Shown here one piece after another: positions 1 through 39,882 of a stretch of 39,882 nt of DNA; the first letter of the stretch is position 1; every line of letters begins with the position of its first letter. This stretch comes from Prevotellaceae bacterium. GTDB lineage: Bacteria; Bacteroidota; Bacteroidia; Bacteroidales; Paludibacteraceae. The translations under genes were made by a program, and so were the position numbers. The DNA lies in contig JAISYF010000173.1 in NCBI GenBank assembly GCA_031270065.1, positions 1-39,882 on the forward strand, in the 5' to 3' direction. The notes beneath the pieces are model-generated. The model did no database searches, was not told where the DNA came from, and saw nothing but the letters and a program-made list of their open reading frames with translations.

Positions 1-296
1 TACGCATTTTGAGGTGCTGAGAATCTTATATTTGGCATTTTTTTATTTCAAAGTATGCAAATATTCAATTCTCGCGAGGTTAAAGGTGTCCTGGGTGTCC
101 CAGTGTCAAAGTCAGGAAATGTTTAGCGGACAGGACATACAAATTATAATGTATTATTTGTAACTATTTGAAAATTAGATAAATAGTTAATAATCAGCGA
201 GTAATGTATAAAATATTTTTGTAATTTTATTAAATTAATCAAATTATTTGATTAATTTTGCAAAAAAAAATTACAAATAAATTACAATAAAACATT

Positions 297-1466
297 ATGC
301 CAAAATTTACTCCAACGGTGCGCTCTCACAACGAATATAATGATGTGTATATCCGCATCAGCCACCATAGCAAAACCGACTACATCAAAACAAATATGAT
401 AATTCATAAGTCGGGTATCAAAAAAGGCGCGATTGCCGACTATTCAATTATCGGTAACTGTGCGCTGAAAATCAAGTCGTACATCGAAAAAATCAACAAT
501 ATTAACGTTGAAAATTGGACTATACAAGACTTGAAAAAGTTTCTGATAAACGACACTGACGGCATTTCTTTTTCTGAATTTGCGCGCAAATATATTGACA
601 AAATGGAGGTTGCAGGGCGAATTAAATCGGCGGAGAGTTACAGATGTTCGTTAAAATCGCTTGAAAAATATTTCGGCAGGCAAATCTTTTTTCACGAAAT
701 TACTTCGTGGCACATTCGTAAATGGATTGAAACATTGCAAAATACGGCACGAGCAAAGCAGATGTACCCAAAAATTGCCAGAAAACTATTCAAAGAAGGT
801 TGTTTTGAATACAACGACTACGACAGAGATATTTTGAGAATAAAAAATCAGCCATTTATACCTATTAAAATTCCGGGTGGCGTCCTGCCGAAAAAGCGTT
901 ATGCAGAGGTTGAAACCGTACAGGCAATTTTAAAAATTTTGCCAATTTCCCAACAAGAAGAACTTGCGCAAGATATTTCCATTCTGACTTTGTGTCTTGC
1001 GGGAATTAACACTATTGATTTGTATAATATTGAAAATCAGCATTTTAAAGATGGAAAACTTTGTTATAACCGCACAAAAGAAAAGACAGTACGACTTGAT
1101 AAAGCGTATTTTGAAATTTCTGTTCCTGAAAAAATTTTGCCAATTTTTGAAAAATACAAAGGAAAAAAACAGCATCTTTTTAATTTTACCGAGAAATTTT
1201 CAAAGTCAAATTATTTTACAATCTGTTTTAATAAGGGTTTAAAATCGTTGTGCCAACGCGCTAATACACAAATAATTACATCATATTGGCTTCGGCATAC
1301 TTGGGCAACCGTTGCGCAAAATCTTTGTGGTGCAACAGACGAGCAAGTGGCTTTTTGCCTCAATCACGCTTCGGCGCACAAAGTTACTCGCAGTTACATC
1401 GAAAAAGATTTTTCGCAAGTGGCTTTTTGGAACGAAAAAGTGATGGAAAAAATTTTCAATTCATAG
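297..1466 (+). CDS. Tyrosine recombinase / phage integrase
   Basis: 389 aa; C-terminal SYWLRHTWATVAQNL...LNHASAHKVTRSYIEKDF matches the R-H-x-x-R...Y catalytic layout of Bacteroidota tyrosine recombinases; AT-rich promoter region upstream. Confidence 0.9.
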   Translation: MPKFTPTVRSHNEYNDVYIRISHHSKTDYIKTNMIIHKSGIKKGAIADYSIIGNCALKIKSYIEKINNINVENWTIQDLKKFLINDTDGISFSEFARKYIDKMEVAGRIKSAESYRCSLKSLEKYFGRQIFFHEITSWHIRKWIETLQNTARAKQMYPKIARKLFKEGCFEYNDYDRDILRIKNQPFIPIKIPGGVLPKKRYAEVETVQAILKILPISQQEELAQDISILTLCLAGINTIDLYNIENQHFKDGKLCYNRTKEKTVRLDKAYFEISVPEKILPIFEKYKGKKQHLFNFTEKFSKSNYFTICFNKGLKSLCQRANTQIITSYWLRHTWATVAQNLCGATDEQVAFCLNHASAHKVTRSYIEKDFSQVAFWNEKVMEKIFNS

Positions 1467-1772
1467 TCCAAAATAACAGTTAATCAACTCGTTAATCTTA
1501 TTTTTCTGCTTTCTTTCGTTCAAAATATTGTTTGCGGTAAGATTATGTCCTTTTACCGATTGATCGAAAAGTTCTTTATCTGCGTTGTATTCTCCCGTTG
1601 TTCTGCCTTTGCGATAGGCGCGAAAAACTTCCGATGTTTCGGTATGAAAATCAACGCGGAACTGCACAATATTATCTGGCTCAACCAAGTCAATAATTTT
1701 TTCGCAAGAATATCCCAAAACTCCAAATGAGCGCACTTTATCTAAAAATTGTTCAGAATACATTATTGCCAT
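1461..1772 (-). CDS. Small phage protein, possibly small-terminase-like (position next to ParB-MTase)
   Basis: 103 aa ORF overlapping the MTase gene start by 10 bp (translational coupling); convergent 6-bp overlap with integrase stop. Function from context only. Confidence 0.5.
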   Translation of the reverse strand: MAIMYSEQFLDKVRSFGVLGYSCEKIIDLVEPDNIVQFRVDFHTETSEVFRAYRKGRTTGEYNADKELFDQSVKGHNLTANNILNERKQKNKINELINCYFGL

Positions 1773-3064
1773 TTTTTAAGTTTTTCGTCTGAAAGTTCTG
1801 TGCCGTTTCGCTTGATTACCACAGGTTTGTTGTAGTTTTTCATAAAACGCAGATAGCGGCGAATAATGGTGTCAATGTATTTAGGTTCGAGTTCCGAGCC
1901 AAAGCAAGTTCTGCCTGTTTGCTCTGCGGCAATGAGTGTTGTTCCGCTACCGAGAAAAACATCAAGCACAGTATTGCCATAGTTTGAGCAGTCCAAAAGT
2001 GCGTCTGCAACAAGTTTTACAGGTTTAACTGTCGGGTGTTCGTCAAGCAAATCGCGCTCTTTGTTGGCAACCGAGCTCATTCCCGAATACTCCCAAACAT
2101 TTGTGCGGTATCGCCCTGTTTGCCCCATTTGAAAATTGTTGATATGCTTACCTTTTCCATTTTTAAAAATAAAAATCAACTCGTGCTGAGAGCGATAAAA
2201 CGCGCCCATTCCGCCATTGTCTTTTTTCCAAACAATCAGATTTTTAAATTCTGTGTAGATTTTTCCCGCAGTAGAAAGTTCATTAACGTGCTTCCAATCC
2301 ATACAAATATAGTGAATTGAACCGTCAGAAGTTGCTTTTATTAAATTCAAAAAAACATCTTCGAGAAAGCGCGTGAAGCGATTTTTGTTCATTTCGCCCG
2401 ATGCCATTTGAAATTCGCTGTGTTTGGTTTTCACAATATCCTGTACGCGAACATTGTACGGCGGGTCGGTAAAAACTATTTGCGCAAGCGAGCCGTTCAT
2501 AAGTTGCTTAATTACAGCGTAATCGGTGCAGTCGCCACAGATAATTTTGTGTTGATTTAACTCAAACATATCGCCGAGTTTTGCAACTGCGGGAGTGTCA
2601 TCTGGCACATCATCGAAACCGTCATCAACAATTTCACCGCTTTTTTCTTTTGATTTATCAAGTAAATCGGCATTTTTGAGTTCTGCCGAAATATCTGGCA
2701 AATCAAGAATTTCTTTGTAAATATCGGTAAAATTTGTTTCCAATTTTACCAAATCCCATTCGCCCGAATGAGTGTTTGCCAAAAGGCAGTAGCGTTTTAC
2801 CTCGTCAGCGGAGAGCATTCTGTTCGGCAGGCGAACATCAATAATTTCGTCTGCCCTGCCGAGTTCAAATAACGCTTCGAGCCGCCGTTGTCCCGAAATT
2901 AAAACGCCGTCAAGATTAAGCACAGGCGTATCTACGAGGTTAAAATCCTCGATAGATTTCAAAAGTTCGAGTTGCTTTTGTTCGTTGCGCTTGCGCGGAT
3001 TAAAGTCGAGCGGAATAAGAGTTTTAACAACTCTTTGCTCGGTGTGCCATTTTAAATTTTCCAT
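1763..3064 (-). CDS. ParB-like N-terminal domain fused to DNA N6/N4 methyltransferase
   Basis: 433 aa; ParB-like ISGQRRLEALFELGRADEI; methyltransferase motifs FTDPPYNV and VLDVFLGSGTTLIAAEQTGR in beta-class order. Confidence 0.9.
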   Translation of the reverse strand: MENLKWHTEQRVVKTLIPLDFNPRKRNEQKQLELLKSIEDFNLVDTPVLNLDGVLISGQRRLEALFELGRADEIIDVRLPNRMLSADEVKRYCLLANTHSGEWDLVKLETNFTDIYKEILDLPDISAELKNADLLDKSKEKSGEIVDDGFDDVPDDTPAVAKLGDMFELNQHKIICGDCTDYAVIKQLMNGSLAQIVFTDPPYNVRVQDIVKTKHSEFQMASGEMNKNRFTRFLEDVFLNLIKATSDGSIHYICMDWKHVNELSTAGKIYTEFKNLIVWKKDNGGMGAFYRSQHELIFIFKNGKGKHINNFQMGQTGRYRTNVWEYSGMSSVANKERDLLDEHPTVKPVKLVADALLDCSNYGNTVLDVFLGSGTTLIAAEQTGRTCFGSELEPKYIDTIIRRYLRFMKNYNKPVVIKRNGTELSDEKLKKWQ

Positions 3065-3076
3065 AAAATAAAAAAT

Positions 3077-3107
3077 TTTGTAATTTATAAAAATTTATGT
3101 AATTTTG
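3077..3107 (+). promoter_or_regulatory. Bacteroidota primary-sigma-type promoter
   Basis: TTTG (3077-3080), 19-nt spacer, TAATTTTG (3100-3107); opposite in direction to the surrounding phage operon. Confidence 0.6.
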
Positions 3108-3112
3108 CATTA

Positions 3113-3203
3113 CCAAATAAATCTATGCGACCGCAAAAACGGAGCCGCAATTTTAAGTGTGTATTTTTCACTTCTAATGCGGCAAAGCGTAGATTTTATT
3201 TGG
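3113..3203 (+). ncRNA. Candidate structured RNA/leader with three-way-junction architecture
   Basis: Outer stem CCAAATAAATCTATGC(3113-3128)/GCGTAGATTTTATTTGG(3187-3203) with one bulge; inner hairpin CCG/CGG (3131-3142); inner hairpin GCCGCA...AAGTG/CACTT...TGCGGC (3144-3183). Starts at the predicted TSS. Confidence 0.5.
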
Positions 3204-3235
3204 TTCGGAAAATATACACTTTTTTATTTTATTTT

Positions 3236-3400
3236 ATGGTTGTGTCAAAAATTATTTCAAAATCAGATATTGAAGATGCTCTTTTGCAGCAGACAATTAA
3301 CGGAAAATCAGACGGCTACAAAAACCTGAAAGATTTTAGAACTTCCGAAGTTATCAATCAAATGTTGATTGATAGTTTTGGGCTTGAAATACCCGATTAA
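3236..3400 (+). CDS. 54-aa hypothetical protein downstream of structured leader
   Basis: MVVSKIISKSDIEDALLQQTINGKSDGYKNLKDFRTSEVINQMLIDSFGLEIPD; the longer ORF from 3125 would read through the hairpin region, so the internal ATG at 3236 is preferred. Confidence 0.45.
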   Translation: MVVSKIISKSDIEDALLQQTINGKSDGYKNLKDFRTSEVINQMLIDSFGLEIPD

Positions 3401-3828
3401 ATCTCCGTCACAAATTTTTCTCTATTAAAATCTTTCATTTGTTCGCGTATTTTTTCTTGTGTTGCGCGTGTAAATTCCGACCGCAACCGCGTAATCATAG
3501 AGTAGCGCGAGCCGAAAATTATGCCCCAAGTTGGGCGGTTATAAATCAAAATATGCGGTGCTTCTTTGCCATTTTTAAAGCGTTTCATATCTATAAACCG
3601 CAATTTTTTTGCAACTTCAAAAGAAAATGTAACACCGCCATTGCCTTGCGAAATCATAATGCGGCGATTGACAATATATTCATACAGATTTTCTACATCC
3701 CATTTGAGCCGCTCTAATTTCGATTGATTTTCAAGCAAAATACTAACCTGCTCGCCTTTGAGCCGTTTAAGTTCTTCGAGGGCGATGTCGGTCAAAAACT
3801 TTTCTTTTACTATTGCATCGGAAATCAT
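3397..3828 (-). CDS. Hypothetical phage protein
   Basis: 143 aa ORF in the minus-strand phage gene series. Confidence 0.6.
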   Translation of the reverse strand: MISDAIVKEKFLTDIALEELKRLKGEQVSILLENQSKLERLKWDVENLYEYIVNRRIMISQGNGGVTFSFEVAKKLRFIDMKRFKNGKEAPHILIYNRPTWGIIFGSRYSMITRLRSEFTRATQEKIREQMKDFNREKFVTEI

Positions 3829-3832
3829 AATT

Positions 3833-5083
3833 TTAAATATTTACGCCAATAGGCTGACCCTCGCTATCGAGTATTATATTGCCATCACTATCCATCAGTA
3901 CATCGGTGTTAAAAATTTGAGATTCGCTCAAATAATAATTTTCATCATATAGAAAATCTATTGTTAGCATAACCGATTCAGGCACATTCTGCCTGTATTT
4001 CCACTTAAATTCTTCGGCTGTAACATTTACAGCGCGTTTTGCACCCGTATTTTCGTCAATAAAAAAAACCTCGTCAGAAAGTAGCAAATCTTGCATAAAT
4101 TCTATTTCTTGCGCCAATCTGTAACCTGTCGAAATTTTGATTTTTTCGCGTTTTTTGCCTCTAAAATATTTATTTTGCAAAAAATTATTTTCGTTAGATT
4201 GATAAAATTCTGTATCTGAAAATTCGGGATTTTTGTCTATTTCACCATTGAGCAAAATTTTTTCCAAAACCCCGATTGAGTTGCGAAACTCCAACAGGTA
4301 ACGCTCCTCTGAAATCGGGTCGGGCAAAACCTGTATGATAAATTTTTTCGACCAATCGTCATAAACTGACGGATTGGAGCTTGTACGCGGACTCGTCCAA
4401 ACTTGCAGAATATTGTCCGAAGGAGCAAGTTCGCTGTAAATTGCTTTTAAATCAATAAACTTCCATTTTTCATCATAATAAGTTCTCAAACCAAATTCAA
4501 AAAAATTTTCTCCTGCGCGAATTTGATAAAGATAACTTTCTCCACTAACATAATAACTGTTTTTTGTAAAAAAACAAATATCTGTTAATTCCGACTGTCT
4601 TAAAATGAGTGTATTATCTTTAAATTGGCGATTTGTAAAAAAAAACAGTGAATCTATATTTTGAAATCGACTTTCAAAAATATTGATATTTTGCTGTTCC
4701 AATTCTAAAAACTTTTCGAGCGGAATGCCGCCTTTGATGGCGTAACCTATAAAAGTTGTGATTAGCGCGTTGTTGTTATTTTCATCATAAAACGCCACTT
4801 CGTATTTTTCTTCGCCCATATCATAATTACTCATCGCCATCAAGTTGCGGACATAACTCTGTAAAATAGACGAAACATCAAAATCTACAAAATACTCATT
4901 GCCTTTTTTGTAAGAAAAATAGCGAAAATAATTAGAATATTCAAAATTTTCGGGATTAATTGCAGGCGAGTTTTTTCTCACTCGCAACCTGATATATACG
5001 TTTTCATTGGCAGAAACTTGACAGACAAACCGCATCGGATTGCCTGCAAAAGAATAGATATATGGACTTTTTATAAGCTGCAT
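3833..5083 (-). CDS. Phage structural-like protein of unknown function
   Basis: 416 aa; preceded by a strong promoter (revcomp ATTTGCAAAAAACTTTTTTTGTTTTATTTTTGC) and ATG. Confidence 0.65.
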   Translation of the reverse strand: MQLIKSPYIYSFAGNPMRFVCQVSANENVYIRLRVRKNSPAINPENFEYSNYFRYFSYKKGNEYFVDFDVSSILQSYVRNLMAMSNYDMGEEKYEVAFYDENNNNALITTFIGYAIKGGIPLEKFLELEQQNINIFESRFQNIDSLFFFTNRQFKDNTLILRQSELTDICFFTKNSYYVSGESYLYQIRAGENFFEFGLRTYYDEKWKFIDLKAIYSELAPSDNILQVWTSPRTSSNPSVYDDWSKKFIIQVLPDPISEERYLLEFRNSIGVLEKILLNGEIDKNPEFSDTEFYQSNENNFLQNKYFRGKKREKIKISTGYRLAQEIEFMQDLLLSDEVFFIDENTGAKRAVNVTAEEFKWKYRQNVPESVMLTIDFLYDENYYLSESQIFNTDVLMDSDGNIILDSEGQPIGVNI

Positions 5084-5322
5084 TAATTAAAATTTTTTTT
5101 TTGCAAAAATAAAACAAAAAAAGTTTTTTGCAAATGACAAAATTATTTTCAAAAAAATTAAATGCCCCCATTTTATACAAGGAGACCGCTTTTTTAAACG
5201 CGACTTAAACCGAATTTAAACTAAACTTAAACTAAACTTAATGTTTTTCACTCAAAATTCACCAAAAACTTCACTCAAACTTAACGCAAATTAAACATTT
5301 CATTTTTGTGTCCGCAAAAGTA

Positions 5323-5733
5323 TTAAATATTTTGTGATAAAAGTTGTATTCTCTTAATCATTTTGCATAGCGCATTTTGACGAGTGATTGAAAGGTGTTG
5401 TAGAAGTTCGGATTGTGTTTGAAAAAAAATCTCCTCGCCTGCGATTTCGGCAGGCGAAAGTCCGCAAAAAACTTCGGCGCAAGCGGCAATCAAACCAACA
5501 GGCACAGGCGAATTGCTTTTGCCCTGAATGGAAATTTTGCCGTTTTCATCAAGAAACACACGCATATAAGTACGGCTTTTGCAGCCCTCAATCAGATTTT
5601 CGGGCGTGAGCCGCTGCGCAGTGATTTCGGGCAAATCGCTGCCAAGTTCCATAATATAGTTAAACCGCTCTTGCCAATCGCCTAACGCGGTAAGATTTTC
5701 TACAAAATTATCCTGTTTTTGTTTGAATGTCAT
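5323..5733 (-). CDS. sufE: SufE-like Fe-S metabolism protein
   Basis: 136 aa; QERFNYIMELGSDLPEI...LIEGCKSRTYMRVFLDENGKISIQGKSNSPVPVGLIAA is characteristic of SufE, with the conserved Cys in GCKS. Confidence 0.85.
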   Translation of the reverse strand: MTFKQKQDNFVENLTALGDWQERFNYIMELGSDLPEITAQRLTPENLIEGCKSRTYMRVFLDENGKISIQGKSNSPVPVGLIAACAEVFCGLSPAEIAGEEIFFQTQSELLQHLSITRQNALCKMIKRIQLLSQNI

Positions 5734-5767
5734 AATTTTTTCTTGATTTTTATAGAATTAGCAAAAA

Positions 5768-6313
5768 TTAGTCTGTAACGATTTCAAAATCAATATCTAA
5801 AAATGCAGTCCAACCGAGATTACCAAAAAAAGTTTTTGGCTCAACGGGCATCAAGCGGGCAGGGAATTTCACCGAAAGGCAATCATCACAGCCATCGTTG
5901 TAGTCCTTTTGAATTTTCTGAACAATCTGCATCAGAATATTTTTGCAAACATTCGAGCGCAGCAGTTCCGACAGATTATCGTTGTTGCGCATTGCGTACT
6001 CTTGCGCAATGGTAACGGCGATTTTTTGAGTAAGCATCGGCGTATTTTCGGGATTATATTCCGCTTCGCCAAATTCAACAAACAAAAATAGTTCATTCGA
6101 GTTGCGGATATTGTCGGACACAAATTCTGAATTTGCTGAAAAAACAAATTTTTTAATTTCTGAAATTTGCGTATCTGCCTGATTATTAATTATTTCTGTA
6201 AAAATTTCGTTGTATGCCTCACGCCCATCTGCAACGGCAACCGCCGACTGTTGCAGCACTTCGGCAGGCACAAATTTTGAAAAATATTTGTAAAGTTGAA
6301 GTAAATTATCCAT
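5768..6313 (-). CDS. Hypothetical phage protein
   Basis: 181 aa ORF, 6 bp from the next gene in series. Confidence 0.6.
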   Translation of the reverse strand: MDNLLQLYKYFSKFVPAEVLQQSAVAVADGREAYNEIFTEIINNQADTQISEIKKFVFSANSEFVSDNIRNSNELFLFVEFGEAEYNPENTPMLTQKIAVTIAQEYAMRNNDNLSELLRSNVCKNILMQIVQKIQKDYNDGCDDCLSVKFPARLMPVEPKTFFGNLGWTAFLDIDFEIVTD

Positions 6314-6319
6314 AATTTT

Positions 6320-7213
6320 TTAAATTAATTTTTCGATTGTTGCGTAATCAAGCCCTGTGTTTTTCACGATTTCGTCTTTTTTTGCGCCGCTTGCGATTGA
6401 TGCTGAAAGCGAGTCTTTTAACGATTTTATTTGTGCGTTAAAAAAATCAATCACGTTCATTTCGTCAATTTTTCCGTAGCCCTCTTTTTGTAAGTGCAAA
6501 ATGGTTTCGCTCATTCCGAGAGAAATTTTTGCAGTTTCGATTTCTCCCTCTTTTTTGCGAAATAAAATGCTGTAAATTGGGTGGTTTTTAAAAAAAAGCG
6601 AAATAGAACTAAACCACAGTGAAATTCCAAAAAGCACCTCTTCGGGCAATTTTTCCGCTGTTTTGTTTGGAATTTTATAAAGAATTTCCGCAATTTTTAT
6701 GAGCAAAAAACGGCGCATTTCGGCAGGAACATCATCGTTTATTGCTCTCAAAGTGTCAAGTGTGTCAGAAAATTGACGTGCCGTAATGTTTGTTTCAACA
6801 GTAATATTTCGCGAAAATGTCGGCGTGTGTGCGGCGATGTTCGGAAAAGGATTTTCGGCAAAATCGTAGTTGATATTTATTGTTTTGCCGTCAATTTTAA
6901 AAGCAAAATTAAGATTTTCGGCAATATTTATCATTAAAATTTTTGAAAATTCTAAATCGTATTTATATGCCGAAACAAGATTTTTGAATTTTGTTTTGTT
7001 TGTAAAAAAATACCATAATCGCCTTGAAATCTGTTTTTTAGGTTTAATAAAATTTGTATTACAAATTGCAAAAAACATTTTTTGTTGAAATTCAAACGGC
7101 GTGATAATATTCGCCATCAACAACATTAGCAAACGGAAAGCGTATCGGCGATTTTTCGGCGACAAACTTTCCCAAGTGGTCTGCAATATTATTTCAATCT
7201 TTTTCATTTTCAA
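6320..7213 (-). CDS. Hypothetical phage protein
   Basis: 297 aa; overlaps upstream gene stop by 4 bp. Confidence 0.6.
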   Translation of the reverse strand: MKMKKIEIILQTTWESLSPKNRRYAFRLLMLLMANIITPFEFQQKMFFAICNTNFIKPKKQISRRLWYFFTNKTKFKNLVSAYKYDLEFSKILMINIAENLNFAFKIDGKTININYDFAENPFPNIAAHTPTFSRNITVETNITARQFSDTLDTLRAINDDVPAEMRRFLLIKIAEILYKIPNKTAEKLPEEVLFGISLWFSSISLFFKNHPIYSILFRKKEGEIETAKISLGMSETILHLQKEGYGKIDEMNVIDFFNAQIKSLKDSLSASIASGAKKDEIVKNTGLDYATIEKLI

Positions 7214-8139
7214 AATGCAAATGAGTGATTTTCGGTAATTTTTGACGGTTTAAACTGCTGCTCTGAAATATTTTCCTTTGCGAGTTCATCTTTTTTTTGC
7301 TCAATTTTTGCGTCGAGCGCAATCCAATAACTTTGCGCCTTTTGTTCAAAAATTTCCGCAACTTTTTCGCGGATATATGTGTCTGCCTGTGCGTTGTGAT
7401 TTTTGCCCATTTCGTTATTAATGTCAAGGCGAATCGGTTCAGGCAGGCAATAGTAGGCAAGTCGTTTGCAAACACGAGCAACAACTTCGTAGCACAGTGG
7501 GCGCATCGCATTGTCTTTTATTTCCTCAATTTTGTCGGCAGAAATTCGCGACAAAACACACTCTTCCCACACTTCTCTGATAATCCAACGTGCAAAGAGC
7601 ATAAAAGCATCGTCAGAAATTCCTACCCATTTTTTGAAATCAGAAATTGCAACAGGCAATTCATCCGCCTGTTTTTTTTGTTCAGAATTTTGCCAATCAG
7701 GAAAATTTTCGGCATTTTCATTCAAAAAAGCGATTAGGCGGTTTAGCCAAAACCACGCATCAGAAATCAATTTATTTTCGAGTTGGTCTTGCTGATATTT
7801 GAATATTGTGGTTTTGTCGTCAGATTTTTTGACTGTTATTCCATCGTTGCCGATGTTGGCAATAAGATAGATAACGTGCTGATACAGAGCAAAATGCAAC
7901 ATTGAACGTTGCAAATAGTCGAGTGCATGAGCATTAAGTTCTGCGGAATGTTCGCCTTCTGCTGCTGTTTTTTCAACGATTTTTTCATAAAGATTTTTTG
8001 AAAAAAAATCGTAAAACTCAACAGCGATTTTTGCCAAAGTGCTTTGCAAATTGTCAAATTCGAGTGTGAGATTATTTCCTGAAATTTTCGGTTTCATTTC
8101 TCTGGCAAATGTACTTTTTTCAAACGGAATTTTTATCAT
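7210..8139 (-). CDS. Phage head-neck-like hypothetical protein
   Basis: 309 aa, directly downstream of the portal-like gene; helical composition; assignment by synteny. Confidence 0.5.
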   Translation of the reverse strand: MIKIPFEKSTFAREMKPKISGNNLTLEFDNLQSTLAKIAVEFYDFFSKNLYEKIVEKTAAEGEHSAELNAHALDYLQRSMLHFALYQHVIYLIANIGNDGITVKKSDDKTTIFKYQQDQLENKLISDAWFWLNRLIAFLNENAENFPDWQNSEQKKQADELPVAISDFKKWVGISDDAFMLFARWIIREVWEECVLSRISADKIEEIKDNAMRPLCYEVVARVCKRLAYYCLPEPIRLDINNEMGKNHNAQADTYIREKVAEIFEQKAQSYWIALDAKIEQKKDELAKENISEQQFKPSKITENHSFAF

Positions 8140-8150
8140 AATTTTAAAAT

Positions 8151-9638
8151 TTAAACAGGATTTTGCGCGGTTAATCTATCGTTTGGCGAAATTTCCGACT
8201 GTTTTGACGGAATTTCTATATTGAAACCGAGCCGTATTCCTTCGGTTTTTGCTCGCGGAAAATTCATTTGAATGGCGCGGTTGATTTCTTTGCAAATAAA
8301 ATATTCAGGAAAAGAGAGAGTATTCAGATACACAATATAATTATAATAGACCTCACTGCCCGACTTTGATATTACGCCGTCTTTTTCCACATTGGTAATC
8401 GAAGAGTTGATACCAATACCTGCCAAAACCACCTCATCGGCACGACGGTCATATTTGAGAACGCTCTCGAAGTAATCTTTGAATTTGCTCGGAAATTCCT
8501 CGAACTCCCAACCCTCTTGTCCAATTTTCAAAGTGGCGTAGAGTTTGCCCTGATTTTTTCCTTCTCCACTCATTAATGTCGTAATTTTTTCAAGTTCAAG
8601 TTTGATTAACTCCAATATCATATTTTCGTTAAATCGAAATGCTTTGCCTTGTTCGTCAAGCAATTTTATACCCATAAACTCCGAAATCAGTTTGTCATTT
8701 GGACCCGCAGCGCAATTTTCATTGCACATTCTTTCGAGAATAGTTTTATTTTGACCGTACCAAGCCGCAGGAATTTTGCAGTGAATATGTGCGTTGAGTG
8801 CGTTTTTGAGGTACGAATTAAGATAGCGCGGCGTAAGATTGCTCGCCTTAATCCATTCGTAAAGCCCTGCAAACCAATCATTATAGGCATAAACCCATTT
8901 TCCAAAAGTTTTTTCAGAATTAAAAGCGATTGCTTCGGCTTTGCGCAAAGGCTCTTTTGGGTTGAAACGCGGATAAACCTGCATTTCGCGACCATTAGCA
9001 ACAAACCAATCGCCGACAATAACGTGGTCGCAATCTTGCTGTTTTATTCTTTCAAGCAAAATTTCTTTTGTTGTAGCCAAACGCGCTTCATCTGCGCCGA
9101 TGTAGGAGAGTGCGATAATGCTGTTTTGCTCGCCAAGCCGCCGAGCGCGGCGAAAATGATATTGCGACACGCAGGTTTTGACGTGATAATAGTCAGTTAT
9201 CAAACTGCGCAGATAGTCGCGATAGTCCTCGTATCCGCTTGTTTCCCAACTTTCAAGCCAATCGGAAATTGCGGCATCTTGCACCTGTATTCGCTCTCCG
9301 TTTTCGTTGTTTTTGTATAAAATTGGACCCTTTCCAAAAAGAAAATCAATCCTTTTTTGAATTATTCCAGGCATCAATTTATTGTCGGAAATAAGCGCGT
9401 GGACTTCTTGCGGATAAAGATTGTGCCGATTGCCCCAAAGAGGCACGTTATACTCTCCGATGCGCATTGACATATTTTCCGATGCGTAACGTTGATAGAT
9501 CTGTTGAAATTGTGAAACGCGCTTGTCTTCGCGCTCAAAATCAGCGTTGCCATCAATTTCAAAAGTAACCACGCCTGTTTTTACCACTGCAAAACCGTGA
9601 TTGCCCGAAAATTCTATTTGAAGTTCCTCTTTGGTCAT
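8151..9638 (-). CDS. Phage portal-like protein
   Basis: 495 aa; IIQKRIDFLFGKGPILYKNN...YRDYLRSLITDYYHVKTCVSQYHF...EKITTLMSGEGKNQGKLYATL, portal-like layout. Confidence 0.6.
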   Translation of the reverse strand: MTKEELQIEFSGNHGFAVVKTGVVTFEIDGNADFEREDKRVSQFQQIYQRYASENMSMRIGEYNVPLWGNRHNLYPQEVHALISDNKLMPGIIQKRIDFLFGKGPILYKNNENGERIQVQDAAISDWLESWETSGYEDYRDYLRSLITDYYHVKTCVSQYHFRRARRLGEQNSIIALSYIGADEARLATTKEILLERIKQQDCDHVIVGDWFVANGREMQVYPRFNPKEPLRKAEAIAFNSEKTFGKWVYAYNDWFAGLYEWIKASNLTPRYLNSYLKNALNAHIHCKIPAAWYGQNKTILERMCNENCAAGPNDKLISEFMGIKLLDEQGKAFRFNENMILELIKLELEKITTLMSGEGKNQGKLYATLKIGQEGWEFEEFPSKFKDYFESVLKYDRRADEVVLAGIGINSSITNVEKDGVISKSGSEVYYNYIVYLNTLSFPEYFICKEINRAIQMNFPRAKTEGIRLGFNIEIPSKQSEISPNDRLTAQNPV

Positions 9639-9658
9639 TTTTTTTTATTAAATTAAAA

Positions 9659-9779
9659 AACCTTTCGCAAGATAGGAGATGGCTATTTTCTTCGCAAGGA
9701 TTAATCCGCAGACCTTCAATTTCTTTTTCAAAGAGAAAAAGATATTTATAAGACTTCTACTCATATTCTGCGAAAGGTT
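9659..9779. ncRNA. Candidate structured RNA in phage intergenic region
   Basis: Perfect 11-bp closing stem AACCTTTCGCA(9659-9669)/TGCGAAAGGTT(9769-9779), extended by GATA/TATT and GAG/CTC pairings with single mismatches; internal hairpin TCTTTTTC(9722-9729)/GAAAAAGA(9735-9742). Confidence 0.5.
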
Positions 9780-9785
9780 GTATTA

Positions 9786-10100
9786 CTATAATGTTGCCTC
9801 ATATTCCAGCACTGCGGCATTTTTGGTAAAAAATTCTTTTTCCGACTGCGACAGGCGATTGATTACGCCGTAAATTAGTGCAAATTCTTCGGCGGTAAAA
9901 TCCACTTCGCCGCCGTTTGCAACTTTGTTAGAGAGCGCGGTCAAAGTCTGCACCTCCGACAGATTGCGCGTGTGCTTGTTTGCAATTTCTTTTTCAACAA
10001 GCAATTTCAAAGGCACAATGCTGCCAACGGTTACAAGTTCGCCGTTTCTGATGTCGCGCCAGCCGTTGAGGACTTCTATATCTAAATTAATTTTATACAT
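9786..10100 (-). CDS. Hypothetical phage protein
   Basis: 104 aa ORF in series. Confidence 0.55.
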   Translation of the reverse strand: MYKINLDIEVLNGWRDIRNGELVTVGSIVPLKLLVEKEIANKHTRNLSEVQTLTALSNKVANGGEVDFTAEEFALIYGVINRLSQSEKEFFTKNAAVLEYEATL

Positions 10101-10121
10101 AATGATATTTTTTTAAAAGAT

Positions 10122-10727
10122 TTATAAAATAATTTTCGCAATATGTCCGCATTTTAATGACGGAATAACATATTTTTTAATTTCTTTGGCGTATTTTAAA
10201 AAGAAATAAATATCGCTTGAATTTCCGATTTGAGTTTGAAACGGCTCGGATTGCATATTAGTAAAAAAAACTTCGCTGTCGATTAAGCAACAGCCCATTG
10301 CTGCGGCTGCAACTTCCATCGGCGTTTCGTTTTGTACATCAAAAATTTTGATTTTATTTTCCTCTTTAAAATCCACATTTATCGGCAAACAGTGAGTCGT
10401 CAGATTTTTGATGTCTTTGCTAAAATACCACCCCGAAATAATTTTGATGTTTTTTGCTTCTGACTCAAAAATTACTTTTCGCAAAAAATTTGTCGGCAAA
10501 ATTGTATCGCTATCCACAAACAGCAACCAATCGTAATTTTCTTTTACGCATTTCTGCGCCGCGATGTTACGGCTGTGGTGGCACGAGTAATTACCAATCT
10601 TAAAGATGTCGCATTGGTACTTGTCTTTGTCCAAAGAATAGACGTTATCCTTAACAGCCTCGATTACGCGGGGGTCAATGTTATGGTCGTAATGCGGTAT
10701 ACAAATTAATATTTTTTTCATAGTCAT
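10122..10727 (-). CDS. Glycosyltransferase-like protein (family 2 type fold)
   Basis: 201 aa; ILICIPHYDHNIDPRV...NIAAQKCVKENYDWLLFVDSDTILP: GT-A DxD-type motif. Confidence 0.75.
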   Translation of the reverse strand: MTMKKILICIPHYDHNIDPRVIEAVKDNVYSLDKDKYQCDIFKIGNYSCHHSRNIAAQKCVKENYDWLLFVDSDTILPTNFLRKVIFESEAKNIKIISGWYFSKDIKNLTTHCLPINVDFKEENKIKIFDVQNETPMEVAAAAMGCCLIDSEVFFTNMQSEPFQTQIGNSSDIYFFLKYAKEIKKYVIPSLKCGHIAKIIL

Positions 10728-11542
10728 ATTACGTTAATATTTTTCAAAATGCCGCTGCCAGCACTATGGTTATCTATTATAACATCACGTATTGAAAGAG
10801 CAGTTATTTGGTTGAATATTCCTTGAATGTTGTCTATATTCGAGCCTGAAATAGTAGCGTTGTCTAAATTTCCCTCTATGAAACTTGCTCTGACACCGAA
10901 ATCAATTTTGCTGCCCGGAATATTGCCAGACAACCAACTTGCTTGAATGTAAGAAGATAGATATTGCGGGTTGGAAATATGATTATAAGGCACGTTGCCT
11001 ATCAATGAACCGAGAATGTCTAAGTCTGATAGTTTTGAGGCAGAAATCTTTGTATTTCCCTCGTTGATTGCATTGACTATATCTGCAACAGGAAGTTTGT
11101 CCACTGGAATTGTGCCGATGAGATTCCCCCAATTTAAAGTTAGTCCATTTGCATCAATTCCTAACATTTTCACACTATCGCTGCCGCGCAGCAGAGATAG
11201 GTCGCCGCTGGGATTAGAACGGATTATGGTCTTACCATCTCTGCGAATTTCCCAACCAGTTGCATCTGCCTCAATTCTATTCGCGCTTTTGTTGTAGTAT
11301 AAATAGGCACTCGAAGCATTCCAATTAAAACCAAGCGGCGAAGTGTTAGAATTAAATTCTATACTGCCTGTCATTGGCTCAGTAGTACCAGATAACGAAA
11401 GCATTAATGTTTGCAAAAGATTTTTAAGTTGCTCAATATCTGCATACATTGTTTTGCCGTCAAGATTTCTGCCGACAATAATTTTTTCATCAACAGAAAC
11501 ACTCTCGATTTTATTATAACTTTGCCAAAAAAGTTTTCCCAT
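10724..11542 (-). CDS. Tail fibre / tail-associated protein
   Basis: 272 aa; repetitive low-hydrophobicity sequence (SLSGTTEPMTGSIEFNSNTSPLGFNWNASSAYLYYN, SGSNIDNIQGIFNQI) typical of fibres; adjacent to tape measure. Confidence 0.65.
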   Translation of the reverse strand: MGKLFWQSYNKIESVSVDEKIIVGRNLDGKTMYADIEQLKNLLQTLMLSLSGTTEPMTGSIEFNSNTSPLGFNWNASSAYLYYNKSANRIEADATGWEIRRDGKTIIRSNPSGDLSLLRGSDSVKMLGIDANGLTLNWGNLIGTIPVDKLPVADIVNAINEGNTKISASKLSDLDILGSLIGNVPYNHISNPQYLSSYIQASWLSGNIPGSKIDFGVRASFIEGNLDNATISGSNIDNIQGIFNQITALSIRDVIIDNHSAGSGILKNINVI

Positions 11543-11561
11543 ATTTTTTATTTTTTATTTT

Positions 11562-11873
11562 TTATAAAAACCATTGTACTTTATTCCAAGTGTTGCCAAA
11601 ACGCGCTTGTCGTATAAGTTTTTTCCAACAAGTGCGCGGCTCGTTGGTGTCTAAATCTGTGAAAAAAAGGTAATGGTCGCTGTTTGTAGATGTGCCTTCG
11701 GCGCGTTTGGCAGCGCGAAGTCGGCAATTTTCATATTTGCGCAATTTGGCATTATTTGTGTATTCAGTTTTAAAATGCGTATGTGTAAAAAATATTATTC
11801 CAAAAGTTGCATTTTGCACTCCTTTTAGCAGCCGCATTTTTTCTATTGCCTGAGTTCCTGTGATAGTTTCCAT
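11562..11873 (-). CDS. Small phage protein
   Basis: 103 aa starting METITGTQAIEKMRLLKG; own promoter-like sequence upstream (11885-11935). Confidence 0.6.
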   Translation of the reverse strand: METITGTQAIEKMRLLKGVQNATFGIIFFTHTHFKTEYTNNAKLRKYENCRLRAAKRAEGTSTNSDHYLFFTDLDTNEPRTCWKKLIRQARFGNTWNKVQWFL

Positions 11874-11944
11874 TCTCTTTTTTTTTATTTTGCAAAAATA
11901 TAACAAAAAAATTTCTTTGCAAATGACAAAATAAATGAACACTA

Positions 11945-14900
11945 TTATTTTGAAGTAAAATTTTCTAACGTTTGAAAATCTCTATCAGCAGTTTTAAATT
12001 CATTCATATTGAAATCTAATTTCACTCCGTTCATTGCTTGCTGCATTGCTTTAATAAATTGCTCTTGCGACATTCCGCTTGCTTGCGGAGCGGCGTTTGG
12101 AGAACTGCCGACAAAACCGCCTGCCGCGTAACCTCCGCCGTAGTTGGATGGCAGAGAATTTCCGTGAGTGCGCTTGGTGCGCTCGGCATCAATGGCGCGT
12201 ATCATCGGCACGAGCGAAGGGTTGTGCATCTCTTCCTGTGCGATAACATACTCGCCTTTATGCACAGGTAAGCCGTCTGATGCTGTGCCTGCAACTTCGT
12301 ATTTTCCGCCGTTGCCTGTGTAGCCGCCGTCAGCGTAACCGCCGTTTTTAAATTCTTCTTTGAGTTGCACTGTGCCTGTTTTTGGCGGTGAAGTGTTGCC
12401 GCCTGTGCCGTCAAGCGTTTGGGCTTGAATTGCCTGATTTTGCTTTGACATTGTGGCAATTTGCAGTGCGGTAATTCCGCCGACAATTACAGCGGCAATT
12501 GCACCTGCAATGGGTCCAAGTTGGGCAAATGCAGTAATGATTGCCATTGCACCGCTGGCGATTGCCTGCATTATTTGAATTGCGAGGTTTGACTTTGCCT
12601 GTTTTTTCTTTAAATCAAGTTCCTTTTGCGCGTACTCTTTTTCTACGGCAGAGCGTTTGTCGGCATTGTCGCCCGCGAGCGCAAGTTGCTTGTTTTTTTC
12701 TACTTCCAGTGAGGCAGTTTCGAGTTCGTGCGCCTGCGTAACAGTTGCAGAGATTGCGCCAACCACTCCTTGCACAATGCTGCCAATGCCCATTGCCCAA
12801 TCTGTCCAAGATTTATTTTGATTGTTGCGCAATTGGTCGATAGCCGAAAAAGCAGTAGAAAAGGCATCGCGGAAAGAGTTTGCCAAGTCAGAGCCGAAGT
12901 CAATATCAGACAAGTATTCGGCAAGTTGACTGAGCGATTTTTTTGAGTTATCAATAAAATCAGTTGTGGCGCGTTCCGTTTTTTTGATAACTTCAACAAT
13001 TTTTGCGTGAATTTGTTCCAAAACAGCATCATCAATCGGTGCGCCGTTTTCAATCAATTTTTGAATTTCTGCGTACAAAAGTTGACGTGAGACAACAATC
13101 AATTCGTTGTAGCGTTTGTTGATTTCGTAACGCTGCTTTTCGTAATTTTTCTCGGTAATAATGCCTTGCTTTTTCTTTCTTTCGAGTTGATAGAGTTCTT
13201 CCTCGCGAGAGTTCTTAATAGTTTCTATTTGCGCATCGGTGCTTTTTTGCAGTTGTTTTACAGTTTCTTCGGCTGCTTTTTTTGTGGCATCAGATTTTTT
13301 CTTTGCCGAATCTGTGAGAAATTTGTTGAGTTCCTGTTCTTTGTCGATAATATTTTGCCGCGCAGTTTCGTACTCTTTTGATTCTTCGCCATGATATTTT
13401 TTTATAATTTGAAGTTGCGCATTAAACGATTCAATAGCAATTTTAAGCGATTCCTCTTTAATTTTTTCGTCATAATCTTTGCTGTTTTTCAACTCCTCTT
13501 TTTTATTGTTTAGTTTTTTGAGCGTAGCAGTTTTTTCGGCTTCGAGTTCGGCATTTTCCGCATCTTTGCGGGCTTTTTCTTTGGCTTTGATTTGTTTTTC
13601 TGTGAGTTCTTGGCGTTCTTTATTTTGTTTTTTCTGCTCTGCTACGACTACTGCTGTTTCTTCTTTTAAAGCATTTTCCTGAAATTTTTTGTAACCTTCA
13701 ATGTATTCCTTTTGTTCGTCAATATTTTTTTGCGCATCTGAAATAATAGTAGAATTAACATCTCTGTATTGCGATTTAGCCATATCTTTTTCATTATCAA
13801 TGATCCTTTGCTGCGTTTGAATGTATCCCTCTGCATTTTCAATCCGACTTGCATAATAATCAGAAGTGCCAAGTCTTTTAACTTGCGCCTCTTGTTTTTC
13901 AAGTTCTATAATAACTTCCTGCGATTTTTTTTCAAAAAATGAAATCGAATTTGTCAAAGATTTGTATTCAGAATTCAATTTTTCAATTTGTTTATTACTT
14001 AAACCACCTTTTGCAAGTTCGTTTTCAATTTCCAACTGTCTTTCAAGCGATTTTGTAATAGCATCTGAAATTGCCTGCTGTTTTGCGACATTCCGCATTT
14101 TCTCAATTTTAATCTGGTATTGATAATTCACATCTTCTAACGCCGTTTTCAAAAGTTCGTTTGAAATTTTTTCATCACCAATATTTTTTAAAAAATTGGG
14201 AAACTCTTCATTGAGCCGCTTTATCAAACTTTCACGCAATTTTTCATTGTCATTTGTTTCTATAATCGCTTTTACAAGTCCATTCAAACGGTTTTTTTCT
14301 TCCATAATGGATGCGGATTTCTCTTTTTCGAGTTCGACTGTGCGCTCCTGTACGCTGTTTCGGATTTTTTCGGCTTCGGTGGCTTCGTTTGCCGTTTTTA
14401 TATATTTTAACAATGCAGCAATAGCAGCAATAATGAGAGTGGCAATCAAAATGAAAATATTTTTTTTCATTGTTGCATTTAGTTTTGACTGTGCAACATC
14501 GGCGGCATCGGTAGCGACTTTTTGTGCAAAAAGCGATTTTATTGCAGCACCAATACTTTTTATGTAATTTCCGAGAAAAGTAATAAGTGATTTTAGCCCT
14601 GTAACGCCTTGCGCATTTGCGACATTTACTAATTTTCTAACGCCGAGATAAATGCCGAGAAGTTTTATCGCTGTTCCAATCAAAGCCAAATTTCGAGTAA
14701 TCCAACCAACCAATGAAGTCAGCATATCAACTGCGATTTTCATAAATCCTTTACTGTCGTAAAAACTCAACATCAAACCCTCCCACGCTGATGAAAGCAG
14801 TTGTACGCTGCCCTGCACAGTATTGAGTTTAGTTTTCTGCATATTTTCCATTTCCTCGCCTACATCTGTAATGCTGTCTTTTAATATTGTGATGCTTTCG

Positions 14901-16114
14901 GCATTTGTCAAAAAAGTATTGAAGGCAGCAACAGAGCGTTTGTCGGTAAGTTCGAGGGTTTCATTCAGCGAAATTCCTTTGTTTTCGAGTTCCTGCAACG
15001 CAGGCGCAAGTTCATCAAGCGAAGTAATCGGTTTGCCAAGCGCAACAGCAAGTTTGCCGTTGGAGTCGGCGAGATTTAACAAAATATTTCGCGTTGCCGT
15101 TGCCGCGCTGCTTGCATCAAAACCCGCATTTGCAAGCGTTCCGAGCAACGCCGTTGTTTCTTCTATCGAAAATCCGAATGCGTTGGCAACGGGTCCAACT
15201 GTACTCATTGCATTTTCCAAAAAACTGAAATTGAGAGCCGATTTTGTAGTTGCAACAGCCATTGCAGAAACGTATCTTTGTGTTTCTTCTGTATTTGCAC
15301 CAAACATTCGCAACGCCGCGCCTGCCAATGCCGCCGCTTGCGGTAAGTTCGCGCCTGTGGCTGTGGAAAATTGCAAAACATATTGTGTCATATTTTTTAT
15401 ATCCTCCTGTCCGTAGCCGAGTTTTGCGAGTTCGGTTTGCAGTTGCGTAACCTGAGAGGCGGTGTATTCTGTGCTTTCGCCAAGCCGTTTGGCATCGGCG
15501 GTAAGTTCTTTTACGCCGTCTTGTGTAGTGCCAAGAACGGCGGCGAGGTTGGCGTTGGCATATTCAAAATCGGTAATTTTAGAAATGGCGGATTTTATGG
15601 AAGAAATAAGAAAATCTAAACTTTTAGTATAAATATCGCCAAAAAAAGCTCCCCAAGCCATTTGCCACTTTTTTAATGCTTGCGTGTCTTGAAATACGCT
15701 ATTTAATTTTGAAATGCGTTGATGCGTTTGGGAAATTTGGTCGCTTAATTCTTTCCAACGTTTTGGTTCGAGGGTTTTATTTACATTATTCTGTTCTTGC
15801 CTTAATTCTTTTAACCTTTTTGATAATTGCCCCGTCGTCAAAAACTGTAATCCCATTGATTTTTCCAAATCATGAATTTTAGTGTTATAATTACTAACGG
15901 TTTGATTATTTACTTTTATTTGCGCGGAAAGATTTTTATACTCAGAGGTATTTCCTTTGCCTTGCTTTGCAAGTTCGGTAAGTTCTGTGCGCAATTTACG
16001 ATTTTCCAAAGTAATCGTATTGATTGATTTCTGATAGTCATTAATTGCTTTTTGACTTTCAGATGCCTGTTTAAAACCAAGTTCTAATAATATTTTGTCG
16101 TTTGAAACTGCCAT
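11945..16114 (-). CDS. Phage tail tape measure protein
   Basis: 1389 aa; coiled-coil N-terminus, phage-type TMP region (ADAKRLGESTEYTASQVTQLQTELAKLGYGQEDI), hydrophobic segments. Confidence 0.9.
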   Translation of the reverse strand: MAVSNDKILLELGFKQASESQKAINDYQKSINTITLENRKLRTELTELAKQGKGNTSEYKNLSAQIKVNNQTVSNYNTKIHDLEKSMGLQFLTTGQLSKRLKELRQEQNNVNKTLEPKRWKELSDQISQTHQRISKLNSVFQDTQALKKWQMAWGAFFGDIYTKSLDFLISSIKSAISKITDFEYANANLAAVLGTTQDGVKELTADAKRLGESTEYTASQVTQLQTELAKLGYGQEDIKNMTQYVLQFSTATGANLPQAAALAGAALRMFGANTEETQRYVSAMAVATTKSALNFSFLENAMSTVGPVANAFGFSIEETTALLGTLANAGFDASSAATATRNILLNLADSNGKLAVALGKPITSLDELAPALQELENKGISLNETLELTDKRSVAAFNTFLTNAESITILKDSITDVGEEMENMQKTKLNTVQGSVQLLSSAWEGLMLSFYDSKGFMKIAVDMLTSLVGWITRNLALIGTAIKLLGIYLGVRKLVNVANAQGVTGLKSLITFLGNYIKSIGAAIKSLFAQKVATDAADVAQSKLNATMKKNIFILIATLIIAAIAALLKYIKTANEATEAEKIRNSVQERTVELEKEKSASIMEEKNRLNGLVKAIIETNDNEKLRESLIKRLNEEFPNFLKNIGDEKISNELLKTALEDVNYQYQIKIEKMRNVAKQQAISDAITKSLERQLEIENELAKGGLSNKQIEKLNSEYKSLTNSISFFEKKSQEVIIELEKQEAQVKRLGTSDYYASRIENAEGYIQTQQRIIDNEKDMAKSQYRDVNSTIISDAQKNIDEQKEYIEGYKKFQENALKEETAVVVAEQKKQNKERQELTEKQIKAKEKARKDAENAELEAEKTATLKKLNNKKEELKNSKDYDEKIKEESLKIAIESFNAQLQIIKKYHGEESKEYETARQNIIDKEQELNKFLTDSAKKKSDATKKAAEETVKQLQKSTDAQIETIKNSREEELYQLERKKKQGIITEKNYEKQRYEINKRYNELIVVSRQLLYAEIQKLIENGAPIDDAVLEQIHAKIVEVIKKTERATTDFIDNSKKSLSQLAEYLSDIDFGSDLANSFRDAFSTAFSAIDQLRNNQNKSWTDWAMGIGSIVQGVVGAISATVTQAHELETASLEVEKNKQLALAGDNADKRSAVEKEYAQKELDLKKKQAKSNLAIQIMQAIASGAMAIITAFAQLGPIAGAIAAVIVGGITALQIATMSKQNQAIQAQTLDGTGGNTSPPKTGTVQLKEEFKNGGYADGGYTGNGGKYEVAGTASDGLPVHKGEYVIAQEEMHNPSLVPMIRAIDAERTKRTHGNSLPSNYGGGYAAGGFVGSSPNAAPQASGMSQEQFIKAMQQAMNGVKLDFNMNEFKTADRDFQTLENFTSK

Positions 16115-16179
16115 AATATTTTAATTAAAAAATTATGACACAAAATTAATTAGATTAGTTTAATTTAAAAATGACAAAA

Positions 16180-16350
16180 TCAAACGACCTTATTAGATAA
16201 TTTTATAGCAATAAAAGCACTAATGGGAGTATAAAATATGCAAACAGATAAAATGCACATAGTGTTAAAGATACTTTTACTGCGTTTATATTCTTGAAGC
16301 GGCAAAATTATACAGCCCAAAACATACAATATGATAAGTAAGTACAACAT
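16180..16350 (-). CDS. 56-aa protein with two predicted TM segments
   Basis: Manual translation: MLYLLIILYVLGCIILPLQEYKRSKSIFNTMCILSVCIFYTPISAFIAIKLSNKVV; not in the ORF track. Upstream TATCTTTGC -7 element at about 16370-16378 on minus strand. Confidence 0.55.
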   Translation of the reverse strand: MLYLLIILYVLGCIILPLQEYKRSKSIFNTMCILSVCIFYTPISAFIAIKLSNKVV

Positions 16351-16424
16351 AACTTATTGATTTTATTTTGTGCAAAGATAATACTTTTTTTGGGAATAAA
16401 AAAATTTTTGGGCATTTTTTTTCG

Positions 16425-16492
16425 ATTATTTTGTCATTTGCAGAAAACTTTTTTTGTTTTATTTTTGCAAAAAAAAAATTTAATTAATGCAG
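16425..16492 (+). repeat. Orphan inverted copy of the 416-aa gene promoter, 5' UTR and start codon
   Basis: ATTATTTTGTCATTTGCAGAAAACTTTTTTTGTTTTATTTTTGC-A10-TTTAATTAATGCAG is nearly identical (a few differences) to the reverse complement of 5078-5146. Confidence 0.85.
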
Positions 16493-16496
16493 TGCC

Positions 16497-16540
16497 GCTT
16501 CGACAGGCTCAGCAACCTTGCTTCGACAGGCTCAGCAACC
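16497..16540. repeat. Two tandem copies of GCTTCGACAGGCTCAGCAACC
   Basis: 16497-16517 and 16520-16540, separated by 2 nt. Confidence 0.9.
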
Positions 16541-16760
16541 GTAAATCCGTAGGATTGAAACTATAAACCCCTCTGTCCTTTGGACATCTTCCCTTTATTA
16601 AAGGGGAGAAATGGGTGTTTCATTGTATTCTTTAACTTTGTTTATACCCTGTTCCCCTCTTTAATAAAGGGGGGGACGCGGTAGCGCGGAGAGTTAAAAT
16701 TTAAACTGTTTTTTTTGTATTGCGTTGCTATACTCTATTGATTTACAGGGCATTGCCTTT

Positions 16761-16878
16761 AAAATTCTGACATCTTTATTCTTTAATCTTTTATATATTA
16801 CTGTCCGCTAAACATTTTTTTGAGCAAAAAAATGTTTAGCGGACAGTAATAATTTAAAAAGAATAAAGATAGAATTTT
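16761..16878. repeat. Nested long palindrome (REP/MITE-like)
   Basis: Perfect 25-bp inner stem ATTACTGTCCGCTAAACATTTTTTT-GAGC-AAAAAAATGTTTAGCGGACAGTAAT (16797-16850), flanked by outer arms ATCTTTATTCTTT/AAAGAATAAAGAT and AAAATTCT/AGAATTTT. Confidence 0.9.
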
Positions 16879-17047
16879 AAAAAAATCTTGCACAAGTCTT
16901 TGTTCTTTTAGCGTAGCGGTCTTTGTTCTTTGTTCTAAAAATATTTAGCGGACAGTAATATCTTTTATACAATTTTAATGCGTTTGCCATGAAAAAATCC
17001 TTTTGCGCTTTTTTATTTCAAAAAAATGTATTAATTTTGCAAAATAA

Positions 17048-17236
17048 CAAACCTTATACGAATTGAGAATTGAGAATTGAGAATTGAGAATTGAGAATGA
17101 AAAACTAAAATCATTAAAAGAAGAAAGTTTTTTAAATTTTAATACCGATAGTTATCTGTAAAATTATGAATTTTTCATTTTCAACTTTTATTCGTGTAGT
17201 CAGTCTGGTTAGCGGTTAAAAATAAATTTAAAACAG
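17048..17236 (+). repeat. Dispersed ~190-bp leader repeat, copy 1, with 5x AATTGAG VNTR
   Basis: CAAACCTTATACG-(AATTGAG)5-AATGAAAAACTAAAATCATTAAAAG...TAATACCGATAGTTATCTGTAAAATTATGAATTTTTCATTTTCAACTTTTATTCGTGT... directly upstream of ATG 17237. Confidence 0.9.
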
Positions 17237-18421
17237 ATGAAAAAAGAAGTTGTAATTCTCTCTGCTGCGCGTACTGCGATTGGCAGTTTTAATGGTGCTT
17301 TGAGTGGTTTTTCGGCTGTTCAATTCGGCACGATAGCGGCGAAAGAGGCAATCCGCCGAGCAGGTATTTCCCCTGAAATTATTGACGAAACCATAGCGGG
17401 CAACGTGCTTACAGCAGGCGCAGGGCAAAATCCTGCACGTCAAATAGCAATCCACGCGGGAGTGCCTGTGGAAAAACCCGCAATGACTTTGAATATCGTA
17501 TGCGGTTCGGGCTTGCGCTCGGTGTCGCTTGCGGCGCAGATTATCGCACTCGGCGATGCAGATGTTATTCTCTGTGGCGGCGTGGAAAGTATGACCAATG
17601 CGCCGTATCTGCTGCCAAACGCCCGCAACGGCTATCGAATGGGCGATGGGCAAATTGTCGATTCTATGATAAAAGACGGCTTGACAGAGGCGTTTTCGCT
17701 TGTACACATGGGAATGACGGCGGAAAATATTGCGGAAAAATGGGGCATTTCGCGCGAAGAACAAGATGAATTTGCGCTGCAAAGTCAGTTGAAATGCGAG
17801 CAAGCGCAAAAAACGGGAAAATTCCGAGAGGAAATTGTGCCTGTGGAAATTCCGCAAAAAAAAGGTGAGCCGAAAATCTTTGATACAGACGAATTTCCGC
17901 GTGCAGGCACAACGCTTGACGCTTTGGCAAGACTGCGCCCCGCCTTCAAAAAAGACGGATCCGTTACCGCAGGCAATGCATCGGGCATTAATGACGGCGC
18001 GGCGTTTCTCGTACTTATGTCGAAAGAAAAAGCCGACGAACTCGGCTTAAAACCGTTAGCCAAGATAAAATCTTACGGCACAGCAGGGATTGACCCGCAA
18101 ATTATGGGTTACGCACCCGTTTTTGCCACGCAAAAAGCGTTGAAAATGGCAGAAATGAAAATTGAGGACATCGAACTTGTTGAGGCGAATGAGGCGTTTG
18201 CCTCGCAGTCAATCGCCGTTGTGCGCGATTTGAAACTCAACCCCGAAATCGTAAATGTCAATGGCGGCGCAATTGCTCTTGGACACCCGATAGGTGCGTC
18301 AGGCGCGCGGATTTTGACCTCGCTAATCTATGAAATGAAACGCCGAAACGCTAAAAATGGACTTGCAACACTCTGCATTGGCGGCGGAATGGGAACGGCA
18401 GTGATTATAGAAAATTTATAG
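17237..18421 (+). CDS. Acetyl-CoA acetyltransferase (thiolase)
   Basis: 394 aa; [58 protein letters not shown]: canonical thiolase motifs. Confidence 0.95.
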
Positions 18422-18733
18422 TAGCCCAAGTTCAAGTTTTGCCTCCTCGCTCATCATTTCTTTGTCCCATTCGGGCTCAAAAACGAGGTTTATTTCAACA
18501 AAGGCAACTCCTTGAACAGCAGACACTTTCATTTTAACGTCTTCTAAAATATAGTCGGCGGCAGGACAATTCGGCGCGGTAAGAGTCATTGTGATTTCTA
18601 CCTCGCCGTTTTCTGTGCAATTCACCCCATAAATCAGCCCAAGATTGTATATATCAACAGGAATTTCCGGGTCATAAACGGTTTTCAGCACTGCCGCAAT
18701 GCGCTCTTCAAGTTCTAAAAATTGGTTATTCAT
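18416..18733 (-). CDS. DUF59 / MIP18-family Fe-S assembly protein (SufT-like)
   Basis: [22 protein letters not shown]...[16 protein letters not shown]; start placed at internal ATG 18733. Confidence 0.85.
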
Positions 18734-18836
18734 ATTTTTATTTTTGCAAATATTTTTTTGCAAAGATAACATAAAATTTTCAATTACACACAAACTTGGG
18801 ACAATTCAATTTGAAAATACAAAAATGCAATTTGAA

Positions 18837-18893
18837 AATTTGAATATTTGAAGATTTGAAATTAAAATCCCCAAATCTTCAAATATTCAAATT
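18837..18893. repeat. Perfect 22-bp inverted repeat in low-complexity intergenic tract
   Basis: AATTTGAATATTTGAAGATTTG (18837-18858) / CAAATCTTCAAATATTCAAATT (18872-18893). Confidence 0.85.
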
Positions 18894-18931
18894 GAATTTT
18901 CAAATTTTCAAATCCTCAAATTTTCAAATTT

Positions 18932-18985
18932 ATTACTGTCCGCTAAATATTTTTTTGAGCAAAAAAATATTTAGCGGACAGTAAT
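18932..18985. repeat. Second copy of 25-bp-stem palindrome
   Basis: ATTACTGTCCGCTAAATATTTTTTT-GAGC-AAAAAAATATTTAGCGGACAGTAAT; one base pair differs compensatorily from 16797-16850. Confidence 0.95.
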
Positions 18986-19064
18986 AAAAAAATTTATAGG
19001 AGAAAAGTACAATTTTTTTCTTAAATTTGCATTTTAAAAAAAACAAAATTTAAGATAAAAAAAA

Positions 19065-19595
19065 ATGCGTATAATCAGCGGAAAATTTAAAGGGTTGAGG
19101 TTTGAGCCGCCGAAGGACATTACGGCGCGCCCGACAACCGATTTTGCAAAGGAAAGTTTGTTTAATGTGCTGGGTAATTACATTGATTTTGAGGATGTTA
19201 CGGTATTGGATTTGTTCGCAGGAACGGGCAGCATCAGTTACGAATTTATTTCTCGCGGGGCAAAATCCGTTACCGCTATCGAAATGAGCAACACGCAGAT
19301 TAATTTTATAAAAAAAACGATTAATAATCTGAAAATCAACAATTTACGTGTCTACAAAAGTGAGGTTTTTAGATATTTGGAAAAATGTGGCGAAAGTTAT
19401 GATTTGATTTTTGCCGACCCGCCCTATCAAATGCTCGATATTGATAAAATTCCTGCTCTAATTTTTAATAATAACTTGTTGAAAATCAGTGGAATATTTG
19501 TGCTTGAACATGGAAAAAACCTTGATTTTTCCGAACATAAAAATTTTCTCGAACAGAGAAACTACGGCAATGTGCATTTTTCGTTTTTCAGATAA
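19065..19595 (+). CDS. rsmD: 16S rRNA (guanine966-N2)-methyltransferase RsmD
   Basis: 176 aa; MRIISGKFKGLRFEPPKDITARPTTDFAKESLFNVL, VLDLFAGTGSISYEFISRGA, LIFADPPYQ. Confidence 0.9.
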   Translation: MRIISGKFKGLRFEPPKDITARPTTDFAKESLFNVLGNYIDFEDVTVLDLFAGTGSISYEFISRGAKSVTAIEMSNTQINFIKKTINNLKINNLRVYKSEVFRYLEKCGESYDLIFADPPYQMLDIDKIPALIFNNNLLKISGIFVLEHGKNLDFSEHKNFLEQRNYGNVHFSFFR

Positions 19596-19610
19596 AAAAA
19601 TATGGATACC

Positions 19611-19660
19611 TGTCAAGTTTCACAACGTTGCTGCTATCAACAACGTTGTGAAACTTGACA
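19611..19660. terminator. 20-bp perfect palindrome downstream of rsmD (terminator or dispersed repeat)
   Basis: TGTCAAGTTTCACAACGTTG-CTGCTATCAA-CAACGTTGTGAAACTTGACA. Confidence 0.6.
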
Positions 19661-19728
19661 CTATTCATAAAATATTTTTCTATTTCATTTGTCTACATTA
19701 GCAGAATATCATTAAAAAAAATAAAAAA

Positions 19729-20019
19729 ATGAATATCTTTTACATCAGCATTGGAATTGTAATATTGATATGGTTTATTGGTAATTTGTTTCGCAGGCAA
19801 AAGAACAAAAATAAAGTCATTTGCGTGATTGAGAGTAATTGTACGGGCTGTCGGCGTTGCGTCAAAAGATGCAATCGCAAAGTATTGGAAACAGTGAAAA
19901 ACGAAACGGAAACTCTTGCCATAGTGAAATACCCCGACAAATGTACCGCTTGCGGCGATTGTTTGAGCAAATGCAAATTCAATGCGCTAAAATTAGTTGA
20001 ACGGGCAAAATCATCATAA
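19729..20019 (+). CDS. Membrane-anchored 2x[4Fe-4S] ferredoxin-like protein
   Basis: N-terminal TM; CTGCRRCVKRC and CTACGDCLSKC clusters. Confidence 0.85.
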   Translation: MNIFYISIGIVILIWFIGNLFRRQKNKNKVICVIESNCTGCRRCVKRCNRKVLETVKNETETLAIVKYPDKCTACGDCLSKCKFNALKLVERAKSS

Positions 20020-20171
20020 TCAACCCAAATTATTCAACCCCGAATTCTATGATTTTCAGACGCTATGCTTAAATACTGTAACCTCGACACAGTTTTTTTA
20101 ATTTCCAACGTATTGTCATATCAAAAACTTTTTGTAACTTTGCCGTCTAAAATTGATAAAAAGCAATAAAA

Positions 20172-20663
20172 ATGCTCAAATACCACTCTCACGACATTGT
20201 TTTTCAAGAAATTCCCAACGAAACCACACTTGCAATAAACATTACAAATTGCCCTAATCGTTGCGCAGGCTGCCACAGTCAGCATTTGCAGCAGGACACA
20301 GGCGAGGAATTGACTGAAAATGTATTGTCGGCTTTGCTTGAAAAATACGGCAATGCTGTTACCTGCGTCTGTTTTATGGGCGGCGACAATGAGCCGAAAG
20401 AGGTGTTGCGTTTGGCAGGGTTTGTTAAAAATATTCCATTTTACAAAAAAATGGAATGTTTAAAAATCAAAACCGCGTGGTATTCTGGCAAACCTGCCGT
20501 TTTCAGCGGTGCAGAACAAATTTTTGATTATATCAAAATCGGCGCGTATGTGGAAAAATCAGGCGGATTGAATTCGGTAACGACAAATCAAAGATTATAC
20601 AAAATTGAAAATGAAAATTTGATTGATATTACCGAAAAAATGAGAAAAAAAGATTTTTTTTAA
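20172..20663 (+). CDS. nrdG: Anaerobic ribonucleoside-triphosphate reductase activating protein-like (radical SAM)
   Basis: 163 aa; NITNCPNRCAGCHSQHLQQDTG (radical SAM cysteines), CVCFMGGDNEP. Confidence 0.75.
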   Translation: MLKYHSHDIVFQEIPNETTLAINITNCPNRCAGCHSQHLQQDTGEELTENVLSALLEKYGNAVTCVCFMGGDNEPKEVLRLAGFVKNIPFYKKMECLKIKTAWYSGKPAVFSGAEQIFDYIKIGAYVEKSGGLNSVTTNQRLYKIENENLIDITEKMRKKDFF

Positions 20664-20690
20664 AACTGTTAAACAAAAAAATATTCAAAA

Positions 20691-21665
20691 ATGAAACCGT
20701 TATTTTTAATTTTTTCAACAATCTTTCCATTGTCATTGTTTGCGCAATTTGACGGAATTGTCGGCAGCGTGGGTTGTAAAGCAATTCACGTTGATGATGC
20801 GCGGTTTGTGGAATGGGCATCGGACTGCGAAATTATGCGCGGTTATCAAGATATTGCGCGGAAGCAACTCGGTTTCGTCTTTTTTGGCGATGCGGAATCT
20901 GCCATTGGCAAAGCCAGCAAAACCACCACTGAGGCGGTGAGTTTGGGAGATGGCGGCACTGCCGTTCTCACCTTTCAAACGCCGATTGTCAACGGTGAGG
21001 GCGCAGATTTTGCAGTGTTTGAAAACTCGTTTAGCGACGCCTTTCTCGAACTCGCCTTTGTGGAAATCTCCTCTGACGGTGAGCATTATTTTCGTTTCCC
21101 TGCAACGTCTAACACGCAAACAGAAACGCAGGTCACAAGTTCAGGCTTGATTGACGCAACGAAAATCAACAATCTTGCAGGAAAATACCGTATAGGCTGG
21201 GGTACGCCGTTCGATTTGGAGGAATTGCCCGAAAACGAAAATTTAGACAAAAACGATGTTACGCACGTCAAAATTATTGACGTTGTTGGCACAATCAACC
21301 CCGAATTTGCCTCGCACGATTCCGAAAACAACATAATTAACGACCCTTACCCGACTGCGTTTGCCGGGTATGGCTCTGGCGGGTTCGACCTCACAGGCAT
21401 CGGTGTTATTCACAATCAAAATAATCTTGCTGTAAAAGAAATTGAGCAGCCGAGAATTTTTATTTATAACAACGGCGTAGAACTAAAAATTGAAAATGCA
21501 AAATTGAATATTGAAAATGTAGAAATTTTCGATATTTCAGGCAAAAAACTAAATAATTTTCAATTTTCAATTTTTAATTTTCAATTAAAAATTGATATTT
21601 CCGCATTGCCCAAAGGCGTTTATTTAATAAAAACAGGTAATTTTGCCGAAAAATTTGTAAAATAA
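20691..21665 (+). CDS. Secreted cell-surface protein with T9SS type A sorting domain
   Basis: Signal peptide MKPLFLIFSTIFPLSLFAQ; C-terminal VEIFDISGKKLNN...IDISALPKGVYLIKTGNFAEKFVK. Confidence 0.8.
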   Translation: MKPLFLIFSTIFPLSLFAQFDGIVGSVGCKAIHVDDARFVEWASDCEIMRGYQDIARKQLGFVFFGDAESAIGKASKTTTEAVSLGDGGTAVLTFQTPIVNGEGADFAVFENSFSDAFLELAFVEISSDGEHYFRFPATSNTQTETQVTSSGLIDATKINNLAGKYRIGWGTPFDLEELPENENLDKNDVTHVKIIDVVGTINPEFASHDSENNIINDPYPTAFAGYGSGGFDLTGIGVIHNQNNLAVKEIEQPRIFIYNNGVELKIENAKLNIENVEIFDISGKKLNNFQFSIFNFQLKIDISALPKGVYLIKTGNFAEKFVK

Positions 21666-21694
21666 AACCATAACATAATGATTAATTACAACCA

Positions 21695-21896
21695 CAAACC
21701 TTATACGAATTGAGAATTGAGAATTGAGAATTGAGAATTGAGAATTGAGAATTGAGAATGAAAAACTAAAATCATTAAAAGTAGAAAGATTGAGAATTTT
21801 TTTTAATTTTAATACCGATAGTTATCTGTAAAATTATGAATTTTTCATTTTCAACTTTTATTCGTGTGGTTAGTGGTTAAAAATAAATTTAAACAG
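21695..21896 (+). repeat. Dispersed ~200-bp leader repeat, copy 2, with 7x AATTGAG VNTR
   Basis: CAAACCTTATACG-(AATTGAG)7-AATGAAAAACTAAAATCATTAAAAG...; directly upstream of ATG 21897. Confidence 0.9.
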
Positions 21897-23000
21897 ATGA
21901 AAATACAAGTTAATCTTTTGACTGTCAGTGCATTGCTGATTACGTTAATTTTTTCCTCGTGCAAGTCTCCTGTGCAGCCAAAAGAGGAAAATTTAGTAGG
22001 AGAAAAAGGCTTTTTCCTGCTTAGCGAGGGTGCTTGGGGCGCAAACAACGCCTCGCTTGACTTCTATAACTGCGAAACAGGTGAATATTTGCAAAATATT
22101 TTTTCGCGTATCAATCCAAATATTGTCGGCGGATTGGGTGATGTTGGCAATGATTTGCAGATTTACGGCTCGCGTCTTTATGCCGTTATCAACTACTCGA
22201 ACTATGTTGAGGTAATGGACTTAAAAGGGCGTCATATCGGCGAGATTGAGGTAAAAAATTGCCGAAAAATCGCCTTCTGCAACGGCAAAGCCTACATAAC
22301 TTCCTACGGAGATGCGATTTACGGCGATGGCGAACACAATGGTTTTGTGGCGGAAATTGATACTGCTGATTTAAAAATTAAACGCACCATTGAAGTGGGT
22401 TACCAGCCCGATGGATTAGCGGTTTTTGGCGGAAAAATCTACGTTGCCAACTCTGGCGGTTACTGCCAAACATACGCAAATACGCTTTCAATTATTGATA
22501 TTGAAAATTTTACGGAACGAAAAATCGTTTCCGCGCTCAACTGCCAGATAGTTGAGCAAGACAACAACGGCAACCTTTTTATGATTTCCAACGGAAATTA
22601 CGCTGATGTAAATGCTGCGATTTACAAGGTTAATATGCAAACCGAAAGCATCGAAAAAATTGATATTTTCGCCTCGAATTTCTGCATTTCTGACGGCAAT
22701 TTGTATATTTTAAGCAATAATACAAATTGGGAAACTGGCGAAACCGTTGCAAAAAAATACGTTGTTTATAATATTGACAGCAAGCGCATTACTTCCGAAA
22801 ACTTTATCACAGACGGCACAGAGCACGAAATTCAGTTGTCGTATGGCATTGCCGTTAATCCTGTTACGAAAGAGATTTTGATAACCGACCAAAAAAGAGG
22901 CACCTCTGTCGGCGAAGTTTTCTGTTTTTCGCCTGACGGCGTTCAACTTTGGAAACAAACCACAGGTATTTTTCCAAAATACGCAGCGTTTTTGAAATAA
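21897..23000 (+). CDS. YncE-like beta-propeller lipoprotein
   Basis: Start refined to MKIQVNLLTVSALLITLIFSSCKSP (lipobox); repeats such as GYQPDGLAVFGGKIYVANSGG. Confidence 0.75.
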   Translation: MKIQVNLLTVSALLITLIFSSCKSPVQPKEENLVGEKGFFLLSEGAWGANNASLDFYNCETGEYLQNIFSRINPNIVGGLGDVGNDLQIYGSRLYAVINYSNYVEVMDLKGRHIGEIEVKNCRKIAFCNGKAYITSYGDAIYGDGEHNGFVAEIDTADLKIKRTIEVGYQPDGLAVFGGKIYVANSGGYCQTYANTLSIIDIENFTERKIVSALNCQIVEQDNNGNLFMISNGNYADVNAAIYKVNMQTESIEKIDIFASNFCISDGNLYILSNNTNWETGETVAKKYVVYNIDSKRITSENFITDGTEHEIQLSYGIAVNPVTKEILITDQKRGTSVGEVFCFSPDGVQLWKQTTGIFPKYAAFLK

Positions 23001-23044
23001 AAAAATGCAGGGGCAGGTTTAAAACTTGCCCCTGCATTTTTTTT
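23001..23044 (+). terminator. Intrinsic terminator
   Basis: AAAAATGCAGGGGCAGGTTTTAAAACTTGCCCCTGCATTTTTTTT; a second hairpin TTTGTGGAA/TTCCACAAA follows. Confidence 0.9.
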
Positions 23045-23075
23045 GTGGAACTGACGGGAAATTCCACAAAAAATT

Positions 23076-23321
23076 TTATTGATTTTTTACCTGTTGCGAC
23101 TGTTGCAGTTTATTTCTTAAAAATTCATTTTCTGATACACCTGTAACAAGGTGGTACAAGTCAATAGTAGGGTAGAGTTCCAGCATACGCTGTAATATTT
23201 CCCCCGATACATTATTTCTCTTTTTGTCAAAAAAAGAGGTTGAAACATTTAGCAATTTTGATAATTTGTATTTGCTAACGCCCTGATTTTGTGCGTATTC
23301 TCTTATTCTTTCCGAAATCAT
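23076..23321 (-). CDS. HTH-type regulator (phage)
   Basis: 81 aa; IREYAQNQGVSKYKLSKLLNVSTSFFDKKRNNVSGEILQRMLELYPTID. Confidence 0.7.
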   Translation of the reverse strand: MISERIREYAQNQGVSKYKLSKLLNVSTSFFDKKRNNVSGEILQRMLELYPTIDLYHLVTGVSENEFLRNKLQQSQQVKNQ

Positions 23322-23384
23322 TTTATTTCTATTTTTTCCGTAATAGTACGTTTTATTGTTGTGCTTTTTTTGCGCGGTTTGTTT

Positions 23385-23507
23385 TTACTCTGCGATTCTT
23401 TTGTTTGATTCTTTATTATAAAAAATCACAAAGAAAATAATAAGCAAAAGCGCACTAACGGAAATACCGAGTACCGATGCAATATCTGTAAATAATTGTT
23501 CTATCAT
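23385..23507 (-). CDS. 40-aa single-TM protein coupled to repressor
   Basis: MIEQLFTDIASVLGISVSALLLIIFFVIFYNKESNKRIAE, not in ORF track; ATGA overlap with the repressor stop. Confidence 0.6.
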   Translation of the reverse strand: MIEQLFTDIASVLGISVSALLLIIFFVIFYNKESNKRIAE

Positions 23508-23800
23508 TTTTTTTCTAAAATTTTGATGTATTTGTTTAAAGTTATTATTATTTCTTCTTTGTCAGCACACGCTTTGCAAATTTCCGATTTTGGCACATAT
23601 CTTTCAGGGTAAGTAATAATATCAATCACAGACACACCTAATTTATCTGCAATTTGTGATAATCTTTTAAAGGGAATATCGTTTGAACGATTAATATATT
23701 GAGAATAAGTATTCTGTTTTACTCCCAATAATTCCGCTAAAACGTCTTGATTCATACGCTTTTCTTTGCGGATTGCCTCAATATTTGCTAATATATTCAT
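23504..23800 (-). CDS. XRE-family repressor-like protein
   Basis: 98 aa; IEAIRKEKRMNQDVLAELLGVKQNTYSQYINRSNDIPFKRLSQIADKLGVSVIDII. Confidence 0.85.
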   Translation of the reverse strand: MNILANIEAIRKEKRMNQDVLAELLGVKQNTYSQYINRSNDIPFKRLSQIADKLGVSVIDIITYPERYVPKSEICKACADKEEIIITLNKYIKILEKK

Positions 23801-23957
23801 AATTTTTCAAAGTTAAATAATTGATTTTTAATTAGTTGTGATTTTTTTAAAAAAAATATCTGAAAATATTTTTTTTTATCGTAAATTTGTGATACTTTTG
23901 CAGTCTATTATTTAGACAAAAAAAAACAGTGTATAATAAATAATTTTAAAAAGAATT

Positions 23958-24173
23958 ATGAAACTAACTGACCAATGTATTGTTAGGATACGAAGAAATA
24001 GGAAGTTGCGCATCAAATTGATGTCTGATATACCTTTGTCGCGGTCTGGGTTGTATTTGCTTTTGAAGCAAAACAAAGAAAACAACAAATTGACGACTTT
24101 TTCCTCTTTGCAAATTATTTCTGCAATGGAAAAAATACAACTTGCGGATTTGATAGAAAAAAAATTATTTTAA
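23958..24173 (+). CDS. Small Cro-like/HTH protein divergent from repressor
   Basis: 71 aa; VRIRRNRKLRIKLMSDIPLSRSGLYLLLKQN; divergent arrangement with XRE gene. Confidence 0.5.
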   Translation: MKLTDQCIVRIRRNRKLRIKLMSDIPLSRSGLYLLLKQNKENNKLTTFSSLQIISAMEKIQLADLIEKKLF

Positions 24174-24232
24174 AAACGTAGGCGCGGTTACCTGTAAAAT
24201 TTACAAAATTAAATTCAAAAAGTTATGATTTT

Positions 24233-25564
24233 ATGTTATTTGTTGATAATATAGATTGGTTGCAAATTGCTTTTGAGAGTTCGGCGCATGCCGGGATAGA
24301 AAATCGGTTGTTTATGACACGCAATTTAGAATGTTCTACACCGATGTTTAATCGCGTGGAAGAGGTAATTTTTGACAATTCGTTATTATTTACCCCCGAA
24401 GAACATAAGCGATGGGATTGTGTAAGGTCCTCCGAGAACGGAGTAATTGGCGTATTATGCAGCGAATTACGCACTGACAAACTATTTCTGCCGAAAGATT
24501 ATTGCACTTTTAAATTTAAAAATCGTGCCTTATATGTTGTTTGTTCAGATAATGAAATGTTGATTATTAAAATTTTACGACAATTAGAAAACGATTTTTG
24601 TTTCAAAAAACACCATATAGTTAGATTGGACTTGTGCCGAGATTTTGAGAAATTTAAATATGGACTTTTGCCTGAAACATTTATACGCAATTTTTTTAAT
24701 GATAAAATTTATTTGGAGGGCAAAAAAGGACGTATTCCCAAAAGATTTAACGGCACAAAAATATATTACGAAGGCGCGGAATTGCAAGAACAGGTAACGC
24801 AAATTAACCAAAATGTAAAATCAAAGAAGTTTCAATATGAATTTGAAATAATTAGTAATGAAATTGACGGCAAAAATAGAATAAACACTTTGACTATTGG
24901 TAGTAAAAGTAGTTTAATTCAAAGGCAGTTATACAATAAGACAATAGAACAACAACGCGAGGAAAAGCCTTATTTAACTGAAATTCACGACAAAATAAAT
25001 TCGGACAGAAACAAGCGCGAAATTTGGCGTTTAGAGTTCAGATTAAAGGGCGCAATGCTAACTGTGGTAGATAATGAAATAAAAGCAAATAACAAAGAAA
25101 TATCAAACGAAATGCCCTTACAGATAGAAGATATTTGCAACGGTGCGCGAATCACTGCAATGATTGAATTTTTGATTGAAAATAAATTTACTTTTCGAGA
25201 GGCAGCAAATACACAGAACAAGGCGCGCGATTGGAAACGAATAGAACTCTTTGATGGACAAAGTTTAGACGGCAAAATAAAATTGAAAAGAATAGAAATT
25301 AAGAGTACGAGCAACCGCGCAAACAAAATATACATACGTGCGGAATACACTAATGACCAATCTTTGAGAAGTTACAAAGAATTTGAGAATATTATTAAAA
25401 GTAATTACGGTTATGAAATGTTAGAAATGTACAATAACTTCACAGAACTCAAACGCAAAATGTATGCGAATGAGTTTAATTTGACAAAATTTATAGAGGA
25501 AAAAGTAAAACCCTCTTTGGAGACTTATGTGCGAAATGAAGCATATAAGCGCAAAGGCGGTTAA
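24233..25564 (+). CDS. Rolling-circle replication initiator (Rep_trans/phage-plasmid replication protein-like)
   Basis: 443 aa; HIVRLDLCRDFEKF, NTLTIGSKSSLIQRQLYNKTIEQ, REIWRLEFRLKG: motif order of the Rep_trans replication initiator family. Confidence 0.75.
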   Translation: MLFVDNIDWLQIAFESSAHAGIENRLFMTRNLECSTPMFNRVEEVIFDNSLLFTPEEHKRWDCVRSSENGVIGVLCSELRTDKLFLPKDYCTFKFKNRALYVVCSDNEMLIIKILRQLENDFCFKKHHIVRLDLCRDFEKFKYGLLPETFIRNFFNDKIYLEGKKGRIPKRFNGTKIYYEGAELQEQVTQINQNVKSKKFQYEFEIISNEIDGKNRINTLTIGSKSSLIQRQLYNKTIEQQREEKPYLTEIHDKINSDRNKREIWRLEFRLKGAMLTVVDNEIKANNKEISNEMPLQIEDICNGARITAMIEFLIENKFTFREAANTQNKARDWKRIELFDGQSLDGKIKLKRIEIKSTSNRANKIYIRAEYTNDQSLRSYKEFENIIKSNYGYEMLEMYNNFTELKRKMYANEFNLTKFIEEKVKPSLETYVRNEAYKRKGG

Positions 25565-25598
25565 TAAATAATTAATAACTAAATAATTTTATTATTTT

Positions 25599-25922
25599 AT
25601 GCAGAATTTATCTTTAAATTTATGTGTTTCGGATATTCCGAAGCAGTTTGTCCGCAAGGGCAAAAATGGCAAATTCTATGTAAATTTGCTTGTAGTGCAA
25701 CGTAAAGAAATTGACCATTTCGGAAATACTCACACGGTTAAAATATCAAAGACCGCAGAGGAATTGCAGCTTGATACTGCAAATGTTTATGTAGGTAGTG
25801 GTAAAGTTTTTGAAATAAAAGAGACCACAGCCGACAAAGTTAGTCCGGAAGAATTACCGGAATTTATGCGCGATGCAGTTTCATCAGACGCACCCGAACC
25901 AATAAAGGAAGTTCCTTTTTAA
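25599..25922 (+). CDS. SSB-like protein with acidic PF tail
   Basis: 107 aa right after Rep; beta-rich N-terminus and C-terminus SSDAPEPIKEVPF resembling the SSB C-terminal tip. Confidence 0.55.
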   Translation: MQNLSLNLCVSDIPKQFVRKGKNGKFYVNLLVVQRKEIDHFGNTHTVKISKTAEELQLDTANVYVGSGKVFEIKETTADKVSPEELPEFMRDAVSSDAPEPIKEVPF

Positions 25923-25939
25923 GAAAAAACGCACTTAAA

Positions 25940-26321
25940 ATGAAAAAATTTGATATTACAAAATTTTATCCTTGTGTTGAATACTATAAGGCATCTTTTG
26001 GAAGACAAAAGAAGCATAGATGCCATTGACGCCGCTATGCGATACGCCAACGGCGATATGACAAGAGTTGAGTTAGATAAGTATGTTGCTGCTGCTTATA
26101 CTGCGTATGTTGCTTCTGATGCTGCTTATGCTGTTTCTGTTTTTGATGCTGATGATATTTATCTTGATGTTGCTCGTGCTGCTACTGTTTCTGCTGCTGT
26201 TTCTGCTGCTGTTTCTGCTGCTGCTGATGCTTATAATATTGCTTATAATTCCAACTGCAAAGCAACTGCCAACATTTGCAGGGAGATTTTAACCACAACA
26301 GTTCTTGAAATAATAAATTAA
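25940..26321 (+). pseudogene. Ala-rich small protein, apparently +1 frameshifted (MKKFDITKFYPCVEYYKASF | EDKRSIDAIDAAMRY...)
   Basis: Frame from ATG 25940 stops after KASFGRQKKHRCH; the open frame to 26321 begins only at a TTG (25950). Joining at TCT-TTT-(G)-GAA-GAC restores one continuous protein. Confidence 0.6.
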
Positions 26322-26400
26322 CAACAGCGGGGTCAAAATTGAAATTGTGAATTACTTTCAAAATTTATGTTACTTGTCTTTTTAACGGACAGGGCGCGGG

Positions 26401-26437
26401 TGTAACTTGTTGGAAATTAACAAGTTACATTTTTTTT
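26401..26437 (+). terminator. Intrinsic terminator of early operon
   Basis: TGTAACTTGTT-GGAAATT-AACAAGTTACA-TTTTTTTT. Confidence 0.9.
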
Positions 26438-26457
26438 AAAAAAAACATTCAAAAATA

Positions 26458-26487
26458 TTTGTATATTAAATTTTTTTTGTATCTTTG
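26458..26487 (+). promoter_or_regulatory. Promoter of candidate ncRNA
   Basis: TTTG (26458-26461), N18, TATCTTTG (26480-26487). Confidence 0.7.
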
Positions 26488-26491
26488 CGCC

Positions 26492-26618
26492 GTTATTTGA
26501 AACGGAAACGGGCAACGCAGGGGTGCGACCCGTCAGGGATAAAATAACCAACAGAGGCAGAATTTAACTTTGTGAATATGCACAACGCGGTATAGAACGC
26601 TTGTGCACTATTTTTTTT
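26492..26618 (+). ncRNA. Stand-alone structured phage ncRNA
   Basis: Begins at predicted TSS: P1 GTTATTT(26492-26498)/AAATAAC(26542-26548), P2 ACGGG/CCCGT (26508-26512/26529-26533), P3 CGCA-GGGG-TGCG (26516-26527); ends with terminator hairpin TGCACAA.../...TTGTGCA (26579-26607) and T8. Confidence 0.75.
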
Positions 26619-26764
26619 GTCAATATAAGTTCCATTTCCAAAAACAGACAAATGCGCTTAAAACGGCTCTAAAAGCCTCATTCACCTGCCTGTTTGCAAA
26701 TGCCTCAAAAACCCCTCAAACAAACTATAAAAATGATTAAAAAACAATCAAAGTAAAATAGACA

Positions 26765-26790
26765 GCGTAAAGTAACACGCTGTTTTTCAA
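26765..26790 (+). terminator. Hairpin with T tract
   Basis: ACAGCGT-AAAGTAAC-ACGCTGT-TTTT in ...GACAGCGTAAAGTAACACGCTGTTTTTC. Confidence 0.55.
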
Positions 26791-27000
26791 TACATATAAG
26801 TTGTGAAAATAACGCTGTTATATAATACATAAAAAAGTTAGTTAAATATTTAATTTACAGTACTTTATGTTGCAAAAAATCTGTTTTAAAAAAAACAGAT
26901 AAATCTACAAAAGATTTTGTTAGATTTTGACACTTGTTTTGTTTATTTTTTTTACTTACTTTTGCAAAAATTAATTACTAACTAAATAATTTGTTTCGTA

Positions 27001-27383
27001 TGAAAAAATTAATCTTATTATTATTCCTTGCGCCCATTTTATTTACAGGCTGCGGTAACGAAGAACCAGTACCAAAGAGAACACAACCTTTAAAAGTTTC
27101 TTTTTCTTACACAATTCAAAATTATGATGTAGAATTAAAATCTACATCAACGGGCAATGCTCCTTTAAAATATCAATGGTTTGTTACGTTGGAACACAAT
27201 AGAATTGCACCTTTTGGCAGTCCGATTGATATTATTATTGACGATACGCCAAACAACTGGACAAACAACAAAAATGTATCATTCACTTTGACAGGCGGTG
27301 GAAAATTAGAAATGACTTTATTTGTAATGGACGGCGTTACTGGTTATATTGATTCTTATAGTAAGTCAATAACCATAGAGTAA
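27001..27383 (+). CDS. Lipoprotein (Ig/PKD-like), candidate lysogenic-conversion gene
   Basis: MKKLILLLFLAPILFTGCGNEEPV lipobox; upstream TACTTTTGC promoter-like element; downstream hairpin GCGTGA-TTTTT-TCACGC + T tract. Confidence 0.75.
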
Positions 27384-27491
27384 AGTGCAATGTATTTGCA
27401 CCGTTATTGCAGCGTGATTGCAGCGTGATTTTTTCACGCTGTTTTTTTTATTGCAAATATATTTGTATCTTTGCCGAAATTTTATTTAACA

Positions 27492-27683
27492 ATGAAAATA
27501 GAAATAAAATCAAAAATTAGAATTAAAGATGTACAGTTGTTCGTTCCTAATTTGCACACTACAAGTGCTTGGGATTTGATAAATACGGCAAGAAGGGAAC
27601 TTAATATTGTAAAACCACAATTTCTTACTATTGAAAGATTTTGTGAATTTTACAATATTAAAATTTCGGATTTTTCAAAATAA
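27492..27683 (+). CDS. 63-aa hypothetical protein
   Basis: MKIEIKSKIRIKDVQLFVPNL...; preceded by TTTG...TATCTTTGC promoter near 27450-27475. Confidence 0.5.
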   Translation: MKIEIKSKIRIKDVQLFVPNLHTTSAWDLINTARRELNIVKPQFLTIERFCEFYNIKISDFSK

Positions 27684-27731
27684 AAGTTAAAATAAGATTG
27701 TACAAATAAATTATTATTTAATTTTGCACTA

Positions 27732-28394
27732 ATGAAAGATAGTACTTTAATATTGGGCGGTTTAGGCTTGTTGTGGCTATTTAATAAAGGAAAGAAACTT
27801 TATAACAACCTCAATAATTTGCGTTTTGGTTTGGATGGTTTGCATATTGTAAATTTTGATAGCACCGCGCAAACAATCCTTTTAAACATTGATTTTAAGA
27901 TATTTAATCCGTACAATATTACATTGATGTTTTATGAGATAGACGCACAAATATTTTTCAATGATAAAGCAGTTGGGAATATTAAAAGCGCGGTCAATAG
28001 ATATATTTATGCCAATAGCACAAGTATCATTCCGATGTCTATAACTCTAAATTACAGCGATTTAGGAACGGAACTTTGGGAACATATTACAAGCGGAGGA
28101 CGAATTGACGATTGGCGAATTAATATAAAAGGGACTGTAAATGTACAAAATATAAACATACCTTTGGCACTGCAATTTATCTTCCAAGATTTTGTCAGCG
28201 GCACAGAACACGCTGTAAGAACTGTTGACAAAGCAGAAATTTTACATAAATTGATTGATTTAGGATTGACCGAGAAACAGGCAAAAAATGCGATGGAAGA
28301 AAACTATTTGCAGGTTTTGTCTGAGAAAAGGCAATCGGAAACGGACAAAATCGCAAAGGAAATTTTTACACGCTGGCAACTTATGATGTTTTAA
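27732..28394 (+). CDS. N-terminally membrane-anchored protein, LEA type 2-like
   Basis: 220 aa; MKDSTLILGGLGLLWLFNKGKK TM; FDSTAQTILLNIDFKIFNPYNITLMFYEIDAQIFFNDKAVG...PLALQF resembles LEA_2 domains. Confidence 0.6.
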   Translation: MKDSTLILGGLGLLWLFNKGKKLYNNLNNLRFGLDGLHIVNFDSTAQTILLNIDFKIFNPYNITLMFYEIDAQIFFNDKAVGNIKSAVNRYIYANSTSIIPMSITLNYSDLGTELWEHITSGGRIDDWRINIKGTVNVQNINIPLALQFIFQDFVSGTEHAVRTVDKAEILHKLIDLGLTEKQAKNAMEENYLQVLSEKRQSETDKIAKEIFTRWQLMMF

Positions 28395-28397
28395 TTT

Positions 28398-29960
28398 ATG
28401 GCGCGTTTTATTGCAGAAAATAAAGACAATTTCAAAAAGAAAGGTATTACAAAAGATATTATCACGCAGGTAATTAATACCTTTAAAAAGGACTATTTGC
28501 AATGTGTAGACGTTGCAAAGGAACTGCAAGGCAAAAGTAATATTGAGACTTATGAAAATATATTTAATTACGTTCTTAAACATGTTGAATATGTAGCAGA
28601 CCCGCAAGGCGTGCAATGGATTAAAACCCCCGCGCGACTGATTACAGACGGCAAAGGCGATTGTAAAAGTATGGCAATTTTTATCGCAAGTTGTTTGCGC
28701 TGTCTGGGAATAGATGCTTATTTTCGGTTTGTGTCCTTTGGCAAAAGCAAAACGCCTACACACGTCTATATTGTAACTTACGACAATATAATAATAGACC
28801 CTGTGGAGCGCGTAAATGGACAACCAAAATTCAACTATGCACAAGAATATAATACTAAAATAGAGATAATGAATACTACAAATATATATGAATTAAGAGG
28901 GATTGGCAGTAATGAAACGACAACGATTGATTACACACCCTACACTGGCGCAAAGAGTTTTTTAGAGAATTCTATTGCCGAGAATTATTTGTGTAGCGAA
29001 ATTGATTATCTTACAACGCTTTTAACCATAGAGCCGACAGCCGAGAATTTTAATCAGTGCGATGCAATGGCACTTTCATTATATTTATTACAAAATGGTT
29101 ACGATAACGAGAAAGGCGGTTTGATTTTGCAAAAAATGAAAGACGAAGGACATTTTAATTATTTGAGTATCAACGAGAAAGAGCGCGTGGTACATTTAGA
29201 TAAATTGTTTGAAACAGCAAGAAATGTTGATATTTTAGATTTTAAAATTGGCGCAGATACAGAAGTTGCTATTTGGTATAATGATATTTTGAAACAAAAT
29301 GTAATTGAAGGGCGGAACCAAGAGGGAATTGAAGAATATGAAAAATTAGTTGGTGAAAATAAAATTGGAATTACAACAAAGCAAAAAAATGAATTAATCG
29401 CAAAAATGAAAGAGTCAGGTTGGGGCTTTTGTTACATTTTGGCTAATCCGATGTGGATTGTTAAGCAGTCGGAGAAATACCCGGAAATGCAACGTAAATT
29501 ACAAAATGAAAATGGATTGTTCATGCAATGGTACACGTCCTTAACAAAATATTTTACACAGCAAACAATATTGAATTATTTAAAGGATGGATTTATAAAG
29601 CAGACAAATCAGACGCCCGAGAATTACATTTTAGCGGGTATTAAAAAGGGAGAATTACCCTCTGCCCCAAATATTGGTATAGCAGCATCTGTTGTAGCCG
29701 CAATTATAGCAGCGGTAGCAGCGGTAGTAACAACTGTCTTAAATATGATTATTGCATTAATTCAAAAATCAATGCAAAGTCCGACCAACTACCCAAACGA
29801 TATTCCACCGAACAATGATGATTATTTAAGTGCCGAAGATTTAAAAGGTGATAGTGGTAGCGGAAGCGGAACAACAGACGAAAAGAAGAGCAGTTTATTA
29901 CCTATTTTATTAATTGGAGGTTTAATTTTTTTAACAAAAAATAATGAGTACGAAAGATAA
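28398..29960 (+). CDS. Transglutaminase-like cysteine protease/amidase domain protein with C-terminal TM segments
   Basis: 520 aa; ITDGKGDCKSMAIFIASCLR (Cys), THVYIVT (His), IIIDPV (Asp); hydrophobic SVVAAIIAAVAAVVTTVLNMIIAL and terminal SSLLPILLIGGLIFLTKNNEYER. Confidence 0.75.
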   Translation: MARFIAENKDNFKKKGITKDIITQVINTFKKDYLQCVDVAKELQGKSNIETYENIFNYVLKHVEYVADPQGVQWIKTPARLITDGKGDCKSMAIFIASCLRCLGIDAYFRFVSFGKSKTPTHVYIVTYDNIIIDPVERVNGQPKFNYAQEYNTKIEIMNTTNIYELRGIGSNETTTIDYTPYTGAKSFLENSIAENYLCSEIDYLTTLLTIEPTAENFNQCDAMALSLYLLQNGYDNEKGGLILQKMKDEGHFNYLSINEKERVVHLDKLFETARNVDILDFKIGADTEVAIWYNDILKQNVIEGRNQEGIEEYEKLVGENKIGITTKQKNELIAKMKESGWGFCYILANPMWIVKQSEKYPEMQRKLQNENGLFMQWYTSLTKYFTQQTILNYLKDGFIKQTNQTPENYILAGIKKGELPSAPNIGIAASVVAAIIAAVAAVVTTVLNMIIALIQKSMQSPTNYPNDIPPNNDDYLSAEDLKGDSGSGSGTTDEKKSSLLPILLIGGLIFLTKNNEYER

Positions 29961-30723
29961 AATTATAAAATATTTTAAGGACAATGCAGGCAGTTATGTA
30001 TATATTTTTATATTGGACGATGCCGCGCCACTATTTAATAAAGATATTCAACAAAAACGTTTGAATCAGATTGAGTATGTAATTCAATCCGCTCAATTAA
30101 GTTCTTTGAGTTACAATGATATTGCGACTGTTATTTCTGGAAAAATAAAATCGAAGTACGGCAAAACGCCGATGGAGTGTTTAAAATTATTGGCACAAGG
30201 AATTACCGTATATGCAACAGATGGCAGCAAAATAGGTAGCGTTGGCATTGGTGCAACGTCAATTAATGCACAGACAGGATTACCGAACAATTACAAAGGT
30301 ACATTTGACAACGACACCACCACAGATGGCAGATATAGCAGAATTATTGATTGTGAGAAAGATACTGTTTTAAATATTGTTGACAATAAAACCGGAAATA
30401 TTTTGTCTACGTATAATCAACAAACTAATACATATTCTGGTGGTGGTCAAAGTTCGGAATGGTGGACAATTCTACAATCTTGTTTGCCTGCAATTATGAG
30501 TTTATTAGAGTGGCTGGGCAATTTGCTTTTGGGTAAAAATGCAACAGGAATGAACACAGGCGCAAGACAAGGAGACGGATGGGGAAGTAAAGACGGACAG
30601 TCTGACAAGTGGAATAACGGCAATAAATCAACAATGGATTTGACTACAATATTACTTGTTGGTGGTATTGCTTATTTAGCACTCAAAGATAACGGAAAGA
30701 AAAATATTATCCTTGAGTACTAA
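29944..30723 (+). CDS. Putative virion membrane protein with C-terminal anchor
   Basis: 259 aa; ends STMDLTTILLVGGIAYLALKDNGKKNIILEY; overlaps preceding gene. Confidence 0.6.
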   Translation: MSTKDKIIKYFKDNAGSYVYIFILDDAAPLFNKDIQQKRLNQIEYVIQSAQLSSLSYNDIATVISGKIKSKYGKTPMECLKLLAQGITVYATDGSKIGSVGIGATSINAQTGLPNNYKGTFDNDTTTDGRYSRIIDCEKDTVLNIVDNKTGNILSTYNQQTNTYSGGGQSSEWWTILQSCLPAIMSLLEWLGNLLLGKNATGMNTGARQGDGWGSKDGQSDKWNNGNKSTMDLTTILLVGGIAYLALKDNGKKNIILEY

Positions 30724-30810
30724 ATAAGCATCGTAAGCACTGACATTGAAGCAAAATATCTTTGCTTTGGTTGTTACAAAATAATTATTAACAAAATCAA
30801 ACATTTAACA

Positions 30811-30993
30811 ATGGCAAAATTAAAAATGTTGAAGTACCCACGCAAGCCGAAAACAATGGCGAGCGTTGCGTCCAAAGAAAAATATTTGGTACGCTGTAAG
30901 GAAATTGACAAGGAAAATGGACGAAGAAAATCAGAAAACAAGAAGTCCGAGGATTTGTCAAAAAAGATTGCTGGACTTAAACCAGTAAGGTAA
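30811..30993 (+). CDS. Small highly basic protein
   Basis: 60 aa, Lys/Arg-rich: MAKLKMLKYPRKPKTMASVASKEKYLVRCKEIDKENGRRK. Confidence 0.6.
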   Translation: MAKLKMLKYPRKPKTMASVASKEKYLVRCKEIDKENGRRKSENKKSEDLSKKIAGLKPVR

Positions 30994-31019
30994 GAACTTT
31001 TAAATTAAATTTTTAAAAA

Positions 31020-31442
31020 ATGAAAAAAATTAATGTAAAAAATGGTTTGCAAGGTCGGTTGATTGGTTCGGCAATTGGTGGCGCAGCATCTGCTGTGTTC
31101 GACACTTATGTAACAGGTTATTTACCCGAATCAATGCAAGATTCACCCGATATTGCTAAGATTGTTGCAGGCGCGTTTATTCCGTCTGTTATGAAGTCCG
31201 ATTTAGGTCGCTCACTCGGAGACGGCTTGATGACGGTAGGTTTGGCTAATTTTATTAGCAGCAAACTTGAAGAAACTACCGATACTACTACAACAACAAC
31301 TACAACAGGTAGCGGAGTTGCAGGTATTGGAGCAGGTAGAATTAATCCTTTCGCTGCATACGCGCACAGGGTACGCGGCATTGAGAATTCGCAAAGAAAA
31401 ATTGCAGGTGCAGGCGTAGGTCGCTCTGTAAGAGGTTGTTAA
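31020..31442 (+). CDS. Gly/Ala-rich putative virion-associated protein
   Basis: 140 aa; GSAIGGAASAVFDTYVTGYLPESM, Thr-rich stretch, basic C-terminus. Confidence 0.55.
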   Translation: MKKINVKNGLQGRLIGSAIGGAASAVFDTYVTGYLPESMQDSPDIAKIVAGAFIPSVMKSDLGRSLGDGLMTVGLANFISSKLEETTDTTTTTTTTGSGVAGIGAGRINPFAAYAHRVRGIENSQRKIAGAGVGRSVRGC

Positions 31443-31464
31443 ACTTTAAAATTTTTATAAAAAA

Positions 31465-32214
31465 ATGAATGTAATTAATAATTCACCCTCGTATGAGGTA
31501 AGAAAGAAAATATTCAGCGTATTGTCTGAATGGGGCAAGCAGAACGATTGTGTGCCACAAGAAAGTTATTTGCGTCTATCTAAACCGTTGCAAAATGGAG
31601 TTGGACACTACACTTTTGACCCGTCTGTAAAGGCGATTGTACAGGGCGATAAATCGTTGTCCGAAGGCGATGTATTTTTCGGGTTAGGAAATATTGTTGG
31701 TTTGATGCTCGACACAGACCCTGTTCGCACAGGTGCAGCACCAATTCTCACATACCCATTGCTTGTAAGTGCAGCAAGTCGTGGTTTTATTGCCGAAGAT
31801 ATTTTCCGTTTGTATTATGGTATTCTCACGAGGAGAACTGTACAAACACAACTTAATGAAGGTTTTCCAGTTGCAAAATTCCGCGTTACGCCGGAAACAC
31901 AACCAACCTTTATTATAGATGCAGATGGAGTTTCTCACTCTTTGGGATTGCAGCCTGAGTACGATTACGAACGTGCTATTAATTGGTTTGCTATCAATTT
32001 CGTAATGAACGGAAAAGACAGCAATATGATTGAACTTGACTTTAACGGCACCGATGCAAACTTTGCCGTTGCCGAAGCAGACCAAACAACTGTAAGTACC
32101 ACACACAAACCTTATCTTGTGTATGAAGAGTTTGGCTTCCTGATGAAAGGAGCAGCAAATGCAGATGTGAAGAATTCTCTTGAATCATTTATTGCTGCAC
32201 GTCTTAAATGGTAG
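31465..32214 (+). CDS. Candidate major capsid protein of tailless phage
   Basis: 249 aa, no TM, central in structural operon; followed by a strong hairpin (32244-32269). No fold evidence available. Confidence 0.45.
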   Translation: MNVINNSPSYEVRKKIFSVLSEWGKQNDCVPQESYLRLSKPLQNGVGHYTFDPSVKAIVQGDKSLSEGDVFFGLGNIVGLMLDTDPVRTGAAPILTYPLLVSAASRGFIAEDIFRLYYGILTRRTVQTQLNEGFPVAKFRVTPETQPTFIIDADGVSHSLGLQPEYDYERAINWFAINFVMNGKDSNMIELDFNGTDANFAVAEADQTTVSTTHKPYLVYEEFGFLMKGAANADVKNSLESFIAARLKW

Positions 32215-32243
32215 CAAAAAAAATGAAAAAAATTATTTAGTGG

Positions 32244-32269
32244 CTTGGTGCCGTTGGGTCGGCACCAAG
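32244..32269 (+). promoter_or_regulatory. Intercistronic hairpin after candidate capsid gene (attenuator/RNA stabiliser)
   Basis: CTTGGTGCCG-TTGGGT-CGGCACCAAG, perfect 10-bp stem, no long T tract. Confidence 0.7.
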
Positions 32270-32302
32270 TTTCAAAAATTACAAGATGTAATAAAAAAAA
32301 TT

Positions 32303-33010
32303 ATGGCAAAAATTGTTGAAAATATAGACTTAATCAGAATTCATTTAGATAATGCAGGCAATTATTATTTGTCTGAAAATGTGAATTTTAAAGACAAGAA
32401 TATTTTGTTTTTTGGATTTTGTTTTGGTACAAATTCAACAATCGATTTAACAACAGGTACCATTTTGTTGGAAAAACCAGAATGTAAAGGAATTTTTTTA
32501 ACTCTACAAAACGAAAAAAAAACTGTTGTAAAAAATTTTGCGGTACAAAATTTAGACGTGCAAATGTATTCTGTACAAGCACCAATCAACCGCGTTTTAG
32601 ACCTTAAAAACTGTTATGTTTCAATAAATAATACTTTTCAAAATAAGATACTTTTAATGTACGTTTTCTATGGGAAATTAACCGAACACTCTTCCGAATG
32701 GGGTGTTAATTTCCCTATTAACGTACCCGCAAATTACAGAGGTACATTACAGCAGATAGTCGGGGACGTGAGAAATTTTGTTACTCTAAAATGGATTTCG
32801 GTAGAGGAGGGGACAAATGCCTTTTTAACTTTTAGAGCAAAAAACAAAGAGAATTGCTTGGAATATTTGAATACAAAAATTTTCCAAGCAAATATAGATG
32901 ATGAAATTATTGTAAAAAATGATTGGTTATTGAATTTTGAAGATGTAAATTGGGACAATTCCGAAGTAATAACAGATTCAAACGAATTAAAATTAAATCT
33001 TTATTTTTAA
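32303..33010 (+). CDS. Hypothetical, beta-rich, putative minor capsid protein
   Basis: 235 aa from ATG 32303 (MAKIVENIDLIRIHLDNAGNYYLSE); the longer ORF from 32180 would overlap the capsid gene and hairpin. Confidence 0.5.
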   Translation: MAKIVENIDLIRIHLDNAGNYYLSENVNFKDKNILFFGFCFGTNSTIDLTTGTILLEKPECKGIFLTLQNEKKTVVKNFAVQNLDVQMYSVQAPINRVLDLKNCYVSINNTFQNKILLMYVFYGKLTEHSSEWGVNFPINVPANYRGTLQQIVGDVRNFVTLKWISVEEGTNAFLTFRAKNKENCLEYLNTKIFQANIDDEIIVKNDWLLNFEDVNWDNSEVITDSNELKLNLYF

Positions 33011-33015
33011 AAAGC

Positions 33016-33789
33016 ATGTATAAAAAATTGACTTTAAAATATGGTAAATCAATAGAAATAGACCTTGCAGGACAAGTTAAGGTATATTTTCCCGCCCTTT
33101 TAGAATTGGCAGGAAAGAATGTAATTTCTATTGATTTTATGCAAGATATTACAAATTTTTCTGGCGCGGAACAGCCAACAGATTTTTCCGATTTATTTTT
33201 AAATTTGACCGAAAACGGACAAAAATATTTCACTTTGAATTACCCTCTTGATAGAATTAACATCAAAAATACACGCGGTCTAAAGCTTGATATAAACCGC
33301 AAAATCAACTTTGCAGACTGTTATATTTATAATCCGACTGTGCAAACAGGCAGTATCACATTTGTGGTATGGTGGAGCGAACAGGCGACAAAAGAACAAC
33401 AGGCTACTTTATCTGTTTTTGATAATGTAGAATTGATTTTAAAACAGGGCAACGGTTACAATAACCTTTTCCCCGATTACAAGACGTTTGTAGGTTATTC
33501 GGTGAAAAACATTATTTTACCTGACGTTTTGATTTCACCAAGCAGTGTGGATATTGTTAGCGCAATAACGCTAAATGCTGCATATCTTACTTTGCAAAAA
33601 GGTACAAAAATTGTTTTTGACCAAATGCCACTAATTGCTTTGCAGCAAGAATTAATGTACGAACATCTAACTTTTGACAAATTGGAATTTGATTTTAACA
33701 ATTCATTTATACAAATTGCGAAAAATTTAGATGTTTCTGCAGACTTAAATAAAAGAATTTTACTCACATTTGAATTTGAAGACAAATGA
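33016..33789 (+). CDS. Hypothetical, beta-rich, putative minor capsid protein
   Basis: 257 aa from ATG 33016 (MYKKLTLKYGKSIEIDLAG). Confidence 0.5.
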   Translation: MYKKLTLKYGKSIEIDLAGQVKVYFPALLELAGKNVISIDFMQDITNFSGAEQPTDFSDLFLNLTENGQKYFTLNYPLDRINIKNTRGLKLDINRKINFADCYIYNPTVQTGSITFVVWWSEQATKEQQATLSVFDNVELILKQGNGYNNLFPDYKTFVGYSVKNIILPDVLISPSSVDIVSAITLNAAYLTLQKGTKIVFDQMPLIALQQELMYEHLTFDKLEFDFNNSFIQIAKNLDVSADLNKRILLTFEFEDK

Positions 33790-34598
33790 CCGTTTGGGAA
33801 GAGATACCGAATCTGATAAGGTTAAATAAATTTGAAACCTTTAATGTTTCCACCAGTTCCGCAGGTGGCAAAGATTTTGTGTTTGTTTATGATGACACAA
33901 AAGATGTTGAAGAAAACATACAAGATTTAGATATGGTAATGTCTGCACTAACAGGGAGAGCGTTTTATTTGTTTGGGAAAAAGAAAGAAAATGCAAATCG
34001 GCAAATTTTTTGTTTTAAATTTTCAAAAGACGGCATTAATGACGCGAAAGTTGCAGGTGTTCATGGCGCAAATATTGGTTACACAGATGATTTTGTGCAA
34101 AAAATGATTGCTGTTGAGATTGGAAAAGTAAAATCAGAGATGCAGGAAGAAATTTTAAGGCGTAGAGAGCAGGAACTCAAAGAGAAGTTCGACAAACAAG
34201 AACGCGAAATTAAAGAGGAACGCAAAGAACTTGACAAACGCAAAGGTGACGGGATAGAAATGTTTTTGCAATCTTTGGGAAAAGCGTATCCGCAAGTAAA
34301 GCGTTTTATTTCAGGCGACAAGAGCGACAAGGTCGCAGGCACAGCAGAACTGTATGCAAAAGTTGCAGGCACGGAAGAAATTCAGGAAAAAGCAGTAGAA
34401 GTTGAGATTTTGGAAGATAACGAACTTGAAACAAGAATTAATGATTTGTTGCAACGTTGGAACGCTGCCGAACCCGATTGGCTTATGATAATGGAAAAAA
34501 TTGTACAAATTTGCGAAGATAAACGCGAAATTGATGTGATGGGGGGGATGGTGAAATTGCCATATGAGAAATTAAAATCAATAATTTTAGAATATTAA
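33786..34598 (+). CDS. Coiled-coil hypothetical protein
   Basis: 270 aa; charged helix EEILRRREQELKEKFDKQEREIKEERKELDKRKGDG. Confidence 0.6.
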   Translation: MTVWEEIPNLIRLNKFETFNVSTSSAGGKDFVFVYDDTKDVEENIQDLDMVMSALTGRAFYLFGKKKENANRQIFCFKFSKDGINDAKVAGVHGANIGYTDDFVQKMIAVEIGKVKSEMQEEILRRREQELKEKFDKQEREIKEERKELDKRKGDGIEMFLQSLGKAYPQVKRFISGDKSDKVAGTAELYAKVAGTEEIQEKAVEVEILEDNELETRINDLLQRWNAAEPDWLMIMEKIVQICEDKREIDVMGGMVKLPYEKLKSIILEY

Positions 34599-34599
34599 A

Positions 34600-35484
34600 A
34601 TGTTTGAATCTTCAATATATAATATTAATTCCAATAGAATTTTAGTAGAAAATTCTTTGAAGTCAAAGGCTGTTAAAGTTGTTAATGCAGGTGCAATTAT
34701 CTATGTGCAGTATAATGACAATAATTACATTGACAAAGAATTAGGAAGTAGTGAAATTGGCACAATCGTAAATTGCACAGGTGCATATATTCCACTTAAT
34801 GACGGCAGCACAATTTACCAGACAGAAGGCGGCTTTTGGGCAAATATTAGACAAAATAATAATGATTGGAAGTTTGTCAGCAGAACAGTCAGCGCGATTA
34901 GTATCACAACCGCACAAGATTATATAAATGCGACACTTGCGAATAATGCTTCTATTTTTGAGAATAATTTGTTTTGCGCGCGTTTTGCAAGCAAATTAAA
35001 TAACAGCGAAAAACAAGTGCTTTTTGGGCTGCAAACAAGATTAATGCAGCGCAATGAAATGATTAAAAATTCTGCCGAAATTGAAAGCAAAGTTGAATCA
35101 TACCCGAACGGTTATATTAAATGGGAAAGTCAGTTAAATGCCTTTATGCAAGATCCCTATATTAATTCTGTAACTACTTTGATTATTATTTCGTGCGTAA
35201 TTCTATTTGTTACAATAACAAGTATTGTTCTTTACAAGAAGATTTATTCTGAAAGCAAGAATGATGTAAAATTTTCAAAAAATTTAACGCGCACTTTGGA
35301 ATCAAGACTTACCAAAGAGGAGCGCGAACAATTATATAACGAAACGGCAGGACTTATAACCGCAGCAAGGATTAAAGAAAAAACAAAATCCATTGCCGGA
35401 GGTTTATCTTTTGGATTGATTGCAATTGCAGCAGGTTTATTTTTTCTACCCTCAATTTTAAATGAAAAAAACAATGGAAATTAA
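34600..35484 (+). CDS. Membrane protein with two TM segments
   Basis: 294 aa; VTTLIIISCVILFVTITSIVLY and GGLSFGLIAIAAGLFFLPSIL. Confidence 0.6.
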   Translation: MFESSIYNINSNRILVENSLKSKAVKVVNAGAIIYVQYNDNNYIDKELGSSEIGTIVNCTGAYIPLNDGSTIYQTEGGFWANIRQNNNDWKFVSRTVSAISITTAQDYINATLANNASIFENNLFCARFASKLNNSEKQVLFGLQTRLMQRNEMIKNSAEIESKVESYPNGYIKWESQLNAFMQDPYINSVTTLIIISCVILFVTITSIVLYKKIYSESKNDVKFSKNLTRTLESRLTKEEREQLYNETAGLITAARIKEKTKSIAGGLSFGLIAIAAGLFFLPSILNEKNNGN

Positions 35485-36184
35485 ATTTGATGAAAATATA
35501 AAAGACAAGGCTCTTGCTGTGAAGTGTAAGTATGCAAACACTTATAAATTGGAAAATGATTTATTTGTTGGTTGTTGGAGTTTGGCAAATGAAACTTTGC
35601 AACAAAATCAAGTTACAGTAGATAAAGACAAATGGATTTTGCCGGTAACAACAGGAAATTATTGTTTTTCCGAACAATTTGGAAAAAAATATACAATGAT
35701 GTTGGAATATTATTTGCCCGGTATGGAACAATTTTTTGCAACTGAATATATTGTCGATAAGAAAGACCGAAATAAAAATGGATTAACTCTAAAAGCATGG
35801 AAACGTGGCTATATAAATGATGAGAAGGCATATTCAATCATTATTGCTACAATTAGCGATTTAACATTAATGAACGCACAACTTCTAACACTTGGCGGTT
35901 ATTATGTTGTTGATTTGCAAAATGGGGAATTTATTGTGAAACGTTCTTATGACGGTTCAGTATTATATCGTAATATTAGATATTTTGCGCCGGAAATTAC
36001 GCAATGGGTAAGATTGATTGCTGTAACTAATGATATTTCGGCAGAATATTTAGAATCACTGTATAAACAAAATTTTAATGATGGTGAAAACGGTAATACA
36101 AAAGAAATAGAAGAAAAAAAAGAAAAAAACTTATTATCTTTATTAATTGGTTTATATGTTACTCACAAAGCAGGTTTATTTTGA
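35462..36184 (+). CDS. Hypothetical with C-terminal membrane anchor
   Basis: 240 aa; ends EEKKEKNLLSLLIGLYVTHKAGLF. Confidence 0.6.
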   Translation: MKKTMEIKFDENIKDKALAVKCKYANTYKLENDLFVGCWSLANETLQQNQVTVDKDKWILPVTTGNYCFSEQFGKKYTMMLEYYLPGMEQFFATEYIVDKKDRNKNGLTLKAWKRGYINDEKAYSIIIATISDLTLMNAQLLTLGGYYVVDLQNGEFIVKRSYDGSVLYRNIRYFAPEITQWVRLIAVTNDISAEYLESLYKQNFNDGENGNTKEIEEKKEKNLLSLLIGLYVTHKAGLF

Positions 36185-36187
36185 AAA

Positions 36188-36457
36188 ATGATAACATCAC
36201 AAAAATATAATTGTACGGTACGCTGTGAGCTAATAACTCAAAGTACAATCATTGAAAATGATGGTTTTACTTCCATTTCAGTGCAGAATTTAGACAGTAA
36301 AGGTATTGTTGTTAATGATGTTATAAGTTTGGGTTATAAAGATAAATTTGAAATAGAATTAGAGCCTTATTGTGTTCTCAATCAAAGTTTTAAAATAGTT
36401 TCTACTGGTCCTTTTTCAGCGTTAATTATTAAAAAATATTACACAAAAATAAATTAA
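36188..36457 (+). CDS. Small hypothetical protein
   Basis: 89 aa ORF in series. Confidence 0.5.
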   Translation: MITSQKYNCTVRCELITQSTIIENDGFTSISVQNLDSKGIVVNDVISLGYKDKFEIELEPYCVLNQSFKIVSTGPFSALIIKKYYTKIN

Positions 36458-36461
36458 ATTT

Positions 36462-37874
36462 ATGAATATCATACAAAGTAATATAGCGGGTGCGAATCAA
36501 AGGTATTTGACTATTTATGATGCAAACAAAGATTTTGCGCTAAAAACAGATATTCCGATAATACCGGAGTCAATAGTTATTGATGCGTACAATATGTTTG
36601 ATTGGGAAAGTACAACTGAAAATTTTGTTTCGGCACTATTTTACAACACTAAGGACCCGATTATAAAATTATGCGTAAATAATGAAAGTGAGGATTCACT
36701 TGTAATTACAGCGGAATTAGGTTTTGGGGCTAAAGTAGGCAGCGTAAATAACGTTGTTTTCGATGCCGATGGAGTAGCACAGATTGTAGAAATTACACCC
36801 GAAATAGGGCAGACGCAAACAACTATCACTATACCTGCTGCCTGCAAAGGCGAAATATTTTATGGTTGCGATGTAACTGAAAATAACTTTGGCAAGTCAT
36901 ACATCATTGCCAATCAGGGGGAAGGCGGGACTATAATAGTGAAATTAGTTGCTTCTGACTTTGCGAAGTTCTTTAACTTTGGCGACGAAAGTACTGTTAT
37001 CGTTTTTGAGAATATTTCTGTTGCCAAGTCCGCAGTAACAAGTATTGTAATTAACGATGATATTATACCCGCAGCATTGGCGGATGGCGTAAACACGACG
37101 ATTAGCGAACGTTTTATAACAAATTTTATAAATTGTACTTTTGTAGATTTTTACGGATTGCGAAATGTTACTTATTTTGGCAACGGATCTTTTGCAAGCA
37201 TTGCAGCAAATAATCCCGCAACTTATTTTACGAATGTTATAAAAGTCGGATTTAGTTTCTTCTCAGAATTTAGAGGAACTCAATTTGATTTGACGCCATT
37301 TTCTAACTTGCAAGAAGCAGATTTATATTTCATTTCAAATTGGAATAATGTTTTAGAATTAGATTTGAGTAAGTTAGTAAAGTTAGGAGGAAGCTTTCAA
37401 ATGTTTCTTGAAAACCTTCCGCAATTACAATCGAATGTTTCTTTAGATTTTCTTGATAACGAAATGACTACTGGATTTAATCTGGTTTCTTGTCTATCGC
37501 GTCTCTATTCTGTCAAACGTATTGACGTATCTAAATTGGCAACTATTGATTTGGATAAATTTATACATGGATATTATTGGAACGATAGAATTGCCTTTGC
37601 TGCAAATTCGTTAGAAGAATTTGTAATTGGCGATTACATAATTCCGCAGAGTCAGCCTGTATCGACAGGAACTTTGCAGCGTACATTAGCTGTGCAAGAA
37701 TATTCACCCGCAGCAATTAACGGCATAACCATCACAGGAACGAGGGCTGCCGTAGGTAGACTGATAGAAGTAATTGGAGACCAAACTCCCTACCATTACA
37801 ACGGTTATCCTTCTTTTGAATATAATTTTGTTTGGAATTTAATCTCAAATTATACAGACGTGAATAATGACTAA
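36462..37874 (+). CDS. Putative spike/receptor-binding protein, leucine-rich-repeat-like C-terminal half
   Basis: 470 aa; DFYGLRNVTYFGNGSF...PFSNLQEADLYFI...LDLSKLVKLGGSFQMFLENLPQL...VKRIDVSKLATIDL. Confidence 0.5.
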   Translation: MNIIQSNIAGANQRYLTIYDANKDFALKTDIPIIPESIVIDAYNMFDWESTTENFVSALFYNTKDPIIKLCVNNESEDSLVITAELGFGAKVGSVNNVVFDADGVAQIVEITPEIGQTQTTITIPAACKGEIFYGCDVTENNFGKSYIIANQGEGGTIIVKLVASDFAKFFNFGDESTVIVFENISVAKSAVTSIVINDDIIPAALADGVNTTISERFITNFINCTFVDFYGLRNVTYFGNGSFASIAANNPATYFTNVIKVGFSFFSEFRGTQFDLTPFSNLQEADLYFISNWNNVLELDLSKLVKLGGSFQMFLENLPQLQSNVSLDFLDNEMTTGFNLVSCLSRLYSVKRIDVSKLATIDLDKFIHGYYWNDRIAFAANSLEEFVIGDYIIPQSQPVSTGTLQRTLAVQEYSPAAINGITITGTRAAVGRLIEVIGDQTPYHYNGYPSFEYNFVWNLISNYTDVNND

Positions 37875-38442
37875 ACAGCAATTCATATCTACCTATTGGC
37901 AACACGCTGTTGCTTGTCAGACTGCATACGGGTTGCCGTTAGCGGTTATTTTGGCACAGGCGGGGCTTGAGAGTGGTTGGGGTGCTTCTGTTTATCAAAA
38001 TAATTTTTTTGGCATAAAGGCAAATAGTGCGTGGAAAGGCAAGAAGCAACTTTTGCGAACACACGAAATGTTGCCAAAGAGTAGCGGGTATTCGTTCCCG
38101 GAAGTGATTAGCATAACACCCACAAGCACAGGTAAGTATGATTGGTATGTACGTGATTATTTTCGGGCTTACGACACAGCGGAAGAGGGTTTTATGGATT
38201 ATGGAGCATTTATAACGGGTAACTCAAGATATAACAATGCGGTTATAAATTACAAAAACACAGGCAACTGGCAGGCGTATTGCAGAGATATTGCGGCAGC
38301 GGGGTACGCAACGGCTACAAACTATGCGAACAGTTTAATTAGCACAACCGAACAGGTAATAAATTATCTGCCTCTTGATTGGCAACAAGTAAAGGCAAAT
38401 TCGGCAAAAAAAAAAACTTCGCTGGTGGTTCAGAATTTTTAA
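37867..38442 (+). CDS. Glucosaminidase / FlgJ-like lytic enzyme
   Basis: 191 aa; GLPLAVILAQAGLESGWGAS...NNFFGIKANSAWKGK...FRAYDTAEEGFMDYGAFITGNSRYNNA...YATATNYANSLI. Confidence 0.85.
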   Translation: MTKQQFISTYWQHAVACQTAYGLPLAVILAQAGLESGWGASVYQNNFFGIKANSAWKGKKQLLRTHEMLPKSSGYSFPEVISITPTSTGKYDWYVRDYFRAYDTAEEGFMDYGAFITGNSRYNNAVINYKNTGNWQAYCRDIAAAGYATATNYANSLISTTEQVINYLPLDWQQVKANSAKKKTSLVVQNF

Positions 38443-38531
38443 TAATTGGAATTTTAGCAGGATTATATTTTTTAAATAATAAAAACAAAAACAATTTTGA
38501 TTGTATGATAAAAAATTATATTAAAAATTAA
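38406..38531 (+). other. A11 slippery tract plus -1-frame extension encoding a C-terminal TM anchor
   Basis: A11 at 38406-38416; -1 frame from 38415 reads NFAGGSEFLIIGILAGLYFLNNKNKNNFDCMIKNYIKN then TAA (38529-38531). Confidence 0.6.
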
Positions 38532-38549
38532 AAATTAAATAATAAAATT

Positions 38550-38903
38550 ATGGAAATTCAAACAATTATTTCAGCAATCATAGGGCTGTTAGCCTTAATT
38601 GCAACAGGTGGATGGTTTATTAATTATCGTCAAAAAAAAACTATCGAAAGCGCAAGTGCCGACAATGCTACTTTATCGGCTTCAAAAAATGCCGTTGATT
38701 TAGCCAATGAGATAGCACAGAAATACAACACTATTATTTTATCTTCAATGGGGGAGCACGAGAAACGCCACGATGATGTGGAAAGTAAACTTGATGTATT
38801 ATTGTATGAGGTTACAATTATTGGTAAATATCTAAATGGCGGGTTGGCAAAGTTCAAAAAACAGCAGCGTGATGAACGTGGGCGTTTCATTAAAAAAAAA
38901 TGA
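38550..38903 (+). CDS. Single-TM holin/lysis-like protein
   Basis: 117 aa; IISAIIGLLALIATGGWFINY N-terminal TM, coiled middle, basic C-terminus FKKQQRDERGRFIKKK; downstream of lytic enzyme. Confidence 0.55.
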   Translation: MEIQTIISAIIGLLALIATGGWFINYRQKKTIESASADNATLSASKNAVDLANEIAQKYNTIILSSMGEHEKRHDDVESKLDVLLYEVTIIGKYLNGGLAKFKKQQRDERGRFIKKK

Positions 38904-38910
38904 AAAAATT

Positions 38911-39240
38911 ATGAAATATGCAATTTATATATTATCTGTTTTATTGCTAATCTGCTGTATTTCAATCGGTTTCTTGTGGAAAATGTACAGTAAAACGGCA
39001 GCGCATACACAGGCGCAACAGGTGCAAATTTTGGAACTCGATAGCGCACTTCAAAAGGCACTAAACAAGACCGAAACGTCAATAAAATTTAGCATACAGC
39101 CGACAATAACCAACAAGGTTACTTCTGCTTTTGGAAGTACAAAAAATGTAACATTGCAATATTATTTCACTTTGGACGGTAAGGCGATGATAGTAAAGGC
39201 AGATAGCACTTATCAAATAACAAAAGAGTATGCGAAATGA
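38911..39240 (+). CDS. Single-TM spanin-like protein
   Basis: Starts MKYAIYILSVLLLICCISIGFLWKMYSK at 38911; N-terminal TM followed by coiled periplasmic-type region. Confidence 0.5.
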   Translation: MKYAIYILSVLLLICCISIGFLWKMYSKTAAHTQAQQVQILELDSALQKALNKTETSIKFSIQPTITNKVTSAFGSTKNVTLQYYFTLDGKAMIVKADSTYQITKEYAK

Positions 39241-39359
39241 ATTTTTGAAAATTCCGAAAAAAAATAACATAAGATTAGGTTTTCATAATTTAAATAAATG
39301 TAATTTTGTACGCACATTTAAAAAATATTTTTTTGAAATATTTGAGTAGATGATGTGAA

Positions 39360-39395
39360 AATGGATTCCCGCCTTTGCGGGTTTCCATTTTTTTA
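39360..39395 (+). terminator. Intrinsic terminator of late operon
   Basis: ATGGATTCCCGCCTTTGCGGGTTTCCATTTTTTTA. Confidence 0.8.
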
Positions 39396-39791
39396 TATTG
39401 TACCAAAAAATTGTGAATTATCCTTTGCAATTTTGGTGCGTTTTTTTATGTATCGTTCCGTTGTGTCAAAAGATTTATGCCTGCAATGATTCATTACATC
39501 AAACGGGTGCATACCATTTTGTAACGCTGTAATTATGCCTGTGTGCTTGAAAGAATAAAATTTACATTGAGGGTTAATTCCGAGTTCGCGGCGTACATCA
39601 GCGAAGAGGCGGTTAAAATGATTCATTCCGAAAGGTTTATTTTCTGTAACAGATTTTTTTCTAAATAGGTAATAATCAGCGTTTTGCAAGTGGTAACCTT
39701 GCATAATTAATTGTTCTAATAAAATTTTCGGAATAACTACATTTTCCGTTGTTCTATTTTTTGGGTAATGATGCCAAAAATAGTTGGTAAT
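39393..39791 (-). pseudogene. Tyrosine recombinase remnant (C-terminal catalytic part only)
   Basis: FYSFKHTGIITALQNGMHPFDVMNHCRHKSFDTTERYIKK (H-x-x-x, H, Y motifs). Frame stays open upstream as ITNYFWHHYPKNRTTENVVIPKILLEQLI then meets a TAA (+ strand 39792-39794); N-terminal domain and first catalytic Arg absent. Confidence 0.7.
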
Positions 39792-39882
39792 TTAATGCCC
39801 AAAAAGTTGTATATTTGCGGCGAAGTTGAAGAGGAAACAGGCTCTGCTGGGGAGCAACCTATCAGAAATAGACTTCGGATAT

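Follow-up and report, generated by a model that had tools for sequence, protein, structure and literature searches.

The provirus and its integration site

The provirus described here occupies positions 23042-39882 of the window, the whole 39,882-nucleotide stretch of DNA that was analysed, and has a length of about 17.5 kb. One end is marked by an 18-bp attachment-site repeat, TTTGTGGAACTGACGGGA (23042-23059), which recurs identically at positions 17659-17676 of contig C42 of genome G000. This second copy is the 3' end of the tmRNA gene, the insertion site of the provirus. Exact ends were found for two relatives as well, both in tRNA-Pro, where an 85-bp repeat delimits 19,819 bp and a 15-bp repeat about 21.0 kb.

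The C-terminal part of a tyrosine integrase is located at 39405-39761 (-) and matches residues 280-399 of the integrase of the relative L037 (E 3.9e-28). The N-terminal part, residues 110-282 in the same numbering, is found at the end of contig C42. A mobile insertion at the ends of the two contigs separates the parts. One end of this insertion (39762-39882) carries the inverted repeat ATGCCAAAAATAGTTGGTAA at 39771-39790, which appears again at C42 18330, with a short target duplication. A cut of the integrase merely by the contig edge was considered and rejected, since both contigs run about 110 bp beyond the break into a common inverted-repeat sequence before they stop. Because the integrase is interrupted, the copy in the window may not be able to excise. 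The integrase remnant noted in the first-pass annotation is real, and the temperate, integrated state that it proposed is supported.

The early region

The open reading frames of the block were found where the first-pass annotation had placed them. Its observation is confirmed and its interpretation partly supported. Genes lie on the forward strand (+) unless marked (-). The region begins with a small HTH-like regulator (23076-23321, -; weak match to Pfam HTH_26, E 0.065) and a repressor of the HTH_3 family (23504-23800, -; Pfam E 9e-12; PHROG transcriptional regulator 8e-13), followed by a small divergent frame (23958-24173). Of the repressor/Cro-like switch that had been suggested, the repressor stands; the divergent frame is possibly Cro-like by its position and matches no profile.

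The next gene (24233-25564) encodes a PhiCjT23-type replication initiator, putatively acting by rolling-circle replication. It had been called Rep_trans-like, but the Pfam Rep_trans match (E 0.1) falls under the cut-off; among 50,697 phage records its sole match is with the PhiCjT23 replication protein (E 2e-5, 30% identity over 166 residues). A search for it in plasmids, in IMG/VR and in 198 genomes from the same order returned the window alone. Relatives combine the same virion genes with other replication modules, of the helicase (helicase-primase) type.

The frame at 25599-25922 has an acidic C-terminus ending in PF and is possibly SSB-like on inspection of its sequence, a label to which profile searches lend no support. 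Two accessory frames follow: an Ala-rich one (25950-26321), with a counterpart at the end of contig C47 (DNA identity 75% over about 350 bp), and a lipoprotein-like one (26991-27383), with a signal-like N-terminus containing Cys, present in the window alone among 14 loci. An Rfam search gave no credible RNA.

The late operon

The late operon is headed by g70 (27471-27683), a small HTH-like protein of 70 residues found in 12 of the 14 loci, which matches PhiCjT23 gp04 (E 6e-5). It is followed by a LEA_2-domain protein (27732-28394; Pfam LEA_2 1.6e-8; 12 loci) with an N-terminal segment resembling a membrane anchor; this segment is hydrophobic in 11 of 18 homologues and borderline in the window copy. 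The next gene (28398-29960) encodes a transglutaminase-like (TGL) putative virion protein with a C-terminal TM tail (Pfam Transglut_core 1.5e-7). Its residues C89, H122 and D134 are invariant, and the catalytic Cys-His-Asp set is common to gp34 of phage SSIP-1. This protein, annotated as structural, is the sole phage match of TGL (family HMM E 8e-15). One member of the TGL alignment matches tape-measure PHROGs, which probably reflects similarity of helical repeats.

Downstream lie the tail-anchored protein tmC (29944-30723), with a C-terminal TM tail in 17 of the 20 sequences of its group; a basic protein of 60 residues (30811-30993; 12 loci); and the Gly-rich protein ggm of 130-150 residues (31020-31442; 14/14 loci). 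After the jelly-roll genes come a coiled-coil protein, cc (33786-34598; 13 loci), the membrane protein tm290 (34600-35484; 11 loci), with TM segments at residues 193-211 and 269-287, and a lineage-specific protein (35462-36184) in a variable slot, to which the other 13 loci have no homologue. The conserved 89-residue protein g89 (36188-36457; 12 loci) precedes an LRR-like protein (36462-37874) specific to the window, a candidate for receptor binding in view of its variable position.

The operon ends in a lysis cassette. The lytic enzyme is a lysozyme/glucosaminidase (37867-38442), firmly identified as an endolysin (PHROG 4.5e-40; NCBIfam FlgJ-like); judged from the sequence and tail hydropathy, its TM tail lies in another frame downstream of an A-run (38379-38531). 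A spanin-like lysis protein (38550-38903; weak PHROG Rz-like match, 0.006) and a second lysis-region protein (38911-39240; TM at residues 4-22) have one TM segment each. The structural frames had also been called rich in TM segments. This is true of TGL, tmC and tm290, and of both lysis frames, but the jelly-roll, coiled-coil and 89-residue proteins have none. Gly-rich C-terminal TM tails are seen in TGL, tmC and tm290 and in SSIP-1 gp34, gp39, gp41, gp42 and gp53, compared with 1 of 21 host ORFs.

In Pfam and PHROG searches of the structural frames at 29944-37874 nothing exceeded chance. Genes for a terminase, portal or tail are thus not found, in agreement with the earlier reading. The hallmarks of tailed phages (Caudoviricetes), namely terminase, portal and HK97-type capsid, are absent from these matches. 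The provirus likewise lacks the FtsK/HerA packaging ATPase that is usual, though not universal, in Bamfordvirae. Its lone [AG]xxxxGK[ST] motif is a chance AKELQGKS in TGL, so that the reported lack of a packaging-ATPase Walker A also stands.

Predicted capsid proteins

Jelly-roll folds had been proposed for three frames. They are predicted for two, and the third is a paralogue of one of these. The protein at 31465-32214, present in 14/14 loci, is a predicted single jelly-roll capsid protein, either the small MCP or the penton (AF2 pLDDT 79, pTM 0.82). Its top 50 Foldseek matches in the PDB are nearly all viral capsid jelly rolls, and in BFVD it matches I1ZBH9 and I1ZBI0 (probability 0.99 and 1.00), which by length and order would be SSIP-1 gp46 and gp47. 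At the profile level the match of the capsid proteins to gp45-gp47 is weak (19% hhalign probability for the single jelly roll against gp46). Single-sequence searches of IMG/VR, INPHARED and PDB with the single jelly roll, and profile searches of PDB sequences, gave no match.

The candidate large MCP, b2 (33016-33789), is modelled by AF2 as two tandem jelly-roll-like domains (pLDDT 91.6, pTM 0.89). Its best PDB matches in Foldseek are PM2 P2 (8.9e-4) and the STIV MCP (2.2e-3, probability 0.87), with TM-scores of 0.2-0.3. A single marginal hydropathy peak in b2 falls within a predicted strand. The two-domain paralogue b1 (32303-33010) belongs to the same HMM family, and its halves are homologous. 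Since the TM-scores of the capsid candidates are low (0.2-0.4) and the E-values modest, the capsid assignment rests on the convergence of several weak signals.

The second jelly-roll protein has one domain in the Chitinophagales-type relatives (L047, 134 residues; L052, 156 residues) and two in Bacteroidales. The family might thus be caught between one and two jelly rolls, with a tandem fusion in Bacteroidales later duplicated to b1 and b2, and with the same capsid module combined with either an ssDNA-phage-type Rep or a helicase-primase. This is a tentative proposal, possible but with the odds against it. If true, it would mean that the double jelly-roll shell has an origin of its own or an intermediate one, and that genome type has changed while the capsid stayed the same.

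Relatives of the provirus

The late genes are arranged in the same way in at least 13 further loci from Bacteroidota: LEA_2, transglutaminase-like, tail-anchored, 60-residue basic, Gly-rich, single jelly roll, two double-jelly-roll-like, coiled-coil, membrane and 89-residue proteins. With the window included, 11-13 late genes are syntenic over 14 loci, which is beyond chance. Within the host's family, relatives were found in 13 genomes out of 358. The host is a gut-type bacterium.

Neither PHROGs nor INPHARED contains the group, and IMG/VR has almost nothing of it: the first profile (A1) found no match there and the TGL profile a single 63-kb contig. No family match was found, and this scattered virus group is, as the first-pass annotation held, undescribed in the databases and literature searched. 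Present in the host family and nearly missing from virus catalogues, such relatives are overlooked by current virus finders. The only one grown in the laboratory is SSIP-1, an orphan phage of salt water.

Interpretation

The reading that we favour (probability about 0.83) takes the block as a provirus whose phage is temperate, tailless and icosahedral, with a probable internal membrane, and falls in a family-level group of Bacteroidota viruses distantly related to SSIP-1. The description as tailless, membrane-protein-rich and temperate is well supported. The TM-tailed proteins of the virion operon are suggestive of the internal membrane.

In the proposed life cycle, the tyrosine integrase would insert a circular genome into the tmRNA gene at its 3' end, with the CI-like repressor holding the provirus silent. 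Upon induction, the PhiCjT23-type Rep would initiate rolling-circle replication and the late operon would be read starting at g70. The shell could be built of one single jelly-roll and two paralogous two-domain jelly-roll proteins above a membrane bearing tail-anchored proteins, one of them with a transglutaminase/cysteine-protease-like domain. DNA uptake would proceed with no packaging ATPase encoded by the virus, and the lysozyme and two small membrane proteins would open the host cell.

The element had earlier been viewed as a larger, integrated FLiP-like lineage. A Finnlakeviridae-like ssDNA phage resembling FLiP and PhiCjT23 in both virion and replication is improbable. The Rep matches PhiCjT23 only, g70 matches it too, a packaging ATPase is lacking as in FLiP (PMC5894146), and the GC skew of the late module is higher than in 11 relatives (0.16 vs 0.02-0.09); from sequence, the Rep and the skew give a hint, and only a hint, of an ssDNA genome. 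However, the family HMMs of the virion proteins find no match in FLiP, PhiCjT23 or PM2, and the nearest virion relative is SSIP-1, with 44 kb of dsDNA. The relatives that share these virion genes have helicase-type replication modules. The likeness to FLiP is limited to replication, and the FLiP/PhiCjT23 side enters through the Rep and g70 alone.

It is somewhat less improbable, though still rather unlikely, that the window copy is defunct or domesticated and has ceased to form particles, as the split integrase and the lysozyme frame broken at the A-run could indicate; this would be compatible with the preferred reading of the group. Against it, the conserved virion genes are all open and full length at 20-40% identity to the relatives, which requires selection, and in the relatives the integrase is whole and the ends are exact. 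The integrase, plasmid-like Rep and many membrane proteins would also suit an element other than a virus, such as a plasmid or an integrative conjugative element that encodes surface proteins. This is very improbable, and was rejected for want of a mobilisation gene: no relaxase or T4SS gene was recognised among the ORFs read, and the predicted viral capsid folds, the endolysin and lysis cassette and the structural-gene homology to SSIP-1 speak against it. Of the observations that the first-pass annotation had named as telling against a tailless phage, a terminase or portal was looked for and not found, capsid-like folds are predicted, and neither relaxase nor T4SS was seen.

Comparison with known viruses

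The Odin group of Yutin et al. (2018) comprises small jelly-roll viruses without a packaging ATPase (PMC5894146); by description rather than by sequence, it is set apart by different gene sets. PM2 and STIV provide the two best PDB matches of the b2 model, but both have packaging ATPases, and PM2 gives no sequence match. In the Thermus phage P23-77 (Matshushitaviridae) and the sphaerolipoviruses a one-barrel and a two-barrel protein are paired, a pattern that the predicted folds of the provirus would fit. In P23-77-type viruses the two capsid genes adjoin (PMC4958249). However, a packaging ATPase is present in these viruses.

The Flavobacterium phage PhiCjT23 and FLiP share with the provirus Bacteroidota hosts and, for PhiCjT23, the Rep, a g70-like protein and a temperate lifestyle. 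However, their genomes are of 7.6-9.2 kb, and PhiCjT23 uses XerCD/dif, while the window provirus has its own integrase at tmRNA. The MCP and penton homology to FLiP expected of Finnlakeviridae is not seen at the sequence level.

SSIP-1 is icosahedral and membrane-containing, with two types of MCP (PMC6356626, PMC6260650, PMC4958249), and reportedly has hardly any sequence in common with known viruses (PMC6356626). It differs in its 44-kb dsDNA genome and its structural P-loop ATPase, gp40, while the window provirus has no such ATPase and a PhiCjT23-type Rep. TGL domains form part of a large superfamily, and the link through TGL alone is therefore not specific. When family profiles were aligned with SSIP-1 proteins by hhalign, most pairs except TGL were below significance; homology of ggm to gp44 and of g89 to gp48 is accordingly not claimed. 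Common to the two are the structural TGL protein, the Gly-rich TM tails, a host within Bacteroidota broadly defined and, probably, the fold of the single jelly roll (gp46/gp47). The gene order of Gly-rich gp44, capsid gp45-gp47 and small gp48 is comparable as well, though only weakly so for gp44 and gp48.

The combination of a single capsid module with different replication modules raises the question of whether ssDNA and dsDNA could be enclosed by one and the same shell. The series from one-domain to tandem-domain proteins in one gene neighbourhood opens the debated origin of the double jelly roll to structural test. SSIP-1 itself gains distant, temperate relatives across many Bacteroidota.

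Results and Discussion

The window is the whole of contig C14 of a draft genome. Its genes are host-like up to 23000, and a mostly co-directional block of ORFs starts at 23042; the ORFs found there match those listed in the first-pass annotation. Pfam and PHROGs gave names in this block to nothing beyond a repressor, an LEA_2 protein, a transglutaminase-like (TGL) protein, an endolysin and part of an integrase. Two absences claimed earlier were upheld: no terminase, portal or tail gene was matched by Pfam or PHROGs in the block, and, as for a Walker A packaging ATPase, the sole Walker-A-like string is a chance match inside the TGL protein (28398-29960). At 38379-38531, past the lysozyme, an A-run causes a frame change that leads into a Gly-rich TM tail of the typical kind; this could represent either a sequencing slip or a programmed frameshift.

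The 18-bp string TTTGTGGAACTGACGGGA is located at 23042-23059, and contig C42 of the same genome has a second copy, at the 3' end of its tmRNA gene. Adjoining this tmRNA on C42 is the N-terminal part of the integrase; window positions 39405-39761 encode the C-terminal part. Both contigs stop about 110 bp beyond the integrase break, in sequence starting with a common 20-bp inverted repeat, and a short target duplication flanks this sequence at the break. The repeat in tmRNA, the integrase halves on C14 and C42 and the common inverted repeat therefore establish that the element is integrated and, leaving aside the insertion that splits its integrase, about 17.5 kb long. Window positions 39762-39882 and C42 positions 18326-18435 represent the two ends of this mobile insertion, which has inverted repeats of 20 bp and whose middle is missing from the assembly.

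Searches of IMG/VR, INPHARED and PDB with the 249-aa ORF at 31465-32214 gave no match. In whole-genome searches its relatives were present in the order and family of the host, with 13 of 358 genomes positive at family level (the window's own genome included); in a phylum-wide sample the one positive genome of 396 was the window itself. Iterated profiles revealed one gene order common to 14 loci: g70 (27471-27683), LEA_2 (27732-28394), TGL, a tail-anchored protein (29944-30723), a 60-aa basic protein, a Gly-rich protein, the single jelly roll (the 249-aa ORF), b1 (32303-33010), b2 (33016-33789), a coiled coil (33786-34598), a two-TM protein (34600-35484) and an 89-aa protein (36188-36457), with lysozymes and variable genes interspersed. 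A TGL profile scan of GTDB genomes gave further loci in Chitinophagaceae, Chitinophagales and Saprospiraceae, and among viral contigs one of 63 kb from IMG/VR was added, its gene content also being examined. Two relatives have exact ends in tRNA-Pro: an 85-bp repeat bounding 19,819 bp, and 15-bp repeats about 21.0 kb apart. The contig of one member (L043) was assigned to a Candidatus Omnitrophota bin, probably in error, because its gene content points to a Bacteroidota element.

The same genome holds a second, divergent and larger element of the same broad type on contig C47 (1-21537; L086 and L087), which exceeds 21 kb since it spans the whole contig. It has g70, an LEA-TGL fusion, the Gly-rich protein and the coiled coil in the same order, and also a lysozyme, a methylase and a large helicase.

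AlphaFold2 models were built on home-made alignments. The model of 31465-32214 is single jelly-roll-like (pLDDT 79, pTM 0.82), and that of b2 has two tandem jelly-roll-like domains (pLDDT 91.6, pTM 0.89). In Foldseek searches against PDB, viral capsid jelly rolls made up nearly all of the top 50 for the former (best E 3e-3), and b2 was matched best by the capsid proteins of PM2 (8.9e-4) and STIV (2.2e-3), both of them double jelly rolls. Each predicted match is weak alone because the TM-scores are low; both together with the synteny are persuasive.

Within b1/b2 the first half is homologous to the second (hhalign 99%, E 3e-18). The Chitinophagaceae and IMG/VR members (L047 12517-13873, L052 12851-14149) have a single one-domain b protein, whereas the Bacteroidales members have two two-domain proteins. 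The one-domain b of L047 and L052 aligns over its full length to either half (hhalign 95.6-97.7%); the ORF at this position in L048 is too diverged for a domain call. Placed in one tree, the halves cluster by position across b1 and b2, first halves together and second halves together; the 26 first halves lie inside a clade of 27 tips, at moderate support and with long branches. The simplest order would be domain doubling first and gene doubling later, although the one-domain members may instead have lost a domain.

The only match of the window's Rep (24233-25564) was PhiCjT23, a temperate ssDNA membrane phage (PMC9719478). Relatives with the same virion module have DUF5906-type helicase-primases or other replication proteins. 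In a same-genus relative, the replication protein at L031 4113-5099 resembles neither the window's Rep nor the helicase type, and is possibly a plasmid-like initiator. The GC skew of the late module in the window, 0.16, is the highest of twelve (the others 0.02-0.09); this would fit a more single-stranded life of its element, with one sequence as basis.

The ordinary explanations, a tailed prophage, a plasmid or an ICE, all fail. The favoured reading of the element is a temperate tailless phage, linked to Salisaeta icosahedral phage 1 (SSIP-1) by its virion genes and to PhiCjT23 by its Rep. Particles, membrane, genome form and the roles of single proteins are inferred rather than shown. The group was not found described in the literature searched, with subscription journals and preprints outside the search.

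The only match of the TGL protein in 50,697 phage records was SSIP-1 gp34, annotated as structural (E 4e-5); the match was repeated with a relative's TGL sequence, and the family profile gave E 8e-15. The catalytic residues Cys, His and Asp show no variation across 18 members and gp34. Taken alone this link could be generic, because gp34 is itself a Transglut_core protein. Independently of it, Foldseek against viral models matched the single jelly roll to I1ZBH9 (211 aa, probability 0.99) and I1ZBI0 (256 aa, 1.00). We infer that these are SSIP-1 gp46 and gp47, because the accessions adjoin and the lengths are exactly equal. With the single jelly-roll sequence profile, gp46 ranks first among SSIP-1 proteins, weakly. 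SSIP-1 is an icosahedral, membrane-containing phage with two capsid protein types; Gly-rich C-terminal membrane tails are common to it and the window's group.

What the first reader, a model, noticed from the sequence alone, without database searches (positions are those of the whole stretch)
26458..26618. Stand-alone structured ncRNA with its own promoter and terminator in the prophage
A terminator (26401-26437) ends the early operon, then a canonical promoter fires at the base of GTTATTT/AAATAAC enclosing ACGGG-(CGCA-GGGG-TGCG)-CCCGT, and a terminator hairpin plus T8 closes a ~125-nt transcript. The nested helices are unlikely by chance in such AT-rich sequence. It could be a regulator of lysogeny, a replication countertranscript or a packaging RNA.
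Basis: seen in the sequence. Interest (0 to 1): 0.78.

Follow-up and report, generated by a model that had tools for sequence, protein, structure and literature searches.

The report
Transposon-borne pseudoknotted RNA family
The sequence is a real gene for a folded RNA, one of a family missing from the RNA database Rfam that recurs in many bacteria, often inside 'jumping genes' of unrelated kinds; that suggests an RNA helping or controlling mobile DNA, by a mechanism not yet known.

Summary
The promoter, nested helices and U8 hairpin are at the stated positions, and the RNA folds better than all 200 shuffles. It is one member of a large RNA family with no match in Rfam 15. Relatives occur in Bacteroidota, Clostridia, Bacilli, Desulfobacterota, Planctomycetes and others, often several copies per genome. 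Both main subtypes show strong covariation (13/17 and 12/16 pairs with two-sided changes). A 3' tail ~100-190 nt downstream pairs with the hairpin loop: GGGG/CCC, GGGA/UCC and GAGG/CCU co-vary (0/20,000 permutations reach the observed match). In relatives the RNA lies just inside the terminal repeat of IS elements, convergent with the transposase (IS256, IS256 Zn-variant), and beside IS3, IS21 and Xer-type genes. Two tiny repeat-flanked elements carry only the RNA. The window holds a second copy at an IS terminus. The first copy is not shown to lie in the prophage: host-type genes separate them. Most likely it is a transposon-encoded RNA that controls or assists mobility; the mechanism is inferred, not shown.

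The parts
26398..26437 (+). intrinsic terminator of the upstream transcription unit
   Evidence: sequence
26458..26487 (+). Bacteroidota-type promoter: TTTG 26458-26461, TAtcTTTG 26480-26487; start expected near 26488-26493
   Evidence: TANNTTYG lies within 16 nt before the RNA in 26 of 28 relatives, against 2 of 112 control stretches
26492..26548 (+). domain 1: P1 (26492-26498/26542-26548), internal loop GAAACGGAA / CAGGGATA, P2 (26508-26512/26529-26533), bulges CAA and A, P3 (26516-26519/26524-26527), loop GGGG 26520-26523
   Evidence: 13 of 17 pairs with changes on both sides, 92% of cells paired, 0/500 shuffles; model R2 hit 70.2 bits, E 2.8e-15
26549..26697 (+). P4: long helix, outer strands about 26549-26560 / 26686-26697, enclosing several hairpins
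   Evidence: 46 of 51 relatives have at least 6 outer pairs here, against 43% of shuffled sequences; the window's own P4 rests on folding
26700..26715 (+). 3' tail ATGCCTCAAAAACCCC; CCC 26712-26714 pairs with loop G26521-G26523 (pseudoknot)
   Evidence: loop/tail covariation in relatives
39773..39789 (+). terminal inverted repeat GCCAAAAATAGTTGGTA of an insertion sequence; contig ends inside it
39818..39879 (+). second copy of the RNA in the window (domain 1; core with CTC in place of CAA), cut by the contig end
   Evidence: model R2 37.5 bits, E 3.7e-6

Best explanation
This is a member of an undescribed family of mobile-element RNAs. SHOWN by sequence comparison: own promoter; a conserved elongated hairpin (P1-P2-P3 with fixed internal loops and a GGGG-type loop); a long variable helix (P4); a 3' tail (..AAACCC) that pairs back to the loop. 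In relatives whose element ends can be traced, the RNA gene lies just inside the terminal repeat of an insertion sequence and runs towards the 3' end of the transposase gene. INFERRED: the RNA is part of how these elements move or keep their movement in check, for example by forming an RNA-protein complex or controlling transposase output. It survives in minimal repeat-flanked elements that have lost the transposase. The copy at 26492-26715 is a stand-alone copy with intact promoter, fold and tail, probably left by or carried on such an element. Confidence about 0.95 for the family and structure, about 0.4-0.45 for the role in mobility; the number below is for the whole.
For: Covariation in both subtypes. 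Pseudoknot covariation, 44 of 58 loci fully complementary, 0/20,000 permutations, two positions varying. Promoter at the base of P1 in 26/28. G-U exceeds A-C on the RNA strand, 44 v 20 and 14 v 3, favouring RNA over DNA and this strand. Inside an IS256 element: 8 identical copies in Heyndrickxia with shared sequence from -87 to about +1420. Inside IS256 Zn-variant elements. Next to IS3, IS21, IS481-like and Xer-type genes. Repeat-flanked elements carrying only the RNA: L002, L238. Up to 9 copies per genome; 24/150 family and 34/295 class genomes.
Against: No expression data. The window's first copy has no transposase and no terminal repeats beside it. Some relatives lie next to ordinary genes, and a few are on phage or plasmid records, which a transposition role does not need. 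Only two RNA-only elements were seen. The unrelated transposases share no known RNA-binding part. Element boundaries were traced only for IS256-type elements; IS3 and IS21 rest on shared stretches and neighbourhood.
Confidence: 0.5

Rival explanations
1. General 'hijack' RNA: mobile elements of many kinds carry it because it binds a widely conserved host factor (a nuclease, the ribosome, RNA polymerase or a defence protein), acting in trans and unrelated to transposition chemistry.
For: Found beside unrelated recombinases and on phage and plasmid records in many phyla; fixed internal loops look like a binding site.
Against: At the element's end and convergent with the transposase where traced; retention in minimal repeat-flanked elements favours a link to mobility. 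No mimicked host RNA was found (Rfam search).
Confidence: 0.27
2. Traffic control: the RNA is a by-product of a promoter and two-way terminator at the transposase 3' end that keep outside transcription out of, or send antisense into, the transposase gene.
For: Convergent position, often 60-160 nt from the transposase stop; hairpins with A-run before and T-run after; the tail overlaps the end of the transposase gene in IS256 Zn-variant elements.
Against: Does not need the fixed internal loops, the loop/tail pairing or the covarying P1, nor explain the RNA in elements without transposase.
Confidence: 0.1
3. The structure acts as DNA (transposase binding site or single-strand origin), not as RNA.
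For: It lies at element ends; the window copy follows Rep-like and SSB-like genes.
Against: Own promoter in 26/28; G-U tolerated more on the RNA strand than on the other.
Confidence: 0.06
4. A guide or bridge RNA of the IS110 or TnpB/IscB kind, in which a variable segment recognises target DNA.
For: Same kind of place (non-coding end of an IS); tail AAAGCGATAAACC resembles a stretch of the IS621 bridge RNA recalled from memory (a lead, not tested).
Against: Neighbour genes are DDE transposases or Xer-type recombinases; one IS110-type protein among 54 neighbours scanned. The variable parts are paired helices with compensating changes, not free guides.
Confidence: 0.05
5. One reading: regulator of lysogeny, replication countertranscript or packaging RNA of a prophage.
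For: A prophage is in the window; weak Rep-like and SSB-like genes lie just upstream.
Against: Relatives sit in insertion sequences; no homolog of the neighbouring gene in phage or viral collections.
Confidence: 0.02

Closest known systems
Bridge RNA of IS110/IS1111 elements (PMC11208160)
   Same: Structured RNA encoded in the non-coding end of an insertion sequence, several stem-loops
   Different: Partners here are DDE or Xer-type enzymes, with terminal repeats where traced, not DEDD recombinases; no programmable loops seen; loop/tail pseudoknot
Guide RNAs of TnpB (IS607 reRNA / RAGATH-18; PMC11061315)
   Same: Pseudoknotted RNA at the end of an IS
   Different: No TnpB or IscB gene found beside it; no variable guide after the scaffold; RAGATH-18 is reported with IS607 TnpB only
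RNA-OUT of IS10 (own knowledge) and Asr9/Ssr9 of ISPpu9 (PMC8450116)
   Same: Small RNAs encoded by an IS that modulate its transposase
   Different: Those belong to single elements; here one structured family is shared by unrelated elements and lies at the transposase 3' end
'Transposase-resistance' motif, 2010 list of 104 candidate RNAs (PMC2864571)
   Same: Name and 'several phyla' suggest a link with transposases; it carries no Rfam number in that table
   Different: Could not be compared: alignment is in supplementary files not readable here; listed as probable cis-regulator and ambiguous as RNA

Membership tests
Any Rfam 15 family | score at or above the curated gathering threshold | tested here: not met
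   No match for the window or 14 relatives; relaxed search of the window locus gives only chance-level matches; in 10 relatives no match on the RNA reaches a family's threshold
This RNA family (model R2, from 9 sequences including the window) | full-length match of domain 1 | tested here: met
   70.2 bits, E 2.8e-15; the window is in the training set, but 24/150 and 34/295 genomes (own included) match too
This RNA family | 3' tail complementary to the hairpin loop | tested here: met
   AAAAACCCC 26707-26715 against GGGG 26520-26523
This RNA family | location inside a transposon with terminal repeats (usual, not universal) | tested here: not met
   No repeats or transposase found around 26492-26715; met at one end for the second copy at 39818
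IS110 bridge RNA | adjacent DEDD/serine recombinase (PF01548, PF02371) | tested here: not met
   none among the window genes scanned around the RNA; one of 54 neighbours of relatives
IS110 bridge RNA | loops matching target and donor DNA | not tested
   needs many insertion sites of one element
TnpB/IscB omega RNA | adjacent nuclease gene and guide after the scaffold | tested here: inconclusive
   No TnpB/IscB among the Pfam families shown for 54 neighbours, but only 25 of 73 families are listed; the transposases identified individually are DDE or Xer types
Transposase-resistance motif (2010) | match to the published alignment | not testable with these tools
   alignment only in supplements

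The most novel reading that the evidence does not exclude
One RNA family is a shared working part of DDE transposons of several families (IS256, IS256 Zn-variant, perhaps IS3 and IS21) and of Xer-type elements: an RNA cofactor or controller of transposition outside the IS110 and TnpB/IscB world.
Probability: 0.3. Interest if true: 0.93.

Novelty: new variant of a known kind. Interest (0 to 1): 0.72.

Why it matters
RNA partners of transposons are known for IS110 and for TnpB/IscB systems. Finding one compact, pseudoknotted RNA repeatedly built into or beside DDE insertion sequences of different families, and kept in tiny elements that have lost the transposase, would open RNA control of transposition to a far larger set of elements. 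It is directly testable: the IS256 element of Heyndrickxia sporothermodurans has eight identical copies in a cultured strain. It also gives a covariance model with which many IS ends could be annotated.

Tried and rejected
Rfam at gathering and relaxed thresholds: nothing at the RNA. Direct DNA similarity to phages, plasmids and E. coli: only AT-rich chance matches, plus two plasmid relatives found with a subtype-B consensus. Subtype-A patterns in viral contigs gave only chance hits, mostly one recurrent phage gene. Many hits of the loose core pattern in genome contigs are chance (about 90 expected by my own estimate); only those with the inner pair and an outer helix or conserved flanks were used. 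A phylum-wide exact pattern search found only the own genome, because most other Bacteroidota copies read CTC, not CAA, in the bulge. sRNA-Xcc1 was considered from memory; Rfam does not match it here. Prophage/Rep context: structure prediction of the Rep-like protein failed (pLDDT 31.6) and there is no solved relative.

Full report
OBSERVATION. The 134-nt stretch folds better than all 200 shuffles (z -3.74).

A FAMILY, NOT A SINGLETON. A DNA search of the own genome found a second copy on another contig (L002) with compensating changes in P2 and P3, and a 22-nt exact match in another genus. Pattern scans of viral and genome contigs gave many more. Two main subtypes were aligned: A (the window's; P1 - GAAACGGA - P2 - CAA - P3/GGGG - A - P2' - AGGGATA - P1') and B (GGAGGATA on the 5' side, GAGCGCC on the 3' side). 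Further variants share the core. None matches Rfam 15.

COVARIATION. In 42 subtype-B sequences 12 of 16 pairs change on both sides, 88.5% of cells pair, and no shuffle of 500 reaches the covariation score; sliding the partner by one column drops pairing to 37-49%. In 9 subtype-A sequences the figures are 13 of 17 and 92%. For that alignment one N was put into three rows to keep P1 in register. The search pattern fixed most core letters, so invariance of GG, GC and GGGG is partly by selection; P1, the N-N pair and the flanks were free. G-U pairs exceed A-C on this strand (44 v 20; 14 v 3), which favours RNA of this strand.

Relatives carry a conserved tail mostly 90-130 nt after the core: GCGATAAACCC in B, ATGCCnnnAAAAACCC in A. 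When the loop is GGGA the tail reads UCC; when the loop is GAGG it reads CCU. With tails found by a pattern nearly blind to these three letters, 44 of 58 loci are complementary at all three positions; 0 of 20,000 permutations reach this. Fisher p is 2e-5 for one position and 0.016 for the other; the earlier tail search adds further GGGA/UCC cases. Between P1 and the tail lies a long helix P4 in 46 of 51 relatives (at least 6 outer pairs, shuffled 43%), with an inner hairpin and often a U-rich run. The window has the tail at 26700-26715 and a foldable P4, so the full RNA is probably about 26490-26715. A short form ending at the U8 remains possible.

WHERE IT SITS. In Heyndrickxia sporothermodurans eight identical copies share sequence from 87 nt before to about 1420 nt after the core and then diverge: an IS256 element with the RNA inside, next to one end, convergent with the transposase. 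In genomes of the window's own family (one of them named Paludibacteraceae) it lies inside elements with the IS256 Zn-variant transposase. IS3, IS21 (istA, istB), IS481-like and Xer-type genes lie next to other copies. Copies per genome reach nine, many at contig ends as expected for repeats. Two small elements bounded by inverted repeats, L002 (GGACAAAAGTGATGCTA) and L238 (GCCAAAAATAGTTGGT), contain the RNA and no transposase. The second window copy at 39818 lies 45 nt inside the repeat GCCAAAAATAGTTGGTA; another contig of the same genome shows what looks like the transposase-side end with that repeat. A 2376-bp plasmid carries a B-type copy too.

WINDOW CONTEXT. A prophage is present (tape-measure protein 11945-16114), but thiolase and RsmD-like genes lie between it and the RNA. 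Upstream are a weakly Rep_trans-like protein (E 0.1) and a small protein ending in EVPF as SSB proteins do (inference). No terminal repeats or transposase remains were found at the first copy. Membership in the prophage is not shown.

MECHANISM. Shown by comparison: promoter, fold, pseudoknot, transposon location in relatives. Inferred: a role in mobility or its control. The best argument is retention in transposase-less repeat-flanked elements together with fixed position at the element end; the weakest point is the lack of any expression or interaction data. A general host-factor decoy is the main rival.

KNOWN KINDS. It sits in a place like that of the IS110 bridge RNA (PMC11208160) and TnpB guide RNAs (PMC11061315), but the neighbouring enzyme that defines those systems is not there in the cases identified. 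A 2010 list names a 'Transposase-resistance' motif without Rfam number (PMC2864571); whether it is the same could not be tested, and it is the main risk to the novelty claim.

Noticed in passing
window 39773-39879: Second copy of the RNA at an IS terminus, cut by the contig end; core has CTC in the bulge.
   Followed up: yes
window 39393-39701 (-): C-terminal part of a phage-type integrase (Pfam E 5e-5, below its cut-off) next to the second copy.
   Followed up: partly
window 25950-26321: ORF made of degenerate Ala/Val/Ser/Asp/Tyr repeats (GCTGTTTCTGCT-like DNA repeats), weak match to phrog_18326.
   Followed up: no
L099, L141, L159 (around the RNA): The RNA unit is flanked by about 30-nt inverted repeats whose right arm contains the tail (GGGTTTATCGC ... 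GCGATAAACCC); perhaps mini-elements whose ends are the tail.
   Followed up: partly
L228, L231: The tail overlaps, on the other strand, the codons for a GFF shared near the transposase C-terminus.
   Followed up: no
L158 (HG796808.1) 1392-1640: A 2376-bp plasmid of an uncultured bacterium carries a B-type RNA inside a stretch annotated as a protein gene, probably a wrong annotation.
   Followed up: partly
window 37867-38900: Glucosaminidase (endolysin-like) and possible Rz-like gene after a row of unidentified same-strand genes from 27.7 kb; may be a second phage-like element.
   Followed up: no

Follow-up and report, generated by a model that had tools for sequence, protein, structure and literature searches.

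A conserved A10–A11 run as a putative slip site for soluble and membrane-anchored lysins in SSIP-1-like proviruses of Bacteroidota

We analysed a stretch of 39,882 nucleotides from a Prevotellaceae bacterium (the window) together with related elements, and observed that a run of 10 or 11 As, conserved among these elements and specific to the lysin gene, lies where two reading frames part. The hosts are Bacteroidota, and the elements are integrated, SSIP-1-like viruses that lack a tail and probably contain a membrane. In their lysin gene, we infer, the run has been conserved as a programmed slip site, on which RNA polymerase slips and thereby provides both a soluble and a membrane-anchored form of the enzyme. 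No RNA, protein or read data bear on this proposal; that slippage occurs, what brings it about and what each form does are all inferred, and we give the reading as a whole a probability of about 0.65. Transcription would stutter on the run and leave a share of the mRNAs with one extra A, so that slipped and unslipped transcripts would encode different C-termini. The window gene would by default yield a soluble glucosaminidase and, after one added A, this enzyme plus a membrane anchor at its C-terminus; certain relatives would have the opposite default, a lysin that is anchored unless slippage shortens it.

The lysin gene and the element that carries it

The window lysin gene (37867–38442, plus strand) encodes an endolysin-like GH73 glucosaminidase, whose zero-frame product of 191 aa is the putative soluble form. 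It matches PF01832 (E = 2.6e-25, 89.9 bits against the curated Pfam cut-off of 30.2) and the PHROG 3513 endolysin family (E = 4.5e-40), FlgJ structures are among its matches by sequence, and the Glu35 column is invariant in the GH73 alignment (nine rows). The A11 tract, read directly, occupies 38406–38416 of the same strand, with its first A at codon position 3 and an A_AAA_AAA heptamer inside it. The zero frame ends in NSAKKKTSLVVQNF, the stop lying eight residues past KKK. The −1 frame, reached by one extra A, reads NFAGGSEFLIIGILAGLYFLNNKNKNNFDCMIKNYIKN from 38415, GG linker included, to the stop at 38529–38531; this extension of 38 aa (38415–38531, plus strand) contains a predicted membrane anchor with the hydrophobic core FLIIGILAGLYFL (38436–38474, plus strand, from translation of the −1 frame). 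Translation of the +1 frame at the A11 gave no such hydrophobic segment. The initial annotation had placed an A11 run with a hydrophobic −1 tail near the end of the glucosaminidase ORF, and had likened the layout of this tail to that of neighbouring anchors. Coordinates and peptide proved correct on direct reading, and the likeness was borne out by the proteins starting at 28398, 29944 and 34600, in which a C-terminal hydrophobic segment is followed by charged residues.

The gene belongs to an integrated element of the SSIP-1-like tailless-virus kind, some 15 kb long (some 24 kb when counted up to the contig end). The element includes an HTH repressor (23504–23800) and, on the plus strand, a transglutaminase-like, C-tail-anchored protein (28398–29960), two proteins with in-frame C-tail anchors (29944–30723, longest A-run 3; 34600–35484, longest A-run 6) and a capsid-protein-like jelly-roll protein (31465–32214), which served as the marker for finding relatives. 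Proteins with C-terminal membrane anchors are thus many in the element, as expected of a virus with an internal membrane, and from them we infer that the virion probably contains one. The small protein encoded after the lysin (38550–38903, plus strand) has an N-terminal hydrophobic segment and is lysis-cassette-like; its match to the PHROG 739 Rz-like spanin is weak (E = 0.0058), and by sequence it resembles a lysis protein only weakly. A C-terminal fragment of a tyrosine integrase near the contig end (39393–39704, minus strand; PF00589, E = 5e-05, under Pfam's own cut-off) is a mark of an integrated element. The structural operon opens with an LEA_2-domain protein (27732–28391) whose N-terminal part has a hydrophobic segment and which, as judged by eye, recurs in relatives. 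A second, tailed-type prophage region, likewise noted by eye, lies on the minus strand (1763–16114) and has a tape-measure-like ORF of 1389 aa (11945–16114).

The nearest isolate found was Salisaeta icosahedral phage 1 (SSIP-1), whose genome is 43.8 kb. The transglutaminase-like protein has a homologue there in gp34, a structural protein (hhalign 97.1%, E = 6e-11), which the HMM of alignment A4 also retrieved (E = 1.8e-12). The link through the capsid is less firm. When its profile was compared with SSIP-1, the capsid-like protein gave 5.3% probability for gp46 and 0.1% for gp47, and the resemblance is one of fold: the predicted model (mean pLDDT 75.6) had a 211-residue viral model as its best match (probability 1.00), while the match to SPV1 (6oj0_A) had a probability of 0.99 but an E-value of 8.4e-3. 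SSIP-1 gp46 is also 211 residues long, and from this length we infer that it is the viral model in question. The isolate differs in that its annotated endolysin, gp31, has neither the tract nor a hydrophobic tail. An internal membrane and capsid proteins of two types are described for SSIP-1 in the accessible portion of a review (PMC6356626).

The tract across related elements

A search of 200 family genomes with the capsid-like protein as query found it in 11. An alignment of its relatives found 13 of 358 in the family, 5 of 393 in the order (including the window's own genome and G050), 3 of 395 in the class (the window's own included) and, in the phylum, only the window's own among 395. Family searches around three outliers gave 2 of 9, 1 of 2 and 2 of 4 genomes. 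Scanning genome contigs for the transglutaminase yielded 15 loci, mostly from Bacteroidales MAGs and many of them, to judge by length, identical contigs. IMG/VR contributed one locus of the element group; IMG/VR scans with single window proteins, a scan with the capsid alignment and a phage tblastn search with the capsid query returned no matches. The SSIP-1-like integrated elements of Bacteroidota MAGs are diverse and nearly absent from IMG/VR (L043–L053, L144–L146, L155, L158, L163, L170, L171, L174 and L175), and in two of them the transglutaminase-like gene is present as two ORFs (G118, L046 3282–4920; G025, L051 4729–6392). We found no description of this provirus group in literature titles and abstracts, most subscription journals being outside the search.

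The lysin was examined in related elements whose contig extends to it, and those with a hydrophobic C-tail lysin form a set of 17. Left outside were elements whose contig stops before the lysin or whose lysin could not be identified (G050, G217, G1138, L154, L160, L161, L163), and G025 (PHROG 873 lysin) and G1251 (M23 peptidase), where the hydrophobic segment is N-terminal, not C-terminal. The C-tail of G013 is under the hydrophobicity cut-off, yet this element was counted among the 17 as a miss. A pure A10 (11 elements) or A11 (two elements) stands at the junction of enzyme and anchor in 13 of the 17. In ten elements the anchor is reachable only via a −1 shift (the window with A11; G086, G024, G165, G118, G175, G173, G551, G564 and G1139, all with A10), and the zero frame stops 0–8 residues past KKK. 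The other three have the anchor in the zero frame after the tract (G029 and L158 with A10, G600 with A11), and both alternative frames stop within 3–6 codons. The anchor was in the +1 frame in none of the 13 tract-bearing elements. All 13 combine an anchor with an early stop in the alternative frame, which leaves each gene with two possible C-termini. The tract was absent from four C-tail lysins of the set (G099, G013 with its weak tail, L155 and G1270).

The initial annotation had suggested that the A11 could switch the glucosaminidase between soluble and membrane-anchored forms. Neither of the outcomes that the initial annotation had named as refuting this was encountered. Homologues do have the anchor, by a −1 shift in the ten elements above and in frame in the three with the tract and in a few without it. 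The switch is therefore supported, but by comparison across relatives only; there is no experimental demonstration, and whether RNA polymerase or the ribosome would slip is unresolved. Homopolymers were also seen at other places. The SLT lysin of G013 (L053 3833–4447, minus strand) has a T9 inside its short hydrophobic tail, which a −1 shift would extend, and in G024 (L044 5312) and G118 (L046 6220) an A10 lies at the C-terminal end of the gene preceding the capsid-like gene, where the shifted frames have no hydrophobic tail.

How readily could such a tail arise by chance? Among 247 ORFs of at least 100 aa from 15 related elements, 15 had a hydrophobic −1 extension of 20–60 aa; eight of these were tract-bearing lysins (the filter of this survey missed those of G175 and G1139), and the background in the other ORFs was about 3%. 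A single case would be only moderately improbable, but ten conserved cases are not chance. The low background per ORF plus the recurrence across elements effectively excludes chance.

In 15 elements there are 67 in-frame C-terminal hydrophobic tails in ORFs of at least 100 aa; at least nine As lie just upstream in three, all lysins, and in none of the 63 non-lysin C-tails. Of 74 SLT-lysin homologues in IMG/VR, none has a run of at least nine As near its end, and two have a C-terminal hydrophobic tail. Sense-strand runs of at least ten As number 23 in about 229 kb of elements; 13 of them are the lysin tracts, which in eight elements are the only such run. The host genome has 435 overlapping A10 matches in 2.77 Mb (both strands). 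Long A-runs as a general trait of AT-rich elements are ruled out by the run counts, the non-lysin tails and the IMG/VR homologues. An A10 is not rare in any one gene (synonymous P of 0.04–0.70 per gene), because the ends are Lys-rich. Resampling of synonymous codons with the proteins held fixed predicted it in 4.4 genes against the 13 observed, so that Lys-rich ends contribute but are insufficient alone.

The tract is found with different enzymes, the 13 tract-bearing lysins being of the GH73 (four), SLT transglycosylase (eight) and PHROG 873 (one) types; G173 was typed by alignment A3 and the window by Pfam. Six of the ten out-of-frame anchors share a GIS motif, from GH73 (G024, G165), SLT (G118, G175, G173) and PHROG 873 (G551) lysins alike, and the anchors of G165 and G173 share 15 of 30 aligned residues, although the enzymes are of different families. 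The window anchor has no close similarity to the GIS anchors. On the capsid tree, G024, G165, G118, G175 and G173 form one group (92/88) in which the enzyme type is mixed, and the fewest changes required are five for enzyme type, five for anchor frame and three for tract presence. Anchor differences fall on position 3 of −1-frame codons in 182 cases, versus 128 and 124 for the other positions (ten dependent pairs); the excess is modest and the pairs are not independent, and it is in keeping with translation of the −1 frame. It is possible, although we rate this slightly below an even chance, that the A10 and the tail anchor form a portable 'slip-anchor' cassette, kept in a membrane-containing provirus lineage while the catalytic domain is swapped between GH73, SLT and the third type, so that stuttering of the host RNA polymerase would set how much of the one gene's lysin is virion-bound and how much is free. 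An EF-hand-like stretch, DLNKDGxITVxEF, lies just 5′ of the slip site in most SLT lysins (L046, L047, L052, L145, L171, L158).

Polymerase slippage and its alternatives

In bacteria, slippage takes place on nine consecutive As or Ts, and there is strong avoidance of AAA_AAA_AAA in the genes of E. coli, according to those parts of a review that were available (PMC5009743); here a pure A/T run of at least nine, in the form of A10 or A11, stands at the branch point of the two frames in 13 elements. Insertions dominate homopolymer slippage, as stated in the available portion of another paper (PMC5574713), which predicts an anchor in the −1 frame and not in the +1 frame. The same direction, seen in 10 of 10 out-of-frame cases, would also be expected of programmed −1 ribosomal frameshifting on the A_AAA_AAA inside the tract, by which the anchored form would be made from unslipped mRNA, and the heptamer is available in every phase observed. 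A heptamer, however, takes up only 7 nt, and the runs are longer, being pure A10 or A11 in 13 of 13. Moreover, the downstream RNA fold was unremarkable (z above −2) at 11 of the 12 sites folded (G600 was not in the set), giving no sign of the usual ribosomal stimulator, which is common at −1 frameshift sites though not universal; the exception, G024, has an unusually stable fold (z = −2.64), as would suit a ribosomal mechanism. We consider ribosomal frameshifting unlikely, though still possible, and favour slippage by the polymerase because of the pure length of 10–11, which exceeds the seven that a ribosome needs, the scarcity of folds and the −1 direction. The two acting together are not excluded.

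Other explanations do without recoding. Replication slippage might change the tract length, so that the anchor would be switched on in some virus generations and off in others, and both states do occur in one genus (G1139, A10 with the anchor in −1; G600, A11 with the anchor in frame), so that, judging from this pair, a change of one A could flip the default product. Free switching should scatter the lengths and frames, however, and among these deeply diverged elements only two lengths were seen, 10 (11 of 13) and 11 (2 of 13), with frames of 10/3/0 (P = 0.002 versus uniform, kinship not corrected) and none in +1; such phase variation appears improbable. Still harder to sustain is the view that the anchor is a separate holin-like mini-protein with its own start after the lysin stop. 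A TAATG overlap in G086 and, in G564 and G1139, a start (ATG or GTG) among the first three codons of the −1 frame would allow it, but by their listed codons 7 of the 10, the window included, have no ATG, GTG or TTG between the tract and the hydrophobic segment, the first ATG of G551 falls within that segment, and the anchor is fused in frame in three relatives; a separate mini-ORF is thus ruled out at most sites by missing start codons. Finally, the window is one draft assembly, and its true sequence could be A12 with a permanent anchor, or the gene a decayed pseudogene. We give this hardly any credence, since the −1 arrangement is found in ten elements from separate assemblies, G024 in a single-contig genome, and ordinary sequencing copes with a run as short as A10 or A11. 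Given the recurrence in nine other elements, a simple A12 error fails to account for the group.

Roles of the two forms and known systems

If polymerase slippage does occur, the anchored form may ride in the virion membrane and open peptidoglycan at entry, or may be kept at low copy number, while the soluble form would serve lysis. At least four elements (G024, G165, G118, G175) have a second GH73 lysin without an anchor, so the tract is not simply the route of a one-lysin virus to a soluble enzyme. This weakens a simple account of one lysin with two jobs, and in these four elements the slip may serve, rather, to hold down the number of copies of the anchored enzyme.

Slippage on the tract, if true, would explain how a small membrane-containing virus obtains membrane-bound and free lysin from one gene, and viral lysins would be added to the few bacterial-type genes in which polymerase slippage is believed to be put to use. 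In ten elements the anchor escapes simple ORF calling, and a single reporter plus a single RT-PCR would test the slip-site claim directly. Literature searches by title and abstract returned nothing relevant on slippage or frameshifting with endolysins, transmembrane forms or soluble and anchored phage forms. The recoding principle is known and its use here is new, slippage and the two proteins not having been seen directly.

In tailed phages, gpG and gpGT, the tail-assembly chaperones, are made at a set ratio by a ribosomal −1 frameshift. There, too, one phage gene has two C-termini, but the mechanism is ribosomal and no membrane anchor is involved. PRD1, whose P7 is a transglycosylase, contains a membrane and has a lytic enzyme in its virion, as we infer for the viruses of our elements. 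It uses separate genes for its lytic functions, in contrast to the single lysin gene that we propose gives both forms by a frame slip. The lytic enzyme P15 and the holin P35 are named for PRD1 in the accessible portion of the review (PMC6356626).

As far as the available part of its description goes (PMC4256274), tssM1 of Citrobacter rodentium, a close parallel studied by experiment, has an A11, mRNAs with 10–15 As and a shift of about 20%, both forms being needed, and in tssM3 of Yersinia pseudotuberculosis the default is reversed, the shift yielding the shorter form. Within the same limits, the likeness extends to the A11 of tssM1 lying shortly 5′ of the stop of the shorter ORF, to two C-terminal variants, to the lack of a nearby ribosomal stimulator among the features found and to a default that differs between homologues; by analogy, the 10/3 split of the anchor frame looks like the same reversal. 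Slippage was measured for tssM1, whereas for the lysins it is only inferred. The products also differ, tssM1 and tssM3, as described in that part, encoding a secretion-system protein with a large C-terminal domain, and the window gene a viral peptidoglycan hydrolase with a putative membrane anchor that is kept across enzyme folds.
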